Shown piece by piece: positions 1-64,000 of a stretch of DNA of 64,000 nucleotides. Positions within the stretch are counted from its first letter, which is position 1. Every line of letters starts with the position of its first letter. A program made the translations under genes and the position numbers. The DNA is from Bacteroides cellulosilyticus DSM 14838. GTDB lineage: Bacteria > Bacteroidota > Bacteroidia > Bacteroidales > Bacteroidaceae. A model generated the notes under the pieces. The model did not search any database. It worked only from the letters and a program-made list of their open reading frames with translations, and had not been told where the DNA came from. The stretch covers positions 2,020,278 through 2,084,277 of the forward strand of contig NZ_EQ973490.1 in the NCBI RefSeq assembly GCF_000158035.1, written 5' to 3'.

Positions 1-58
1 GAAAAGAAATGAATGAATTCCGCCAACGACTAAAAGTAATATCTTTAATGTAATAATA

Positions 59-2272
59 ATGAAGAAACAACTCTTTTCAACTCTCCTGTTTGCCTGTTCA
101 TTGACTACTTTGACAGCGCAAACTCCTGTATATTTAGATGATACGCAACCCATTGAAGCACGTGTAAAAGATGCTCTCAACCGTATGACACTGGAAGAGA
201 AAGTAGCCCTTTGCCATGCGCAGAGCAAATTCAGCAGTCCCGGTGTGCCCCGTCTTGGTATCCCCGAACTTTGGATGAGTGATGGACCTCACGGTGTTCG
301 TGCAGAAATCAACTGGAACGATTGGGGATATGCCAAATGGACCAATGACAGTATTACTGCTTTTCCTGCCTTGACTTGTCTTGCCGCTACCTGGAATCCG
401 GAAATGTCCGCCATCTACGGCAAGGCTATTGGTGAAGAAGCCCGTTATCGGGAAAAAGATGTTCTTTTGGGCCCCGGCGTTAATATCTATCGTACTCCTC
501 TGAATGGTCGTAACTTTGAATACATGGGAGAAGATCCTTATCTGGCAGGCGTGATGTGTGTACCTTATATTCGGGAGATACAGAAAAACGGGGTTGCCGT
601 AAGTGTGAAACACTATGCTTTGAACAATCAGGAGTTATGGCGTGGACACATTGATGTGCAACTAAGCAACCGTGCCTTACACGAAATCTACCTCCCCGCT
701 TTCAAGGCTGCTGTGCAGAAAGGTGGTGCCTGGACCGTGATGGGAGCCTATAACAAGGTGCGTGGTCAGCATGCCTGCCATAATGATTTTTTGCTGAATA
801 AGATTTTGAAGAATGACTGGGGTTTTGACGGTGTAGTCGTAACCGATTGGGGTGGTGCCCATGATACTTACGAAGCAGCCATGAATGGCTTGGACATCGA
901 GATGGGATCCTATACCAACGGTCTGACCTCAGAAAGTGCATTTACCTTCGACGATTATTATCTGGCTAAGCCTTATCTCCGGATGTTGAAGGAAGGTAAG
1001 GTGCCTATGAGCACAGTGGATGATAAAGCCTCCCGTATTCTTCGCTTGATATTCCGCACGGCGATGAATCGTCAGAAACCTTATGGTTCGCTGACAAGTG
1101 AAGAGCATTATCAGGCTGCCCGTGAGATTGGTAATGAGGGTATTGTGCTTCTGAAAAACACACCTGTCCAGAAAAAAGGTACCCCTTTGCTGCCGCTTGA
1201 TGACTCTAAATATCAACGTATACTGGTAGTAGGTGACAATGCTGTCCGTTTGTTGAACGAAGGAGGCGGTTCTTCTGAACTGAAGGTAAAAGATATGATA
1301 TCTCCACTCGATGGTATGCGTGCTCTTTATGGTGACAAGGTAGTTTATACGAAAGGTTACGCTGCCGGACGTCCGATGTATGGGCGTGCAGAAGAAATTC
1401 CCCAGTCGGTGATGGATTCCTTGCGCACAGCAGCAACTGAACTTGCCAAAGAAGCCGATCTTGTGATTTTGTTCGGTGGATTGAATAAGAATCATTTCCA
1501 GGATTGTGAAGCCGGCGACCGTGTGACATACGGTTTGCCATTCGGACAAAATGAACTGATTGAATCTCTGTTGGGAGTCAATAAAAATATGGTATTGGTA
1601 TTGTTGAGTGGTAATGCCGTGGAAATGCCTTGGCTGAATAAAGTTCCGGCCATCCTGCAAGGCTGGTATCTGGGATCTATGGGTGGTAATTCACTTGCTG
1701 ATGTACTGAGTGGTGCAGTGAATCCCAGCGGAAAACTTCCTTTCTCCTTTCCTGTGAAATTGGCGGATTGCGGTGCACATGCATTTGACGAATTGAGTTA
1801 TCCGGGCGATAGTATCAAGCAGGTCTATAAAGAAGATATTCTGGTAGGTTATCGCTGGCATGATACCAAGAAGATTCCCGCCTTATTCCCTTTCGGGTAT
1901 GGTTTGAGTTATACGACTTTTACCTATGGCAAACCGGTAGCTTCTGCTAAAACAATAACTGCTGACAATTCTCTGACTGTGACCATTCCTGTAAAGAATT
2001 CGGGTAGTATTGCTGGAAAGGAAGTCGTACAACTGTATGTAGGAGATGAAAAATGTAGTGTTCTGCGTCCTGTGAAAGAGTTAAAGGCATTCCAAAAGAT
2101 AACTTTGGCACCGGGTGAAGAAAAAGAAGTAACTTTCACCATCACTCCGGATGATTTGAAGTTCTATGATGAAACTGTTGGCGGATGGACGGCAGAACCG
2201 GGTAAGTTTAAGGCTTATATCGGAGCCTCTTCCGCGGATATTCGTGGAACGATTCCGTTCGAGTTGAAATAA
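59..2272 (+). CDS. Glycoside hydrolase family 3 beta-glycosidase (probable beta-glucosidase)
   Basis: A 737-residue secreted enzyme that should release terminal beta-linked sugars in the periplasm or at the cell surface. A signal peptide (MKKQLFSTLLFACSLTTLTA) is followed by the GH3 TIM-barrel domain. The barrel carries the KHYALNN substrate-binding motif and the catalytic nucleophile Asp263 in VVVTDWGG. Next come the GH3 alpha/beta sandwich domain and a C-terminal fibronectin III-like domain (about residues 640-735). This is the usual full length for the beta-glucosidase/beta-xylosidase type. It is followed by its own terminator, so it is not part of the downstream operon; it may end a locus lying upstream of the window. 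Exact sugar specificity cannot be read from sequence. Confidence 0.93.
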   Translation: MKKQLFSTLLFACSLTTLTAQTPVYLDDTQPIEARVKDALNRMTLEEKVALCHAQSKFSSPGVPRLGIPELWMSDGPHGVRAEINWNDWGYAKWTNDSITAFPALTCLAATWNPEMSAIYGKAIGEEARYREKDVLLGPGVNIYRTPLNGRNFEYMGEDPYLAGVMCVPYIREIQKNGVAVSVKHYALNNQELWRGHIDVQLSNRALHEIYLPAFKAAVQKGGAWTVMGAYNKVRGQHACHNDFLLNKILKNDWGFDGVVVTDWGGAHDTYEAAMNGLDIEMGSYTNGLTSESAFTFDDYYLAKPYLRMLKEGKVPMSTVDDKASRILRLIFRTAMNRQKPYGSLTSEEHYQAAREIGNEGIVLLKNTPVQKKGTPLLPLDDSKYQRILVVGDNAVRLLNEGGGSSELKVKDMISPLDGMRALYGDKVVYTKGYAAGRPMYGRAEEIPQSVMDSLRTAATELAKEADLVILFGGLNKNHFQDCEAGDRVTYGLPFGQNELIESLLGVNKNMVLVLLSGNAVEMPWLNKVPAILQGWYLGSMGGNSLADVLSGAVNPSGKLPFSFPVKLADCGAHAFDELSYPGDSIKQVYKEDILVGYRWHDTKKIPALFPFGYGLSYTTFTYGKPVASAKTITADNSLTVTIPVKNSGSIAGKEVVQLYVGDEKCSVLRPVKELKAFQKITLAPGEEKEVTFTITPDDLKFYDETVGGWTAEPGKFKAYIGASSADIRGTIPFELK

Positions 2273-2349
2273 GATAGTGATTGCTGAATGGGGAAGGGGT
2301 GTGGAGTGTTTTCGCATTTCTTCTCCATTTATTATATTCCCCTTTATAT

Positions 2350-2372
2350 AAGCCCTTTGCAGGGCTTTTTTT
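2350..2372 (+). terminator. Rho-independent terminator after the GH3 gene
   Basis: A 7-bp stem AAGCCCT/AGGGCTT with a four-base loop is followed by a run of T (2366-2372). It lies 78 bp after the GH3 stop. Confidence 0.85.
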
Positions 2373-2537
2373 CGATAATATCTATCGAACCTACAGTTAG
2401 AAATTACTTTTTATTTTTCTGTAAAATCAATAAGTTTATCAGGCAACTTGTTTCATAAACTTACGGATTTATCTGTCACAGTATGTCTACTGCTGTGGAT
2501 GTTTTGCAAATCTTTATCTATTTTCTTAGGTATTTCT

Positions 2538-2569
2538 ATTGTTTTTATTGAGAAGGCTTACTACTTTTG
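2538..2569 (+). promoter_or_regulatory. Bacteroides-type promoter upstream of the AraC regulator
   Basis: ATTG (2538-2541), a 20-nt spacer and TACTTTTG (2562-2569) match the Bacteroides -33/-7 consensus TTTG and TAnnTTTG. The predicted start is near 2574, giving a leader of about 250 nt before the gene at 2823. Confidence 0.6.
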
Positions 2570-2631
2570 TATGCGGACGTCACAGGTATGGGAGTTTACT
2601 GTCCAACTACAAATGTGGTACGTCCGTATGC
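2569..2631. repeat. Imperfect inverted repeat at the start of the AraC leader
   Basis: GTATGCGGACGT (2569-2580) and ACGTCCGTATGC (2620-2631) pair at 10 of 12 positions around a 39-nt loop. The repeat begins exactly at the predicted promoter -7 element, so it would form the 5' end of the regulator transcript. The rest of the 2373-2822 gap is AT-rich, and I see no convincing gene in it. Confidence 0.55.
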
Positions 2632-2822
2632 AAACTTCTTACTGCTTGACGAAGTAAATAGCTCATTGTGTGGTAGTTCAACTCATAGAGGTTTGCTTAA
2701 TAGACCTTTACTTTTAGAGGATATTTCGTTTCTTTCTTGGAATGAAGTGAACATTAGTAGTTAATTTACGAAGTTAATAACAAATAAAAAGGTATTCAGT
2801 TATAAGGAATACAACATCGAAG

Positions 2823-3695
2823 ATGAATAATTCTACGGAACTTTCCACCCTTTGGACATTTTTAGACAATATAACCAATAATCTGAAAAGTCAGAGATTA
2901 GCGGATGTATTCCGTTTTATTTCTTTTTATCCTTTTGAGACCTATGGACCTCACAAACATTTGCGTATTGAGATTAACCATGTTAAAAAGGGCAATTGCA
3001 TTCTGTATTTGGACAATGAGAGCATCAATTTTGTTGAGGGTGATACCATGATCATTCTCTCGAATGTCAATCATACGTTTGAGGCAGGCTCTGGTGGAAC
3101 TACTTTAATGCAGCTTGAATTTCTTCCTGAGATATTTTCCGGTTTTGATTTAAACTTTCCGAATTGTATAGATGGTACGTCACCAAATTCCATCTCTCTT
3201 TTCTCGGAAGAGAACAAGCTGATTAAAATAGTGAATAATATAGGTATTATGCGTGTAGTACAACGCATTGTAAACGAATTGGAAGGGAAGAATTCCTATT
3301 ATCAATATTTGGTTGTGATGTTTTATGCAGAGTTGATGGTTCTTATTTATCGTTATATGGATGAAAACTATTTGCCTGTTTGCCAAAATGATGCTTTAAA
3401 AAAAGCTATATCCTTTATTCGTTTCAATTTTCATCAGGACATTAGTATTAATGATGTAGCTGCGCATGCCGGCATTAGTGAACGTTACCTCAGAAGCTTA
3501 TTTTTGCAATACTTGAATTTTTCTCCTTTAGATTATCTGAATCAAATACGTATTAATAAATCTATTGAGCTGCTTCGAAATACAGAATTATCTGTAAAAG
3601 AGGTCAGTTTCCAATGTGGATTCCAGTCACCACAATACTTTTCACGCATCTTCAAACAGCGAACTGGGATATCTCCACGTGAAGTAACCAGATAG
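2823..3695 (+). CDS. AraC family transcriptional regulator
   Basis: A 290-residue cytoplasmic DNA-binding regulator. The N-terminal half looks like a cupin-type ligand-binding domain (YGPHKHLRIEINHV, then a beta-rich stretch to about residue 110). The C-terminal ~100 residues carry two helix-turn-helix units, with ISINDVAAHAGISERYLRSL in the first and VSFQCGFQSPQYFSRIFK in the second, the classic AraC/XylS signature. It lies directly upstream of the sugar-oxidation/SusCD operon in the same orientation. No hybrid two-component sensor or SusR-type gene is visible, so it is the best candidate for the operon's regulator; the ligand is unknown. The start at 2823 has no upstream in-frame alternative that makes sense. 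Confidence 0.9.
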   Translation: MNNSTELSTLWTFLDNITNNLKSQRLADVFRFISFYPFETYGPHKHLRIEINHVKKGNCILYLDNESINFVEGDTMIILSNVNHTFEAGSGGTTLMQLEFLPEIFSGFDLNFPNCIDGTSPNSISLFSEENKLIKIVNNIGIMRVVQRIVNELEGKNSYYQYLVVMFYAELMVLIYRYMDENYLPVCQNDALKKAISFIRFNFHQDISINDVAAHAGISERYLRSLFLQYLNFSPLDYLNQIRINKSIELLRNTELSVKEVSFQCGFQSPQYFSRIFKQRTGISPREVTR

Positions 3696-3786
3696 TATTT
3701 CCGTTTTGTACATTATTTCTTTTTATATGAGCCTTTTCGGACACGTCTTACAATCTTGATTTATCCATTCTTTTCGTTAAGTGAAC

Positions 3787-3794
3787 TAACTTTG
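3787..3794 (+). promoter_or_regulatory. Probable -7 element of the ten-gene catabolic/SusCD operon
   Basis: TAACTTTG matches TAnnTTTG exactly and lies 45 nt before the first ATG of the operon. No good -33 TTTG is seen at the normal spacing, as expected for a promoter that needs an activator such as the adjacent AraC protein. Confidence 0.5.
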
Positions 3795-3839
3795 CTCTTA
3801 CCGGAACAAAGAGTATAACTTTATAAAAAAGAATGAAAA

Positions 3840-4532
3840 ATGAAAGAATGGAAAGATGATAAGACTCTGATAACCTTGATAAAAGCCGAACTCTACACGG
3901 CAGTTATCGGAGATATTATGGATAAGATGGGATATCTCCATCAGTTTCTCCCCCCTCATATTCGTCCGCTTCGTGATGATATGTTGATAGCCGGACGGGC
4001 TATGACTGTTTTGGAAGCCGACGTACATGACAATTCTGCATCGGGGGGAAATAATCCTCTGTTACAGCGTTCCTTCGGCTTGATGTTGGAGGCATTGGAT
4101 GATTTGAAGGAAGATGAAGTGTATATCTGCTCCGGTTCTTCTCCGGAATATGCTTTGTGGGGAGAATTGATGAGTGCTCGCGCTATGCAATGCAAAGCCG
4201 CAGGAGCTGTTGTAAATGGATACTCACGCGATACCAAAGGTATTTTAGCTTTAGACTTTCCTTGTTTCTCGTATGGTCCTTATGCGCAGGATCAGGCTCC
4301 TCGTGGAAAAGTTATTGATTACCGCGTTCCCATTGAGGTAGACGGGGTTTTGGTCAATGATGGTGATATGCTGATTGGGGATATTGACGGTGTATGTGTG
4401 GTTCCTCGTCGGATAGAAGAAGAGGTTTTTACCCGTGCATTGGAGAAGGCACGTGGTGAACGGATAGTATTGAAGAAAATACAGGAAGGTATGCGGGCAC
4501 GTGATGCTTTTGACAAGTTTGGTATAATGTAG
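3840..4532 (+). CDS. RraA-like protein, probable 2-keto-3-deoxy-aldonate (HMG-type) aldolase
   Basis: A 230-residue cytoplasmic protein of the RraA/4-hydroxy-4-methyl-2-oxoglutarate aldolase family, sometimes misannotated as demethylmenaquinone methyltransferase. RraA proper inhibits RNase E; the aldolases of this fold need an Arg-Asp pair that holds substrate and divalent metal. That pair is present as Arg130-Asp131 in GYSRDTKGI, with the upstream WGELMSARA loop. It is the first gene of a run that supplies a sugar dehydrogenase, lactonase and dehydratase. The likely job is therefore cleavage of a 2-keto-3-deoxy acid to pyruvate and an aldehyde. That assignment is inference from active-site residues and neighbours. 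Confidence 0.85.
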   Translation: MKEWKDDKTLITLIKAELYTAVIGDIMDKMGYLHQFLPPHIRPLRDDMLIAGRAMTVLEADVHDNSASGGNNPLLQRSFGLMLEALDDLKEDEVYICSGSSPEYALWGELMSARAMQCKAAGAVVNGYSRDTKGILALDFPCFSYGPYAQDQAPRGKVIDYRVPIEVDGVLVNDGDMLIGDIDGVCVVPRRIEEEVFTRALEKARGERIVLKKIQEGMRARDAFDKFGIM

Positions 4533-4551
4533 ATTTAATTTGAGTTTGAAG

Positions 4552-5721
4552 ATGAAGATAACTGATGTAAAGGTGTGGTTGGTGCAAGGCATCAAATACA
4601 ATTGGACATTATTAAAGATTTATACGGATGCTGGTTATACGGGAGTAGGTGAAGCTACCAACTGGCCGGGTAGCCCTGTCGTTTATGAAGCTGTTAAGCA
4701 TGTTGGACAGCGTATAATAGGTCTAGATCCGATGAGAACGGATTTTATTTGGACGAAACTGTATCGTGACTTGAATTGGATAGGCCCGTATGGTGCGAGT
4801 ATGTGTGCTATTAGTGGTATTGATATGGCTTTGTTGGATTTGAAGGGTAAGGTATTGAATGCTCCCTGCTATGAATTGCTGGGAGGAGCATATCGTAAAG
4901 ATATTCTTCTGTATGCAAATTATTGGTTTACAAAAGGTAAACATAATGAGGAGGACTATGCTGCCCAGGCACGGATCGTAAAAGAGGCTGGTTTTACCGG
5001 TTTGAAGTTTGATCCGTTTGCGCATACAAACTATTTTTATGGTGAGGATTTGGCTTCTAATCTGACATTGACCCCTGCACAACAAGATTTGGCATTCAAT
5101 GTATCTAAAGCTGTGCGGGAGGCTGTGGGTCCTGAGATGGATATTATGATAGAGACACATGCCATGTTGAACTACCGTATTGCCGTGAAAATGGCGGAAC
5201 GTTTGGCTAAGTTGGATATCACTTGGTATGAAGAACCGGCAGGTCCTGAGAGTTCACAAACTTTGCGGGCTATGCGTGAGCGTATTCCCTCAGATGTGAC
5301 TATTTGTGTGGGCGAACGGCACTATACGCGATTTGGTATCCGTTCGTTACTTGAGAAACATGTCTGTGATATTATTATGCCGGACATAACCCGTTGTGGT
5401 GGTCCTTCTGAAATGAAGCGGATGGCTACCATGGCTGAGGCTTATAATGTATTGATCGCTCCACATAATCCTAATGGGCCATTGTCTACATTGGCCTCGT
5501 CGCATGTTTGTGCCGCCATTCCTAATTTTTTCAGGCAGGAATTTATGTTTAATGATGTGGCTTGGAGGGATACAGTTATTGATCATCCCATTTCGGAAAT
5601 GGTGTATGACGGGTATCTGCATCTGTCTGACAGACCCGGTTTGGGAGTAGATTTGGTTGAAGATGAATTGGAGAAACATACCGGTATCGTAGCCGATGCT
5701 CCTGATAATTTTTATATTTGA
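4552..5721 (+). CDS. Enolase-superfamily (mandelate racemase group) sugar-acid dehydratase
   Basis: A 389-residue enzyme with the N-terminal capping domain (ITDVKVWLVQG...) and C-terminal barrel of the mandelate racemase/muconate lactonizing family. Visible active-site residues are Lys152 in GLKFDPF; metal ligands Glu201 (MIETHA), Glu227 (WYEEP) and Glu255 (CVGER); and a His305-Asp278 dyad (PHNPNG, MPDITRCGG). The dyad spacing equals the 27 residues seen in mandelate racemase. This set is typical of aldonate dehydratases such as those for galactonate, gluconate or fuconate. I chose ATG 4552 over the in-frame TTG at 4540. It lies 19 nt after the aldolase gene. The substrate is not determined, and racemase activity cannot be excluded. 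Confidence 0.9.
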   Translation: MKITDVKVWLVQGIKYNWTLLKIYTDAGYTGVGEATNWPGSPVVYEAVKHVGQRIIGLDPMRTDFIWTKLYRDLNWIGPYGASMCAISGIDMALLDLKGKVLNAPCYELLGGAYRKDILLYANYWFTKGKHNEEDYAAQARIVKEAGFTGLKFDPFAHTNYFYGEDLASNLTLTPAQQDLAFNVSKAVREAVGPEMDIMIETHAMLNYRIAVKMAERLAKLDITWYEEPAGPESSQTLRAMRERIPSDVTICVGERHYTRFGIRSLLEKHVCDIIMPDITRCGGPSEMKRMATMAEAYNVLIAPHNPNGPLSTLASSHVCAAIPNFFRQEFMFNDVAWRDTVIDHPISEMVYDGYLHLSDRPGLGVDLVEDELEKHTGIVADAPDNFYI

Positions 5722-5727
5722 TAAGAT

Positions 5728-6519
5728 ATGGCATTTACTATTGACTTAAAAGAAAAAGTCGTACTGGTTACCGGTGTATCTTCTGGCATTGGTTTAGGTG
5801 TTGCACGCGAATTTGCTCGTGCGGGTGCTGATGTGGCGGGTTGTTCACGTAAGGCGGCAAATGATGAAAGTATAGTTACTTATGTGGAGGCTGTAGAAAG
5901 TGAGGGGAGTCGGGGGCTTTATGTGCAGGCAGATGTTACAAAAGAGCAGGATTTGGAACAGTTGGTTAGAAAGGTGATTGATACATTTGGCAGGCTGGAT
6001 ATTCTTGTGTCCAATGCCGGGATGAATGTTTTTGAGGGCGCAGAACATTGTGATGAAGAGCATTGGAGATATAATCTTGATTTGAATCTGGCTTCACATT
6101 GGCGCTTGGCAAAACTTTGCAGGCCCTATTTGAAACAAACGAAAGAGGGGGTTATTTTGCTAATGACTTCAAACCATGCGTTTTGTACAATTCCTGGATG
6201 TTTTCCTTACAATGTCACGAAGACGGCTATAACGGGCTTAGTACACAGCTTGGCTATAGAATGGGGACCTGAGATACGGACAGTGGGTGTAGCACCGGGG
6301 TTTATCGATACGGCAGGAAATGACACTTGGTTCAATTCTTTTCCTGATGCAAATGCCGAACGTCAGCGTACGGTTGATCATCATCCGGTAAAGAAACTTG
6401 GTACGGCAGAAGAGGTTGGTGCTTTATGTGTCTATCTGGCTTCCCCGATAGCTTGTTTTATTAGTGGAACCACTGTACTGATGGATGGAGGCCGTTCGGC
6501 ATTGATGCAGGATTTTTAA
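5728..6519 (+). CDS. SDR family NAD(P)-dependent sugar dehydrogenase (probable)
   Basis: A 263-residue classical short-chain dehydrogenase/reductase. The nucleotide-binding motif TGVSSGIG is at residues 15-22, the NAG motif at about residue 97, and the catalytic Ser (LMTSNHAF) and Tyr-x-x-x-Lys (YNVTK) near residues 147-164. The C-terminal ISGTTVLMDGG is typical of the family. The gene begins only 6 nt after the dehydratase and is followed by an SMP-30-type lactonase. It is therefore best read as the enzyme that oxidises the free sugar to its lactone. It could instead act on a later keto-acid intermediate, as in the diketo branch of L-fucose oxidation. Confidence 0.92.
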   Translation: MAFTIDLKEKVVLVTGVSSGIGLGVAREFARAGADVAGCSRKAANDESIVTYVEAVESEGSRGLYVQADVTKEQDLEQLVRKVIDTFGRLDILVSNAGMNVFEGAEHCDEEHWRYNLDLNLASHWRLAKLCRPYLKQTKEGVILLMTSNHAFCTIPGCFPYNVTKTAITGLVHSLAIEWGPEIRTVGVAPGFIDTAGNDTWFNSFPDANAERQRTVDHHPVKKLGTAEEVGALCVYLASPIACFISGTTVLMDGGRSALMQDF

Positions 6520-6535
6520 TAATGAAAGAATCAAC

Positions 6536-7420
6536 ATGAAAGCGAATCTACTATATCGTTGTTATGACACGATTGGAGAGGCTGTTACTTGGCTTCCGGA
6601 TATGAAAACTTTGTTGTGGGTTGATATTGACAGTGGTATCCTGCATCAGTATAATCTGGAGAGCCAGAAGATGGAAGAACACCAATTTCCCGAAATGATA
6701 ACTGCTGTCATTCCCTGGAAAGGGCATGAGCATGAAATCATTTTGGCAATGAAGAATCGTCTGGTTGTTTATCATCTTGTAGAAAGAGAGTATCAGGTGC
6801 TTTTAGAATTGACAGGTCTGCATTCACAGTTGCGCACTAATGATTGTAAAGCGTCTCCGGAGGGTCGTATTTGGTGTGGAGTAATGCATTTGATGGAACA
6901 TACCCGTACCGGAAGCTTGTACTGTATTAATAATGATTTGTCTTGGGTGCCAGTTCTGACTGAGCAATATATTCCAAATGGAATGGTCTGGAATAAGGCT
7001 GGTGACCGGATGTATTACATTGATTCAGGTCGTGGCTGTATCGAAGAATATGGATATAGTTGTTCAGCTAAAATAACCTGGCGACGTACAGTTGTACAAG
7101 TTCCACCGGAATACGGAGTCCCGGATGGAATGACTATCGACGCTGATGGACTTTTATGGGTAGCACATTGGGGAGGATTTGGGGTGTATATATGGGATCC
7201 CGATACTGGAAAGTTAGTAGACAAGGTAGATGTGCCTGCCCCTAATGTCGCTTCTTGCACTTTTGGCGGAATCGGGGATAGCAGGTTGTTCATAACGACA
7301 GCTTTAGACGGGCTTTCTGATATGGAACGTAGAGAATATCCTTTGAGTGGCAGTGTTTTCGTTGTCGATGTACCTAAAGTTGTTCCAGGCGAGAATCATT
7401 ACCCATTTATAACTGATTAA
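6536..7420 (+). CDS. SMP-30/gluconolactonase family sugar lactonase
   Basis: A 294-residue cytoplasmic six-bladed propeller of the SMP-30/LRE family. Family metal-ligand positions are recognisable: Glu15 in IGEAVTW, an Asn in RTNDCKASPEGRIWCG, an Asn in PNGMVWN and an Asp in VPDGMTIDADG. These enzymes open aldonolactones to aldonic acids. The place between a dehydrogenase (17 nt upstream) and a symporter (11 nt downstream), in the same run as an aldonate dehydratase, fits lactone hydrolysis in a non-phosphorylative sugar pathway. No signal peptide is seen. Confidence 0.9.
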   Translation: MKANLLYRCYDTIGEAVTWLPDMKTLLWVDIDSGILHQYNLESQKMEEHQFPEMITAVIPWKGHEHEIILAMKNRLVVYHLVEREYQVLLELTGLHSQLRTNDCKASPEGRIWCGVMHLMEHTRTGSLYCINNDLSWVPVLTEQYIPNGMVWNKAGDRMYYIDSGRGCIEEYGYSCSAKITWRRTVVQVPPEYGVPDGMTIDADGLLWVAHWGGFGVYIWDPDTGKLVDKVDVPAPNVASCTFGGIGDSRLFITTALDGLSDMERREYPLSGSVFVVDVPKVVPGENHYPFITD

Positions 7421-7430
7421 TTGAAAAATT

Positions 7431-8990
7431 ATGCATATCTCTGTTATTGATTTGATTATCTTTTTTGCCTACTGTTTATTGATTTTATTTGTAGGACTCT
7501 TTGTTTCCCGTAGAAACAAAAAAGAAACACAGAGTGCAAAAGGATATTTTTTGGCGGGAAGAGGACTGGCTTGGTGGGCAATCGGTGCTTCTATTATTGC
7601 TTCGAATATTTCGGCTGAACAGTTTGTCGGGATGTCCGGTTCAGGTTATGCTATCGGCTTGGCTATGGCAACTTATGAATGGATTGCTGCACTGGGGCTG
7701 TTGATTGTGGCAAAGTTTTTCATACCGATTTTCCTTGAGAAGAAGATATTTACAATGCCTCAATTTCTGGAAGAACGGTTTGATAGTCGTGTAAAGTCTG
7801 TAATGGCGTTTTTCTGGCTGGTTGTTTTTGTGTTTATTAATCTGACTTCCATTCTTTATCTGGGAGCGCTGACCATTGAGAAGATTATGGGAGTACCCAT
7901 GATTGTGGGAGTGCTGGGATTGGCCATATTTGCAGGAGTCTATTCTATTTATGGCGGATTGAAAGCAGTGGCCTTGACAGATGTGATTCAAGTGGTATTT
8001 TTAATAGGTGGCGGATTAATAACAACTTATATTGCACTGGATACTCTGGGAATGGGGGAAGGAGTAGTACAAGGTTTTAAAAATCTTTATGTACAGACCG
8101 AAGATAAGTTCCATCTTATACTTGACAAGTCTCACCCTAGTTATATGGATCTTCCGGGTATCTCTGTTATTATAGGTGGTTTATGGGTCGCCAATCTCTA
8201 TTATTGGGGGTGTAACCAATATATTATTCAACGTGCCCTGGCGGCTAAATCAGTGAGTGAAGCCCAGAAGGGAATGTTGTTTGCCGGTTTTATCAAGTTG
8301 CTTATTCCATTGCTGGTTGTCATTCCGGGCATTGCGGCTTTTGCTTTGAATGCTCCATTGGAAAAATCAGATGAAGCTTACCCTTGGTTGTTGAGCAATT
8401 TACTCCCCGTAGGCATAAAAGGGGTTGCATTCGCAGCGCTAACAGCGGCTATTGTTAGTTCTTTAGCATCTATGATGAATAGTATAGCTACTATTTTTAC
8501 AATGGATATTTATCGTTCGTATATCCGTCCGCAAGTTGGGGAGGCTGATTTGGTACATGTGGGCCGCTGGACCAGCTTTATATCTTTGGTAATTGCTGTT
8601 ATAATAGCGCCTATGTTATCCGGACTTGATCAGGCATTTCAGTATATTCAAGAATTTACGGGTTTTATCAGTCCGGGTGCATTAGCAATTTTCCTTGCAG
8701 GTTTCTTTTATCGCAAAGCCACAGCCAATGGAGCATTAGCAGCTGCTTTAGGAACCTTTATCTTTTCCCTTTTACTAAAATTCCTTTGTCCGGGGTTGCC
8801 TTGGATGGACAGGATGGGGATTGTCTTTTTGCTTTGCTGCGGATTGATTGTTATGCTGAGAAACCGAACACAAATTGATGTGTCTGCATCTCCGGTACGA
8901 TGGTCACTTTTCCGCACTGGAAAATTATTTAATATTTTGTCTTGTATCATTATTGCCATTCTGATTTATTTCTACTGTTTGTGGTGGTAA
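7431..8990 (+). CDS. Sodium/solute symporter (SSS family), probable sugar transporter
   Basis: A 519-residue inner-membrane protein with about 13-14 hydrophobic helices starting at residue 5. Family features include the GRGLAWWAIGASIIASNISAE stretch in the first core helices and IYGGLKAVALTDVIQ in the middle. SSS proteins import sugars, myo-inositol or sialic acid with Na+. Here it probably brings the periplasmic monosaccharide (or its acid) to the dehydrogenase/lactonase/dehydratase/aldolase set encoded just upstream. It ends the catabolic half of the operon; SusC begins 67 nt later. Confidence 0.93.
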   Translation: MHISVIDLIIFFAYCLLILFVGLFVSRRNKKETQSAKGYFLAGRGLAWWAIGASIIASNISAEQFVGMSGSGYAIGLAMATYEWIAALGLLIVAKFFIPIFLEKKIFTMPQFLEERFDSRVKSVMAFFWLVVFVFINLTSILYLGALTIEKIMGVPMIVGVLGLAIFAGVYSIYGGLKAVALTDVIQVVFLIGGGLITTYIALDTLGMGEGVVQGFKNLYVQTEDKFHLILDKSHPSYMDLPGISVIIGGLWVANLYYWGCNQYIIQRALAAKSVSEAQKGMLFAGFIKLLIPLLVVIPGIAAFALNAPLEKSDEAYPWLLSNLLPVGIKGVAFAALTAAIVSSLASMMNSIATIFTMDIYRSYIRPQVGEADLVHVGRWTSFISLVIAVIIAPMLSGLDQAFQYIQEFTGFISPGALAIFLAGFFYRKATANGALAAALGTFIFSLLLKFLCPGLPWMDRMGIVFLLCCGLIVMLRNRTQIDVSASPVRWSLFRTGKLFNILSCIIIAILIYFYCLWW

Positions 8991-9057
8991 AAAGTAGAAA
9001 GGCATTCTGGGATAAGTCAGATATTTATTTCTTTAAATCTAATAATTGTTTTGTGTT

Positions 9058-12000
9058 ATGAAAAATTATTTATTGACGTTGATTGGATTGCTATTCGCAA
9101 TCGGATTGTCTGCACAGACAGTGAAAGTTACTGGTACAGTTTTGGATGAAGGTAGGCAGCCTTTATTGGGTGTAAGTATTTTTGTGCAATCCAATAGAGC
9201 TCATGGAACTGTAACGGAATTAAATGGTAGGTTTACCATTGATGTAGCGGTAGGAGAGAAGTTGGTTTTCTCTTATATGGGATTTGTGAATAAAACTGTG
9301 CTTATAAACAAAGCTGAACATGATTTGCTTGTCATTATGGAAGAAGATAAGCAGGCTTTGGATGAAGTAGTGGTTATTGGATACGGTACGGCGAAAAAGA
9401 AAGATATAACAGGTGCTATATCTTCCGTATCGGCAGATAAACTGAAGGAAACTCCGGCAGTCAGTCTGAATCAGGCTCTTCAAGGCAAAAGTGCAGGTGT
9501 ACAAGTGCAGTTAAGTGATAATTCTCCCGGTGGAGGTGTCAGTGTGCTTATTCGTGGAAAAGGTTCTATTAATCAGTCAAATGATCCGATTTATGTAGTT
9601 GATGGTATCATTATGGAAGGTACTTTGAATAATATCAATGTCAATGATATTGCCTCTATTGATATTCTGAAGGATGCATCTGCTGCAGCTATTTATGGTT
9701 CAAGAGCAGCCAATGGAGTAGTGATTGTGACAACAAAAAAGGGCGAAGAAGGAAAGGCAAGAGTGTCATTCAGTGCCCGGACCTCATTTCAGTCTCCCTC
9801 CAACTTGCCTAAAATGTTAACGGCACAGGAATTGGCTGAAATCCGTATTGAGGGGAATGTAAACTCACAAATGGATGCAAAATTCTTGGCAAATCCACAA
9901 ATGAGCATAGAAGAATACCGCAGTGAGTTTAATGCCTTGAAGCAACAGTATGCCAAGGAATTACCCACATCTATGTTTTCGGATGTTGAAAGACAAACTT
10001 TACTTGCCGGTGAAACGTATGACTGGTATGATCAAATATCACAAACTGGTGTGGTTCAGGATTATACGGTTTCATTGTCTGGTGGTACAAATAAAACGAA
10101 TTATTATATCAGCGCTAATTATTATGATCAGAAGGGTATTATTCAGGGAACAGGACATAGGCGTTTTAGTTTTCGTGTAAATCTGGAACAGCAAATAAAG
10201 TCTTGGCTAAAAGTAGGGGTTAATTCAAGCTATTATGATGGCGCAACTACTTATGGAGGAGCTAATATTGGAAATGGATTAGGTGCAAATCCGATGTACC
10301 CGTTTGAGATAGATGGTAAAGCGCCTTTGGAGTTACCTTACTATACGAATCCCGGACAAAGTAATCCGGTCTTATCCAAACAGATAGATAATGATGCAAA
10401 GTCCAACCGTTTTTCTATGAATGCATATTTAAAGATAGATATTACAAAAGATTTATTTTTAAAGAGTAGCGTGTCTTTGGATCAGGTGAATAATTTTTCT
10501 GGATATTTCGCTCCTTCAAACATAAAACAGGGGCAAAGCGTGAAAGGTGAAGCACAAATAAAGAATAACAGATGGACTGACGTTATGCAGGAAAATTCAC
10601 TGAACTATTCTAAGTTGTTCCAAGAGGTACATAGGGTGAATGTGATGTTGGGCAACACTGTTCAGGTAAATAATTATTTTGGTAATACGCAATATGGGAA
10701 TGGGTTCGCTACGAATGTAATGGGATATAATAATATCAGTTCGGCATCTGAATTTCCGGCGGGAAAGCAATCTTCCAGTAAAACCAGATGGGCCTTGGCT
10801 TCTTTTATCGGTCGATTGAATTATGCTTATAAGGATAATTATATTTTTACTTTTACAGGACGTTATGATGGTAATTCCCGCTATGCTGAGGGACATAAAT
10901 GGGGCTTTTTCCCGTCAGTAGCCGGTGCTTGGCGTATTTCCGGAGAAAGGTTTATGGAAAAGGCGCATTGGCTTGATGATCTGAAATTACGTTTTGGTTG
11001 GGGACAACTGGGTAATAGTAATGTAGCGCTTTATTCATCGTTTACTAAATTATCCCCCGGAATCACAGTCGATTACCAAGGAAATTCGGTAAATACCATC
11101 CAAAATTCAGATCAGTTTATGGGTAATAAGGATTTGCGTTGGGAACGTCAGGAACAGATCAATGCAGGGGTTGATTTAGCGGCTTTTAATAACCGTTTGC
11201 GTTTTACTCTGGATGTGTATAAGAAAAACAGTAAGGATTTGGTTTTGCAAACTCCTTTACCGGTGACTACCGGTTATCTGAACATTTATTCTAATGTGGG
11301 TGAATTGGAAAACAAAGGTATCGAAATTTCTTTGGGAGGACGAATCATTGCTACCAAGGACTTTTCCTGGGATTTGGATGTAAATTGGGCAACTAACAAA
11401 AATAAATTGAAGTCCTTGTATGGAGGTATCAAGGAAAGGATGAACGACGCATCTAATCCATTAAATGCCGGTTGGTGGGTAGGAAAGCCTCTGGGTACGA
11501 TATATACCTATCGATATGAAGGTATTTGGCAATGGGATGATGATAGGGTTCTAATGGATAAAATGAAAGATGGTCGCGAAGGTGGTGATACTTATTATCC
11601 TGGTGAAAACAAAATTGCTGATTTGGACGGAGATGGACAGATAACAACTAATGATAGGGAAATTGTTGGTTATACTGATCCGAAGGGGTATGGAGGGATA
11701 TCCACTACTTTGAATTATAAGAATTGGACTTTGAATGTAATATTCAATTATGTGTATGGTAATGATGTTTTCAACAGATCTTATCATGAATATACGCTGG
11801 GTGCAGGCTATGGAACTCTGAACATGTTCAATGATGAACTGAATCGTTGGAGTGTTAATAATACAAGTGGTTCCATACCGAGAGCTCATTCCAATAATCT
11901 GGATAGAATGTTGATATCCAGTAGAGTTATGCAGGATGGTTCTTACCTGCGTATGAAGAATGTGACATTGAACTATCAGTTCCCTCTGAAGTGGATTAAC

Positions 12001-12159
12001 AAGGTGGGATTGAGTAATCTGAATCTTTATGTTTCAGGAGAGAATTTGCTGACATGGACAGGGTTTAAGGGAGCCGATCCGGAATCCGTAGGTACGGGTT
12101 ATGATGAGACTTATCCGAACGCACGTTCTTTCACTTTGGGATTAAATGTTAGTTTTTAA
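9058..12159 (+). CDS. SusC-like TonB-dependent outer-membrane transporter
   Basis: A 1033-residue SusC/RagA family protein that imports oligosaccharides across the outer membrane together with its SusD partner. After the signal peptide (ending LSAQ) come a carboxypeptidase-regulatory-like domain (VKVTGTVLDEGRQPLLGVSI), the TonB box region (LDEVVVIGYGTAKKKD), the plug (ISSVSADKLKETPAVSLN..., GAAIYGSRAANGVVIVTTK type motif) and a 22-stranded barrel ending FTLGLNVSF. I chose ATG 9058, not the upstream TTG at 9046, because it starts the signal peptide. SusD follows at 26 nt. Confidence 0.97.
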   Translation: MKNYLLTLIGLLFAIGLSAQTVKVTGTVLDEGRQPLLGVSIFVQSNRAHGTVTELNGRFTIDVAVGEKLVFSYMGFVNKTVLINKAEHDLLVIMEEDKQALDEVVVIGYGTAKKKDITGAISSVSADKLKETPAVSLNQALQGKSAGVQVQLSDNSPGGGVSVLIRGKGSINQSNDPIYVVDGIIMEGTLNNINVNDIASIDILKDASAAAIYGSRAANGVVIVTTKKGEEGKARVSFSARTSFQSPSNLPKMLTAQELAEIRIEGNVNSQMDAKFLANPQMSIEEYRSEFNALKQQYAKELPTSMFSDVERQTLLAGETYDWYDQISQTGVVQDYTVSLSGGTNKTNYYISANYYDQKGIIQGTGHRRFSFRVNLEQQIKSWLKVGVNSSYYDGATTYGGANIGNGLGANPMYPFEIDGKAPLELPYYTNPGQSNPVLSKQIDNDAKSNRFSMNAYLKIDITKDLFLKSSVSLDQVNNFSGYFAPSNIKQGQSVKGEAQIKNNRWTDVMQENSLNYSKLFQEVHRVNVMLGNTVQVNNYFGNTQYGNGFATNVMGYNNISSASEFPAGKQSSSKTRWALASFIGRLNYAYKDNYIFTFTGRYDGNSRYAEGHKWGFFPSVAGAWRISGERFMEKAHWLDDLKLRFGWGQLGNSNVALYSSFTKLSPGITVDYQGNSVNTIQNSDQFMGNKDLRWERQEQINAGVDLAAFNNRLRFTLDVYKKNSKDLVLQTPLPVTTGYLNIYSNVGELENKGIEISLGGRIIATKDFSWDLDVNWATNKNKLKSLYGGIKERMNDASNPLNAGWWVGKPLGTIYTYRYEGIWQWDDDRVLMDKMKDGREGGDTYYPGENKIADLDGDGQITTNDREIVGYTDPKGYGGISTTLNYKNWTLNVIFNYVYGNDVFNRSYHEYTLGAGYGTLNMFNDELNRWSVNNTSGSIPRAHSNNLDRMLISSRVMQDGSYLRMKNVTLNYQFPLKWINKVGLSNLNLYVSGENLLTWTGFKGADPESVGTGYDETYPNARSFTLGLNVSF

Positions 12160-12184
12160 GGTTGTACAAATAAAAATACGAAGT

Positions 12185-13666
12185 ATGAAAAAGATATATA
12201 TATATGCATTGGCTGGAGTTTTAGCTTTATCTTCATGCGATGAGTTTTTAAGAGAGGAACCGGAAGATTTCATGTCTGCTGAATCTGAAGACGTAGATGA
12301 GGCATTGATTGAGGCAGAAATACAGGGAGCTTATAAGTCTACTTTGTGGTTTAAAAATGGACGTCAGGGGTTTATTGGGATAACCGGTACGGATGAGGCC
12401 AGAGGAAAAACGGTGGAAGTTAACTATTGGGCTGAACAAGGAGCGATAGACCGCTACAACACGTCATTGAATGCTGACAATTGGTTGACGAAATGGTTGT
12501 GGGACTCCGGTTATTTCGGTATATCACGTTCCAATACAGCAATTAATGCTGTACGTAACTATACAGGCAGTACGGAGGAATGGAGGCTTAGTAAAGAAGC
12601 TGAGGCGCGCTTTGTCCGTGCATTCGATTATTTTATGTTGGTACAGAACTTTGGTGGTGTTCCCTTGATTACTGAGGAAACGGTTCTTTCTGCCACTCCT
12701 AATTATCCACGGATTGATAAGGCTGAAATTTATAAATATATAATCCAGGACTTAGAATTTTGCGAATCACACCTAAAGACAGATTATCGTGCAGGACGAC
12801 CTACGGTTGGTGCAGCCAAGGCTATGCTGATGAAAGTTTATATGTATGCACCGGAGTCTACCGGCATACGGAGTTATTCTGAAGCAAAACGCCTTTTTGA
12901 GGAAATAGAAGGTTTAGGCGTATATTCTTTGCAACCGTCTTATGCCGATTTATTTAAGCCGGAATTTGAGAATGGTGTGGAATCTGTTTATGAGTTTCAG
13001 TTTGAATATCCGGATGAGCAAAATCAATTTCAATATTTTTGTGGAAGCAGAGCTCTCGACCAGTTTACAGAGGGAGGTGGATTTGGTATATTTCTGCCGA
13101 GTGAGAGGTACTTGGGGTTGTTTGATGATACGGATGAACGGTTTGATGCCAGTGTCCGGACTAAGTTCTATGATAAGAATGGCAATTTGCTGACCTCGGC
13201 GGCCGATCCGGAATATATAGCTCCTCATTGCAAGAAATATGAAGATTATGATCGTGTAATGGATGCCGGAGCCAGCTCGAAAAATATCTATTTTATCCGC
13301 TATGCTGATCTAATCCTGTTATATGCAGAATGTCTTTTGGCGGAGAATGACTTGGCTGGTGCAAAGCAGCAAGTTATCCGTGTCCGTAATCGTGCAAAGG
13401 TTTCCACTCCGATTACAGCCTCAAATAATACAGAAATGCTCGACTTCATTTATGAGGAACGCATGCGTGAATTGGGGATGGAAGGTTGGAGAAGAATGGA
13501 CTTGATACGTCGTGGAGCAGATTATTTTGCTGCGCAAGTTGATAAGTATAATCCGTTTGCGAAGGGAAATGTACAGCCATATCATGCTTTTTATCCAATT
13601 CCAACGAATGAAATTAATATGAATGACGGAATAGGGGCGGAAGATCAGAATGAAGGATATAAATGA
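12185..13666 (+). CDS. SusD/RagB family glycan-binding lipoprotein
   Basis: A 493-residue outer-membrane lipoprotein that caps SusC and captures glycan. A lipoprotein signal (LALSSC, lipidated Cys18) is followed by acidic residues, DEFLREEPEDF, the usual export pattern for surface lipoproteins in Bacteroidota. Then come TPR-like SusD segments (RFVRAFDYFMLVQNFGGVPL) and a C-terminal RMRELGMEGWRRMDLIRRG typical of the family. ATG 12185 is chosen because it begins the signal peptide; an earlier ATG at 12146 overlaps susC and adds 13 unlikely residues. Confidence 0.97.
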   Translation: MKKIYIYALAGVLALSSCDEFLREEPEDFMSAESEDVDEALIEAEIQGAYKSTLWFKNGRQGFIGITGTDEARGKTVEVNYWAEQGAIDRYNTSLNADNWLTKWLWDSGYFGISRSNTAINAVRNYTGSTEEWRLSKEAEARFVRAFDYFMLVQNFGGVPLITEETVLSATPNYPRIDKAEIYKYIIQDLEFCESHLKTDYRAGRPTVGAAKAMLMKVYMYAPESTGIRSYSEAKRLFEEIEGLGVYSLQPSYADLFKPEFENGVESVYEFQFEYPDEQNQFQYFCGSRALDQFTEGGGFGIFLPSERYLGLFDDTDERFDASVRTKFYDKNGNLLTSAADPEYIAPHCKKYEDYDRVMDAGASSKNIYFIRYADLILLYAECLLAENDLAGAKQQVIRVRNRAKVSTPITASNNTEMLDFIYEERMRELGMEGWRRMDLIRRGADYFAAQVDKYNPFAKGNVQPYHAFYPIPTNEINMNDGIGAEDQNEGYK

Positions 13667-13679
13667 AAAAAGTACAACT

Positions 13680-16613
13680 ATGAATAAACTGTTGTTAGGA
13701 TTGATTTTTACAATACTTTTGTGCGCAAGCTGTACCAATAGGGGGATGGTTGCTATAGATAATGGTATTGTAAAGCTGGAATTTGATTTGAAGCAGGGAA
13801 CTTATAAAGGAATTGATGTGGAAACAGGACAAACCTGTATTTACGATGCCTCTTGGCGCGTGAATGATTTTCTTTCTACGGATGCAGACTCCATCTATTA
13901 TCAGATAGAGGCAATTCAGGATTCGTTGGGAAAAGGTCAATCTATACAGGTTGTTTCAGTAAAGAAAGGACAACCGGACTTGGTTTTTAATTTTAATTTG
14001 TATGATCAGGAACCCTTTGTCATAATGTATGGTGGTATCCGTAACGGAACCTCAGAAGGTATACAGATTAAAGAAATATCGCCGGTTGCAAACGCCCGTT
14101 TGTTTTACGGAGCGGATATCTCTAAAAATTTCAAGCTTATAGACGGTGAAGGTGGAGGTTGCCCGACTTATATTCGTGAAACTCCTTCTTTGTTGTCACA
14201 AAACAACATGATACTTCATTTCGGAACTGACGATGACTTTCATACTTTGGTGGGTGGAGGTGCTTCTTATGGAGAGTTTGCCAAGTATGCCTTAATAGGA
14301 GAAAAAGAACAAAGGAAGGCTGACTTGAAGGAACATCCGGTAGAAGACTTGCAGTTGGTTTCTTATATCGATGTAGGAGAAGAGGCTGTTGGCACGGACA
14401 CTGTTCAGCCGTATATTACACTTTCTTCCGGTGCTCCTTATAAGTTTGAGGGAAACATAGCCTACAAAGAGGCAAGGACTGTAGTATGGGCGGACAGGGA
14501 AATAGGCGTTAAGCTGCATAATCTGGATAAAGATAAATCCTACATTGTAGGCTTGTCGTGGTGTGATGATGCGGACAGACGAAAACAGACGGTACATCTC
14601 AAATATGGTGATAAGGAGATAACTTGTATTGAAGATTGTCGGCTGCCTTCTTTGGCAAAAGGAGAGAATGCCCAAATCATTTATTTTGAGATTCCGGCAG
14701 CGGCCAATGAACTGGAACCGCAATTATTGGTGAAACAGGCTGGTGGTGATAATGTTGTGATCAGTGAAGTACTTATTTATGAAGGGAAACTTCCGGAAGA
14801 ACGCTTGAATAAGCCTGAAACGGTTGAAATTCCTGCGGCTGATTTTACCAGGTGCACCCTGAATTTATATGCATCAGATGTTATAGGTAAACTTGTGGAT
14901 GCAAAGTCAGGATATATGACGGAGAAGGACCGGTTCTACTTGGATTTTGTAACTGCCAATCCAATTTATTCTGCTGAAAAGTATGCGCAGACTTTACGGA
15001 TCTTACAGCAAATAAATTTGAATTACTACTATTTTCCGACAATTTGTATGTGGTATGCCATGATGCCTATTTATGGTGGAAATATTGTCATGGGGACAAA
15101 TGATACTGTTGGAGCCGTAGAAGAAATGAAACGTGTAAAACTGAGTGGATTCTTAAAATATACTACCATGGGTATTCGTCTTGTACCCGATTGTTATGAT
15201 GAAAACAATGAGAATGGTTGGTGGGATGATGAGCACTGGCGTTTACGTGGGAGCGGACCGCAGGGAGAAAGTATGAAGTTGAAATCAGGTCATTACCGTG
15301 CCCCTTATGATACTTCCAGGAAATGGGCACAAGCTATTTTGGATTTGGGCGGCTTGCCATTTACCTACTTTCAAACGGCGGTTCGCTCGAAAGATTATGC
15401 GGAAGCTTATCCGCAACATATGCTTTTTAATGAATCTTTTCATGAGATTGATACCTTCGACTGGCTGAATAAAAATTATACGACTTATGATTTTACTGAC
15501 ATCGGTTTCTTGGCACACATGCGTGATGTATATCACAATTTGAACGACGCAGGTATCGTCGGTATGATGTTTGATTATCCATATACGGGGTGGCCAGTTT
15601 ATGGCGGGATGGATGACAAATATAGTACAGCAGCCGGTGCTTATCGTACGATTTTTAAATTGGCTTCAGAAGGGTTGGGCAACAAAGCATATATCCACGA
15701 ACGTAATTTGAAGTATGGCTCTGATATTGCATTGGGGTATGTGGCTTCCCAGCGTACCTGGGGAGATACAGATGTCATTACTCCGGAGATGGTAGCTCGA
15801 AGTGGATTACGATGGTATAAAAACCGTGTTGTGGTAAATTATGATATGGATGCAAAGAACTTGTTGAAGGCACAACCGGCAGATTCGGAAGATGGAATAA
15901 ATAAATTGTTGACTATGTCTTATGTGACGGCTTCCCGTTTGCTCTTGGCCAATAGTTTCGGTACATTGGATGCTGAGCACGTATATAAGCTGTCGCGTAT
16001 TTATCCTTTCCATCAGTTTGCAAGGAGTGCCCGCCCTTTGGATGCTTTCACTACTGACTATCCAAGAGTTTATGGCATGAAGCTTACAGATAAATGGAGT
16101 TCGTTGACATTCTTCAATGAAGATGAAGAACATCCTCAAAAGATCAGCATTAAGCTTTCGGGGATAGAAGGACGTGGAGGAGCCGGTTTACATCCCGACA
16201 AGCAATATTATATTTATGATTTCTGGAATGATAAACTGATTGGAACTTTCGGTGGTAATGAAACCCTGGAACAAGAGTTGCGCAAAGGGGAGGCAAGACA
16301 AATGGCTGTTCGTGAAGTGGAAAGTAATCCGCAAGTTTTGTCTACAGACAGACATTTACTGCAAGGACTCCTGGAATTGTCCGAAGTTTTTTGGAATGAA
16401 GAAACGAAGGAATTGACCGGCTATGCTGAGCTGGTGGAGGGTGAATCGATGCATATTACCATAGCAACGAACGGTTGGCAACCCCAGCATTGCACTGTGG
16501 CTGATAATGAAGTGGCATGTTCTTTGGAAAACAATTCTGAGAATCTTGTAAAACTTGTTTTGAAGAGTACGCATGGAGGAAAAGTATCTTGGAAATTCTC
16601 TTTTAAGAAATAG
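13680..16613 (+). CDS. Large secreted lipoprotein resembling clan GH-D glycoside hydrolases, family uncertain
   Basis: A 977-residue protein with an N-terminal lipoprotein-type signal (LLCASC, Cys18). The N-terminal ~250 residues form a beta-rich domain like the supersandwich of GH36-type enzymes. A middle region (about 250-400) looks like a carbohydrate-binding insert. From about 400 on there is a TIM-barrel-like region with YYYFPTICMWYAM and GIVGMMFDYPYTGW, where Asp632 is placed like the clan GH-D nucleophile. I cannot name the family from memory. Its position between SusD (14 nt) and GH97 (45 nt) supports a role in breaking down the imported glycan. I start it at ATG 13680, because upstream residues from 13650 overlap susD and precede the signal peptide. 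Confidence 0.75.
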   Translation: MNKLLLGLIFTILLCASCTNRGMVAIDNGIVKLEFDLKQGTYKGIDVETGQTCIYDASWRVNDFLSTDADSIYYQIEAIQDSLGKGQSIQVVSVKKGQPDLVFNFNLYDQEPFVIMYGGIRNGTSEGIQIKEISPVANARLFYGADISKNFKLIDGEGGGCPTYIRETPSLLSQNNMILHFGTDDDFHTLVGGGASYGEFAKYALIGEKEQRKADLKEHPVEDLQLVSYIDVGEEAVGTDTVQPYITLSSGAPYKFEGNIAYKEARTVVWADREIGVKLHNLDKDKSYIVGLSWCDDADRRKQTVHLKYGDKEITCIEDCRLPSLAKGENAQIIYFEIPAAANELEPQLLVKQAGGDNVVISEVLIYEGKLPEERLNKPETVEIPAADFTRCTLNLYASDVIGKLVDAKSGYMTEKDRFYLDFVTANPIYSAEKYAQTLRILQQINLNYYYFPTICMWYAMMPIYGGNIVMGTNDTVGAVEEMKRVKLSGFLKYTTMGIRLVPDCYDENNENGWWDDEHWRLRGSGPQGESMKLKSGHYRAPYDTSRKWAQAILDLGGLPFTYFQTAVRSKDYAEAYPQHMLFNESFHEIDTFDWLNKNYTTYDFTDIGFLAHMRDVYHNLNDAGIVGMMFDYPYTGWPVYGGMDDKYSTAAGAYRTIFKLASEGLGNKAYIHERNLKYGSDIALGYVASQRTWGDTDVITPEMVARSGLRWYKNRVVVNYDMDAKNLLKAQPADSEDGINKLLTMSYVTASRLLLANSFGTLDAEHVYKLSRIYPFHQFARSARPLDAFTTDYPRVYGMKLTDKWSSLTFFNEDEEHPQKISIKLSGIEGRGGAGLHPDKQYYIYDFWNDKLIGTFGGNETLEQELRKGEARQMAVREVESNPQVLSTDRHLLQGLLELSEVFWNEETKELTGYAELVEGESMHITIATNGWQPQHCTVADNEVACSLENNSENLVKLVLKSTHGGKVSWKFSFKK

Positions 16614-16658
16614 TTTGTAGAATTTATAAAGTATCTGATAAATTAAAAATACGAAAAA

Positions 16659-18518
16659 ATGAAATATACTGCAATTATATGGGGAGTATTGTTGTTCCTA
16701 TGTTCTGCTTGTGGACAGAAAACAGAAGTAACTTCGCCCGATGGCAGGAACAAACTGATGTTGATGTTGGATGAATCCGGTTCATTATATTATCAGATTT
16801 TTTCCGGTGGGAATGAAATTGTTCGCAGCTCGCTGATGGGGGTGGTTGCGGAGAATGGTAAATATTGTTTTGACAGTGGATTGGTGTATGTGGATCAAAC
16901 GGGATGGACTATCAATGAAACATATACTTTGCCCACGGGGAAACGCTCTGAATATGTGAATAAGTCAAATGAAAGAACGTTCGTCTATAAAAACGCCGCC
17001 GGGCAGTTATTGAAGGTCGTTTGCCGTGCTTATGATGACGGGGTTGCATTCCGTTACGAACTGGGCAATCAGGAGCCGGTAACCATTCGGCATGAACTGA
17101 CAGAGTGTACTTTGTCGGATGAAACCCATACTTGGATGATGGACTGGATTAAGGATTATGAGAATTTCTACCCGGAACGTGTACTTGATACTATTACGAG
17201 ACCTACAGAGTTTCTGTTTCCCGTCCTTACATTACAGGATAAGCAGTGGATGTTGATGACGGAAGCTGAAGTGTATTCCATGCCAGCCATGCACTTGTCA
17301 AAGGAACCAAAATCTGCTACATTTCATTATGTGTATGCACCTGAAGATTCGGCATTTGTGGCTGAACCTTCTTTTAAGACTTCATGGAAGACTTTTATTA
17401 TGGGCCAAAATATAGGTGATATTGTAGAATCCTCATTGGTTGAGAATCTGAATCCTTCTACAGATTTCTCTGATATGGATTGGATAAAGCCGGGAGTTGC
17501 GGCTTTCCCTTGGTGGGGGAATTATTTGGCAAACAGTTATATCGATACTCTAAAAATGTATGTTGACCTGGCAGCCGAGATGAAGTGGGAGTGGTTGGAA
17601 TTTGATGTTTCACTAATCAATACTCCGTTCCATTCTTCAAAGGAATGGGAGGATGTGACCTGGATACCGGAATTGACTGCTTATGCAAGGGAGAAAAACA
17701 TTCTTGTATATGGGTGGGATGAGATGAAGGTGTTGGACAATAAGGCGGGACGTGATTTTGTTTTCGACCGATATAAAGAAATGGGCTTGGATGGAATAAA
17801 GATTGATTATATCGATTCTGATTCAAAATATGCAATGATGTTCCGCGATACAGCTTGTGCTGAAGCTGCCAAACGTAAAATGATGGTGAGCTTTCATGGA
17901 GAGACTTTGCCGCGGGGACATCGCAGACGTTACCCTAATATCATGACTAATGAAGGAGTGCGAGGAGCTGAATATTATACCTTCAAGGGGGCCCAATCAC
18001 CTGATAGCCGCCATAATTGTACTTTACCTTTTACACGTAATGTGGTTGGATCTATGGACTACACTCCCGTGACCTTTACTATCCGTGATGAGAATCCGCG
18101 TACAACAACGTATGCTCATGAGTTGGCTTTGGCATTTGCCTTTGAATCCGGATGGATTTGTATGGCAGACAGGCCGGCCGCCTATTTGAATTCTCCAGCT
18201 CGTCCTTTGCTTGAAAAGATTGAGGCAGCTTGGGACCAGATTCATTTCATAGACGGTTTTCCGGGCGAATATTTCTGTGTGGCTCGATGCAAAGCGGGGA
18301 AATGGTTTGTTGCGGGAATTAACGGCGGACAAAAACGTAGAATTAAGGTTCCCTTGTCTTTTCTGGATAAAGGTCAACATACCATAACCTTATATGCTGA
18401 CAAGGAAGGGAATGAATTGCATGATGTACGCATTGAAACTTTCCCGGAAATAAGTGAGAAAGAGGTGCTGGAAATAGATGTGTTGCCTCATGGAGGCTTT
18501 GTACTGGATATTGATTAA
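16659..18518 (+). CDS. Glycoside hydrolase family 97, probably a retaining alpha-galactosidase-type member
   Basis: A 619-residue lipoprotein (signal LLFLCSAC) with the N-terminal beta-supersandwich (VTSPDGRNKLML, CRAYDDGVAFRYEL), a central (beta/alpha)8 barrel and a C-terminal all-beta domain. GH97 contains inverting alpha-glucosidases (SusB) and retaining alpha-galactosidases. The retaining group has an Asp nucleophile at the end of strand four. Here GIKIDYIDSDS supplies Asp383, and NIMTNEGVRG supplies Glu432 as acid/base. This points to the retaining, galactosidase-like branch, by inference. The calcium-linked TKGAQSPD-like and MDYTPVTF motifs are present. Confidence 0.92.
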   Translation: MKYTAIIWGVLLFLCSACGQKTEVTSPDGRNKLMLMLDESGSLYYQIFSGGNEIVRSSLMGVVAENGKYCFDSGLVYVDQTGWTINETYTLPTGKRSEYVNKSNERTFVYKNAAGQLLKVVCRAYDDGVAFRYELGNQEPVTIRHELTECTLSDETHTWMMDWIKDYENFYPERVLDTITRPTEFLFPVLTLQDKQWMLMTEAEVYSMPAMHLSKEPKSATFHYVYAPEDSAFVAEPSFKTSWKTFIMGQNIGDIVESSLVENLNPSTDFSDMDWIKPGVAAFPWWGNYLANSYIDTLKMYVDLAAEMKWEWLEFDVSLINTPFHSSKEWEDVTWIPELTAYAREKNILVYGWDEMKVLDNKAGRDFVFDRYKEMGLDGIKIDYIDSDSKYAMMFRDTACAEAAKRKMMVSFHGETLPRGHRRRYPNIMTNEGVRGAEYYTFKGAQSPDSRHNCTLPFTRNVVGSMDYTPVTFTIRDENPRTTTYAHELALAFAFESGWICMADRPAAYLNSPARPLLEKIEAAWDQIHFIDGFPGEYFCVARCKAGKWFVAGINGGQKRRIKVPLSFLDKGQHTITLYADKEGNELHDVRIETFPEISEKEVLEIDVLPHGGFVLDID

Positions 18519-18530
18519 AAAAACAACCAC

Positions 18531-20393
18531 ATGATTTTGAGAAATTTATTCGTAACTTTCCTCGCATTTGTTGCGTGGGGGATTCAAACAAATGCTGGTG
18601 AAATACCACGAAAGGAATATCCACGTCCCCAGTTTGAGCGTAAGACATGGCTAAACTTAAATGGAGAATGGGACTATGCCTTTGATTTTACAAATATTGG
18701 GATGGAAAAGGAATTTCATAAAGCTACAACTTTCAGCGGTAAAATAACAGTTCCTTTTCCGCCGGAAAGTAAGTTGTCCGGGGTAGAACATAAAGATTTT
18801 ATCAATCATATTTGGTATCATCGTATCATACGGAGACCGGAAGAATGGGCAGGCAAGAATGTAATACTGAACTTTGGGGCTGTCTATTTTAATTCGGAAA
18901 TCTATATTGATGGAAAATTGGTTGGAAGACATTTCGGAGGTAGCTCTTCTTTTGGTTTCGATATTACCGGATATGTAGAGGATGGGTTAGAACACCATCT
19001 GGTGGTGCGTGCAAGCAGTGATCTAAGATCTATGATGCAAAGTGCTGGTAAGCAGAGTCTTTTGCTGAACTCTCATGGATGCCAATATACGCGTACTACC
19101 GGTATTTGGCAAACTGTATGGCTGGAGGCTGTGGCATCGGCAGGGTTACAGTCTGTTCATGCGCTAACGGATATTGACCAAAAACAGTTGGTTATTCACC
19201 CCCGTTTTTATCGTGACAGTTATAAGAACACATTGCGGATTGTTTTGCAAGAGAATAACAAGAAAATCGGAACAGTATGTGTCAAAGCTGCAAATAGTTC
19301 TGTGGCTGTATTTTCATTGAAGAATGTCAGGTTATGGTCACCGGAATCGCCTTTTCTGTATGATGTCCTGTATCAAGTGTTGGATGAGAATGGAAAGGTG
19401 ATAGATGAGGTGACTTCTTATGTGGGAATGCGGAAGGTCCATATTGAGGGAAATAAGATTTATCTTAATAATAAGCCTTATTATCAGCGTTTGGTACTTG
19501 ATCAAGGATTTTATCCGGACGGTATCTGGACAGCGCCTTCGGATGAGGCCCTGAAAAGAGATATAGAAATCTCGATGGCTGCCGGTTTTAACGGTGCCCG
19601 TCTACATCAGAAGGCTTTTGAAGAACGTTTCTATTATTGGGCCGACAAACTGGGATATATCACTTGGGGGGAAGCACCAAGCTGGGGAATGGATGCAAAC
19701 AGCATTGAGGTTGCACGTAACTTTCTGCAAGAATGGTCGGAGCTTGTTTTGCGCGACCGGAACCACCCGTCTTTATTGATTTGGACGCCGATGAATGAAG
19801 AGTGGTGGCCCGATCACATACAATATCCACGTTTCACAGCAGATTTGTATGATTTGACTAAGTCATTGGATCCCACTCGTCCGGTGAATGATGCCAGCGG
19901 AGGATGTCATATAAAAACAGATATATGGACGGTACATAGCTATGAACAAGATCCGGCTGCTTTGAAGGATGCCTTATATAAAGATGGAGCTTTCTTTCAG
20001 ACACCTAATAATCCGCAAGGAGTGCCATCCGCCAATGTGGGATTTAATGGGCTTGGTGTAGATAGTCCCTATCCTTTTCCGAAATATGAGGGCGATATGC
20101 CCTATTTGATAGATGAAGTAGGTGGTATAAAATGGGTAGAGACGAAAGATAAAAGTAATACAGATAGTTCCTGGGGCTACAGTACACCTCCTGCAACTCA
20201 AGAAGAATTCCTGCAACGTCTTGAATCGCAGATAGATGCTATACTAAGTTTAAAGGAATATGTTTGGGGATATTGTTATACACAATTGACCGATGTAGAG
20301 CAGGAGCAGAACGGCATTTTTTTTTATGATCGCAGGTCCAAGTTTGATTTGAAACTTATTTTCCGTATCTTTTCTAAAACTCCCCGGGAATAA
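18531..20393 (+). CDS. Glycoside hydrolase family 2 enzyme
   Basis: A 620-residue secreted GH2 enzyme (signal peptide ending near TNAGE). The jelly-roll sugar-binding domain (RKTWLNLNGEWDYAFDF) is followed by an immunoglobulin-like domain and the TIM barrel. The acid/base is Glu423 (TPMNEEWW) and the nucleophile Glu529 (LIDEVGG). The barrel entry LDQGFYPDGIWTAPSDE is typical of a GH2 branch found in Bacteroides polysaccharide loci. Beta-galactosidase, beta-glucuronidase or a related activity is possible, and sequence alone does not decide. It is 13 nt after GH97 and is the last gene of the operon. It lacks the C-terminal extra domains of LacZ. Confidence 0.9.
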   Translation: MILRNLFVTFLAFVAWGIQTNAGEIPRKEYPRPQFERKTWLNLNGEWDYAFDFTNIGMEKEFHKATTFSGKITVPFPPESKLSGVEHKDFINHIWYHRIIRRPEEWAGKNVILNFGAVYFNSEIYIDGKLVGRHFGGSSSFGFDITGYVEDGLEHHLVVRASSDLRSMMQSAGKQSLLLNSHGCQYTRTTGIWQTVWLEAVASAGLQSVHALTDIDQKQLVIHPRFYRDSYKNTLRIVLQENNKKIGTVCVKAANSSVAVFSLKNVRLWSPESPFLYDVLYQVLDENGKVIDEVTSYVGMRKVHIEGNKIYLNNKPYYQRLVLDQGFYPDGIWTAPSDEALKRDIEISMAAGFNGARLHQKAFEERFYYWADKLGYITWGEAPSWGMDANSIEVARNFLQEWSELVLRDRNHPSLLIWTPMNEEWWPDHIQYPRFTADLYDLTKSLDPTRPVNDASGGCHIKTDIWTVHSYEQDPAALKDALYKDGAFFQTPNNPQGVPSANVGFNGLGVDSPYPFPKYEGDMPYLIDEVGGIKWVETKDKSNTDSSWGYSTPPATQEEFLQRLESQIDAILSLKEYVWGYCYTQLTDVEQEQNGIFFYDRRSKFDLKLIFRIFSKTPRE

Positions 20394-20529
20394 ATTTTGC
20401 ATTTTATTCTTATCAGTTATAAGGCAAAAATATAAAAGTGGCAGCTGAGCATTTTATTGTGGAATAATAAGAAAGATGGGAAGAAGGTCGTATGAAAACC
20501 TCGCTTTGCTTTATTGTTTTTCTTCTTTT

Positions 20530-20647
20530 GCCTGTAGTAAAACTTCGTCCCACGGTTGCGGGCTCTATGGTTTCCAATTGGAGGCTGTGTAGCCCGCAAT
20601 TGTGGGATATACAGTCCACAACTGGAAAACGAGGTTTTGCTACAGGC
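20530..20647. repeat. Nested imperfect inverted repeat in the GH2-GH95 gap
   Basis: Outer arms 20530-20548 and 20629-20647 pair at 17 of 19 bases. Inside them, arms 20548-20564 and 20591-20607 pair at 15 of 17. The sequence CCCACGGTTGCGGGCT and its partner AGCCCGCAATTGTGGG form the inner stem. No T-run follows, so it is not a normal terminator. An ORF over this region has no gene-like features. Confidence 0.65.
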
Positions 20648-20895
20648 ATAATGACATTAGTATTAAAGCTTTAGGGGAAAAAGGAAGGAGCATATCAAGT
20701 TTTACATCTACAGTTCAGCTTCCTATATAATGAGAGTATAGGGTTTAGCTCCTAACAAAATTATACGTTTTTAACTCCAGTAATGAATAGTTCAGGCTAA
20801 AAAGAGATATCTGCATGAATTCAAACAAAGTTTGTGTAATGCATCTTAAGAGTCTGTTAATTAGGGAAATATGAGTTTGAAAGGATGAAACAACT

Positions 20896-20990
20896 GGTGT
20901 AGGATGAAGCTTTCATACATCTTCCTACACCACTTTCTACACCATTTATCTATTTGATAATCAAATGAAAATAATGGCGGGTGTAGGATG
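20896..20990. repeat. Cluster of GGTGTAGGATG direct and inverted repeats upstream of GH95
   Basis: GGTGTAGGATG occurs at 20896-20906 and 20980-20990. Between them lie the inverted copies CTTCCTACACCA and CTTTCTACACCA, adjacent to one another (20921-20944). The spacing is compatible with a multi-site operator or a small foldback repeat. The remainder of the 20394-21181 gap is AT-rich, and I recognise no gene in it. Confidence 0.5.
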
Positions 20991-21141
20991 TAGGAGATAT
21001 TGATATAAACTCAACAGTATGTGATTTCATTTCTATAATATATTTCAGGTTTTCATTTATGTATATCTCCTGAAAAATATTTTTAATAGAGGGGATAGGG
21101 AAAACACTTCTAAATGGAGTAGCTTTATTTAATTTTTGTAT

Positions 21142-21149
21142 TATTTTTG
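21142..21149 (+). promoter_or_regulatory. Probable -7 element of the GH95 gene
   Basis: TATTTTTG matches TAnnTTTG. Transcription would begin around 21154, which makes the ATG at 21155 an unlikely start and supports the ATG at 21182. No clear -33 element is seen. Confidence 0.5.
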
Positions 21150-21181
21150 TATCGATGTACAAAATCATTGCTAATACTATT

Positions 21182-23656
21182 ATGAAAACTCTTTTTGCTT
21201 TTTTTCTACTACTTGTCACCTGTAATTCTGTTATGGGAACTATTCCGGCAATACCAGCGGATGTTTATAATCACCAACTTTACTATACCGCTCCTGCTAC
21301 CATTTGGGAAGAAACACTTCCTTTGGGTAACGGTCGTCTCGGTATGATGCCTGACGGTGGCGTTGATCGTGAGCATATTGTGCTGAATGAAATCTCCCTG
21401 TGGAGTGGTATGGAAGCTGATTATGGTAATCCGGACGCTTCCCGAAGTCTCCCGGCTATTCAGCAACTTTTATTTGAAGGAAAGAATAAAGAAGCTCAAG
21501 AACTGATGTATAGCAGTTTTGTGCCTAAGAAGCCTGAATCCGGTGGAACTTATGGTAACTATCAGATGCTGGCCGATCTCAATATCGACTTCAGTTTTCC
21601 GCATAGAAGAAAAACTATTTCAGAAAATGATGCAGCTCCGGTTACTGATTACCGCCGTTGGCTCGATCTGCGTGATGCAGTTGCTTATACCTCATTCACG
21701 AAAGAAGGTATTGACTATCAACGTGAATATTTCACTTCACGCGATAAGGACGTTATGATCATACACCTGACTACCAGTCGTCGCCGTGCCCTGTCCTTCT
21801 CTGCTCAACTTTCCCGTCCCAAACAAGGTGCGGTCTCTATGCTTCCGGGCATTGGGAAGGAAGAAGGAACTTTGTTGTTGGAAGGTACTTTAGACAGTGG
21901 AAAGCCCGGACGGGAAGGTATGAAGTATCGTGTTGCCATGCGATTAATATCTAAAGGTGGTAAACAGAATATTTCTGCCGAGCGTGGTATCACCCTGACT
22001 CAGGGGAGGGAAGCATGGCTGGTGCTTTCTGCCACTACTTCTTATGCTGCTTCCGGTACTGATTTTTCAGGAAACCGTTATAAAGAAGTCTGTGATAGTT
22101 TGTTGAATGCCGCTACTCAACATGTGCAAATTAAAGAGTCCCACATAGCCTCCCATCGTACCTTTTATGATCGTGTATCTCTAACTCTTCCGTTTACGGA
22201 AGATGATGTATTACCCACTAATGAGCGCATTACTCGTTTCACGGAGCGCGAGTCTCCAGCTTTGGCCGCTCTCTATTACAATTATGGTCGTTATCTATTT
22301 ATCAGCAGCACCCGTCCGGGTAGCTTGCCTCCTAATCTGCAAGGATTGTGGGCAAATGGAGTAGAAACGCCTTGGAATGGCGATTATCATACCAATATTA
22401 ATATCCAGATGAATCACTGGCCACTTGAACAAGCCGGTCTTTCGGAACTTTACCAGCCTTTGACTGCGCTTGTAGAACGTCTTATCCCCTCGGGAGAAGA
22501 GACTGCCCGTACTTTTTACGGTACTCATGCTCAAGGTTGGGTGCTTCACATGATGACGAATATCTGGAACTATACCGCTCCCGGTGAACATCCCTCTTGG
22601 GGGGCTACCAATACCGGTGGTGCCTGGCTTTGTGCTCATCTTTGGGAGCATTATCAATATACTCAGGATATTGAGTTTCTGAAACGAATTTATCCTGTGC
22701 TGAAAGGTGCTTCTGAGTTCTTTTACTCTACAATGGTGCGGGAACCTAAACATGGTTGGCTTGTAACAGCCCCTACTTCTTCTCCTGAAAATGCTTTTTT
22801 TGTCGGCAATGATCCGACTCCCGTCAGTGTATGTATGGGGCCTACGATGGATGTTCAATTACTGACTGAGCTATATACCAATGTAATTGAAGCAACTTCC
22901 ATACTGGAATGTGATGCTGACTATGCCGCGAAGTTGCGGGAGGCATTAGATAAGTTCCCACCTATGCAGATCAGTAAAGGAGGATATCTGCAAGAATGGT
23001 TGGAAGATTATAAAGAGCAAGATGTACACCACCGCCATGTCTCCCATCTGTATGGTTTGCATCCGGGTAATCTGATTTCTCCTGATGCTACTCCTGAACT
23101 TGCCAATGCCTGTCGTGAGACGCTAAACCGTCGGGGTGATGGAGGAACCGGTTGGAGTCGTGCCTGGAAGGTAAATTTCTGGGCTCGCCTCGGTGATGGG
23201 GATCGTGCCTGGACACTGTTCAAGAGCCTTCTTTATCCGGCTGTTGATCCTCAGACAAAGCGTCATGGCAGCGGAACGTTTCCTAATTTGTTCTGTTCGC
23301 ATCCCCCTTTCCAGATTGATGGGAATTATGGGGGAACCGCAGGAGTTGGCGAGATGTTGTTGCAAAGTCATGAGGGTTTTATTCATCTGCTTCCTGCTTT
23401 GCCGAAAAGCTGGCATACTGGTAACTTTCATGGAATGAAGGCCCGTGGCGGGATCTCCGTTGATTTGGAGTGGAAAGATGGAAAGGCTGTGAAGGCTATA
23501 CTTACGGCAACTATACCGGGAATATTTCATGTGAAAATGCCGGAAGGTGTCATTCGGGCAAAGGCGATTATAGACGGGCAAAGTAATAACTACACAGGTA
23601 AAACGATTTCTTTGTCATTGCCTGAAAAGACTACTTGTATGTTGCTATTTGAGTAA
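21182..23656 (+). CDS. Glycoside hydrolase family 95 (alpha-L-fucosidase / alpha-L-galactosidase)
   Basis: An 824-residue secreted inverting enzyme. The signal peptide (MKTLFAFFLLLVTCNSVMG) is followed by the N-terminal beta domain (WEETLPLGNGRLGMM), an (alpha/alpha)6 barrel and a C-terminal beta domain. The family acid Glu536 is in TSSPENAFF. The Asn-rich motif HTNINIQMNHWPLE and the late GTGWSRAWKVNFWARLGDGDRAW-type segment are both present. I chose ATG 21182 over 21155 because it starts the signal peptide and lies downstream of the likely transcription start. It follows the operon after a 788-bp gap and probably has its own promoter. It may release L-fucose or L-galactose for the pathway encoded upstream. 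Confidence 0.93.
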   Translation: MKTLFAFFLLLVTCNSVMGTIPAIPADVYNHQLYYTAPATIWEETLPLGNGRLGMMPDGGVDREHIVLNEISLWSGMEADYGNPDASRSLPAIQQLLFEGKNKEAQELMYSSFVPKKPESGGTYGNYQMLADLNIDFSFPHRRKTISENDAAPVTDYRRWLDLRDAVAYTSFTKEGIDYQREYFTSRDKDVMIIHLTTSRRRALSFSAQLSRPKQGAVSMLPGIGKEEGTLLLEGTLDSGKPGREGMKYRVAMRLISKGGKQNISAERGITLTQGREAWLVLSATTSYAASGTDFSGNRYKEVCDSLLNAATQHVQIKESHIASHRTFYDRVSLTLPFTEDDVLPTNERITRFTERESPALAALYYNYGRYLFISSTRPGSLPPNLQGLWANGVETPWNGDYHTNINIQMNHWPLEQAGLSELYQPLTALVERLIPSGEETARTFYGTHAQGWVLHMMTNIWNYTAPGEHPSWGATNTGGAWLCAHLWEHYQYTQDIEFLKRIYPVLKGASEFFYSTMVREPKHGWLVTAPTSSPENAFFVGNDPTPVSVCMGPTMDVQLLTELYTNVIEATSILECDADYAAKLREALDKFPPMQISKGGYLQEWLEDYKEQDVHHRHVSHLYGLHPGNLISPDATPELANACRETLNRRGDGGTGWSRAWKVNFWARLGDGDRAWTLFKSLLYPAVDPQTKRHGSGTFPNLFCSHPPFQIDGNYGGTAGVGEMLLQSHEGFIHLLPALPKSWHTGNFHGMKARGGISVDLEWKDGKAVKAILTATIPGIFHVKMPEGVIRAKAIIDGQSNNYTGKTISLSLPEKTTCMLLFE

Positions 23657-23707
23657 GTAGAAAGGGTAGTAGAAGCCATAAGGTAAGAATAAAATATTGT
23701 TCTGAGA

Positions 23708-23739
23708 TTTGTTTACCCTATTAAAATACTTTACTTTTG
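23708..23739 (+). promoter_or_regulatory. Promoter of the PH-domain gene
   Basis: TTTG (23708-23711), a 20-nt spacer and TACTTTTG (23732-23739) are a full match to the Bacteroides promoter consensus, giving an ~75-nt leader. Confidence 0.7.
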
Positions 23740-23818
23740 CGAGATATGTTAAGATATAAACGTATTTGTTTGTTTAGCTTTGGTAATAATATAAACTTCA
23801 TAAAATTGATAAAAGAGC

Positions 23819-24190
23819 ATGGAAACTGTACAAAAGAATTTGATATCTCTTGAACCTGTTGCATTAGATGATGGAAAAGAATTATTTGGTAATTTTATAT
23901 TGCCTGATGAGAAGGTGTGCTTTACGTTTAAAGGGATTAGAGATAGAGCTGTGATAACCAATAAAAGAATCATTTTTATAGATGTTCAAGGAATTACGGG
24001 AAAAAAGAAAGAGCTTCTTTTTATTCCGTTTTCTAAAATAACGGCATTTTCTATTGAAACAGCCGGGACGTTAGATGCTAATGCAGAATTGAAAATATGG
24101 GCATCTGGTGTTGGAGGCTTAAAACTTAATTTTACTCCTAAAACTGATATTTTTGAAATAGGACAATTTATAGGTCAGTTTATAATATAA
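23819..24190 (+). CDS. Small PH-domain protein (bPH_1/YokE-like)
   Basis: A 123-residue cytoplasmic protein made almost wholly of a bacterial pleckstrin-homology-like domain. Features are the ...FKGIRDRAVITNKRIIFIDVQG hairpin, the IPFSKITAFSIETAGT turn and the final helix DIFEIGQFIGQFII. Proteins of this family are small and of uncertain role; some are stress-linked. It has its own promoter and stands alone between the GH95 and serine hydrolase genes, so context does not give a function. Its base composition is more AT-rich than its neighbours. Confidence 0.8.
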   Translation: METVQKNLISLEPVALDDGKELFGNFILPDEKVCFTFKGIRDRAVITNKRIIFIDVQGITGKKKELLFIPFSKITAFSIETAGTLDANAELKIWASGVGGLKLNFTPKTDIFEIGQFIGQFII

Positions 24191-24247
24191 GTGATATTAT
24201 GAATGATTGTTTTTCTCTATTTCTTGATGTAGCCGATCTACTTTAGT

Positions 24248-25759
24248 ATGAAGAACAGAATTACTTTATTTCTCCTTGTGCTCTGCCTGTTGATACCTGC
24301 AACGACCAGTGCACAGATTCGCGAACTGGAACGTTCGATACCCGAAGTGGAAGGGGCTCCTTCCGGAGCACTTATTGCTTTGATGGACTCTCTGATGGGC
24401 TTGCCTAAAACGGACATACATAGTGTGATGGTACTACGTCATGGAAAGGTAATCGCGGAGATTTATCCTGAACCTTTCGCTCCGGAATATCGGCATACCG
24501 TATATTCTTGCTCCAAGACCTTCGTTGGTGCCGCTGTAGGCCTTGCTATTTCTGAAAATCGTTTGCGGCTGACAGATCGGGTGGCTTCTTTTTTCCCCGA
24601 CCAACTTCCGGATACTATTTCTGCAAATCTTGCCGATATGACCGTCCGCAACCTGCTGAATATGACTTCCGGCGTCACTCCTGACTGGAATATGCGTAAT
24701 GGTCGTACAGACTGGATCAGAGGGTATCTGGGAAAAACGATAAAAGTTCCCGGCAAACATTTCGATTATGACTCCATGAGCTCGTATATTCTTTCCGCTA
24801 TTGTGCAGAAAGTGACGGGAATGAAAGTATTGGATTACCTGCGGCTGAAACTGTTCAAACCGATGCATATCACCGATATATCCTGGGAAGTAAGCCCTGA
24901 AGGAATCAATACCGGAGGTTGGGGTGTGTATTTGCAGAGTGAATCGTTGGCTAAGTTCGGACAGCTGTTACTGAATCGTGGAGTATGGGAAGGCAAGCAG
25001 TTGCTTCCGGCAGAGTGGGTGGACAGGATGATGACTAAACAGTCGGATACCGGTAGTTTTGGCTACGGTTATGGGTATCAGATGTGGCTTTGTGAATATC
25101 CGGGTGCTGTTCGCATAGACGGTGCCCTGGGACAATATGCGCTTCTCATACCGGACAAAGATATGGTAGTGGTCATCACTGAATGTACTTTGATAGATGG
25201 AGCTACACAGCGCCGTTTGGTGTGGAATCGCCTGTTGCCTGCTGTCGGCGATGATACCTTGATACCGGGAAAGGATTATAAACGCTTGTTGAAAAAACAA
25301 TCTTCTTATCAGTTGCCTTTTGTACCGGGAAAAGCGAGTTCATCTCTTGCCCGTGATTATGCAGGAAAAAGTATAGTTCTCGAACCGAACAAGTTCGACT
25401 GGCAATCTCTGGATCTCCAGTTCAAGCAGAAGGAAGTAATCATGACCGTAACAGAGACTGACGGTACAAAATATAATCTCTCATTCGGTTATAAGCAATG
25501 GAAAAAAACTTCAACCGATGTCCATCCTCCCTATTCGATAGAAGCGAAAGGACGTTTTAATGGAATAGAGGGGCCGTTTTATGTAGCGGGCAGTTATGCC
25601 TGGCCATCGGCTGCGATGTTGGAACTCAAAGCACATTATGTTAACTGGATTACAGCTCTCAATATTACTTTCCGCTTTGACGGGGAGAATGTGCAGTTGA
25701 CGGTTAAGGAGAACTACTCGTCGGAACCGAAAGTTATCAAAGGAAAGGTATGCGACTAA
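24248..25759 (+). CDS. Secreted serine hydrolase of the beta-lactamase/class C penicillin-binding-like family
   Basis: A 503-residue protein with a signal peptide (ending TTSAQ) and a beta-lactamase-like serine hydrolase domain to about residue 350. The catalytic SxxK is Ser87-Cys-Ser-Lys90 in VYSCSKTF, and a Tyr-x-Ser-type second motif lies in HFDYDSMSSY. A late GALGQY stands where HxG/KTG occurs in relatives. The C-terminal ~150 residues form a beta-rich domain of unknown role. Family members include esterases, D-amino-acid peptidases and carboxypeptidases; I cannot say which this is. Confidence 0.88.
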   Translation: MKNRITLFLLVLCLLIPATTSAQIRELERSIPEVEGAPSGALIALMDSLMGLPKTDIHSVMVLRHGKVIAEIYPEPFAPEYRHTVYSCSKTFVGAAVGLAISENRLRLTDRVASFFPDQLPDTISANLADMTVRNLLNMTSGVTPDWNMRNGRTDWIRGYLGKTIKVPGKHFDYDSMSSYILSAIVQKVTGMKVLDYLRLKLFKPMHITDISWEVSPEGINTGGWGVYLQSESLAKFGQLLLNRGVWEGKQLLPAEWVDRMMTKQSDTGSFGYGYGYQMWLCEYPGAVRIDGALGQYALLIPDKDMVVVITECTLIDGATQRRLVWNRLLPAVGDDTLIPGKDYKRLLKKQSSYQLPFVPGKASSSLARDYAGKSIVLEPNKFDWQSLDLQFKQKEVIMTVTETDGTKYNLSFGYKQWKKTSTDVHPPYSIEAKGRFNGIEGPFYVAGSYAWPSAAMLELKAHYVNWITALNITFRFDGENVQLTVKENYSSEPKVIKGKVCD

Positions 25760-25772
25760 GCGGAGTGTTACT

Positions 25773-25780
25773 TATCTTTG
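25773..25780 (+). promoter_or_regulatory. Probable -7 promoter element before the methyltransferase-like gene
   Basis: TATCTTTG matches TAnnTTTG. It begins 13 nt after the serine hydrolase stop and lies 25 nt before the next ATG. The -33 position is weak. Confidence 0.5.
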
Positions 25781-25805
25781 TGCCCAATAAAAGAATTTAT
25801 ATGTT

Positions 25806-26438
25806 ATGAACCGTATCACACTGACCCTGAAACGCCCTTTTATCTGGTTGAGCCGTTTTCGCCATCGTTGCGGCTATGGGGTACATTCGCCTTTTGCTTT
25901 CAATCTGATTACGCAGGTGATTTACGAATCTACTCCTTATTATAAATATAAAGATCTGGCAGTAGAGCAGAAAAAACTGGCTCCACAGAAAGACAACTAT
26001 TGGAAGTATGAATCGAAGAAAGTGAAACGCCTCTTGTTCCGGTTGGTAAATTACATCCAGCCGGATACGATAGTGGATGTCGGCAGGCTTGCCGCTTCGT
26101 CTCTCTATCTGAAAGCAGGAAAGGAGGGAGCGGACTATACAGCGGCATCCGAACTTTCCGAATTATTTCTGGAAGCCGGCGTACCCGTAGGTTTCCTTTA
26201 TCTGCATGATTATCGTCACCCGGAATTTATGGAAGAAGTATTCCGTATCTGTGTAGCACGTACCTGTGGAAAGTCGGTTTTCGTCATCGAAGGAATCCGC
26301 TATACTTCGCAAATGAAAGCGCTTTGGAAACGTATGCAACAAGATGAGCATGTGGGTATTACGTTCGACCTTTATGACCTTGGAATTCTCTTCTTCGATA
26401 AAACTAAGATAAAACAGAACTATATTGTCAACTTTTGA
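25806..26438 (+). CDS. Methyltransferase-like protein with a degenerate SAM motif
   Basis: A 210-residue cytoplasmic protein. The N-terminal RHRCGYGVHSPFAFNLI is a signature I associate with Bacteroidota O-methyltransferase-like proteins. SAM motif I, normally with Gly-x-Gly, reads IVDVGRLAASSLYL here and lacks the second glycine, so catalysis is doubtful. The late GITFDLYDLGILFFDKTKIKQNYIVNF resembles the C-terminal strands of that fold. It precedes the cobalamin adenosyltransferase gene but is separated by a 97-bp repeat-rich gap. Function unknown. Confidence 0.75.
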   Translation: MNRITLTLKRPFIWLSRFRHRCGYGVHSPFAFNLITQVIYESTPYYKYKDLAVEQKKLAPQKDNYWKYESKKVKRLLFRLVNYIQPDTIVDVGRLAASSLYLKAGKEGADYTAASELSELFLEAGVPVGFLYLHDYRHPEFMEEVFRICVARTCGKSVFVIEGIRYTSQMKALWKRMQQDEHVGITFDLYDLGILFFDKTKIKQNYIVNF

Positions 26439-26457
26439 TTATCTTTAGGCGTTTCAA

Positions 26458-26534
26458 TAGTGATTAACAGTTAGTGATTGGTGATTAGCGTCACTTACTA
26501 ACTGCTAAACACTAATTACTAAACACCAATCACT
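26458..26534. repeat. AGTGATTAG-type intergenic foldback repeat
   Basis: Variants of AGTGATTGGTGATTAG on the left and of CTAATTACTAAACACCAATCACT on the right make an imperfect hairpin that fills the gap and ends just before the cobalamin adenosyltransferase ATG at 26536. Confidence 0.5.
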
Positions 26535-26535
26535 T

Positions 26536-27090
26536 ATGAAGATATATACCAAAACCGGTGATAAAGGTACTACCTCATTAGTAGGTGGTACACGGGTACC
26601 GAAAACCCATGTCCGTCTGGAAGCATACGGTACAGTGGACGAGTTGAATGCTAATTTGGGAGTGCTTGTCACTTACCTGCCGGATGAAGCGGATCAGGTA
26701 CTTGTCCGTCATATTCAGGACCGTCTTTTCGCAGTAGGTTCCAATTTGGCTACCGATCTTGAAAAGACAGAATTGAAGTGTGCCAGTGTTATTCACCCCG
26801 AAGAAATAGAACGAATTGAACGGGAGATAGATCGTTTGGATAATCTGCTGCCTCCATTGCATGCGTTTATATTGCCCGGCGGTAGTCGTGGAGCATCTGT
26901 TTGTCATGTTTGCCGCACGGTCTGCCGCAGGGCGGAACGTCGTATTCTGGCCTTGGCTGAACAATGCGAAGTTGCTCCCGAATTGCTTGCTTATGTGAAC
27001 CGTTTGTCCGATTATTTGTTTGTCTTGTCACGGAAAATCAACTGGGATGAGAAAAAAGATGAAATATTTTGGGATAATAGTTGTAAGTGA
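26536..27090 (+). CDS. PduO-type cob(I)alamin adenosyltransferase
   Basis: A 184-residue cytoplasmic enzyme that transfers the adenosyl group of ATP to cob(I)alamin, making coenzyme B12. The N-terminal [18 protein letters not shown] is the ATP-binding signature of the PduO family, followed by [16 protein letters not shown]. The helix-bundle motif [12 protein letters not shown] carries the conserved arginines, and the C-terminal [14 protein letters not shown] is typical. Length is normal. The intergenic repeat ends at its start codon, so its expression signals are unclear. Confidence 0.95.
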
Positions 27091-27112
27091 GAGATTTTAT
27101 TATACTTTTGCC

Positions 27113-27120
27113 GAAAAATA
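27113..27120 (+). promoter_or_regulatory. Probable -7 promoter element of the DUF2795 gene
   Basis: TACTTTTG matches TAnnTTTG and lies 42 nt before the ATG at 27163. A -33 element at normal spacing is not obvious. Confidence 0.45.
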
Positions 27121-27162
27121 GAAAGTAGGACTTAATATTCACAATTTTAATACTTAGGACTT

Positions 27163-27384
27163 ATGTATTGGACATTGGAATTAGCATCTAAACTGGAAGA
27201 TGCTCCCTGGCCGGCAACCAAGGATGAATTAATAGATTATGCCATTCGTTCGGGCGCTCCGCTCGAAGTGATTGAAAATTTGCAGGAAATGGAAGATGAA
27301 GGCGATATTTATGAAAGTATTGAAGATATATGGCCCGATTATCCCAGCAAAGAGGATTTCTTCTTTAACGAAGAGGAGTATTAG
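27163..27384 (+). CDS. DUF2795 domain small acidic protein
   Basis: A 73-residue protein with the DUF2795 core (APWPATKDELIDYAIRSGAP, VIENLQEMEDEGDIYESIEDI) and a strongly acidic tail. Function is unknown in the family. It has its own promoter-like element and a strong terminator follows, so it is probably a single-gene transcript. Confidence 0.85.
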   Translation: MYWTLELASKLEDAPWPATKDELIDYAIRSGAPLEVIENLQEMEDEGDIYESIEDIWPDYPSKEDFFFNEEEY

Positions 27385-27439
27385 CATGCTTTTTGAACCT
27401 TGCTCCGGTTGGAGAAGTACAAGGTAGTTAACACATAGA

Positions 27440-27495
27440 AAGAGGTAGTCCGTTAGATCTGTTTATAACAGGTTAGGAGGACTGCCTCTTTTTTA
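27440..27495 (+). terminator. Terminator after the DUF2795 gene
   Basis: AGAGGTAGTCC (27441-27451) pairs at 10 of 11 bases with GGACTGCCTCT (27479-27489), followed by six T. It lies between the DUF2795 stop and the helicase start. Confidence 0.8.
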
Positions 27496-27508
27496 TATTA
27501 TTCCATTT

Positions 27509-29950
27509 ATGACTGAAACACGAGAAAAAACGGTATGCCGCCTGCCGGAACTAAAAGAACGGCACTTACCCGGAGATTGCCGGGAAGCGGTATACACGCT
27601 TTTAAAAGAGACTTACGGTTACGAACAATTTCGTGATCTGGAAGTGTACGACGATTTGTTCAAGGGGAAGGACACGCTTCAAATTTCACAGGGACAATTG
27701 ATAGAAAGTGTTATTGTCGAAGCAGAGAAAGCCCGGAATGGAGGAGAAGATGTGGATAACATCTTGCTTACAGCACCTACCGGTGCGGGAAAATCCTTGT
27801 TGTTCCAGTTGCCTGCCATCTATCTGGGTAATGAATACGGGATGCTTACCATTGTCGTATCTCCCTTGAAAGCATTGATTGTAGACCAGGTGGAAGGCTT
27901 GCAGGAATTGGGGTACATGCGTGTGGCGTATGCCTCTTCCGATTTGTCGCCCGAACAGAAGAACGAAGTGTACAGGCAGGTGCGTGAAAGTGAGGTGGAT
28001 CTATTCTATCTTTCACCGGAGTTGTTGCTCTCGTATGATATCAAGCACTTTGCTGGTGAACGGCGTATCGGTCTGGTCGTAGTGGACGAAGCCCATACGG
28101 TAACTACATGGGGCAAGGAATTCCGTGTGGATTATTGGTTTCTGGGGCGCTATCTGCAAGGTTTGAAGAAAAGCCTTGGATATGCATTCCCACTTTTTGC
28201 ACTGACGGCTACGGCTGTATGGAATCCGAAAGGAGGGAATGACATGGCGTTCGAAACCATTCGTTCATTGCAAATGGAGCCATGTGTGCTTTATGCAGGT
28301 ACAGTGAAACGCCGGAACATCGGCTTTGATATCCGGCAGATGGAGATAGAGGAAGGAGAAACCTATGATAAAGCCAAACAGCGTGTTGTGTCTGACCGTG
28401 TAGAGGATTTCCTCGACGGGCATAAGACTATTCTTTATTATCCTTTTGCAGGTGGTATCGACATGCGTCTGAAAACGTGGGTGAAATCGACGGATTGGCA
28501 CTTGGTCGCCTCCTACTATGGTAAGAAGGACAAAGAACAAAAAGCAGCTATTGTACAGGAGTTCAAAGAAGGCGAGAAGCGAATGATTGTGGCTACAAAG
28601 GCATTCGGCATGGGGGTGGATATCAGTGATATCGACCGGGTGTATCATGTGGCGCCTTCCAGCACATTTGTGGACTATATACAGGAGATCGGACGTGCAG
28701 CCCGTGATACGGATATTCATGGAATCTCGGCGACGGATTATCATGAAAGGGATTTCTATTATATGAAGCGCCTGCACATGGCGGGCAATATAGCACAGGA
28801 ACAGTTGTCGCTGATTTTGAAGAAGCTGATGGAAGTGTACCGGATGAAAGGCGAAAAACAGGAAATGCTGGTGTCTTTGTCCGACTTTGAGTTTGTGGTG
28901 AAATTGCCAAGAATGAAGAACAAGCTGGAATATGAAGCGGAACTTGGACAATTGATTAAGACTGCTCTGCTATGGTTGGAAGATGATTTGAGCCATCGTT
29001 ATGGAAAGAAATTGCTGGAAGTGAGTCCGCAAAACCTGCTGACGGAAGGATATATTCAGGATAAGACTGGTGATGTTTTTATTCATGAGTTCAAGGATTA
29101 TCTTACGAAGGTGAAGGGCACGGAAGATGTGTATACGGCACGTTTGGAGAAACTGTGGGAAGAACGTTTCGCAGAGTTGGGATATAGAGAATTTAAACAG
29201 AAATTGAATGGTGGTACGTTGTGGGAAGGTTCCCGTGCAGTATCTGTGGGTAAGCATGAAGTATTGCTGAAAGAAGATGCAGCCGTAATTCGCCAACGAA
29301 TGGATGGACTGTTCTATAGTTTGAAGACTTTGCTTGTTGATAAGTTGCGGAAGACTAAGGGGCGTTTTGATGAAGAAGAATTGCGTGCGATATTTGCCGA
29401 GCATGGTATGGATGTGCCGTCAGCGAAACGTTTCATTGGTTCACTGCTGGAGTCACGTACGGAAGAAGGGCGTAGTGTGAGCTATATCAGTAGTGTGAAG
29501 AAGAAAGACTCCAATGAACTTTCTTTCACGGTGACGAAAGGATTTGACTTGTTGCTGTCGCGCTATCAGAAACTCTTTAGCCAGCGTATTGTGGGTAAAA
29601 AAGGTGACCGGTTATTGTTCTATAGCACTCCGTTCTCTGATTTGAATATGCTGCTTAATCTCCTTTCCATGCTCGATTGTCTTTCATTCAGTGTAGAAGG
29701 TGGCGGTACGCCTTGTGTGCAGGTGTGTTTCGATGACCCTGAGAGCTTACAGCAGATTGCGTCCTCCGATGAATATCATAATCTGATACTTGAGAATAAT
29801 GAGCAGATATTTCAGGAGCAGATCGAACTGTTCTCTTTCTTCTTCGGAACGGATGGAATGGATGATACGAAACGCTGGGATTTTATTGAAGACTACTTTA
29901 CCGGAATGGGAGTAGAGGAGCTGAAGGCGAAGTATGCTGCTCCACTATAA
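27509..29950 (+). CDS. RecQ-like superfamily 2 DNA helicase
   Basis: An 813-residue ATP-dependent helicase. Walker A is APTGAGKSLLFQLPA (about residue 90) and the DEAH box is VVDEAHTVTTWGKEF. Motif III is FALTATAVW, and the second RecA domain ends in YIQEIGRAARDTD, the RecQ motif VI. After the helicase core (to about 420) there is a long, unfamiliar C-terminal half without a clear RQC or HRDC domain. It is therefore related to but longer than and different from RecQ of about 600-730 residues. It overlaps the convergent DUF3037 gene by 6 bp. Role in repair or defence is not decided by the sequence. Confidence 0.88.
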   Translation: MTETREKTVCRLPELKERHLPGDCREAVYTLLKETYGYEQFRDLEVYDDLFKGKDTLQISQGQLIESVIVEAEKARNGGEDVDNILLTAPTGAGKSLLFQLPAIYLGNEYGMLTIVVSPLKALIVDQVEGLQELGYMRVAYASSDLSPEQKNEVYRQVRESEVDLFYLSPELLLSYDIKHFAGERRIGLVVVDEAHTVTTWGKEFRVDYWFLGRYLQGLKKSLGYAFPLFALTATAVWNPKGGNDMAFETIRSLQMEPCVLYAGTVKRRNIGFDIRQMEIEEGETYDKAKQRVVSDRVEDFLDGHKTILYYPFAGGIDMRLKTWVKSTDWHLVASYYGKKDKEQKAAIVQEFKEGEKRMIVATKAFGMGVDISDIDRVYHVAPSSTFVDYIQEIGRAARDTDIHGISATDYHERDFYYMKRLHMAGNIAQEQLSLILKKLMEVYRMKGEKQEMLVSLSDFEFVVKLPRMKNKLEYEAELGQLIKTALLWLEDDLSHRYGKKLLEVSPQNLLTEGYIQDKTGDVFIHEFKDYLTKVKGTEDVYTARLEKLWEERFAELGYREFKQKLNGGTLWEGSRAVSVGKHEVLLKEDAAVIRQRMDGLFYSLKTLLVDKLRKTKGRFDEEELRAIFAEHGMDVPSAKRFIGSLLESRTEEGRSVSYISSVKKKDSNELSFTVTKGFDLLLSRYQKLFSQRIVGKKGDRLLFYSTPFSDLNMLLNLLSMLDCLSFSVEGGGTPCVQVCFDDPESLQQIASSDEYHNLILENNEQIFQEQIELFSFFFGTDGMDDTKRWDFIEDYFTGMGVEELKAKYAAPL

Positions 29951-30328
29951 AACCAATTCTTTGAATAATCTTTCTAACGTCCTGTCCAGATCGTCGGAGA
30001 AACCGGCATGCGGACGGGACGTTTGAATACAGGAACTTCTCACGGCAGTCAGCCAGCGGAAACGTTCCGGTACATCAAGTTGGGCGATGGGGCCGCCGTC
30101 TTTGGCTCCCGAACATATTTTATTAAATACATCCAAATGGGCAAATACCAATTCCCGGTCTACTTCGGAAACATATAGCTTCAGTTTGTCCTCGTTTACC
30201 TGACAAACGGACTTGATGTAACCTGCCCTTTTCGAGAAAAGGATTACTCCCACATTGAAGAACTCCTCACGTTCTACTTTGGGAACCAGGCGAATAACTG
30301 CGTATTCATATAAGTGCTTTCCTTGCAT
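29945..30328 (-). CDS. DUF3037 family protein
   Basis: A 127-residue protein with the DUF3037 start (YEYAVIRLVPKVEREEFFNVGVILFSK). Function unknown. It starts inside the 3' end of the HipA-like kinase gene (23-bp overlap), so the two are translationally coupled. DUF3037 genes are commonly found next to this kinase type. Its 3' end overlaps the convergent helicase by 6 bp. Confidence 0.88.
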   Translation of the reverse strand: MQGKHLYEYAVIRLVPKVEREEFFNVGVILFSKRAGYIKSVCQVNEDKLKLYVSEVDRELVFAHLDVFNKICSGAKDGGPIAQLDVPERFRWLTAVRSSCIQTSRPHAGFSDDLDRTLERLFKELVL

Positions 30329-31091
30329 TCTGTGCTTCTTTTATAAATATTTCGGAATGGGCCAGTCTTTCGGTCAGAAAGCGGGTATAGATATCTCTGA
30401 TTTCTTCGGGCGTTTCATGGGTATCTTCCCAGTGCAGCCAGTCGTCAGGAATAAGTGCGACGATCTGCTGTATCTTTTCATCGGTCAGCATGGGACGAAG
30501 GAGGGTATCGGCTTCTTCAAGTCGGGATGCTTCGGGTAGCAGCACGTGATTTTTGATATAGGTGAACGGACTTACCGCATGTTTCTCCCAGTTTTCCCAT
30601 GAATGGTGAAAGTAAAGAGAAGCACCGTGGTCTATCAGCCAAAGTTCCTTGTGCCACATCAACATGTTGGTGTTGCGAAAAGTACGGTCTATATTGGTCA
30701 GGTAGGCATCCAGCCAGACAATACGTGAGGCAAGTTCCGGATCTACCTTGGTCGCTACAGGATCGAATGTCAGGGCACCCGAAAGGAAGTGTAACCCCAG
30801 GTTCAGTCCGCGGCTACCTTGCAATAAGTCTTGTATCTCTTCGTCTCCTTCGGTCCGTCCGAATGCTTCATCGAGGTTCAGGAACACCAGCTCCGGCACT
30901 CTGAATCCAAGTATATGCGCAACCTCTCCACCAATTAATTCGGATATTAATGCCTTTGTTCCATGCCCGGCACCACGAAACTTTACGACGTATTTGAATT
31001 CGTCATCAGCTTCCGCCAGTGCTGGCAGTGAACCGCCTTCGCGTAAAGGAGTGATGTAACGGGTCAGATTGACTGTTCGCAACTCTATCAT
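30306..31091 (-). CDS. HipA-like kinase family protein
   Basis: A 261-residue protein of the short HipA-like family. The catalytic loop is seen in WLDAYLTNIDRTFRNTNML and the metal-binding Asp in LIDHGASLYF. The N-terminal half has the nucleotide-binding lobe (YVVKFRGAGHGTKALISELI). Full-length HipA is about 440 residues, so this is the compact variant without the N-terminal HipB-interacting subdomain. No HipB-like antitoxin is adjacent; the overlapping partner is DUF3037. It may not be a toxin at all. Confidence 0.85.
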   Translation of the reverse strand: MIELRTVNLTRYITPLREGGSLPALAEADDEFKYVVKFRGAGHGTKALISELIGGEVAHILGFRVPELVFLNLDEAFGRTEGDEEIQDLLQGSRGLNLGLHFLSGALTFDPVATKVDPELASRIVWLDAYLTNIDRTFRNTNMLMWHKELWLIDHGASLYFHHSWENWEKHAVSPFTYIKNHVLLPEASRLEEADTLLRPMLTDEKIQQIVALIPDDWLHWEDTHETPEEIRDIYTRFLTERLAHSEIFIKEAQNARKALI

Positions 31092-31164
31092 GATTGTCCT
31101 TTCAGAAAATAGTTAGGCCGTCCGGCTCTTTTGAGGGGATGACTGTTGCAAAGATAGTGAATAT

Positions 31165-31530
31165 TCACGATTGCCCAAGGCTGGCTTCCAGAAACTGTTG
31201 CAGAATGCGGGCATGATTACGGACAGGTTCTTTGGAGGCATATAGCAAAGTAACTGTTTTATAGGGTTTGATTGATACCAGAAAGTTCCGTGTGGCTTCA
31301 GAAGTTTCCAGTTCTTTCCGATACATATCTGAGAAAGCCTCCCAATGTCCTGCCGTATCTTCATGAAACCATTTCCTGAGTTCAGGGGAAGGCGTGATGT
31401 CTTTTTCCCAGACATCATATTTCAGATATTCTTTTTTCATGCCGCGAGGCCATAGACGATCTACCAATACGCGGTAACCGTCTTCTGCTTCGGGGTCTTC
31501 ATAGACCCGTTTGATTTTTATCTGCGTCAT
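31165..31530 (-). CDS. DUF488 family protein
   Basis: A 121-residue protein with the DUF488 signature (RVLVDRLWPRGMKKEYL, WFHEDTAGHWEAF, VTLLYASKEPVRNHARIL). The family has no firm function. It lies 73 bp upstream of the HipA-like gene on the same strand; whether they share a transcript is unclear. Confidence 0.9.
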   Translation of the reverse strand: MTQIKIKRVYEDPEAEDGYRVLVDRLWPRGMKKEYLKYDVWEKDITPSPELRKWFHEDTAGHWEAFSDMYRKELETSEATRNFLVSIKPYKTVTLLYASKEPVRNHARILQQFLEASLGQS

Positions 31531-31596
31531 AGCTTTCTTTTTTATATATACAAATAATTGGTAGAATTAGTTCATTACTTTTCGGTTATGAATTAA

Positions 31597-31690
31597 TTCA
31601 CCACAGAGTAACACAGAGTTTCACAGAGTTTAATCAATTTGAAATCACAAGAATAGAACTCCGTGAAACTCTGTGTTACTCTGTGGTGAA
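31597..31690. repeat. 34-bp inverted repeat (CACAGAGT type), 26-bp loop
   Basis: Arms 31597-31630 and 31657-31690 pair at 33 of 34 positions. Each arm contains three copies of ACAGAGT/CACAGAGTT in phase. It sits between divergently transcribed genes (DUF488 and the porP/sprF gene), so it is not placed like a terminator. The rest of 31531-31849 holds nothing I recognise. Confidence 0.85.
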
Positions 31691-31849
31691 AACTCATTAC
31701 TAATACGTTATGAGGTCAAGTGATAAGTGATCTCTTTTTCCTTGAAACGAATTATCTGTTTGTGGTAAATACATGGCCTGTTTCCAGAGTCTTTCTCTTT
31801 TTGATTCTGTTTTACACAATTTTTTCTCGTTTTATCAGTTCTTATATTG

Positions 31850-32803
31850 ATGAAATGTAGCCGTATCCTGAAATATATAATTTTTATCTGTCTTTTCTTT
31901 TGTGCGGCAAAAGGTCAGGCGCAATTTGATGCACGCTTCAGTCAATACTGGGAGGTGAAGGGATATTATCATCCCGGCTGGGTGGGGCAGACAGATAATA
32001 AAATGAATATTTATGGTTCGTATGGCATGCAGTTGATGGGTTTTACACATGCTCCGCGCGTGATGTACTTTGGAGCTGATATGCCTTTTACTCTGTTCAA
32101 TAAACAGCATGGTGTGGGTGTTGGCTTTTTCAATGAGGGGATCGGCTTGTTCCGTAATCAACGTTTTTGGGGACAATATGCCTATCAGATGAAAATCCGG
32201 AAAGGCAAGTTGGGTATCGGACTTCAAGTGGGGATGCTGACCGTATCGTTTGATCCGTCTGATATCAATCTTGGAGATGAAACGGATGATGAAGCTTTTC
32301 CGACTGCTGCGGAGAGTGGAATGGCCGTTGATCTCGGACTGGGTGGATACTATTCGCACCCTAAATTTTATGCAGGATTTTCTGCCCATCATCTGACGGC
32401 TCCCCGTGTCTCTCTGGGAGACAAAAGCCAAATAAAAATACATCCTATCTTTTATTTGACAGGTGGATACAATATTCAGACGCGTAATCCGTTAATTTCC
32501 ATACAACCTTCTATGCAGTTGCAAAGTGATTTTACTTCTACAAGGCTGGATGTAACGGGGCGATTGTTTTATACCTATCATTCCCGGGTGCTTAGTGGAG
32601 GATTGACTTATTCGCCGGATACCTCGGTGACATTCAGTTTCGGATTGACGGTGCGGGGCGTGACGTTAGGATATGCTTATGAGTGTTTTACTTCGAAGAT
32701 AGGTGTCGCAAGTGGTAGCCACGATCTGCTAGTGAGGTATGCATTGGACTTGAATGTATTTAAGAAAAACCGGAATTTGCATAAGAGTGTACGGATTTTG
32801 TAA
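31850..32803 (+). CDS. PorP/SprF family type IX secretion membrane protein
   Basis: A 317-residue outer-membrane beta-barrel protein. A signal peptide ending AKGQAQ is followed by the family start FDARFSQYWEVKGYYHPGW. GFFNEGIGLFRNQ is typical, and the C-terminal strands match PorP/SprF proteins that accompany gldK-N clusters. ATG 31850 is preferred to an in-frame TTG at 31847. It begins the type IX cluster, with gldK 15 nt downstream. Confidence 0.9.
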   Translation: MKCSRILKYIIFICLFFCAAKGQAQFDARFSQYWEVKGYYHPGWVGQTDNKMNIYGSYGMQLMGFTHAPRVMYFGADMPFTLFNKQHGVGVGFFNEGIGLFRNQRFWGQYAYQMKIRKGKLGIGLQVGMLTVSFDPSDINLGDETDDEAFPTAAESGMAVDLGLGGYYSHPKFYAGFSAHHLTAPRVSLGDKSQIKIHPIFYLTGGYNIQTRNPLISIQPSMQLQSDFTSTRLDVTGRLFYTYHSRVLSGGLTYSPDTSVTFSFGLTVRGVTLGYAYECFTSKIGVASGSHDLLVRYALDLNVFKKNRNLHKSVRIL

Positions 32804-32818
32804 GAGAATATACGAACA

Positions 32819-34276
32819 ATGGGAAAGAATAAAGGAATGAAAACAATTCATGCGTGGTACGGGGCGGCTTTATTGCTGTTCGGTTCGCTGGTTTCGTGCA
32901 TGGGGACGGTGGGAAACAGTTCCATGAGAGGTGGCGAAGTGATAGGAGCCAGTGCTGTGGTATGGAATGAGCCTGCGCCTTACGGTATGGTGCTGGTGAA
33001 ACGTGGTTCGGTGAAAATGGGCCCCGACAAGCAAGATAGCTTGTGGGGAACAATCGTTCCTTCACGGGAAATTTCAGTCGAGTCTTTCTGGATGGATGAT
33101 ACGGAAGTGACGGTTGCCGAATATAAACAGTTTGTCAATTGGGTACGCGATTCCATTATCCGTGAACGTCTGGCAGATCCTGCTTATGGCGGTAATGAAT
33201 TATATAAGATAGAAGAAGACCGGGAAGGAAATCCTATCAAACCTTATTTGAACTGGTCGAAGCCCATTCCCTGGAAGCGGGCGACAGAGGATGAACAGAT
33301 GGCTATCGAAAGCGTATATAAGCATCATCCTATCGACGGTACGCTGATGCTGGATGCCGGTCAGATGAATTATTATTATGAGATTTATGACTATACTGAG
33401 GCTGCCAAGCGTCATAATCGCCTGAATCCCGCTGAACGTGTTAAGAATACCGATATACAGGTGAACCCGGAAGAGGTGATTATGATAACGAAGGATACGG
33501 CATACATTGATGATGAAGGGCGGATTGTGAACCGTACTATTACACGTCCGTTATCCAGCGAATGGGATTTTCTAAACAGCTATATAGTAAATGTTTATCC
33601 CGATACAACCTGTTGGGTGAATGACTTTCCGAATGCGAATAATGAACAATATATGCGTTTGTATTTCAACCATCCCAGTTACAACGAGCATCCGGTGGTG
33701 GGTGTCAGCTGGGAACAGGCGAATGCGTTTTGTGCATGGCGTACCAATTATTTACTTGCAGGTCTGCGTGGACAGGCTAAATATATCCAGCGCTATCGCC
33801 TGCCGACCGAGGCCGAATGGGAATTTGCCGCACGCGGAAGGGAGGATAATAAATATCCCTGGAAAGAGAGTGAGGAAACCAAAGATGACCGTGGATGCTA
33901 CAATGCGAACTATAAGCCGGGTAAAGGAAATTACACCAAAGACGGCAATCTGATTTCAACCCGTGTAGGAGCTTATACACCCAACTCGAATGGATTGTAT
34001 GACATGGCAGGTAATGTGGCGGAGTGGACTTCAACGGCTTATACTGAGTCGGGAGTTCTGCAAGCAAGTGACATCAATCCGGATATTCAGTATAATGCCG
34101 CGCCGGATGATCCGTATGCGATGAAGAAGAAAGTGGTGCGTGGTGGTTCATGGAAAGATGTAAACGCGTTTATTCGTTCGGATGCCCGTACGGCGGAGTA
34201 TCAGAATGAGCAACGTTCGTATGTGGGGTTCCGTTGCGTACGTACACAAGTGGGATATAATAAGAAGGGGAAATGA
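32819..34276 (+). CDS. gldK: Type IX secretion / gliding lipoprotein GldK (PorK)
   Basis: A 485-residue outer-membrane lipoprotein (lipobox LVSC near residue 27) with a formylglycine-generating-enzyme-like (SUMF1) domain. Typical segments are GMVLVKRGSVKMGPDK, SFWMDDTEVTVAEYKQFVNW and YDMAGNVAEWTS. In other Bacteroidota GldK/PorK and GldN/PorN form the periplasmic ring of the type IX secretion system. An in-frame ATG at 32837 begins closer to the hydrophobic segment and could be the true start. Neighbours gldL, gldM and gldN are in the standard order. Confidence 0.92.
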   Translation: MGKNKGMKTIHAWYGAALLLFGSLVSCMGTVGNSSMRGGEVIGASAVVWNEPAPYGMVLVKRGSVKMGPDKQDSLWGTIVPSREISVESFWMDDTEVTVAEYKQFVNWVRDSIIRERLADPAYGGNELYKIEEDREGNPIKPYLNWSKPIPWKRATEDEQMAIESVYKHHPIDGTLMLDAGQMNYYYEIYDYTEAAKRHNRLNPAERVKNTDIQVNPEEVIMITKDTAYIDDEGRIVNRTITRPLSSEWDFLNSYIVNVYPDTTCWVNDFPNANNEQYMRLYFNHPSYNEHPVVGVSWEQANAFCAWRTNYLLAGLRGQAKYIQRYRLPTEAEWEFAARGREDNKYPWKESEETKDDRGCYNANYKPGKGNYTKDGNLISTRVGAYTPNSNGLYDMAGNVAEWTSTAYTESGVLQASDINPDIQYNAAPDDPYAMKKKVVRGGSWKDVNAFIRSDARTAEYQNEQRSYVGFRCVRTQVGYNKKGK

Positions 34277-34296
34277 TAAGATGGTAAAATGGTAAG

Positions 34297-35007
34297 ATGA
34301 TGGAAAAAGATACTGTAAATAAAAAGAGGGATTTTGGACAAAAGTTGCAGGACTTTATGGCAAGTTACCGTGGCAAGGTCATTATGAACTATGCTTATAG
34401 CTGGGGTGCTGCTATCGTCATTGCCGGTACATTGTTCAAACTGACGCACTTGCCTGGTGCCAACTTGATGTTGTGGATTGGTATGGGAACAGAGGTACTG
34501 GTGTTTTTTATTTCTGCATTTGATTTGCCGAAAAGGCAGACGGAGGCGGCTACATCCGGCGGTATCGTTGTGGTGGGAGATGGTACAATCGGCAGTGCCG
34601 GTGGATGGACAAATGATTTGCCGAAGGCACAATCCGTCCCTTCAAACCAGCCGGTATCAGTGACTGTAGGAGCGAATCAATATTCACCCGGAACTCCGGC
34701 CCCTGCTTTTACTCCTGAAATGGAAGAAACTACGCAGGCTTACATAGCCCAACTGAAAGAAATGACAGAAATGCTTTCGCACTTTACAGCACAGGCCGAA
34801 TCTCTTTCACATGATGCTGAGCAGATGAGCGCTTTAAACCGTAATCTGGCAGGTATCAACGCCATCTATGAAATGCAGCTTCGTAGTGCCAGCACTCAGA
34901 TTAATACAATCGATCAGGTGCATGAACAAACTCGCAAGATGGCGCGTCAGATAGAAGAACTGAATGCTGTCTATGCCCGTATGCTACAAGCCGTGCAGGT
35001 TAAGTGA
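34297..35007 (+). CDS. gldL: Type IX secretion motor protein GldL (PorL)
   Basis: A 236-residue inner-membrane protein with two N-terminal helices: MNYAYSWGAAIVIAGTLFKL and the LMLWIGMGTEVLVFFISAF region. This is the hallmark of GldL, which drives type IX secretion or gliding with GldM using the proton gradient. The cytoplasmic C-terminus is coiled-coil-like (ALNRNLAGINAIYEMQLRSA). The first ATG may be 34297 or 34300. It is 20 nt after gldK. Confidence 0.93.
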   Translation: MMEKDTVNKKRDFGQKLQDFMASYRGKVIMNYAYSWGAAIVIAGTLFKLTHLPGANLMLWIGMGTEVLVFFISAFDLPKRQTEAATSGGIVVVGDGTIGSAGGWTNDLPKAQSVPSNQPVSVTVGANQYSPGTPAPAFTPEMEETTQAYIAQLKEMTEMLSHFTAQAESLSHDAEQMSALNRNLAGINAIYEMQLRSASTQINTIDQVHEQTRKMARQIEELNAVYARMLQAVQVK

Positions 35008-35051
35008 TAAAGTGGTGAAGCGATAGAACGAGAGTTAAAGCTATCGTGCAG

Positions 35052-35076
35052 CCAAATTGTAAATTGTAAATTGTAA
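35052..35076. repeat. Tandem AAATTGTA repeat between gldL and gldM
   Basis: Three head-to-tail copies of the 8-mer AAATTGTA end 9 bp before the gldM start. Such short slipped repeats are common in Bacteroidota intergenic gaps. Confidence 0.6.
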
Positions 35077-35084
35077 ATAACCCC

Positions 35085-36656
35085 ATGTCTCTGAACACCA
35101 ACCCGGATTCTCCGCGTCAGAAGATGATAAACCTGATGTATATCGTCCTGATGGCGATGCTGGCACTCAACGTTTCGTCGGATGTGTTGAATGGTTTTTC
35201 ATTGGTAGATGAAAGTCTTTCCCGTACAACGGTAAACTCTACCGTGCAGAATCAATCACTATATGACGGGCTTGCCGGTGCCAACGAACGTAATCCTGAG
35301 AAAATAGGACCGTGGTTTGAGAAAGCGGTACGTGTGAAGAATATGTCCGATTCGCTCTATACCTATGTGGATGAATTGAAACTACGCATTGTGAAGGAAG
35401 CGGATGGCAAGAATGGGGATGTTGCCAATATCTCCAATAAAGAAGACTTGGAAGCTGCTTCTTTTGTGATGCTTGCACCTGGTAGCGGACAGGGCAAAGC
35501 GCTGTTCAACCGCATCAATCAATACCGGGAAAATATTCTGACTCTTGTTACCGATCCGATACAACAGAAGATCATCCGTGATAATCTGGGTACTGAAGTA
35601 CCGCGTAAGGCGTCAGCTGCAGGAAAAAACTGGCAGGAATATATCTTTGAAAATACTCCGGTGGCCGCAGCTGTCACGCTGTTAACCAAGCTGCAAAGTG
35701 ATGTACGCTATGCTGAAGGTGAAGTATTGCATTTGTTGACGCAGAATACCGATGTGCAGGATGTACGTGTAAATCAACTTCAGGCTTATGTCATTCCTAC
35801 CTCTCAGAATGTGGTGCGCGGTGGTACGTACAGTGCCCGCGTCATTCTGGCTGCTGTGGACTCTACTCAGCGTCCTTCTATTTATATCGCCGGTGAAAAG
35901 CAACCGGATAATGCCGAAGGATGGTTCGAAACCGTTTGCAACCGTACAGGGGAGTTCTTTTTGGATGGTTATCTGGAGTTGGCGCAAGGGAATGGCGAAG
36001 TGCTTCGCAGAGAGTTCTCACAGAAATATACGGTGGTTGAACCTACTGCTACGGTTTCAGCTACAATGATGAATGTACTTTATGCCGGATATGATAATCC
36101 GATCAGTATTTCCGTTCCCGGAGTGCCGGGGGGACAAGTACAGGCAAGTATTGTGAATGGAAACGGAACTCTGAATCGTGCCGGAAACGGGTATATTGCT
36201 CATCCTACGACTATCGGTAAAGATGTAGTGATTCGTGTGACGGCATCCGTTGGCGGACGTACGCAGTCGATGGGGGATTATACTTATCGTGTGCGCCAGT
36301 TGCCTGATCCTTCACCGTTTATAGAATATACGGAAGACGGGACACCTAAACGATATCGGGGAGGCCGTGGATTATCTAAAGCAATTTTGATGAATACTCC
36401 CGGCATTGTAGCTGCTATTGATGATGGTTTGTTGAATATCAACTTCCGGGTGCTGGGATTTGAAACTGTTTTCTTTGATAATATGGGAAATGCCGTGCCG
36501 GAAGTGTCTTCGGGGGCTTCATTCTCTACACGTCAGAAAGATATGTTCCGCCGTTTATCCAGAGGTAAACGTTTCTATATTTCCCGGGTTCGTGCGGTGG
36601 GGCCGGATGGGGTGGAGCGTTTGTTGCCTACTACACTGGAAGTGATTGTGAATTAA
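35085..36656 (+). CDS. gldM: Type IX secretion motor protein GldM (PorM)
   Basis: A 523-residue inner-membrane protein with one N-terminal helix (MINLMYIVLMAMLALNVS) and a long periplasmic part built of four beta domains. This is the typical GldM layout; GldM connects the GldL motor to the GldK/GldN ring. The characteristic segments DSPRQKMINLMYIVLMAML and SDVLNGFSLVDESL are present. Length matches the family. Strong gene order evidence: gldL upstream, gldN remnant 33 nt downstream. Confidence 0.95.
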   Translation: MSLNTNPDSPRQKMINLMYIVLMAMLALNVSSDVLNGFSLVDESLSRTTVNSTVQNQSLYDGLAGANERNPEKIGPWFEKAVRVKNMSDSLYTYVDELKLRIVKEADGKNGDVANISNKEDLEAASFVMLAPGSGQGKALFNRINQYRENILTLVTDPIQQKIIRDNLGTEVPRKASAAGKNWQEYIFENTPVAAAVTLLTKLQSDVRYAEGEVLHLLTQNTDVQDVRVNQLQAYVIPTSQNVVRGGTYSARVILAAVDSTQRPSIYIAGEKQPDNAEGWFETVCNRTGEFFLDGYLELAQGNGEVLRREFSQKYTVVEPTATVSATMMNVLYAGYDNPISISVPGVPGGQVQASIVNGNGTLNRAGNGYIAHPTTIGKDVVIRVTASVGGRTQSMGDYTYRVRQLPDPSPFIEYTEDGTPKRYRGGRGLSKAILMNTPGIVAAIDDGLLNINFRVLGFETVFFDNMGNAVPEVSSGASFSTRQKDMFRRLSRGKRFYISRVRAVGPDGVERLLPTTLEVIVN

Positions 36657-36689
36657 AATTAGAAATCGAATATAATAAGGTATAAGACT

Positions 36690-37710
36690 ATGAAACTTTC
36701 CTTGAAACTCATGATAGCTGTCACACTCTGTGCACTGGATCTTTCAGTGGGGTGGGCGCAAAGGCAATATCCGGGTTCGCCAGGCTTGCCGGAGGATGTG
36801 GTGTGGATGCGCGAAATCTATCGTACGCTGGATTTGACAAAGGATACCAATGGTGCATTATACTATCCGGTGGAACCGCAGGGAAATAAGATGAATCTTT
36901 TCGCTACCGTGTTCCGTTTGCTGGCGCAAAAGAAAATTCCGGCTTATGAATATCAGCTGGATGGTACGGAGCGCTTTCAGAAAGATGCTGAGGTGACTTT
37001 CCGTGATGTGCTGGATCGCTTTCAAATTTATTATGAACTGAAGAAAGTGGCAAATCGCCGTGACAGTGTTTTGTCTATCAGTAATAGTGATATACCTTCA
37101 GCGGATGTATTGAGTTACTTTGTGAAGGGAGGTATGGTATTTTGATCAGCGTACTTCTACTTATGGCTCAGTGATAACGGCTATCTGTCCGGTGTTGCAT
37201 CGTTCGGAAGAATTCAGTTCGGAGAAAGTGAAGTTACCTATGTTTTGGGTGAACTATAAAGACTTGGTTCCCTATCTGACTCAGACAAAAGTCTCCGTTA
37301 GCAATTATAATAATGCAGCAAACAGTACTTGGGATGACTTCTTTACGGCACGTTTGTATAAAGGAGATATTTATAAAACAACCAATCTGCAAAATCGTAC
37401 TTTGTCACAATACTGTCTGACGGATAGTGCCATGGTGAAAGAGCAGAAGCGGATTGAGAAGGAACTGGTGGATTTTGAAAAGACATTGTATGGCAGGGAT
37501 CTTATAGAAGAAACGGATTCGGTTTCCACAACTTCGGGAATAAAAACAGCGAAGACTAATTCGAAGAAAAGGGGGCGTGACAATGCTGTTACAACCAAAA
37601 GTAAATCTTCTTCCTCATCAAAGTCAAAATCTTCGGCAGGTAAGTCCCAATCGGTATCTAAGCGGGAAGCAGCAGCCCCGAAGGCGTCAGTACGACGACA
37701 ACGCCGTTGA
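36690..37710 (+). pseudogene. gldN: GldN (PorN), interrupted by a +1 frameshift
   Basis: The type IX ring protein GldN is split into two frames: 36690-37145 (signal peptide, YPGSPGLPEDVVWMREIYR) and an open frame continuing to 37710, whose first usable GTG is at 37171. At 37127-37129 three G occur. Removing one would restore the sequence as ...VKEVWYFDQRTSTYGSVITAICPVLHR..., the expected GldN continuation. The C-terminal end is a lysine/serine-rich low-complexity tail (SKSSSSSKSKSSAGK). An assembly error, a real null mutation and a slippage event all fit. With the fix the protein would be about 339 residues, a normal length. Confidence 0.85.
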
Positions 37711-37786
37711 ACAAAAATGAATCTTTATTGTTCTTTTTAAGAATAAATCCATATATTTGTCCCGATAATTTAAACAAAAAAGAATT

Positions 37787-38347
37787 ATGAAGAAGATTTT
37801 TAGTGCTTTCATTATAGCTGTAGGCTGTATGTTTATGGCTATGCCTGCTCAGGCCCAACTCATTAAATGGGGTGTAAAGGGTGGTGTCAACTTGACAAAG
37901 ATAGACTGGGATGGCGGATATAAAGGTAACAAGGACAACTCTGCCGGTTTCTTTATTGGTCCGATGGCTGAAATTACGATTCCTATTGTAGGCCTAGGTG
38001 TTGATGGTGCTTTGTTATTCTCGCAGAGAGGTAAGGGTGACGTAAAACAAATCGGAGCGGAAGTTCCCATCAATCTGAAATATACGATTGGCTTGGGTAG
38101 TTTGCTGGGTGTTTATTTTGCTGCCGGTCCTGATTTTTTCTTTGATTTTGATAAGAAAGACAACGTTGATCGGAAGAAAACTCAGGTAGGACTTAATCTG
38201 GGAGTCGGTGTGAAGCTGATCAAACACTTGCAAGTGGGTGTAAACTATCAGTTCCCGATGGGTGACAGCTTTAAATGGAAAGAAGTAGGTCATGCCATCG
38301 GTGCAAAGAATAAGACTTGGCAAATATCTGCCGCTTATCTTTTCTAA
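37787..38347 (+). CDS. Small outer-membrane beta-barrel protein (PorT-like porin family)
   Basis: A 186-residue protein with a signal peptide (MFMAMPAQAQ) and an eight-stranded-barrel pattern (IKWGVKGGVNLTKIDW, PMAEITIPIVGLGVDGALLF, YTIGLGSLLGVYFAAGP, C-terminal TWQISAAYLF ending in Phe). The family is the outer-membrane beta-barrel/PorT-like group. It follows the gldN remnant by 76 bp and has its own terminator. Placement beside type IX genes suggests a link, but such proteins are also very common elsewhere. Confidence 0.85.
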   Translation: MKKIFSAFIIAVGCMFMAMPAQAQLIKWGVKGGVNLTKIDWDGGYKGNKDNSAGFFIGPMAEITIPIVGLGVDGALLFSQRGKGDVKQIGAEVPINLKYTIGLGSLLGVYFAAGPDFFFDFDKKDNVDRKKTQVGLNLGVGVKLIKHLQVGVNYQFPMGDSFKWKEVGHAIGAKNKTWQISAAYLF

Positions 38348-38372
38348 GAAAATAGAATCTATTGCGATATAA

Positions 38373-38409
38373 TAGCGTTGCTGATTTTGATTGGCAACGC
38401 TATTTTTTT
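38373..38409 (+). terminator. Terminator after the small barrel gene, overlapping the priA promoter
   Basis: TAGCGTTGC (38373-38381) pairs with GCAACGCTA (38394-38402) around a 12-nt loop, followed by seven T (38403-38409). The loop contains the -33 element proposed for priA. Confidence 0.85.
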
Positions 38410-38421
38410 ATTGTATCTTTG
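38390..38421 (+). promoter_or_regulatory. priA promoter, nearly leaderless
   Basis: ATTG (38390-38393), a 20-nt spacer and TATCTTTG (38414-38421) match the Bacteroides promoter. The priA ATG is only 8 nt after the -7 element, so the 5' leader would be about zero to four bases. Confidence 0.65.
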
Positions 38422-38429
38422 TCGCCGCA

Positions 38430-40901
38430 ATGAAAAAATTTGTGGATGTCATATTGCCTTTGCCTCTGCCCCGCTATTTTACCTATTCTTTGCCTGAGGA
38501 ATGGGCGGATGAGGTGCAAATGGGGTGTCGGGTAGTAGTTCCATTCGGGCGTAAGAAGTACTATACAGCGATTGTTCGTAATGTACATTATTGTGAGCCG
38601 GCGGATTATGAGGTAAAAGAAGTATCTGCATTATTGGATGCCCATCCGATTTTATTGCCGGAACAATTTAAGTTCTGGGAGTGGCTGGCAGATTATTATC
38701 TCTGTACACAAGGCGATGTTTATAAGGCTGCCCTGCCTTCCGGTCTGAAACTGGAGAGCGAGACGATGGTAGAGTATAATCCGGATTTTGAATCGGAAGT
38801 TCGTTTGCCGGAGCGTGAGCAGAAGATATTGGATTTGCTCTCTGCGGAGCCCGAACAGTGTGTGACAAAACTGGAAAAAGACAGCGGTCTCAAGAATATA
38901 CTTTCCGTAATTAAATCCTTGCTGGATAAGGAGGCCATCTTTGTAAAAGAAGAACTTCGCCGGACTTATAAGCCAAAGACCGAAACGCGCGTGCGACTGG
39001 CGAATGAAGTACGGAATGAAAAACGGCTGCAAGAACTTTTTGATGAATTGGCGCGTGCTCCGAAGCAACTGGATTTACTGATGAAATATATCGAGCTATC
39101 CGGTATTTTGGGAGGTGACGGGCTGAAAAGTTTTCCTAAAGAGGTTAATAAGAAAGAACTATTGCTGCGGGCATCCGCTTCGCCGGCTGTGTTCAATGGC
39201 TTGGTAGATAAACATATCTTTGAAGTTTACCAACAGGAAGTGGGACGGCTGAATTCCGTTCTTCGGGAAATTCTTCCCATTAATCCTTTGAATGACCATC
39301 AAAAAATGGCACATGATGAGATTGTACGAAGCTTCCAATCCAAGAATGTGTGCCTGCTCCATGGGGTAACTGCCAGCGGGAAAACAGAAATCTATATTCA
39401 TTTGATAGAAGAAACTATCCGGCAGGGAAAACAAGTGTTGTACCTGCTACCTGAAATAGCTCTTACCACTCAGATTACCGAACGTCTGCAACGGGTGTTC
39501 GGAGATCGTTTAGGAATTTATCATTCTAAATTTCCGGATGCCGAGCGTGTAGAAATCTGGCAGAAGCAGCTGACGGAAAAGGGATATGATATTATCCTTG
39601 GAGTTCGTTCTTCTGTTTTTCTGCCTTTTCGTAACCTCGGGTTGGTGATTGTGGATGAAGAACATGAGAATACCTATAAACAACAGGATCCGGCTCCCCG
39701 TTATCATGCCCGGAATGCGGCAATTATATTGGCAGCCATGTATGGTGCCAAGACCTTGCTGGGCACAGCTACCCCTTCTATTGAAACTTGGCATAATGCT
39801 TCTTCCGGGAAGTATGGACTGGTGGAGCTGAAAGAGCGGTATAAAGAAATTCAATTACCGGAAATTATCCCCGTGGATATCCATGAGTTGCATCGCAAGA
39901 AGCGTATGAACGGACCATTCTCGCCGTTGTTGCTTCAATATATTCATGAGGCTTTGGATCAAAAACAACAAGTCATCTTGTTTCAGAACCGGCGTGGCTT
40001 TGCTCCGATGATTGAGTGTAATACATGCGGGTGGGTGCCGAAGTGTAAAAACTGTGATGTGAGCCTGACATTTCACAAAGGATTGAATCAGCTGACTTGC
40101 CATTACTGCGGTTATACCTATCAACTGCCCCATAAGTGCCCGGCTTGCGAGGGTACTGACTTGCGTAATCGTGGGTTTGGTACAGAGAAGATAGAGGATG
40201 ATATCAAGATTTTATTTCCCGAAGCCGCTGTTGCCCGTATGGATTTGGATACCACTCGTACCCGCTCTGCTTATGAACGTATCATTGCAGATTTTGAGCA
40301 GGGGAAAACGGATATATTGATAGGTACACAGATGGTTTCTAAAGGATTGGACTTTGATCATGTCAGTGTGGTAGGTATCCTGAACGCAGATACAATGTTG
40401 AATTATCCTGATTTCCGTTCGTATGAGCGTGCTTTTCAGTTGATGGCACAAGTGGCAGGACGTGCCGGACGGAAGAATAAACGCGGACGTGTAATTTTGC
40501 AGACAAAAAGTATCGATCACCCTATTATAGCTCAGGTCATCCATAACGATTTTGACCAGATGGTGGCGGGACAGCTTGCTGAACGTCAGATGTTCCACTA
40601 CCCGCCTTACTATCGTCTGGTGTATGTCTATCTGAAAAACCGCAATGAGCAATTGCTTGACCTGATGGCACAAACCATGTCAGGCAAGTTGCGTGCAGTT
40701 TTCGGTAATCGTGTATTGGGACCGGATAAACCGCCTGTTGCCCGGATACAAACATTATTTATCCGAAAGATTATTGTCAAGATAGAGTATAATGCTCCGA
40801 TGGCTCGCGCCCGCGAACTGCTGGTGCAGGTTCAGAAGGAGATGGTGGCGGAGGATCGTTTTAAATCTTTAATCGTCTATTATGATGTAGATCCAATGTA
40901 A
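38430..40901 (+). CDS. priA: Primosomal replication restart helicase PriA
   Basis: An 823-residue helicase that reloads the replisome at stalled forks. The N-terminal PriA DNA-binding domain (FVDVILPLPLPRYFTYSLP) is followed by Walker A (GVTASGKTEIYIHLI), a DEEH box (VIVDEEHENTYKQ) and the zinc-binding cysteine cluster (CNTCGWVPKCKNC, CHYCG, CPAC). Then comes helicase domain 2, with IGTQMVSKGLDF and QVAGRAGRKN. Length is normal. I start it at ATG 38430, as earlier in-frame codons run through the promoter. Confidence 0.97.
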   Translation: MKKFVDVILPLPLPRYFTYSLPEEWADEVQMGCRVVVPFGRKKYYTAIVRNVHYCEPADYEVKEVSALLDAHPILLPEQFKFWEWLADYYLCTQGDVYKAALPSGLKLESETMVEYNPDFESEVRLPEREQKILDLLSAEPEQCVTKLEKDSGLKNILSVIKSLLDKEAIFVKEELRRTYKPKTETRVRLANEVRNEKRLQELFDELARAPKQLDLLMKYIELSGILGGDGLKSFPKEVNKKELLLRASASPAVFNGLVDKHIFEVYQQEVGRLNSVLREILPINPLNDHQKMAHDEIVRSFQSKNVCLLHGVTASGKTEIYIHLIEETIRQGKQVLYLLPEIALTTQITERLQRVFGDRLGIYHSKFPDAERVEIWQKQLTEKGYDIILGVRSSVFLPFRNLGLVIVDEEHENTYKQQDPAPRYHARNAAIILAAMYGAKTLLGTATPSIETWHNASSGKYGLVELKERYKEIQLPEIIPVDIHELHRKKRMNGPFSPLLLQYIHEALDQKQQVILFQNRRGFAPMIECNTCGWVPKCKNCDVSLTFHKGLNQLTCHYCGYTYQLPHKCPACEGTDLRNRGFGTEKIEDDIKILFPEAAVARMDLDTTRTRSAYERIIADFEQGKTDILIGTQMVSKGLDFDHVSVVGILNADTMLNYPDFRSYERAFQLMAQVAGRAGRKNKRGRVILQTKSIDHPIIAQVIHNDFDQMVAGQLAERQMFHYPPYYRLVYVYLKNRNEQLLDLMAQTMSGKLRAVFGNRVLGPDKPPVARIQTLFIRKIIVKIEYNAPMARARELLVQVQKEMVAEDRFKSLIVYYDVDPM

Positions 40902-40904
40902 AGG

Positions 40905-43004
40905 CTACTCTTTGGTTCCTTGCAGAATACCGGAATCTGTATCTATATTCTGAATTCTCTTATTGGCACCCTTGTATTGTCGTCCGAAGTTCAGATTAAA
41001 ATTGAGCTTGACAACAATGGTATTTGACATATTCGTACTGTGTATATCTGATTTTACAGGATTCAGTGCAGACCAGTTCGCATTCTCGGAGCGGTAAGTC
41101 TTCATAAATGGATTGTGTATTCCTGCCATAATAGACCATGCCGGTTGTTTATAACCTATCATGAGTGTATGCATCAGATCACCTTTCAGCAATTGTTCAC
41201 TGTATACATACCGGTTGGGTGGAGTGATGGTCATAAAGCTCAGAAGCCAGTTCTTATAGGAAGCATCCAGGTTAATACGTAATTCTTTTAGGGTATAGGT
41301 GTGCAGGTAATTGTTTCCTGTACTTATATACCGGTTAATTCCCGGTGTAACAGAAAGGCTGATGTGATCTTTCCAAGGCTTTATCTTGAATGTGACTTCC
41401 GCTGCCAGATGTTGGAAGGACTTCTGGTTTTCATAAGTGTGGATAAACATACCTTCTTCATAAATCACAGATTCCATGATGGGATTCTTTTCGTATGCAT
41501 AGCTCACCAAAGCGTCAATACTGAAAATTCCTGTGCTGAATATTGCGTTAAAATCTTGAATCGTACTACGGAATGATTTTAAGTCCGGGTTACCCCTACG
41601 AGTTTGTAGGATGTCGATTCTTTGCTCCACATCATTCAGATAAGCTATGGAAGGGGCGTTGTTTTTCAGATTGATATGATAGCGGAAATGCAGATTGTCC
41701 ACAGGGTTGTAGGATACTAAGAGAGAAGGTTGAAAGCCATATCTTTCACTATGGTTATCTCTCTGACTGTAGTAGAAACGGTTGAGTGATAGATTTGCTA
41801 TGTATCCCCAATTCTGAATTTTACCTTTATACTCGGTGTAGGCATAACTTTCCGCTTGTTTTAGGAGGACGTTCATTACATCTTCCCCTTCATAGCGGTT
41901 GTCTGTATAAGATTGCATATGTCTAAGGCCTCCTGTCAGTGTTCCTTGCCCTAATTTTTTCTCATAAATGCCTTCAGCTATCAGCGAATATTTCTTTCCG
42001 GCAATATTGGAATATAACTCTGTATTGGCGATGCCTTCCTGTTTCTCCTGATAAATGCGTGTATTGCTGCTCTTGATGTACGTGCCGACAAGATTGAATA
42101 TGAGTCGTTGGTCATTCTTTAGATTCTGCTGATAGTATAGATCGAGGGATGGCAAATGGTTTCGTTCCTGGGTATGGTCGTAGATGGATACCGGGATGTC
42201 GGAATCAGATGTGTAGAGTTTGCTCTTCCGGTCTTCATATCCGGCAGGATTATCTTGCAAGGTATATCTGAATTGTGCATTAAAGAGATATTTTCCTTTT
42301 TCTTGCAGAGTATAGTTTAGGTTGGAAGCTAACAATTTCTTATTGAACAGCGTTGGCTCTCCGGTTTCCAAGCGATGAAGTTCATTGTCGGGGAAAATGA
42401 AGCGTTCGTCATACTCACGTGTCCAGTCTCCTTTACGTTGTATATACCGCACGTTGGCTGAGATTTCAGACTTTCCGTAGTTATATCTTCCGGAAATCAT
42501 ATCGTCAATAGAGGTGCGGTTGCTACTGAGGCTGTGGATGGCACCGCCGCTGACGCTACCTCCCGCTTTTTTGTTTTTGGTTATATAATCTATCACGGCA
42601 GCAGCGTTTCCGTAGCGTACTCCTGGAGTATCGTGATATTCTATGCGGAGAATATCTTCGGGGCTGAGGGAGGATATCTCTGTATAAGTAACCCGAACAC
42701 CGTTGATCCGTAATTGTACTTCTCCGTTGCCGGAAGTGGTTATTTCGCCCGACATGATATCAACTGTGATTCGGGGAAGCTGTAATTTGCCTAATAAGTC
42801 TATGCCGCTGGACGACATTTTCAGTTGATTCTGGGTCGGAAGTATTACTTTACGGTCGCCTTTTTCGATGATAGACCGTGCCTGGATGGTAACTTCATCC
42901 AGAGAGATAGCCATGACTCCGGTAGAATCTTTAGCAATGAGTTGGGCATAGGAGGGGCTGGCCATACACAGTAGTATGGTCAAAATTGACACTATTGTTT
43001 TCAT
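40905..43004 (-). CDS. TonB-dependent receptor-like outer-membrane protein
   Basis: A 699-residue protein with a signal peptide (ending SPSYAQ), a short N-terminal segment (ISLDEVTIQARS, a TonB-box-like stretch), a plug domain (EYHDTPGVRYGNAAAVIDYITK) and a ~500-residue barrel with alternating aromatic strands. It lacks the carboxypeptidase-like N-terminal domain of SusC and has no SusD partner. The sigma factor gene ends 57 bp upstream on the same strand, so this is the likely target or partner of that regulator. It is 3 bp from the convergent priA stop. Substrate unknown. Confidence 0.85.
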   Translation of the reverse strand: MKTIVSILTILLCMASPSYAQLIAKDSTGVMAISLDEVTIQARSIIEKGDRKVILPTQNQLKMSSSGIDLLGKLQLPRITVDIMSGEITTSGNGEVQLRINGVRVTYTEISSLSPEDILRIEYHDTPGVRYGNAAAVIDYITKNKKAGGSVSGGAIHSLSSNRTSIDDMISGRYNYGKSEISANVRYIQRKGDWTREYDERFIFPDNELHRLETGEPTLFNKKLLASNLNYTLQEKGKYLFNAQFRYTLQDNPAGYEDRKSKLYTSDSDIPVSIYDHTQERNHLPSLDLYYQQNLKNDQRLIFNLVGTYIKSSNTRIYQEKQEGIANTELYSNIAGKKYSLIAEGIYEKKLGQGTLTGGLRHMQSYTDNRYEGEDVMNVLLKQAESYAYTEYKGKIQNWGYIANLSLNRFYYSQRDNHSERYGFQPSLLVSYNPVDNLHFRYHINLKNNAPSIAYLNDVEQRIDILQTRRGNPDLKSFRSTIQDFNAIFSTGIFSIDALVSYAYEKNPIMESVIYEEGMFIHTYENQKSFQHLAAEVTFKIKPWKDHISLSVTPGINRYISTGNNYLHTYTLKELRINLDASYKNWLLSFMTITPPNRYVYSEQLLKGDLMHTLMIGYKQPAWSIMAGIHNPFMKTYRSENANWSALNPVKSDIHSTNMSNTIVVKLNFNLNFGRQYKGANKRIQNIDTDSGILQGTKE

Positions 43005-43061
43005 AATTTTTGTGGGAATAGCTGTTACCCGGTGGGTAAAACAGAGAGTTTAAAAATGAGG

Positions 43062-43631
43062 TTAGTAATTTAGAAGGTCGCTATACAGTCCTTTCAACCG
43101 TTCGCGAAGGTGGATGACGGCATAATGTTTTCGTGATAATAAAGTGTTGACTGATATCCCGGTAGCACTGGCAACTTCTTTAGCTGACAATCCTTCCATT
43201 TCCAGTAACTCAAATGCTTCCCGTTGTTCGGGCGGTAGTTCGGCAAGAGCTGTTTCAAGTTCTTGCCACACGAGTGACCGCATGTATTCTACTTCCGGAG
43301 TAGGCGGAGCATCGCTGAACAGCACTTCCGAAAACTCGCTCAGTACATTGTCTTCTTTATCATAGCTTGAATCGGGTAGTTCTTCTTCCTGCATCTTTTT
43401 GCCTTTATTGATAATCGTATTTCGTGCTACGCGATATAGCCATGCTGTTACCTGTTCGATAGGATTGAAAGTGCTTTCAATGGTTTTCACCAATTGATAC
43501 AGCACATCTTGCAGAATATCTTCGGCATCTTCCTTACTGGAAACCCGCTTGCGGATAAATGCTTTCAGGCGGGGTTGATGTTCCACAATCAGTTCTTCCA
43601 AACTGTTGCCTTTACCGGTCAGATTATTCAT
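43062..43631 (-). CDS. Sigma-70 family (ECF-type) RNA polymerase sigma factor
   Basis: A 189-residue sigma factor with region 2 (KAFIRKRVSSKEDAEDILQD, WLYRVARNTIINK) and region 4 (LPPEQREAFELLEMEGLSAKE, TGISVNTLLSRKHYAVIHLRERL). I start it at 43631 (MNNLTGKGNSLEEL). The open frame extends upstream to 43871, but that part is a shadow of the overlapping membrane gene. The first codons overlap the end of that gene by 8 bp, which suggests translational coupling. No classical FecR-type anti-sigma gene is beside it. Confidence 0.92.
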   Translation of the reverse strand: MNNLTGKGNSLEELIVEHQPRLKAFIRKRVSSKEDAEDILQDVLYQLVKTIESTFNPIEQVTAWLYRVARNTIINKGKKMQEEELPDSSYDKEDNVLSEFSEVLFSDAPPTPEVEYMRSLVWQELETALAELPPEQREAFELLEMEGLSAKEVASATGISVNTLLSRKHYAVIHLRERLKGLYSDLLNY

Positions 43632-44022
43632 TCTCTTTGGGAGTTTCGCTACCGTTGTTTCTATCAAAGTTTCTCTCGTTGAAGAATCCGTCTCTTCCGA
43701 AAGGGCCACCGAATCCGAACTTCTTTCTTTTATTAATGAAATCCTTGCGTTCTTCCGGAGACATCTTCTCCCATTTAGCGCGGAACGGGTTACCCTCTTT
43801 ACCACCGGGCATTCCTCTTCGGGCGGGGAAAGCTCCTCTACCAGGGAAACCTCCGAAGAAAATGCGTGCAAGTACGAATAATGCCAAAGCTTGCCAGAAA
43901 TTGATGGTTGCCAGCCCTAAGACTCCGGGCACTACGAAATTCCATAATAGCATGACTATTGCTCCAAAAGCCGCAATGGCTAATACCCAAAACAAAGATA
44001 TAATAAAAAATCTTTTTTTCAT
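43624..44022 (-). CDS. Small membrane protein with charged Gly/Phe/Arg-rich tail
   Basis: A 132-residue protein with two hydrophobic segments (FFIISLFWVLAIAAFGAIVM, and WNFVVPGVLGLATINFWQAL onward). A strongly charged, Gly/Phe-rich cytoplasmic or periplasmic tail follows (EKMSPEERKDFINKRKKFG, NERNFDRNNGSETPKE). I know no family name. It is the first gene of a three-gene operon with the sigma factor (8-bp overlap) and a TonB-receptor-like protein. Acting as the membrane anchor that holds the sigma factor is one possible role, but that is a guess from position. Confidence 0.75.
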   Translation of the reverse strand: MKKRFFIISLFWVLAIAAFGAIVMLLWNFVVPGVLGLATINFWQALALFVLARIFFGGFPGRGAFPARRGMPGGKEGNPFRAKWEKMSPEERKDFINKRKKFGFGGPFGRDGFFNERNFDRNNGSETPKENE

Positions 44023-44124
44023 GATGTTCTAATTTTATTGATTTACATATTACTTTGAAAACGTTCTCTGTATATGCTGACAACTGAGAAGAAGAAATAT
44101 TTTAAGAGAATGCAAAAAAACTTC

Positions 44125-44132
44125 TATATTTG
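44125..44132 (+). promoter_or_regulatory. -7 promoter element of the phosphatase gene
   Basis: TATATTTG matches TAnnTTTG. It lies 25 nt before the ATG at 44158, which fixes that ATG as the start rather than the one at 44074. Confidence 0.5.
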
Positions 44133-44157
44133 CGTTCCTAAATTAAAAAATGTGCTT

Positions 44158-44628
44158 ATGAAGCCTCATAGAATACTTTTTGTTTGCCTGGGTAATATTT
44201 GCCGTTCTTCCTCTGCGGAAGGTGTGATGAATCATTTGGTTTCAGAAGCCGGACTGGAAGATCAGTTTGTGATAGACTCTGCTGGTATTCTCTCTTATCA
44301 TCGAGGAGAGTTGCCTGACAGCCGGATGCGTGCTCACGCTATTCGTCGAGGTTACGAACTCACACATCGTTCGCGTCCCGTACAGACGGAAGACTTTTAT
44401 AACTTTGATTTGATAATAGGGATGGATGACCGGAATATTGAAGATTTGAAAGACCGTGCGCCCTCCCCTGAAGAATGGAAGAAGATACACCGTATGACGG
44501 AATTCTGTACTCGTTTTACGCATGCCGACCACGTTCCCGATCCGTATTATGGTGGGGCGGAAGGATTTGAATATGTGCTCGACTTGCTGGAGGATGCTTG
44601 TGCCGGGCTGTTGGAACATCTGAAATAA
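44158..44628 (+). CDS. Low molecular weight protein-tyrosine phosphatase
   Basis: A 156-residue cytoplasmic phosphatase. The P-loop CLGNICRS (Cys10 to Arg16, CX5R) is at the N-terminus, and the general acid is in the DPYYGGAEGF segment. These enzymes dephosphorylate tyrosine kinases of polysaccharide export or other proteins; the target here is unknown, as no capsule genes are nearby. Its end is 9 bp from the convergent gene at 44638. Confidence 0.93.
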   Translation: MKPHRILFVCLGNICRSSSAEGVMNHLVSEAGLEDQFVIDSAGILSYHRGELPDSRMRAHAIRRGYELTHRSRPVQTEDFYNFDLIIGMDDRNIEDLKDRAPSPEEWKKIHRMTEFCTRFTHADHVPDPYYGGAEGFEYVLDLLEDACAGLLEHLK

Positions 44629-44637
44629 TCGGGTTCG

Positions 44638-45405
44638 TCAGTGCGTGGTGTCTTGATAGAATCTCTTGTCTTCATTCAGGCTGCATGTTGCATCCACTCC
44701 TGCACTTTGTAGTACTTCGGCAATATCATTCAAGGTTCGGCGCGATACCCTTCCTATATAATAGAGGCGATAGTGATAGTCTTTATCCAATATCTCCATA
44801 ACATGCGTAAAAGCCTGTTCGCGTGCAAAGTCAAAATTGACTTTGAGTATATCTTCGTAAGGATACTTGATTTCACGTCCTACGCTGTATATCCTAAGGC
44901 TTTCGTTATCTACTTTCAGATAACAGAAACGTGTCATCAACATGTGTATAAAGTAGATACTCAGGCCGAATGAAATGATTCCGAGAATATATGCCCACCA
45001 ACTTCCGAATACTACAGCCTGATATCCCAATATCATAAACGTGATGAAAAGCACAAAGAAGTAGAACATATAGAGTGATGGGCGCTGATAGGTCGTGGTC
45101 GGAATCTCTGCTACTGTCCGTTTTCGGGTGATATGGTTCTCAAAAGGTATATCTTGTGAAATCAGATAGCGGATAACAGATGACGGCTTTTGAAACGGAT
45201 GGACATAAAAAGCTCTTTGAATACCCTGTTTTAGGCGCAATGTTAATATGCCCGCGCCATATTTATCTTTGACCTTCAGGTTGCTCTTGCGCGGAACTTC
45301 ATGAAAACGTTTCATGAAACTGAAACTTTGGATGTCGTGTAGCCGGATACCTCTGCGTTGTAGCAGGCTTTCGGTACGTTTCTGGTCTTGTGCGATTGTT
45401 TTCAT
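44638..45405 (-). CDS. Membrane protein of unknown function with two central helices
   Basis: A 255-residue protein. The N-terminal ~90 residues look soluble. Then come two hydrophobic helices (SLYMFYFFVLFITFMILGY and AYILGIISFGLSIYFIHMLM), followed by a C-terminal soluble beta-rich part (YLKVDNESLRIYSVGREIKYPYEDI) that resembles a PH-like fold. I do not recognise a family with confidence. It starts 5 bp after the 7TM-HDIG gene, so the two are co-transcribed and may act together. Confidence 0.75.
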   Translation of the reverse strand: MKTIAQDQKRTESLLQRRGIRLHDIQSFSFMKRFHEVPRKSNLKVKDKYGAGILTLRLKQGIQRAFYVHPFQKPSSVIRYLISQDIPFENHITRKRTVAEIPTTTYQRPSLYMFYFFVLFITFMILGYQAVVFGSWWAYILGIISFGLSIYFIHMLMTRFCYLKVDNESLRIYSVGREIKYPYEDILKVNFDFAREQAFTHVMEILDKDYHYRLYYIGRVSRRTLNDIAEVLQSAGVDATCSLNEDKRFYQDTTH

Positions 45406-45410
45406 ATCTT

Positions 45411-47471
45411 TTATTTTTTAAGTTCGGGATAGCTGATGCGGGTATGATAAATTGTTTTCAGTTTTTCTTTGAACACCGATTTCACGATAGCAATGTCTTT
45501 GAATGTAATAGGACATTCTTTGAAGAAACCTTCTTCTACCTGAGAGTCTATAATCTTTTCCACCAGATTGTTGATGCTCTCTTCCGTATATTCGGGCAGA
45601 CTACGGGATGCAGCTTCTACTGCATCCGCCATCATCAGAATGGCCGTTTCGCGGGTGAACGGGTTTGGACCGGGGTAAGTGAATAATTCCTCGTTCGGCT
45701 CTTCATCGGGATGCTCGTTCTTCCAAGAGATATAGAAGTATTTAGTCTTTCCCTTACCGTGATGGGTACTGATGAAGTCTTTTATCACTTTAGGCAAATT
45801 GTTTTTTTCCGCCAGTTTCAGTCCGTCCGTCACGTGACTGATTATCACCTGTGCACTTTGCTCGTAGCTAAGATTTTTATGCGGATTGACACCTCCTGAT
45901 TGGTTTTCAGTAAAGAATACCGGATTTTCCATTTTTCCGATGTCGTGGTACAAAGCTCCGGTACGCACCAACTGGCTCTTAGCTCCAATACGGTTGGCAG
46001 CTTCTGCGGCAAGATTAGCCACTTGCATGGAATGTTGAAAAGTGCCCGGAACAGTCTCTGACAAACGGCGCAGCAACGGGCTGTTGATATTGGAAAGTTC
46101 TACCAGAGTAACGTTGGAAGTAAATCCAAATGTTTTCTCCAACAAGAACAGAAGCGGATAGGTGAACAATAGAAGTATACCATTGACTATAAAGTAACTA
46201 TACATACTTCCGTTTAATTTCGATAAATCGTTTTCGGTGATCAGTTCGAAAGCGAAGTAAAGAGCAGCATAGGTCAGTATCACTAATAATGCCGTACGGA
46301 AGAGTTGCGAACGTTGTGACAATTCGCGCAAACTGAAAATAGCGACCAGACCGGCAGCCAGTTGCAGCAATATAAATTCGTGTGGGTAGCGTAGGCAAAT
46401 GGAGCAGATCAGTATAGTGACCACCTGCGTAAGGAATGCTGTGCGTGAATCGAGGAATACGCGGATAATGATAGGCAGCATGGCATACGGAATGATATAA
46501 ACATTGTATATGTTATTCGACACCATGAGTGCTGTCACTACACAATAGAACATAATCAGTGTAAATAGTAGGGATAAACTCCCCTTGCGTTCGTAATAAT
46601 CCTTGCGGAATAAATCGAGGTACAGCATAAAACACAGCATGAAAATGCTGACAAATAAGATTTGTCCGGTCAATATCAAACGTTTTTGTCCGATGGATTC
46701 ACTACGTTGGATAGACTCCTTTCTCAGACTTTCAAGGATATTATAAGTTTCCTTATCTACGATTTCCCCCCGATCAATGATCTTCTGGCCACTTTGTACA
46801 ACACCATTGGCCCAGGCATAATTATCCAATGCTTCCTTCTTGGCTGTTTCGGTGCGTTGCTCATCGTAAGTCAGATTAGGGTACAAATATTCGTTGAGTG
46901 AACACTGGCGCAGGATATACGGAGAATAATGTGCCGTGTCCGCAGTGAGCAGGTAGGCATAAGCGTCTTTAACGGAAAAAAGCTGTTCGGTCCCCCGCTG
47001 GTTGGCCAGCTTATCATCAATCACCATGATGACAGCGGTGCTGTCTTTTTGTAATTTGCTGCGTTCTTCGGTAGAAAGTATACCTGCTTTATAAATTTCG
47101 GATAACCTTTTCTCCAGATAGCGCATATAGTCAGAAGACGGAACAATGTCGCGTAAGTGACTTTGATAATCCGTTTTTAATTTGCTAAGCACGGTTTTTT
47201 CTACATTTTTATCCAACTGATAGTAGGGTTGGAAACTGGCAAGAATGCTGTCTTGTTCATGTTTTACTACAGCATCATCTTTATATATGGGGAAATTGAA
47301 TGTGGCCATAAGTTGCCCATACTTCCATGGTTTGTCAATATCGAACTGATAATTAAACTTGCCGTCACGCGGTAAGAAGTATACTATGATGGCTACCGTG
47401 CCGATAAAAATGAGTGCTTTGTATAGCAAATCTCTGTAAGAAAAGCTTTTTTTAGTCTTGGATTTATTCAT
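45411..47471 (-). CDS. 7TM-HDIG domain membrane phosphohydrolase (PgpH-like)
   Basis: A 686-residue inner-membrane protein. An N-terminal helix is followed by a large extracytoplasmic domain (to about residue 290), about seven helices, and a C-terminal cytoplasmic HD domain with FQHSMQVANLAAEAANRI and LYHDIGKMENPVFF. In Listeria the PgpH homologue degrades c-di-AMP. This domain order matches that family, and the c-di-AMP role here is inference. I chose ATG 47471 because residues further upstream lie in the intergenic region. Confidence 0.93.
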   Translation of the reverse strand: MNKSKTKKSFSYRDLLYKALIFIGTVAIIVYFLPRDGKFNYQFDIDKPWKYGQLMATFNFPIYKDDAVVKHEQDSILASFQPYYQLDKNVEKTVLSKLKTDYQSHLRDIVPSSDYMRYLEKRLSEIYKAGILSTEERSKLQKDSTAVIMVIDDKLANQRGTEQLFSVKDAYAYLLTADTAHYSPYILRQCSLNEYLYPNLTYDEQRTETAKKEALDNYAWANGVVQSGQKIIDRGEIVDKETYNILESLRKESIQRSESIGQKRLILTGQILFVSIFMLCFMLYLDLFRKDYYERKGSLSLLFTLIMFYCVVTALMVSNNIYNVYIIPYAMLPIIIRVFLDSRTAFLTQVVTILICSICLRYPHEFILLQLAAGLVAIFSLRELSQRSQLFRTALLVILTYAALYFAFELITENDLSKLNGSMYSYFIVNGILLLFTYPLLFLLEKTFGFTSNVTLVELSNINSPLLRRLSETVPGTFQHSMQVANLAAEAANRIGAKSQLVRTGALYHDIGKMENPVFFTENQSGGVNPHKNLSYEQSAQVIISHVTDGLKLAEKNNLPKVIKDFISTHHGKGKTKYFYISWKNEHPDEEPNEELFTYPGPNPFTRETAILMMADAVEAASRSLPEYTEESINNLVEKIIDSQVEEGFFKECPITFKDIAIVKSVFKEKLKTIYHTRISYPELKK

Positions 47472-47529
47472 ATCGGTTGAATTTTTTGCGAAAAGTACAA
47501 AAAAAAACATTAGTGTGGAAAAAAAGGTT

Positions 47530-47537
47530 TAATTTTG
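47530..47537 (+). promoter_or_regulatory. -7 promoter element of gltX
   Basis: TAATTTTG matches TAnnTTTG, 31 nt before the proposed gltX start. A -33 element is weak. Confidence 0.5.
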
Positions 47538-47568
47538 CCGTCTAATTATCTCATAAGTAATGCAAAAT

Positions 47569-49086
47569 ATGACAGAAAGAAGAGTCAGAGTCCGTTTTGC
47601 CCCGAGTCCTACGGGGGCTTTGCACATTGGTGGTGTGCGTACAGCATTATATAATTATCTCTTTGCGCGCCAGCATGGGGGAGACATGATTTTCCGCATT
47701 GAAGATACTGATAGTAACCGTTTTGTACCTGGTGCAGAAGAATATATCCTTGAGTCTTTCAAGTGGTTGGGCATTCCGTTTGATGAGGGTGTCAGCTTTG
47801 GTGGGAAATATGGTCCGTACCGTCAGTCCGAACGCCGCGAAATATACAAGAAGTATGTGAAGGTATTATTGGAGAATGATAAGGCTTATATCGCTTTTGA
47901 TACTCCTGAAGAACTGGATGCGAAACGTGCCGAGATAGCCAATTTCCAATATGATGCTTCTACTCGTATGCAAATGCGTAATTCATTGACACTTTCGAAA
48001 GAAGAAGTGGATGCATTGATTGCTGAAGGTAAGCAGTACGTAGTTCGTTTCAAGATAGAACCCAATGAAGATGTACATGTAAACGACTTGATTCGTGGTG
48101 AGGTAATAATCAATTCTTCCATTTTGGATGATAAAGTACTTTATAAATCAGCTGACGAACTGCCAACTTATCATCTTGCCAATATTGTAGATGACCACTT
48201 GATGGAAGTTTCCCATGTGATTCGTGGCGAGGAGTGGTTACCTTCTGCACCTCTGCATGTATTGTTGTATCGTGCTTTTGGGTGGGAAGATACAATGCCG
48301 GCTTTTGCTCATCTGCCTCTGCTGTTGAAACCGGAAGGTAACGGCAAATTAAGTAAACGTGACGGTGACCGCCTTGGTTTTCCTGTATTCCCGTTGGAAT
48401 GGCATGATCCCAAAACCGGTGAAATATCTTCTGGATATCGCGAATCGGGATATTTGCCTGAGGCTGTAATTAATTTCCTTGCTTTGCTGGGTTGGAATCC
48501 GGGTAATGATCAGGAGCTGATGTCAATGGATGAGTTGATCAAATTGTTCGATTTGAGTCATTGTAGCAAGTCTGGCGCTAAATTTGATTATAAAAAAGGC
48601 ATCTGGTTCAATCATGAGTATATATTGTTGAAGCCTGATGAAGAAATAGCGGAACTTTTTGTTCCGGTTCTGAAAGAACATGGAGTAGAAGTTCCGTTCG
48701 AGAAAGTAGTAACGGTGGTAGGCATGATGAAGAATCGTGTAAGTTTCGTACGGGAACTTTGGGAAGCATCCAGTTTCTTCTTTGTTGCTCCAACGGAATA
48801 TGATGAGAAAACCGTGAAGAAACGCTGGAAAGAAGATTCGGCCCAGTGTATGACAGAATTGATGGAAGTACTGGCAGGAATTGAAGATTTTGGCATTGAG
48901 AATCAGGAAAAGATTGTAATGGATTGGATTGCCGAAAAAGGATATCATACCGGAAACATTATGAATGCTTTCCGCCTGACATTGGTAGGTGAGGGGAAAG
49001 GCCCGCATATGTTCGACATCTCTTGGGTGCTGGGCAAAGAAGAGACACTGGCGCGTATGAAGCGTGCAATTGAAGTACTTTCTTAA
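47569..49086 (+). CDS. gltX: Glutamyl-tRNA synthetase
   Basis: A 505-residue class I aminoacyl-tRNA synthetase that charges tRNA-Glu (in many bacteria also tRNA-Gln). The HIGH-like motif is [13 protein letters not shown] at the N-terminus, and the KMSKS-like motif is the [16 protein letters not shown] stretch. The anticodon-binding helical domain follows. ATG 47569 begins [16 protein letters not shown], as in other Bacteroides; an in-frame ATG at 47560 is possible. kdtA follows 10 bp downstream. Confidence 0.97.
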
Positions 49087-49096
49087 TTCAATAAGT

Positions 49097-50317
49097 ATGC
49101 TTTACGACCTTGCGATAGGTATCTATGACCTTTTGGTGCATCTTGCGGCTCCATTCAGCCGCAAGCCCCGTAAAATGATGAAGGGGCATTGGGTAGTGTA
49201 TGAACTTCTCAGGCAACAATTGGAAAAAGATGTACGTTATATTTGGTTTCATGCCGCTTCCTTAGGCGAATTTGAACAGGGGCGTCCCCTGATTGAAAAA
49301 ATTCGTGCCAAATATCCCGATTATGGTATATTACTGACATTCTTTTCTCCTTCGGGATACGAGGTACGCAAAAATTATCGCGGGGCGGATGTAGTGTGCT
49401 ACCTACCGTTCGACAAGCCTCGGAATGTGAAGAAATTCCTGGATATAGCCAATCCTTGCATGGCATTCTTCATTAAATATGAGTTCTGGAAGAATTATCT
49501 CGATGAATTACATAAGCGTCGTATTCCGGTGTACAGTGTGTCATCTATATTTCGTCGTGGCCAGGTGTTCTTTAAGTGGTATGGTGGTACGTATCGCCAT
49601 GTTCTTCGTAATTTCGACCACTTATTCGTACAGAATGAACGTTCCAAACGTTATTTGAGTAAGATTGGCATCAACCGTGTGACAGTGGTCGGCGATACGC
49701 GTTTCGACCGGGTGTTGCAGATACGTGAGGAGGCGAAAGATTTGCCTTTGGTGAAACTCTTTAAGAATAACACCATGACCTTCGTAGCTGGTAGTTCCTG
49801 GCAACCGGATGAGGATCTGTTTATTGAATATTTCAATAATCATCCGGAAGTGAAATTGATCATTGCTCCACATGTGATAGATGAGAATCATCTGGTAGAG
49901 ATTATCCGGAAGTTGAAACGCCCGTATGTTCGTTATACGCGTGCGGATGAAAAGAATGTGTTGAAAGCGGATTGTTTGATTATAGATTGTTTCGGTCTGC
50001 TTTCTTCTATTTACCGTTATGGTGAAATTGCATATATCGGAGGTGGCTTCGGGGTTGGCATTCATAATACGTTGGAAGCAGCTGTTTATGGAATTCCTGT
50101 AATATTCGGACCTAAGTACCAGAAGTTTATGGAAGCAATTCAACTTTTAGAAGCCCAGGGTGCATTTTCTATCAAGAATTATGAAGAACTGAAAGAATTG
50201 TTGGACCGTATGTTGGCTGATGAGGTTTTCTTGCGCGAAACCGGAACGAATGCCGGATACTACGTCACTAGTAATGCTGGGGCTACGGATAAGATATTAA
50301 GTATGATTAATTTCTAA
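49097..50317 (+). CDS. waaA: 3-deoxy-D-manno-octulosonic acid (Kdo) transferase
   Basis: A 406-residue inner-membrane-associated glycosyltransferase (GT30) that adds Kdo to lipid A precursor. Hydrophobic N-terminal residues (MLYDLAIGIYDLLVHLAAPF) anchor it. The two Rossmann domains carry WFHAASLGEFEQGRPLIEKI and GGFGVGIHNTLEAAVYGIPV, the nucleotide-sugar site. ATG 49097 is chosen because the longer start at 49064 overlaps gltX and precedes the membrane anchor. It is probably co-transcribed with gltX. Confidence 0.96.
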   Translation: MLYDLAIGIYDLLVHLAAPFSRKPRKMMKGHWVVYELLRQQLEKDVRYIWFHAASLGEFEQGRPLIEKIRAKYPDYGILLTFFSPSGYEVRKNYRGADVVCYLPFDKPRNVKKFLDIANPCMAFFIKYEFWKNYLDELHKRRIPVYSVSSIFRRGQVFFKWYGGTYRHVLRNFDHLFVQNERSKRYLSKIGINRVTVVGDTRFDRVLQIREEAKDLPLVKLFKNNTMTFVAGSSWQPDEDLFIEYFNNHPEVKLIIAPHVIDENHLVEIIRKLKRPYVRYTRADEKNVLKADCLIIDCFGLLSSIYRYGEIAYIGGGFGVGIHNTLEAAVYGIPVIFGPKYQKFMEAIQLLEAQGAFSIKNYEELKELLDRMLADEVFLRETGTNAGYYVTSNAGATDKILSMINF

Positions 50318-50335
50318 GGAATACGAAATAATGAG

Positions 50336-50371
50336 AACAGCGGGCGGATAGATTTCTATTCGCCCGCTGTT
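50336..50371. terminator. Bidirectional terminator between kdtA and the carbonic anhydrase gene
   Basis: AACAGCGGGCG (50336-50346) pairs perfectly with CGCCCGCTGTT (50361-50371) around a 14-nt loop, between two convergent genes. T-runs are short on each side. Confidence 0.75.
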
Positions 50372-50393
50372 GTATATGGAAGTTCATCTGGCC

Positions 50394-50909
50394 TTATTCT
50401 TTATACCAGTTAGAATACATCAGATAATTGTGTGCTATCTTCTGATTCAGTTCTTTAGCCTGAGCCGGATCTACTTTTTTTATGAACTTGGCAGGTACGC
50501 CGCCCCAGATGCTTCCCGGTTCAATAACTGTATTGCTTAAGACCAATGAACCGGCGGCAACGATAGCTCCTTCGCCTATCACTGCATGGTCAAGGATTGT
50601 AGAACCCATTCCCACTAATGCATAGTCTTTGATGGTGGCTCCGTGAATAGTAACATTATGTCCTACAGAAACGTGGTCACCTATTTCAATTGTAGACTTT
50701 TCATATAATGTGTGCAGCACACTTCCGTCTTGTATATTGACTCCATTCCCGATACGGATAGAATTTACATCTCCGCGCAATACTGTGCTGAACCAAATGC
50801 TGCAATCGTGCCCCATTTTTACGTCTCCGATGATGGCTGCGTTATCAGCTAAAAAACAATTTTCGCCAAACTCGGGAGTAAACCCTCTTACTGATTTAAT
50901 TAATGCCAT
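50394..50909 (-). CDS. Gamma-class carbonic anhydrase-like hexapeptide protein
   Basis: A 171-residue left-handed beta-helix protein with repeats such as NAAIIGDVKMG and GDHVSVGHNVTIHG. The zinc-binding histidines of the gamma class are at GDHVSVGHN plus HDCSIWF or HTLYE positions. Many such proteins (YrdA/PaaY-like) have weak or no hydration activity. It is 24 nt downstream of the aminopeptidase gene, so probably its operon partner. Confidence 0.92.
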   Translation of the reverse strand: MALIKSVRGFTPEFGENCFLADNAAIIGDVKMGHDCSIWFSTVLRGDVNSIRIGNGVNIQDGSVLHTLYEKSTIEIGDHVSVGHNVTIHGATIKDYALVGMGSTILDHAVIGEGAIVAAGSLVLSNTVIEPGSIWGGVPAKFIKKVDPAQAKELNQKIAHNYLMYSNWYKE

Positions 50910-50933
50910 TTTATATAGTGGTTAATATTTTGA

Positions 50934-52715
50934 TTATAATTGATTCGTTGCTTCTTTCAACCATGCCTGTTCTTCTTTGTTCAAGCTGGGCGATAATTTC
51001 TCATATACAGTCTGATGATATTGGTTAAGCCAATTGATTTCTTCTGATGTGAGCAATTCTTTGATAATTCCCTTTTTACAAATAGGGCAAAGGGTTACTG
51101 TCTCAAATTGTAGATAGTTGCCAAACATTCCTTCTCCGGCTGGTACTACTAAAACCAGATTCTCCGTACGAATCCCATGACTTCCGGCTTTATATACTCC
51201 CGGTTCATTGGAAGTCAGCATACCCAATTGCAATGTTACCGGATTTTCATTCATACGAATACTCTGAGGGCCTTCGTGTACATTCAGAAAGTGGCCTACA
51301 CCATGCCCTGTGCCATGCAGGAAGTTCATTCTTCTTTGCCATATCGGCATACGTGCCAGCACATCTAGTTGCGCACCCCGTGTACCGGCAGGGAATACAG
51401 CCATTGCCAGTGCAATGTGCCCCTTCAGTATCAATGTATAATCTGTCTTTTCTTCTTCTGTCAGTTTTCCTAAAGCAATGGTACGTGTGATATCTGTTGT
51501 TCCATCCAGATATTGTGCCCCTGAATCCAATAGCAAAAAACCTTCCGGTTTTAGCTGGACATCTGTTTCGGGAGTGGCTTCATAGTGCACGATGGCTCCA
51601 TGTTCCTTGTATCCGGCAATCGTATCGAAACTTTCTCCCATATATAAATCCTGTTCCGCACGAAATTCATGCAGTTTTTTATCTATGCTGATTTCTGTTT
51701 CCTTACCCGTTGGAACAGATGCTTCTAACCATTTCAGAAACTTAACCAAAGCTACTCCATCCCGTTGCATGGCAGCATGTATTCCAGCTATTTCCTGTTC
51801 GTTGCGGATGGCTTTCAATAAGGTGACCGGAGAAGCGCCATGAATAATCCTGCAATCAGGATTGACTGCTGAATACATAGCATAATTTGTTTTAGCCGGA
51901 TTAAGAAGCAGACTCTCAACACTGATCCGGTTGAGGTATGCTTCTGCTTCCTCGTAGGTGTGCAGGTTTACTCCTGTTTCTTTCATATAAGTAGCAACCT
52001 CAGCGGTTATCTTTTGAGGTTGAATGAAATAGTGAGTTTCGTTCTCTTCGATAAGTAGATAGCTGACAAGCACGGGATTGCAATGTACATCGTTTCCACG
52101 CAGATTGAGAGTCCATGCGATTTCATCTAAAGCGGATAAGAACAATGCCTTCGCATTGCACTTTTTTAGTTCTTTTCGAATAATGGCAATCTTTTCTATG
52201 CTGCTTTTTCCTGCATATTGGGTTTCATAAATAAAAGCAGGAGCTTCCGGCATTGGCGGACGATCCGTCCATAATTTATCTAAGGGATCTGAGATGCTTT
52301 TTACTTTTATCTGACATTTTTGCAACTCGGCTTGCATCCTTTCTACTTCTTCTGCAGAAAACATCTTTCCATCTATGCCGACAGCATCGCCAGGAGTTAG
52401 TTGTGTACTTAAAAAAGCTGAAATGCTGGGTGTTTCGGGAAGCATCTCCTTATAAAGTTTTATTTCCGTGCCTTTTAATTGCTGGGCAGCCTGGAGAAAA
52501 TAGCGAGAGTCAGTCCATAGTCCTGCTTGGCTTGTAGTAATAACAACGGTTCCTGCCGAACCAGTAAAGCCGGAAATCCATTCCCGGGATTTCCAGTGGG
52601 GAGCAACATATTCGCTCAGATGAGGGTCGGTACTTGGGATAATAAAGGCTTGTATGCCTTCCTGGCTGAACAATGCCCGTAGGCCTTGTAGCCGATCATT
52701 GATAGTTTGGCTCAT
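50934..52715 (-). CDS. Xaa-Pro aminopeptidase (M24B, aminopeptidase P)
   Basis: A 593-residue cytoplasmic peptidase that removes N-terminal residues before proline. Two N-terminal creatinase-like domains (VAPHWKSREWISGFTGSAGT; middle domain around 150-310) precede the pita-bread domain. That domain carries LLLDSGAQYLDGTTDITRT, MNFLHGTGHGVGHFLNVHEG, the Glu ligand in SNEPGVYK and QFETVTLCP. The long three-domain form is typical of eukaryote-like and Bacteroidota enzymes. A start-proximal promoter lies upstream. Confidence 0.95.
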   Translation of the reverse strand: MSQTINDRLQGLRALFSQEGIQAFIIPSTDPHLSEYVAPHWKSREWISGFTGSAGTVVITTSQAGLWTDSRYFLQAAQQLKGTEIKLYKEMLPETPSISAFLSTQLTPGDAVGIDGKMFSAEEVERMQAELQKCQIKVKSISDPLDKLWTDRPPMPEAPAFIYETQYAGKSSIEKIAIIRKELKKCNAKALFLSALDEIAWTLNLRGNDVHCNPVLVSYLLIEENETHYFIQPQKITAEVATYMKETGVNLHTYEEAEAYLNRISVESLLLNPAKTNYAMYSAVNPDCRIIHGASPVTLLKAIRNEQEIAGIHAAMQRDGVALVKFLKWLEASVPTGKETEISIDKKLHEFRAEQDLYMGESFDTIAGYKEHGAIVHYEATPETDVQLKPEGFLLLDSGAQYLDGTTDITRTIALGKLTEEEKTDYTLILKGHIALAMAVFPAGTRGAQLDVLARMPIWQRRMNFLHGTGHGVGHFLNVHEGPQSIRMNENPVTLQLGMLTSNEPGVYKAGSHGIRTENLVLVVPAGEGMFGNYLQFETVTLCPICKKGIIKELLTSEEINWLNQYHQTVYEKLSPSLNKEEQAWLKEATNQL

Positions 52716-52749
52716 ATACTATATATAATAAGGTGTAACATTCACTCTT

Positions 52750-52757
52750 CAAAGATA
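52750..52757 (-). promoter_or_regulatory. -7 promoter element of the aminopeptidase operon
   Basis: On the minus strand this reads TATCTTTG, a match to TAnnTTTG, 34 nt before the ATG at 52715. Confidence 0.5.
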
Positions 52758-52835
52758 CTCACTTTCTCTGAATTTTTTCGAAGGATGGTCACACTTTATC
52801 TGTATCGAGAATTTGTTTTTGGCGGGTTGTGAATC

Positions 52836-52884
52836 AGCTACAAGCTACAAGCGCCTTTCGGATATAGCGCAGCTACTTGTAGCT
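52836..52884. repeat. Imperfect AGCTACAAG inverted repeat
   Basis: AGCTACAAG (52836-52844), with a second GCTACAAG copy next to it (52845 region), and CTTGTAGCT (52876-52884) make a small hairpin with an inner GCGC/GCGC pair. It lies in the 600-bp gap before rpsU, with nothing else gene-like around it. Confidence 0.6.
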
Positions 52885-52988
52885 CGTAACTGTACGGTAA
52901 CGAATGATTTCAGCGTTTCTATAGTTTTTTCTTATAAGTTTTAGCTTCTTCATTAGTAGAGATTTATTCTTTCCATCACGGAGAAAGT

Positions 52989-53056
52989 TTCTTTCCACCG
53001 CGGGGTACTTTTCTTTCCACCACGGTGGAAAGAAAAGTACCCCGCGGTGGAAAGAA
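52989..53056. repeat. Perfect 33-bp inverted repeat with 2-nt loop (CTTTCCACC type)
   Basis: Arms 52989-53021 and 53024-53056 are exact reverse complements with only AC between them. Inside each arm the unit CTTTCCACC occurs twice, so the element is itself built from repeated units. There is no T-run on either side. The remainder of the 52716-53320 gap holds no supported gene. Confidence 0.9.
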
Positions 53057-53235
53057 TAAGTATTTGCTATGGTTGCGCTTAGTTTTCACAAGAGAAAGAG
53101 ATAAAAGTGACGGTGCGGTGATTTAATTTGGCATTTTGCAGCTAATTCTTTACCTGTTTCCTTTTTTATTGATCCGGATTTATTTTTCTGTAGGTCTAAA
53201 TCTTGTTTCTTTTTGCAGAATTTTCGGCAGAAAGT

Positions 53236-53266
53236 TTTGTGAATAAAGAAACTATGTGTAATTTTG
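53236..53266 (+). promoter_or_regulatory. rpsU operon promoter
   Basis: TTTG (53236-53239), a 19-nt spacer and TAATTTTG (53259-53266) match the Bacteroides consensus exactly. The leader to rpsU is about 50 nt. Confidence 0.75.
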
Positions 53267-53320
53267 CCGCTCAATTTAATCGTGAGATTTTTAAACCATT
53301 AACATTTTAATAAAAAGAAA

Positions 53321-53512
53321 ATGATTGTAGTACCTGTAAAAGAAGGCGAAAACATTGAAAAAGCGCTGAAGAAGTTTAAAAGAAAATTTGAGAAAACTGG
53401 TATCGTTAAGGAATTAAGAAGCAGACAGCAGTTTGATAAACCGTCTGTAGTTAAAAGACTTAAGAAAGAACGTGCAGTTTACGTACAACAACTTCAGCAA
53501 GTAGAAGATTAA
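53321..53512 (+). CDS. rpsU: 30S ribosomal protein S21
   Basis: A 63-residue basic small-subunit protein with the S21 features MIVVPVKEGENIEKALKKF and RRQF-like basic segments. It is the first gene of a run with the XerC-like recombinase (72 bp later) and hpf. S21 lies near the anti-Shine-Dalgarno end of 16S rRNA; in Bacteroidota it has been linked to hiding that sequence (established knowledge, not seen here). Confidence 0.97.
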   Translation: MIVVPVKEGENIEKALKKFKRKFEKTGIVKELRSRQQFDKPSVVKRLKKERAVYVQQLQQVED

Positions 53513-53584
53513 TAATTCGTAATTTCCTTTGAATTATTGAATTCTTTTCATACATTCGTTGCATGATTTTTGATGTAGCGATAT

Positions 53585-54469
53585 ATGTGGTTGACAAACT
53601 CTTTTCTTGACTATCTCCAGTACGAACGGAATTATTCTGAAGAGACTATAAAGTCTTATCGGGAGGATTTATGTCAATTTGAGAAATTTGCAAGAGAAGA
53701 AATTGGAGATTCTGCTCTATCGGGAGTAAAGGCTGAACTTGTTCGTGAATGGATTGTTTCTTTAATGGACAAGGGATATACTTCTACTTCAATTAATCGG
53801 AAGTTAAGTTCGCTCAGGTCATTTTATAAATTCCTTTTAAGGAAAGGTGAAGTGTGCGTGAATCCATTGCAAAAGATAACGGGGCCTAAAAATAAGAAGC
53901 CGCTACCTACTTTTCTAAGGGAAAGTGAGATGGATAAATTGCTGGACGAAGTGGATTTCGGTGAAGGATTTAAAGGGTGTCGTGATCATATGATTATTGA
54001 AATGTTTTATGCTACAGGTATGAGACTTTCAGAATTGATAGGATTAGATGATAAAAATGTAGATTTCTCTTCTTTACTTATTAAAGTAACGGGGAAAAGA
54101 AATAAACAACGTTTGATACCTTTTGGCGAAGAGTTGAAGAATGCAATGATAGAGTATGTCAATGTAAGGAATGAGATTGTTCAGGCTCGCACGGACGCTT
54201 TTTTTGTTCGTGAGAGTGGAGAACGACTTTCCCGCAGTATTGTAGAAAATCTAGTGAAACGAAACCTTTCGAAGGTAGTGACGTTGAAAAAACGTAGTCC
54301 TCATGTGCTCAGGCATACTTTTGCTACGACGATGCTGAATCATGATGCAGAGCTCGGGGCGATAAAAGAACTTCTCGGTCACGAGAGTTTGGCGACAACG
54401 GAGGTTTATACGCATACTACTTTTGAAGAACTTAAAAAAGTGTATAACCAGGCTCATCCTCGGGCCTAA
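53585..54469 (+). CDS. xerC: Tyrosine recombinase, XerC/XerD type
   Basis: A 294-residue site-specific recombinase. The N-terminal SAM-like core-binding domain (FLDYLQYERNYSEETIKSY) is followed by the catalytic domain. Arg is in ATGMRLSEL, the His-x-x-Arg motif is SPHVLRHTFATTML, His is in LGHESLATTEVYTHT and the nucleophile Tyr is in that last motif. Length matches chromosome-dimer resolution recombinases. Its place between rpsU and hpf is the usual core-genome context, so it is likely the housekeeping Xer protein rather than a mobile-element integrase; XerC versus XerD is not certain. Confidence 0.9.
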   Translation: MWLTNSFLDYLQYERNYSEETIKSYREDLCQFEKFAREEIGDSALSGVKAELVREWIVSLMDKGYTSTSINRKLSSLRSFYKFLLRKGEVCVNPLQKITGPKNKKPLPTFLRESEMDKLLDEVDFGEGFKGCRDHMIIEMFYATGMRLSELIGLDDKNVDFSSLLIKVTGKRNKQRLIPFGEELKNAMIEYVNVRNEIVQARTDAFFVRESGERLSRSIVENLVKRNLSKVVTLKKRSPHVLRHTFATTMLNHDAELGAIKELLGHESLATTEVYTHTTFEELKKVYNQAHPRA

Positions 54470-54473
54470 AAGT

Positions 54474-54480
54474 AAGGAGG
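54474..54480 (+). promoter_or_regulatory. Strong Shine-Dalgarno site before hpf
   Basis: AAGGAGG lies 5 nt before the hpf ATG, a full match to the anti-SD. This is unusual for Bacteroidota, where most starts lack one. The site supports the ATG at 54486 over 54423. Confidence 0.7.
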
Positions 54481-54485
54481 TAAGT

Positions 54486-54785
54486 ATGGAAGTAAGAATT
54501 CAGTCAATTCACTTTGATGCGTCAGAGCAATTGCAGGCTTTTGTTCAGAAGAAAGCAGTAAAATTGGAAAAGTATTACGATGATATAAAGAAAGTAGAGG
54601 TGTCATTAAAGGTTGTGAAGCCAGAGACCGCAGAAAATAAAGAAGCAGGTATAAAGGTTATTATTCCCAATGGGGAATTTTATGCAAGCAAAATCTGCGA
54701 TACGTTTGAAGAGGCGATTGATTTGAGTGTTGAGGCCTTGGAAAAACAGCTGGTTAAACACAAGGAAAAACAACGGAGCAAATAA
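54486..54785 (+). CDS. hpf: Ribosome hibernation-promoting factor (short HPF/RaiA type)
   Basis: A 99-residue sigma-54 modulation/HPF family protein that binds the 30S subunit and stalls translation in slow growth. The family start MEVRIQSIHFDASEQL is followed by the basic helix KAVKLEKYYDDIKKVEVSLK and the second helix around FEEAIDLSVEALEKQLVKHKEK. No long C-terminal dimerisation domain is present, so it is the short form. It follows xerC by 16 nt and carries a strong SD site. Confidence 0.93.
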   Translation: MEVRIQSIHFDASEQLQAFVQKKAVKLEKYYDDIKKVEVSLKVVKPETAENKEAGIKVIIPNGEFYASKICDTFEEAIDLSVEALEKQLVKHKEKQRSK

Positions 54786-54799
54786 AATTTCGCTAAAAT

Positions 54800-54830
54800 T
54801 TTGCGGAAAAGAAATAAATGCCTAAATTTG
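54800..54830 (+). promoter_or_regulatory. tRNA-tuf operon promoter
   Basis: TTTG (54800-54803), a 19-nt spacer and TAAATTTG (54823-54830) match the consensus exactly. It lies 50 nt before the first tRNA. Confidence 0.75.
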
Positions 54831-54872
54831 CAGCCGTTTCGCTCACGATAGAACGTAACGGTTGCATTTTTT
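54830..54872 (+). terminator. Terminator-like hairpin in the tRNA operon leader
   Basis: GCAGCCGTT (54830-54838) pairs at 8 of 9 with AACGGTTGC (54857-54865), followed by A and six T. It begins at the last base of the promoter -7 element and ends 8 nt before the first tRNA. It could act as an early attenuator or as a processing element. Confidence 0.55.
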
Positions 54873-54880
54873 GAGTAATT

Positions 54881-54954
54881 GCCTCTTTAGCTCAGCTGGC
54901 CAGAGCACGTGATTTGTAATCTCGGGGTCGTTGGTTCGAATCCGACAAGAGGCT
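54881..54954 (+). tRNA. tRNA-Thr (anticodon TGT)
   Basis: The 74-nt cloverleaf has acceptor stem GCCTCTT/AAGAGGC, D-loop AGCTCAGCTGGCCAGAGC, anticodon loop TTTGTAA and T-arm GTTGGTTCGAATCCGAC. The anticodon stem has one T.T mismatch. Confidence 0.95.
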
Positions 54955-54996
54955 CAAAAAAACATAAGGAAAAAAGAGTTCTTTGTTTAAATGTAA

Positions 54997-55079
54997 GGGC
55001 AAATACCAGAGTGGCCAAATGGGGCAGACTGTAAATCTGCTGGCTTACGCCTTCGGTGGTTCGAATCCATCTTTGCCCA
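54997..55079 (+). tRNA. tRNA-Tyr (anticodon GTA)
   Basis: The 83-nt class II tRNA with a long variable arm has acceptor GGGCAAA/TTTGCCC, anticodon loop with GTA (CAGACTGTAAATCTG) and T-loop GGTTCGAATCC. Confidence 0.96.
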
Positions 55080-55096
55080 CACCTCTTTTTCTCCTT

Positions 55097-55168
<72 letters not shown>

Positions 55169-55218
55169 CGTAAGGATGTAAATGCTGATTATTAATCAAA
55201 TAAATAACAAGTAAAGCT

Positions 55219-56403
55219 ATGGCTAAAGAGAAATTCGAACGTAAAAAACCGCACGTAAACATCGGTACAATCGGTCACGTTGACCACGGTAAAACCACGT
55301 TGACTGCTGCTATCACTACAGTGTTGGCAAAGAAAGGTCTTTCAGAAGTTAAGTCTTTCGATCAGATTGATAATGCTCCTGAAGAAAAAGAAAGAGGTAT
55401 CACTATTAATACTTCTCACGTAGAGTATGAAACCGCTAATCGTCACTATGCTCACGTAGACTGTCCGGGTCACGCCGACTACGTAAAGAACATGGTAACT
55501 GGTGCTGCTCAGATGGATGGTGCTATCATCGTAGTTGCTGCTACTGATGGTCCGATGCCTCAAACTCGTGAACATATCTTGTTGGCTCGTCAGGTAAATG
55601 TACCGAAGCTTGTTGTATTCATGAACAAGTGTGATATGGTTGACGATGAAGAAATGTTGGAACTTGTTGAGATGGAAATGCGCGAATTACTCGCTGCATA
55701 CGAATTTGACGGTGACAATACTCCTATCATTCGTGGTTCTGCTCTTGGTGCATTGAATGGTGTGGAAAAATGGGAAGACAAAGTTATGGAATTGATGGAT
55801 GCAGTTGATAATTGGATTCCGTTGCCTCCGCGTGACATTGATAAACCATTCTTGATGCCGGTTGAAGACGTATTCTCTATTACTGGTCGTGGTACTGTTG
55901 CTACTGGTCGTATCGAAGCTGGTATCATCCACGTAGGTGATGAAGTTGAAATCCTCGGTCTGGGTGAAGATAAGAAATCTGTTGTAACTGGTGTTGAAAT
56001 GTTCCGCAAATTGCTGGATCAGGGTGAAGCTGGTGATAACGTAGGTTTGTTGCTTCGTGGTATTGATAAAGAATCTATCAAACGTGGTATGGTTCTTTGT
56101 AAACCGGGTCAGATTAAACCTCACTCTAAATTCAAAGCTTCTATCTATGTTTTGAAGAAAGAAGAAGGTGGTCGTCATACTCCGTTCCATAACAAATACC
56201 GTCCTCAATTCTATCTGCGTACTATGGACTGTACAGGTGAAATCACTCTTCCGGAAGGAACTGAAATGGTAATGCCTGGTGATAACGTAGAAATTAACGT
56301 AGAATTGATCTATCCGGTAGCTTTGAACGTAGGTTTGCGTTTTGCTATCCGTGAAGGTGGTCGTACGGTAGGTTCTGGTCAGATTACTGAAATCCTTGAC
56401 TAA
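55219..56403 (+). CDS. tuf: Elongation factor Tu
   Basis: A 394-residue GTPase that brings aminoacyl-tRNA to the ribosome. P-loop [15 protein letters not shown], switch [14 protein letters not shown] and [10 protein letters not shown] are present, followed by the two beta-barrel domains ending [10 protein letters not shown]. It follows tRNA-Thr by 50 nt and precedes tRNA-Trp. Codon use is strongly biased to a few codons, as expected for a very highly expressed gene. Confidence 0.99.
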
Positions 56404-56416
56404 TTACCAAATATAT

Positions 56417-56450
56417 TAATCAGTTCCCGGTTTATATCGGGAACTGATTA
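56417..56450 (+). terminator. Hairpin after tuf (terminator or attenuator)
   Basis: TAATCAGTTCCCG (56417-56429) pairs perfectly with CGGGAACTGATTA (56438-56450); the right arm is followed by an AT-rich stretch. It lies between tuf and tRNA-Trp. Confidence 0.65.
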
Positions 56451-56457
56451 TATTCAC

Positions 56458-56530
56458 ACGGGAGTAGCTCAGTTGGTAGAGCACCGGTCTCCAAAACCGG
56501 GTGTCGGGAGTTCGAGCCTCTCCTCCCGTG
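56458..56530 (+). tRNA. tRNA-Trp (anticodon CCA)
   Basis: The 73-nt cloverleaf has acceptor ACGGGAG/CTCCCGT, anticodon stem CCGGT/ACCGG with loop CTCCAAA, and T-arm GGGAGTTCGAGCCTCTCC. secE follows 14 nt downstream. Confidence 0.96.
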
Positions 56531-56544
56531 CTAATATTTTTGAA

Positions 56545-56736
56545 ATGAAGAAGATTGTAGCTTATTTTAAAGAAACTTACGACGAACTTGTACATAAAGT
56601 ATCGTGGCCTACGTATTCTGAACTTACTAACAGTGCAGTAGTTGTTTTATATGCTTCCCTGCTTATTGCATTGGTAGTATTCGCGATGGACTTCTGTTTC
56701 CAGAACGTAATGGAGAAAATTATTTATCCACATTAA
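56545..56736 (+). CDS. secE: Preprotein translocase subunit SecE
   Basis: A 63-residue inner-membrane subunit of the Sec translocon. Amphipathic region FKETYDELVHKVSWPTYSEL leads into one membrane helix (SAVVVLYASLLIALVVFAMDF). ATG 56545 is right because the frame upstream is the tRNA. nusG starts 12 nt later, the universal order. Confidence 0.97.
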   Translation: MKKIVAYFKETYDELVHKVSWPTYSELTNSAVVVLYASLLIALVVFAMDFCFQNVMEKIIYPH

Positions 56737-56748
56737 AAACGAGGGAAA

Positions 56749-57291
56749 ATGTCTGAGATTGAGAAAAAATGGTACGTCCTGCGTGCTATTAGCGGAAAAG
56801 AAGCTAAGGTAAGGGAATACCTTGAAGCTGATATTAAAAACAGCGACCTTGGTGATTACGTATCTCAGGTATTGATTCCTACCGAAAAGGTTTATCAGGT
56901 TCGCAATGGAAAGAAAATTGTGAAAGAGAGAAGTTATCTCCCTGGTTACGTTTTGGTGGAGGCTGCTCTGGTAGGTGAGGTTGCTCATCACTTGAGAAAT
57001 ACTCCTAATGTGATTGGATTCTTGGGCGGATCGGATAAACCTGTCCCTCTGAGACAATCGGAAGTGAATCGTATACTTGGTACGGTGGACGAATTGCAGG
57101 ATGCCGGTGAAGAACTGAATATCCCGTATGTAGTCGGTGAAACTGTGAAAGTAAATTACGGCCCGTTCAGCGGATTTAGTGGTATCATTGAAGAGGTGAA
57201 CACCGAGAAGAAGAAACTTAAGGTTATGGTAAAGATATTCGGACGGAAAACTCCGCTTGAATTAGGCTTTATGCAAGTTGAAAAAGAATAA
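56749..57291 (+). CDS. nusG: Transcription termination/antitermination factor NusG
   Basis: A 180-residue RNA-polymerase-binding factor. The NGN domain (KKWYVLRAISGKEAKVREYL, YLPGYVLVEAAL) is followed by the C-terminal KOW domain (VGETVKVNYGPFSGFSGIIEEV). It lies directly after secE and before the L11 operon. Confidence 0.97.
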   Translation: MSEIEKKWYVLRAISGKEAKVREYLEADIKNSDLGDYVSQVLIPTEKVYQVRNGKKIVKERSYLPGYVLVEAALVGEVAHHLRNTPNVIGFLGGSDKPVPLRQSEVNRILGTVDELQDAGEELNIPYVVGETVKVNYGPFSGFSGIIEEVNTEKKKLKVMVKIFGRKTPLELGFMQVEKE

Positions 57292-57348
57292 TGCAGGTGT
57301 TACGCTGTAGTATTCTTTATTAATGTTTATATATAAATCAATAAGAAA

Positions 57349-57792
57349 ATGGCTAAAGAAGTTGCTGGACTAATCAAATTACAGATTAAAGGAGGCGCGG
57401 CAAACCCATCACCTCCCGTAGGCCCCGCTTTGGGTTCTAAGGGTATTAACATCATGGAGTTTTGCAAGCAATTCAACGCCAGAACCCAGGACAAAGCAGG
57501 AAAGATCCTTCCTGTGATTATCACTTACTACGCAGATAAGTCTTTCGATTTTGTAATCAAGACTCCTCCCGTTGCGATTCAATTACTTGAAGTGGCTAAG
57601 GTAAAGAGTGGTTCTGCTGAGCCTAACCGCAAGAAAGTTGCCGAGCTTACTTGGGAACAAGTTCGTGCGATTGCTCAGGACAAGATGGTTGACTTAAACT
57701 GTTTCACTGTAGAAGCTGCCATGACAATGGTTGCCGGTACAGCTAGAAGTATGGGTATCGCTGTAAAAGGGGAGTTCCCGGTTAATAACTAA
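57349..57792 (+). CDS. rplK: 50S ribosomal protein L11
   Basis: A 147-residue protein of the L11 stalk base. The family motif is [20 protein letters not shown] at the N-terminus, and the C-terminal RNA-binding domain ends [15 protein letters not shown]. It starts the ribosomal protein run with L1 15 nt later. Confidence 0.98.
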
Positions 57793-57807
57793 TAAACTTC
57801 AATTAGA

Positions 57808-58506
57808 ATGGGTAAACTGACAAAAAAACAAAAGTTGGCTGCAGAAAAAATTGAAGCAGGGAAAGCATACTCACTGAAAGAAGCTGCATCTTTGGTAAAG
57901 GAAATCACTTATACCAAGTTTGATGCTTCACTGGATATCGACGTGCGTTTGGGCGTTGATCCGCGTAAGGCGAACCAGATGGTGAGAGGTGTTGTATCAC
58001 TTCCTCATGGTACTGGTAAAATTGTGCGCGTTTTGGTGCTTTGTACACCGGATGCTGAAGCTGCTGCAAAAGAAGCCGGAGCTGACTACGTTGGTCTTGA
58101 CGAATATATTGAAAAGATCAAAGGTGGATGGACAGATGTGGATGTAATCATCACTATGCCTTCTATCATGGGTAAAATTGGTGCACTCGGTCGTGTGCTC
58201 GGTCCTCGCGGATTGATGCCTAACCCGAAGAGTGGTACTGTAACTATGGATGTTGCTAAAGCTGTAAGAGAAGTAAAACAAGGTAAGATCGACTTCAAGG
58301 TTGACAAGAGTGGTATTGTTCATACTTCAGTTGGTAAAGTTTCATTTAGCGTTGATCAAATTCGTGATAATGCGAAAGAATTCATCTCTACTTTGAATAA
58401 ATTGAAACCGACTGCAGCCAAGGGTACATATATTAAGAGTATTTATCTTTCTAGCACAATGAGTGCAGGTATCAAGATTGACCCGAAATCAGTAGAAGAA
58501 ATCTAA
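57808..58506 (+). CDS. rplA: 50S ribosomal protein L1
   Basis: A 232-residue L1 stalk protein; segments [19 protein letters not shown] and [17 protein letters not shown] identify it. In enteric bacteria L1 represses the L11-L1 mRNA; no site for this is evident here. Confidence 0.98.
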
Positions 58507-58521
58507 TAAAACGGAGTAATA

Positions 58522-59043
58522 ATGAGAAAGGAAGATAAAAGTACGATTATTGAGCAGATTGCTGCTACAGTAAAGGAATATAATCACTTCTATTTGATAG
58601 ACATCACTGCAATGAACGCTGCCGCTACAAGCGCGTTGAGAAGAGAATGTTTCAAATCAGACATCAAATTGATGCTGATTAAGAATACATTGCTTCACAA
58701 AGCATTGGAGAGTCTGGAAGAAGATTATTCTCCGCTTTATAATTGCTTGAAGGGTACTACAGCTATTATGTTCTGTAATACTGCCAACTTACCAGCTAAG
58801 TTGATTAAAGCAAAAGCTAAAGACGGTATTCCCGGACTGAAAGCTGCATATGCAGAAGAAAGCTTCTATGTTGGTGCTGACCAGTTGGATGCTCTCGTTA
58901 GTATTAAGAGTAAGAATGAAGTTATTGCCGATATTGTTGCTTTGTTGCAATCACCGGCCAAGAATGTTATTTCTGCTCTCCAATCAGGTGGAAACACTCT
59001 TCACGGAGTTCTCAAAACTCTTGGTGAACGTACCGAAGCGTAA
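58522..59043 (+). CDS. rplJ: 50S ribosomal protein L10
   Basis: A 173-residue protein that anchors the L7/L12 stalk. The N-terminal part (MRKEDKSTIIEQIAATVKEY) is the RNA-binding domain; the C-terminal helix for L12 dimers is in NVISALQSGGNTLHGVLKTL. It is only 15 nt after rplA, so no long L10 leader precedes it. Confidence 0.97.
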   Translation: MRKEDKSTIIEQIAATVKEYNHFYLIDITAMNAAATSALRRECFKSDIKLMLIKNTLLHKALESLEEDYSPLYNCLKGTTAIMFCNTANLPAKLIKAKAKDGIPGLKAAYAEESFYVGADQLDALVSIKSKNEVIADIVALLQSPAKNVISALQSGGNTLHGVLKTLGERTEA

Positions 59044-59133
59044 AAATGGGAAAGGTGTCATGACCTTGGGAGTAACGTCCCGAATAAATTTTCATAAACA
59101 AATTAGTAATTAAACAATTAAAATCATACAAAA

Positions 59134-59511
59134 ATGGCAGATTTGAAAGCTTTTGCAGAACAATTAGTTAACTTGACAGTAAAAGAAGTTAATGAACTTG
59201 CAACTATCCTTAAAGAAGAATATGGTATTGAACCTGCTGCTGCAGCTGTAGCTGTTGCTGCTGGTCCTGCAGCTGGTGGTGCTGCTGCCGCTGAAGAAAA
59301 AACTTCTTTTGATGTAGTATTGAAGAGCGCTGGATCAGCTAAACTTCAGGTTGTTAAAGCCGTGAAGGAAGCTTGTGGTCTTGGCTTGAAAGAAGCTAAG
59401 GACTTGGTAGACGGTGCTCCTAGCGTAGTAAAAGAAGGTTTGGCTAAAGACGAAGCAGAATCATTGAAGAAAACATTGGAAGAAGCTGGAGCTGAAGTTG
59501 AACTTAAATAA
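59134..59511 (+). CDS. rplL: 50S ribosomal protein L7/L12
   Basis: A 125-residue stalk protein. The N-terminal dimer domain ([20 protein letters not shown]), Ala/Gly-rich hinge (around 40-60) and C-terminal domain ([35 protein letters not shown]) are all clear. A 90-bp gap with small hairpins separates it from rplJ. Confidence 0.98.
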
Positions 59512-59536
59512 CATTAGCCTGTAAATCAGGTAATTC

Positions 59537-59574
59537 GGTTAAGAACCCTTCTGAAGAGGGTTCTTAACCTTTTT
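59537..59574 (+). terminator. Hairpin between rplL and rpoB (attenuator)
   Basis: GGTTAAGAACCCT (59537-59549) pairs with AGGGTTCTTAACC (59557-59569), a perfect 13-bp stem, followed by five T. A partial terminator here would make rplJL more abundant than rpoBC, as in other bacteria. Confidence 0.8.
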
Positions 59575-59615
59575 GTGTATATATTTAAAATTAAGTTCTA
59601 CAAATCCATTAACAG

Positions 59616-62600
59616 ATGTCTTCAAATACTGTAAACCAAAGAATTAATTTTGCTTCGACTAAAAATCCACTTGAATATCCGGATTTTTTGGAAGTACAAT
59701 TGAAGTCATTCAAAGACTTTTTACAACTGGATACCCCACCCGAAAAGCGTAAGAACGAGGGACTGTATAAAGTATTTGCTGAAAACTTCCCCATTGCCGA
59801 TACAAGAAACAATTTTGTTCTTGAGTTTTTGGACTACTATATTGATCCGCCGCGTTATACTATTGATGATTGTATAGAGCGAGGGCTTACTTATAGTGTG
59901 CCTTTGAAAGCAAAATTGAAATTATACTGTACAGATCCCGATCATGAGGATTTTGATACAGTTATTCAGGACGTATTCCTTGGTCCTATTCCTTATATGA
60001 CGGATAAGGCGACTTTCGTCATCAACGGTGCGGAACGTGTTGTTGTATCCCAGCTTCACCGTTCTCCAGGCGTATTCTTCGGTCAGAGCGTACATGCTAA
60101 TGGTACCAAACTTTATTCTGCCCGTATCATCCCGTTCAAAGGTTCTTGGATTGAGTTTGCTACTGATATTAACAACGTCATGTATGCGTACATCGACCGT
60201 AAAAAGAAGTTGCCCGTTACTACTTTGTTGAGAGCTATCGGTTTTGAGAATGATAAGGATATTCTTGAAATTTTCAATCTGGCCGAAGATATTAAAGTCA
60301 ATAAGACTAATCTTAAGAGAGTGTTGGGACGTAAATTGGCGGCTCGTGTTTTGAAAACATGGATTGAGGATTTTGTAGACGAAGATACCGGTGAAGTAGT
60401 TTCTATTGAACGTAACGAAGTTGTGATCGATCGTGAAACTGTGATCGAACCGGAACATGTTGATATTATCTTAGAGTCGGGTGTTCAGAACATTCTTGTA
60501 CACAAGGAAGAGCCGAATCAGTCTGACTATTCTATTATATATAACACGCTCCAGAAAGACCCGAGTAACTCGGAGAAGGAAGCTGTATTGTATATCTATC
60601 GCCAGTTGCGTAATGCAGACCCTGCCGATGATGCCAGTGCACGTGAGGTTATCAATAACCTGTTCTTCTCTGAAAAGAGATATGACTTGGGTAATGTAGG
60701 TCGCTACAGAATTAACAAGAAGTTGAATCTGACGACTGATATGGATGTGCGTGTTCTTACGAAGGAAGATATTATTGAAATCATTAAGTACTTGATCGAG
60801 TTGATTAACTCGAAGGCCGATGTGGATGATATTGACCATTTGAGTAACCGTCGTGTACGTACTGTAGGAGAGCAATTGTCTAATCAGTTTGCTGTTGGTT
60901 TGGCTCGTATGTCGCGTACGATTCGTGAACGTATGAACGTACGCGATAATGAAGTGTTTACTCCGATTGATTTGATCAACGCCAAGACTATTTCTTCCGT
61001 AATCAATTCATTCTTTGGAACGAATGCTTTGTCGCAGTTTATGGACCAGACGAATCCGTTGGCTGAAATTACGCACAAACGTCGTATGTCTGCTCTCGGT
61101 CCTGGTGGTTTGTCTCGTGAGCGTGCCGGATTTGAGGTACGTGACGTTCACTACACTCACTATGGTCGTCTTTGTCCAATTGAAACGCCGGAAGGTCCGA
61201 ACATTGGTTTGATTTCTTCTTTGTGCGTGTTCGCTAAGATCAATGTACTTGGTTTCATTGAAACTCCATATCGTAAGGTTGAAAACGGTAAGGTTGACCT
61301 TTCTGATGAAGGGTTGGCATATTTGACTGCGGAAGAAGAGGAAGCTAAGATTATTGCTCAAGGTAATGCACCGTTGAATGATGATGGTACTTTCATCCGC
61401 GATAAAGTAAAAGCTCGTCAGGATGCTGACTATCCGGTGGTAACTCCGGATGAAGTAGAGTTGATGGACGTTTCTCCCCAGCAGATTGCTTCAATCGCTG
61501 CATCTCTGATTCCTTTCTTGGAACATGATGATGCTAACCGTGCGTTGATGGGGTCAAACATGATGCGCCAGGCAGTTCCTTTGTTGAAGAGTGAAGCTCC
61601 TATTGTAGGTACAGGCATCGAACGTCAGTTGGTTCGCGACTCTCGTACGCAGATTACCGCTGAAGGTGATGGTGTAATCGAATTTGTGGACGCTACTGTT
61701 ATTCGTATTTTGTATGATCGTACAGAGGACGAAGAATTTGTAAGCTTCGAACCGGCATTGAAGGAATATCGTATTCCGAAGTGGCGTCGTACGAATCAAA
61801 ATATGACGATTGACCTTCGTCCTATTTGTGAAATTGGTCAGCGTGTAACGAAAGGCCAGATTTTGACAGAAGGATATTCTACGGAAAAAGGTGAGTTGGC
61901 TTTGGGTAAAAACTTGTTGGTTGCTTACATGCCGTGGAAAGGTTACAACTATGAGGATGCTATCGTATTGAACGAACGTGTGGTTCGTGAAGATATATTG
62001 ACTTCAATTCATGTAGAAGAATATTCGCTGGAGGTTCGTGAAACGAAACGCGGTATGGAAGAATTAACTTCCGATATTCCGAATGTGAGTGAAGAAGCTA
62101 CTAAAGATTTGGACGAAAATGGTATTGTACGTGTGGGCGCTCGCATCCAGCCAGGTGATATCTTGATTGGTAAGATTACACCGAAAGGTGAGTCTGATCC
62201 GTCACCGGAGGAAAAATTGCTTCGTGCAATTTTCGGCGATAAGGCAGGTGATGTGAAAGATGCTTCTTTGAAAGCTTCTCCTTCTTTGAAAGGCGTTGTT
62301 ATCGATAAGCGTTTGTTCTCACGTGTAATCAAGAGTCGTAGTTCCAAATTGGCTGATAAGGCTTTGTTGCCGAAGATTGATGATGAGTTTGATGCGAAGG
62401 TTGCTGATTTAAGAGGTGTCTTAATTAGAAAACTGTTGAAGTTGACTGAAAACCATGTATCAGAGGGTGTGAAAGACTATATGGGTGCTGATATTATTTC
62501 AAAAGGTGCCAAATTCTCTCCTTCTGATTTCGGTGATTTGGATTTTACTTCAATTCAATTGAGCAATTGGACGAATGATGATCGTATCAACGGCATGATT

Positions 62601-63428
62601 CGTGATTTGGTGATGAACTTCATCAAGAAATATAAAGAACTGGATGCCGAACTGAAACGTAAGAAGTTTGCTATCACTATTGGTGATGAACTTCCTGCCG
62701 GTATTATTCAGATGGCGAAAGTTTATATTGCTAAGAAACGTAAGATTGGTGTAGGTGATAAGATGGCAGGTCGTCACGGTAACAAGGGTATTGTTTCCCG
62801 CGTTGTTCGTCAGGAAGATATGCCATTCCTCGCTGATGGTACTCCGGTAGATATTGTATTGAATCCGTTGGGTGTGCCTTCTCGTATGAACATCGGTCAG
62901 ATATTCGAAGCTGTATTAGGTCGTGCTGGTAAGAATCTGGGTGTTAAGTTTGCAACTCCTATTTTTGACGGTGCTACATTGGATGACTTGAATGAGTGGA
63001 CTGATAAGGCTGGTTTGCCACGTTATGGTAAAACAAAGTTGTATGATGGGGGGACGGGTGAACCGTTTGACCAACATGCTACGGTTGGTGTTACCTATAT
63101 GTTGAAGCTGGGGCACATGGTTGAAGATAAGATGCATGCACGTTCTATTGGTCCGTACTCTTTGATTACTCAACAACCGTTGGGTGGTAAGGCACAATTC
63201 GGTGGCCAGCGTTTTGGAGAAATGGAGGTTTGGGCGCTTGAAGCATTTGGTGCTGCGCACATCCTGCAGGAAATTTTGACTATCAAATCCGATGACGTTG
63301 TAGGTCGTTCTAAAGCTTATGAAGCAATTGTGAAGGGTGAACCGATGCCGCAACCCGGTATTCCTGAATCGCTCAATGTATTGTTGCATGAGTTGAGAGG
63401 TTTGGGCCTTAGCATCAACCTGGAATAA
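59616..63428 (+). CDS. rpoB: DNA-directed RNA polymerase subunit beta
   Basis: A 1270-residue catalytic subunit. Fork/rifampicin-region motifs [38 protein letters not shown] and [14 protein letters not shown] are present, with no rifampicin-resistance-like change obvious by eye. Active-site region [14 protein letters not shown] and the C-terminal anchor [13 protein letters not shown] are present. Highly expressed codon bias. rpoC starts 94 bp later. Confidence 0.99.
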
Positions 63429-63478
63429 ATCTAAAATTAATAGTTGGGAGTGATGACCTATTTGCTCCCAGCTATTAA

Positions 63479-63516
63479 TTCTCAATATTCAATTGTCAAT
63501 TTTCAATTATATATAA
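63479..63516. repeat. Tandem TCAAT(T)-rich repeat upstream of rpoC
   Basis: Slipped copies of TCAATATTCAATTGTCAATT fill the space between rpoB and rpoC. Similar short repeats occur before gldM in this window. Confidence 0.45.
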
Positions 63517-63519
63517 TAA

Positions 63520-64000
<481 letters not shown>

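Follow-up and report, generated by a model that had tools for sequence, protein, structure and literature searches.

A putative phosphate-free sugar oxidation route with an RraA-family candidate aldolase in a SusCD locus of Bacteroides cellulosilyticus

A polysaccharide utilization locus of Bacteroides cellulosilyticus DSM 14838, contained in the 64,000-nucleotide stretch analyzed here (the window), appears to carry its own non-phosphorylative route of the Entner-Doudoroff type, in which an SDR dehydrogenase, a lactonase, a dehydratase and an RraA-family class II aldolase would degrade a sugar of D-galacto or L-arabino configuration; judged from sequence, we consider this reading fairly probable. 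Each reaction, as well as the substrate, is what we infer from the genes. Oligosaccharides would enter through SusC and SusD and be cut down to free sugar by three secreted proteins (GH97, GH2 and the unclassified one), and a sodium symporter would carry this sugar into the cytoplasm. There, the SDR would oxidize C1 to give a lactone, the SMP-30 protein would open the ring to an aldonate, and the enolase-superfamily enzyme would remove water from the latter. The resulting 2-keto-3-deoxy-aldonate would be cleaved by the RraA-family protein, a putative class II aldolase dependent on metal, to pyruvate and an aldehyde, which would be glyceraldehyde, lactaldehyde or glycolaldehyde. No enzyme for this aldehyde is found among the operon genes, a point against the proposal.

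Were the RraA-family protein indeed an aldolase, a large family mostly named otherwise would gain a testable sugar-catabolic function and many loci would be open to re-annotation. Moreover, Bacteroidales would join an oxidative route free of phosphate to the capture of glycans by SusCD, and the sugars and products expected of them (pyruvate and a small aldehyde) would shift.

Organization of the locus

Ten plus-strand open reading frames span positions 3840-20393 of the window, in the order RraA-family protein, enolase-superfamily dehydratase, SDR, SMP-30 lactonase, sodium symporter, SusC, SusD, unclassified protein, GH97 and GH2 (Table 1). The gaps between the longest reading frames are 7, 6, 16, 10, 55, -14, -17, 45 and 12 nt, the widest becoming 67 nt when the SusC ATG is set at 9058, probably the true start; the dehydratase probably starts at the ATG at 4552. 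The initial annotation had described ten same-strand genes with gaps of at most 67 nt, and four enzymes plus a symporter directly before SusC/SusD. The former is confirmed by the coordinates and the latter by the Pfam/NCBIfam families, which uphold RraA-like, MR/MLE enolase, SDR, SGL/SMP-30, SSF, SusC, SusD, GH97 and GH2.

Table 1. Features of the locus and of its flanks, with their positions in the window
Feature	Position	Strand	Evidence
AraC-family regulator	2823..3695	+	Pfam HTH_AraC/HTH_18
Intergenic region, 144 nt, likely operon promoter	3696..3839	+	Position; TAACTTTG at 3787
RraA-family, class II pyruvate aldolase-like protein	3840..4532	+	PF03737
MR/MLE enolase-superfamily sugar-acid dehydratase, galactonate-dehydratase-like	4540..5721	+	PF13378/PF02746
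SDR dehydrogenase, proposed aldose 1-dehydrogenase	5728..6519	+	PF13561
SMP-30/gluconolactonase-type lactonase	6536..7420	+	PF08450
SSS-family sodium:solute symporter	7431..8990	+	PF00474, TIGR00813 over cut-off
SusC-like TonB-dependent transporter	9046..12159	+	Pfam Plug, TonB barrel, CarbopepD_reg_2
SusD-like surface glycan-binding protein	12146..13666	+	PF07980, PF14322
987-aa secreted-looking protein, putative glycosidase	13650..16613	+	No family
GH97, retaining type, alpha-galactosidase-like	16659..18518	+	PF10566/PF14508/PF14509
GH2	18531..20393	+	Pfam GH2, nearest PDB 7xyr
GH95 enzyme	21155..23656	+	PF22124

SusC and SusD adjoin each other, score over their Pfam cut-offs and are followed by GH97 and GH2, as in a SusCD polysaccharide utilization locus. 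By family, an aldose dehydrogenase, a lactonase and an aldonate dehydratase are encoded together in a set that recurs in other genomes, and Pfam finds no kinase among the ten genes. The ten genes, SusCD included, would form one transcription unit, and the intergenic region upstream likely carries its promoter: the TAACTTTG element resembles the Bacteroides -7 consensus. The strict Bacteroides -33/-7 pattern occurs five times in the window, where 1.75 would be expected, and never before the operon. Sites of the sigma-70 type number 67 in the window, compared with 52.9 (sd 7.2) in shuffled sequences. For terminator-like sites the numbers are 17 and 11.9 (sd 3.0); those listed are all intragenic and none falls in an operon gap. 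The AraC-type regulator belongs to the oxidative module as a conserved partner, its homologues (>400 bits) standing directly before RraA in Phocaeicola, Parabacteroides and Dysgonomonas loci.

Concerning the individual enzymes, S148, Y161 and K165 of the SDR are kept in 20/20 proteins; a comparison with the PDB gave no match at 1e-40, hence no relative from which to deduce its cofactor and sugar. E15, N148 and D197 of the lactonase are kept in 14/14, and the symporter, from its family, probably transports a sugar. Of the three secreted glycosidases initially proposed, GH97 and GH2 stand, whereas the 987-aa protein has no counterpart among the Pfam and NCBIfam families, and PDB chains reach E 0.19 at best, for which reason its glycosidase role is presumed. 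It shows no significant similarity to the neighboring GH97, and its model, built from a five-sequence alignment, is too poor for a fold search (mean pLDDT 46.7). Matches occur in 7/294 other Bacteroidales genomes, several of them weak (23-32% identity), and in three genomes the relatives lie near GH106, GH78-type, GH20 and GH123_N genes. Since the enolase dehydratase is absent from the 4/4 tested genomes among these seven and the glycosidase neighbors differ, the 987-aa protein looks like a recruit rather than a part of the pathway module.

The dehydratase and the RraA-family protein

The closest NCBIfam model to the dehydratase is that of the D-galactonate dehydratase DgoD (PRK14017), with 234.1 bits under an equivalog cut-off of 311, and the two enzymes presumably have a common catalytic His pattern. 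Residues E205, H207, E231, E259, D282 and H309 are kept in 24/24 enolase proteins; we take E205, E231 and E259 to be the metal ligands, H207 the His acid and H309-D282 the dyad of an acid-sugar dehydratase, so that the His-Asp dyad of the initial annotation is borne out. At the position of Glu205, the first metal ligand, 2qq6 and 2poz have an aligned Asp. The motif at K156-D158 is K-x-D, not K-x-K. According to the stereochemical rule of the enolase superfamily, a His-Asp enzyme with K-x-D fits 2R acids (D-galactonate, L-arabinonate, D-fuconate) and is unfit for L-fuconate or L-galactonate.

The RraA-family protein scores 113.8 bits with PF03737 (cut-off 24.5), and its model (pLDDT 90.5) matches the HMG/CHA aldolase 3noj with Z 22.8 and 2.3 A over 199 residues, that is, the long aldolase-type RraA fold. 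The pair Arg130-Asp131, pointed out from the start, is identical in 64/64 aligned proteins; such conservation would not tell aldolase from dehydratase activity. Fold, length and R-D motif are common to the window protein and the HMG/CHA aldolase, but the latter has aromatic-ring genes as its context and the former sugar-acid genes. Likewise, the NCBIfam CHA-aldolase models give 59.1 bits against a cut-off of 304.5 and 65.3 against 179, and the protein is of the same fold family without being that enzyme. R130 probably corresponds to Arg-123 of the HMG/CHA aldolase, whose R123K exchange lowers kcat 181-fold, as given in the available text of PMC5065237. PDB entry 1j3l, of the RraA-type family, is named demethylmenaquinone methyltransferase.

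A regulator of RNase, or an unrelated passenger beside an incomplete pathway whose product goes to a kinase and an aldolase elsewhere, is a very improbable identity for this protein. The Pfam family does include RraA, the aldolase-type NCBIfam models are reached only below cut-off, and Streptomyces RraAS2 (5x15, Z 24.5), described as of an RNase ES inhibitor family, and yeast YER010Cp both rank above 3noj, so that the fold alone would allow a regulator; but the RraA equivalog model (RNase E regulator) gives 34.3 bits against a cut-off of 136, alignments with short RraA proteins cover just 153-163 residues and reach Z 15.5-17.1, and the RraA clade is linked to three dehydratase types. The equivalog score, together with the gene context, disfavors an RNase E regulator.

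The best reading of the sequence is put as a 2-keto-3-deoxy-aldonate aldolase, with aldol cleavage preferred over dehydration. Conserved gene order and swapping of dehydratases strengthen the putative lyase role assigned by the initial annotation, probably with aldolase rather than dehydratase chemistry. Its remark that this is not a standard assignment holds for the sugar-acid role, which alone is new; PMC5065237 already regards RraA homologues that carry the metal-binding motif, in general, as probable class II pyruvate aldolases. A search of titles and abstract beginnings, with thin coverage of subscription papers, gave no match for an aldolase of the RraA type in such a set of genes.

An RraA-family sugar-acid enzyme has been published, namely FlDet of Flavobacterium sp. 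UMI-01, whose substrate is a 2-keto-3-deoxy sugar acid and which belongs to a polysaccharide pathway of a member of the Bacteroidota; as far as the available text goes, it is a KDGR dehydratase/decarboxylase partnered by a semialdehyde dehydrogenase, with other chemistry and another product than proposed here (PMC8563752). In the same text, FlDet, the sole RraA-family enzyme tested on KDG, left it unused (PMC8563752); this and the higher rank of RraAS2 make the aldolase reading slightly weaker.

By analogy, the window protein could be a dehydratase of a Route II variant, converting a 2-keto-3-deoxy-pentonate (or, with decarboxylation, a keto-deoxy-aldarate) to alpha-ketoglutaric semialdehyde and then alpha-ketoglutarate, from L-arabinose or a hexuronate. 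We regard this as unlikely, even if purified FlDet does such chemistry on 2-keto-3-deoxy-D-glucarate (available part of PMC8563752) and the GH2 of the window is near an alpha-L-arabinofuranosidase group. A semialdehyde dehydrogenase would be required, and a search of the genome for PF00171 proteins found none, with 14/14 control genomes positive; a regular-expression scan near the cassettes, run with no positive control, also showed none. Furthermore, among the acids tested in the part of that report available, FlDet accepted only the aldarate-derived one (PMC8563752), and the UxuA and GH38 contexts described below suggest neutral sugars.

Spread of the cassette and exchange of dehydratases

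A search for the same gene order in other genomes, as proposed initially, found it conserved: the enolase dehydratase occurs in 4/393 Bacteroidales genomes, always with the RraA-like gene, adjoining in two and one GH2 gene apart in the other two, and the one further match among 395 genomes of the phylum also adjoins an RraA-like gene. The oxidative cassette is a real, rare module. Gene order, families, catalytic residues, their conservation and the dehydratase swapping were observed directly, and gene order and swapping back the initial reading of a dehydrogenase, lactonase, dehydratase, lyase and symporter pathway linked to SusCD.

In 65 classified loci, members of the RraA clade lie within 11 kb of an enolase dehydratase (25), a UxuA-type (21) or an IlvD-type one (2), none being found in 17. 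For this count, L068 was dropped as identical to L066, and L060 as a near-copy of L058, a judgement that a later comparison did not confirm; L074, L075 and L081 were left out, as no complete RraA passed the ORF filter; two manual changes were the addition of L020 and the assignment of L070 to the enolase group, and L087 (138 aa) was excluded from the tree. Several of the 17 loci are cut contigs, but those of Anaerolineales (L069) and Oscillospiraceae (L072) show no such dehydratase despite about 10 kb on both sides. The IlvD-type is the weakest of the three, because the L061 protein passes the genuine ilvD cut-off (668.8 vs 618.15).

The lactonase type changes together with the dehydratase: SMP-30 is present in 15/25 enolase and 0/21 UxuA loci, the 7-bladed PF10282-type in 0/25 and 13/21, respectively, and six enolase loci for which some 10 kb of flanking sequence was retrieved in either direction have no SMP-30 lactonase. 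Glycosidases track the dehydratase as well, with GH38 in 13/21 UxuA and 0/25 enolase loci, conserved GH2 types in 16/25 enolase and 0/21 UxuA loci, and GH97 in 3/25 and 1/21. The UxuA-type locus with GH97 (L055, 132 bits) counts against a neat split of the glycosidases.

The swaps are clade-bound, which implies few independent events. The strongest argument that the RraA partner would act on a 2-keto-3-deoxy-aldonate is that unrelated dehydratases, which share this product, have it in common. More tentatively, and with somewhat less than even confidence, the whole clade (at least 55% identity; Bacteroidota, Bacillota, Verrucomicrobiota) may consist of unrecognised 2-keto-3-deoxy-aldonate aldolases serving plug-in oxidative pathways in polysaccharide loci, galactose-type with enolase dehydratase and GH2/GH97 and mannose-type with UxuA and GH38, here captured into a SusCD operon for a sugar beyond the kinase routes, e.g., D-fucose or O-methyl galactose.

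Candidate sugars and related pathways

The sugar is most likely of D-galacto/L-arabino configuration, i.e., D-galactose, D-fucose, O-methyl galactose or L-arabinose. The presence of galK and araA in the genome, which provide the usual routes for galactose and arabinose, counts against the proposed pathway. The GH97 has Asp383 at the nucleophile position and the alpha-galactosidase 3a24/5e1q as nearest PDB structure, with 254.3 bits against the alpha-galactosidase equivalog cut-off of 800. The GH2 scores 641.1 bits with 7xyr (GH2_19, itself uncharacterised) and keeps the NE motif at residue 422; GH2_19 is an alpha-L-arabinofuranosidase/beta-D-galactofuranosidase group in the available part of PMC12243196. 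For the conserved GH2 neighbors of the cassettes, NCBIfam scores are all sub-cut-off, with beta-galactosidase models first, and one has no PDB match at 1e-60.

As the glycosidases and the dehydratase resemble galactose/L-arabinose-type enzymes, the L-fucose or L-galactose suggested initially looks like a less probable substrate than D-galactose, D-fucose or L-arabinose. The same pathway for one of these L-sugars would be fed by the GH95 enzyme, GH95 including alpha-L-fucosidases and alpha-L-galactosidases, and GH95-type genes do lie near 3/25 other cassettes (L018, L032, L070). Such a substrate is nonetheless improbable: the K-x-D motif of the dehydratase points to 2R acids, and the GH95 gene starts 761 nt downstream of GH2, outside the tight operon, as a possible accessory gene. 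Moreover, PMC12632266 mentions another route for L-galactose in B. vulgatus, a published exception that qualifies the initial statement that Bacteroides normally uses isomerase/kinase routes.

With the Route I/Dahms systems, the locus shares the reaction order dehydrogenase, lactonase, dehydratase and aldolase (PMC9795676, PMC6336799, both in their available parts). Unlike them, the operon brings its own SusCD and glycosidases, and it has an RraA/HMG-CHA-type protein in place of the DHDPS/NAL-family aldolase seen in the available text of PMC9795676. The carrageenan regulon of Zobellia (3,6-anhydro-D-galactose) is likewise a Bacteroidota SusCD regulon coupled to sugar oxidation. Its pathway reportedly ends in a kinase and a phosphorylated aldolase, unlike the one proposed here. 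The non-phosphorylative De Ley-Doudoroff pathway has the same Entner-Doudoroff-type reaction order. The enolase-superfamily relative 5olc, which we take to be the enzyme of the Zobellia pathway, scores 153 bits against the window dehydratase.

Architecture and distribution of the cassette

The ten genes that the initial annotation placed on a single strand, no two neighbours more than 67 nt apart, were recovered as described from ORF spacing and Pfam/NCBIfam assignments. Its account of the gene content also stands, the sole soft point being a 987-aa protein without any family match. Downstream of the cassette, the order is SusC/SusD, this unclassified protein, GH97 and GH2.

Features of the window and their coordinates (nt)
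Feature	Position	Remark
AraC-type regulator	2823-3695	upstream of the ten-gene run
Ten-gene run	3840-20393	
Unclassified 987-aa protein	13650-16613	no family match
20-nt inverted repeat	20529-20648	copies about 80 nt apart, 1 mismatch to the searched arm
Four successive genes	31847-36656	presumably a PorP/GldK/GldL/GldM type IX secretion set, by eye

The cassette is genuine and seldom encountered. Within the genus, the search with the RraA-like protein hit only the window's own genome out of 37, and at 1e-15 matches were found in 12 of 393 Bacteroidales genomes, including one with just 34% identity and another in which the gene is incomplete. A search with the dehydratase, independent of RraA, retrieved 4/393 Bacteroidales genomes at 1e-60; the RraA-like gene is present in all four, directly next to the dehydratase in two and separated from it by one GH2 gene in the other two, which share a genus. 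At 1e-90, the dehydratase was detected among 395 genomes of the phylum in the window's own and one more, where RraA is adjacent too, and among 395 genomes of the class in the window's own only.

Moreover, a scan of contigs from public genomes, with the RraA-like protein as query, brought up 59 loci. AraC-RraA-dehydratase-SDR-(lactonase)-symporter runs are found again in Phocaeicola and Parabacteroides, and part of this run lies on a short Dysgonomonas contig. In Sphingobacterium and further Bacteroidota the cassette is rearranged, and one Clostridiaceae MAG and one Verrucomicrobiaceae genome have parts of it. The RraA match of locus L007 (genome G166) has one TAA stop, and the locus still has dehydratase, SDR and lactonase (L079). 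Loci L066 and L068 are an identical 15,985-base contig filed under Synergistales and Phycisphaerales MAGs, a likely case of cross-binning.

In the 25 loci with an enolase-type dehydratase, counted with a longest-ORF filter and on some cut contigs, the SDR is present in 20 (two more in L025 and L070, a cut copy in L082), the symporter in 16 and SusC in 10. Six of these loci (L019, L020, L022, L023, L024, L036) have no detectable lactonase within ~10 kb on each side; the lactonase is therefore either not essential or encoded at another site. Two GH2 genes come after the cassette in its nearest relatives (L017, L018, L025, L032), and the SusC/SusD set takes that place in the window, so that the window's arrangement looks like a shared cassette fused to a particular glycan-uptake set.

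Dehydratases associated with the RraA-like protein

Among 65 classified loci, an enolase dehydratase lies within 11 kb of RraA in 25, a UxuA-type dehydratase (PF03786) occurs in 21 and an IlvD/EDD-type enzyme (PF00920) in 2, while in 17 no dehydratase was found within 11 kb. These labels cluster strongly on the RraA tree (11 changes vs 30.9 in shuffles that ignore relatedness); the switches are therefore few and clade-bound. The partner genes differ as well: a lactonase of another fold (PF10282) is found in 13/21 UxuA loci vs 0/25 enolase loci, the SMP-30 lactonase in 0/21 vs 15/25, and GH38-family genes in 13/21 vs 0/25, with GH38 also in three further loci of one clade without a recorded dehydratase. 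The UxuA type pairs a mannosidase with a mannonate-dehydratase-type enzyme, and the enolase type pairs beta-galactosidase-like GH2 of two conserved types (16/25) and GH97 (3/25) with a galactonate-dehydratase-like enzyme; one UxuA locus, L055, also has GH97.

The dehydratase product common to all these contexts should be a 2-keto-3-deoxy-aldonate. That the RraA-like protein neighbours unlike dehydratases which are expected to share one product is the chief reason to propose that it consumes this compound. Least convincing is the IlvD-type case, since the dehydratase there scores above the cut-off for genuine IlvD as well.

Eleven UxuA-type loci (L039-L046, L054, L056, L073) also have CoA-transferase III genes, accompanied by enoyl-CoA hydratase-like genes in those checked, and a conserved ~143-aa protein with no Pfam match is present in 16 loci. 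The CoA-transferase III and associated genes hint that one product may have a CoA-linked fate.

Proposed reaction of the RraA-like protein

The structure model of the RraA-like protein (pLDDT 90.5, 23 sequences) matches the HMG/CHA aldolase 3noj with Z 22.8 over 199 residues; its alignments to short RraA proteins cover 153-163 residues at Z 15.5-17.1. 3noj is outranked by four chains: 5ir2, which bears the label cellulase; the uncharacterised 3k4i; Streptomyces RraAS2 (5x15, Z 24.5), assigned by its description to the RNase ES inhibitor family; and yeast YER010Cp. The fold alone is therefore no proof of an aldolase. R130-D131 is identical in 64/64 RraA-like proteins, and R130, judging from the alignment offset, probably corresponds to R123 of HMG/CHA aldolase. 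In that enzyme R123K lowers kcat 181-fold, and its authors regard most homologues having the metal-binding motif as probable class II pyruvate aldolases (PMC5065237).

That the R-D motif is conserved does not discriminate between aldolase activity and the dehydratase/decarboxylase chemistry shown by FlDet, which belongs to the RraA family and comes from an alginate-using flavobacterium. FlDet acted on KDGR, and KDG, KDPG and DEHU were not substrates (PMC8563752). Its product requires a semialdehyde dehydrogenase. In the window's genome no PF00171 aldehyde dehydrogenase-family protein was found at E 0.001, with 14/14 control genomes positive; this absence is strong but not final, since the genome is 95.8% complete. 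Because of it, aldol cleavage is favoured as the predicted RraA-like step, and an FlDet-like reaction less so.

The reaction order predicted for the cassette matches that of established non-phosphorylative pathways (PMC9795676, PMC6336799). What is apparently new here is an RraA-type protein in the position of the sugar-acid aldolase, together with the union with SusCD; searches whose coverage excludes most subscription papers found no literature on this gene set. The locus is well supported, and the pathway chemistry is predicted.

Substrate and accompanying genes

The dehydratase scores best against the D-galactonate dehydratase model, under its cut-off, and has H309 and D282, alongside a K156-x-D158 motif in its second strand. 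By the stereochemical rule of the superfamily, this combination would fit 2R acids such as D-galactonate, D-gluconate, L-arabinonate and D-fuconate, and would not fit L-fuconate or L-galactonate. The GH97 retains Asp at the nucleophile position of retaining alpha-galactosidases, and the structure nearest to the GH2 is 7xyr, an uncharacterised GH2_19. GH2_18 and GH2_19 have alpha-L-arabinofuranosides and beta-D-galactofuranosides as their substrates (PMC12243196). Furthermore, an IlvD-family L-arabinonate dehydratase is described as preferring D-fuconate > L-arabinonate > D-galactonate (PMC9795676), so that one enzyme can serve all three. Since the window's genome has galactokinase and L-arabinose isomerase, the route is either redundant or meant for a related sugar beyond their reach, at a guess D-fucose or O-methyl galactose. 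D-glucose-type substrates are possible.

The 987-aa protein falls into none of the Pfam or NCBIfam families, PDB chains match it at E 0.19 at best, and it has matches in 7/294 other Bacteroidales genomes. The cassette is absent from the contexts of its relatives in the three of these seven genomes examined, and the enolase is missing from 4/4 tested genomes with matches. The protein is a candidate for a new glycosidase family. Its relatives at loci L101-L104 (family of ~900-1000 aa) neighbour GH106, GH78-type, GH20 and GH123_N genes.

Finally, the inverted repeat sits in the 761-nt gap 3' of the operon; its two copies are the sole matches in the window at ≤3 mismatches, and it resembles a small element of a mobile or regulatory kind.
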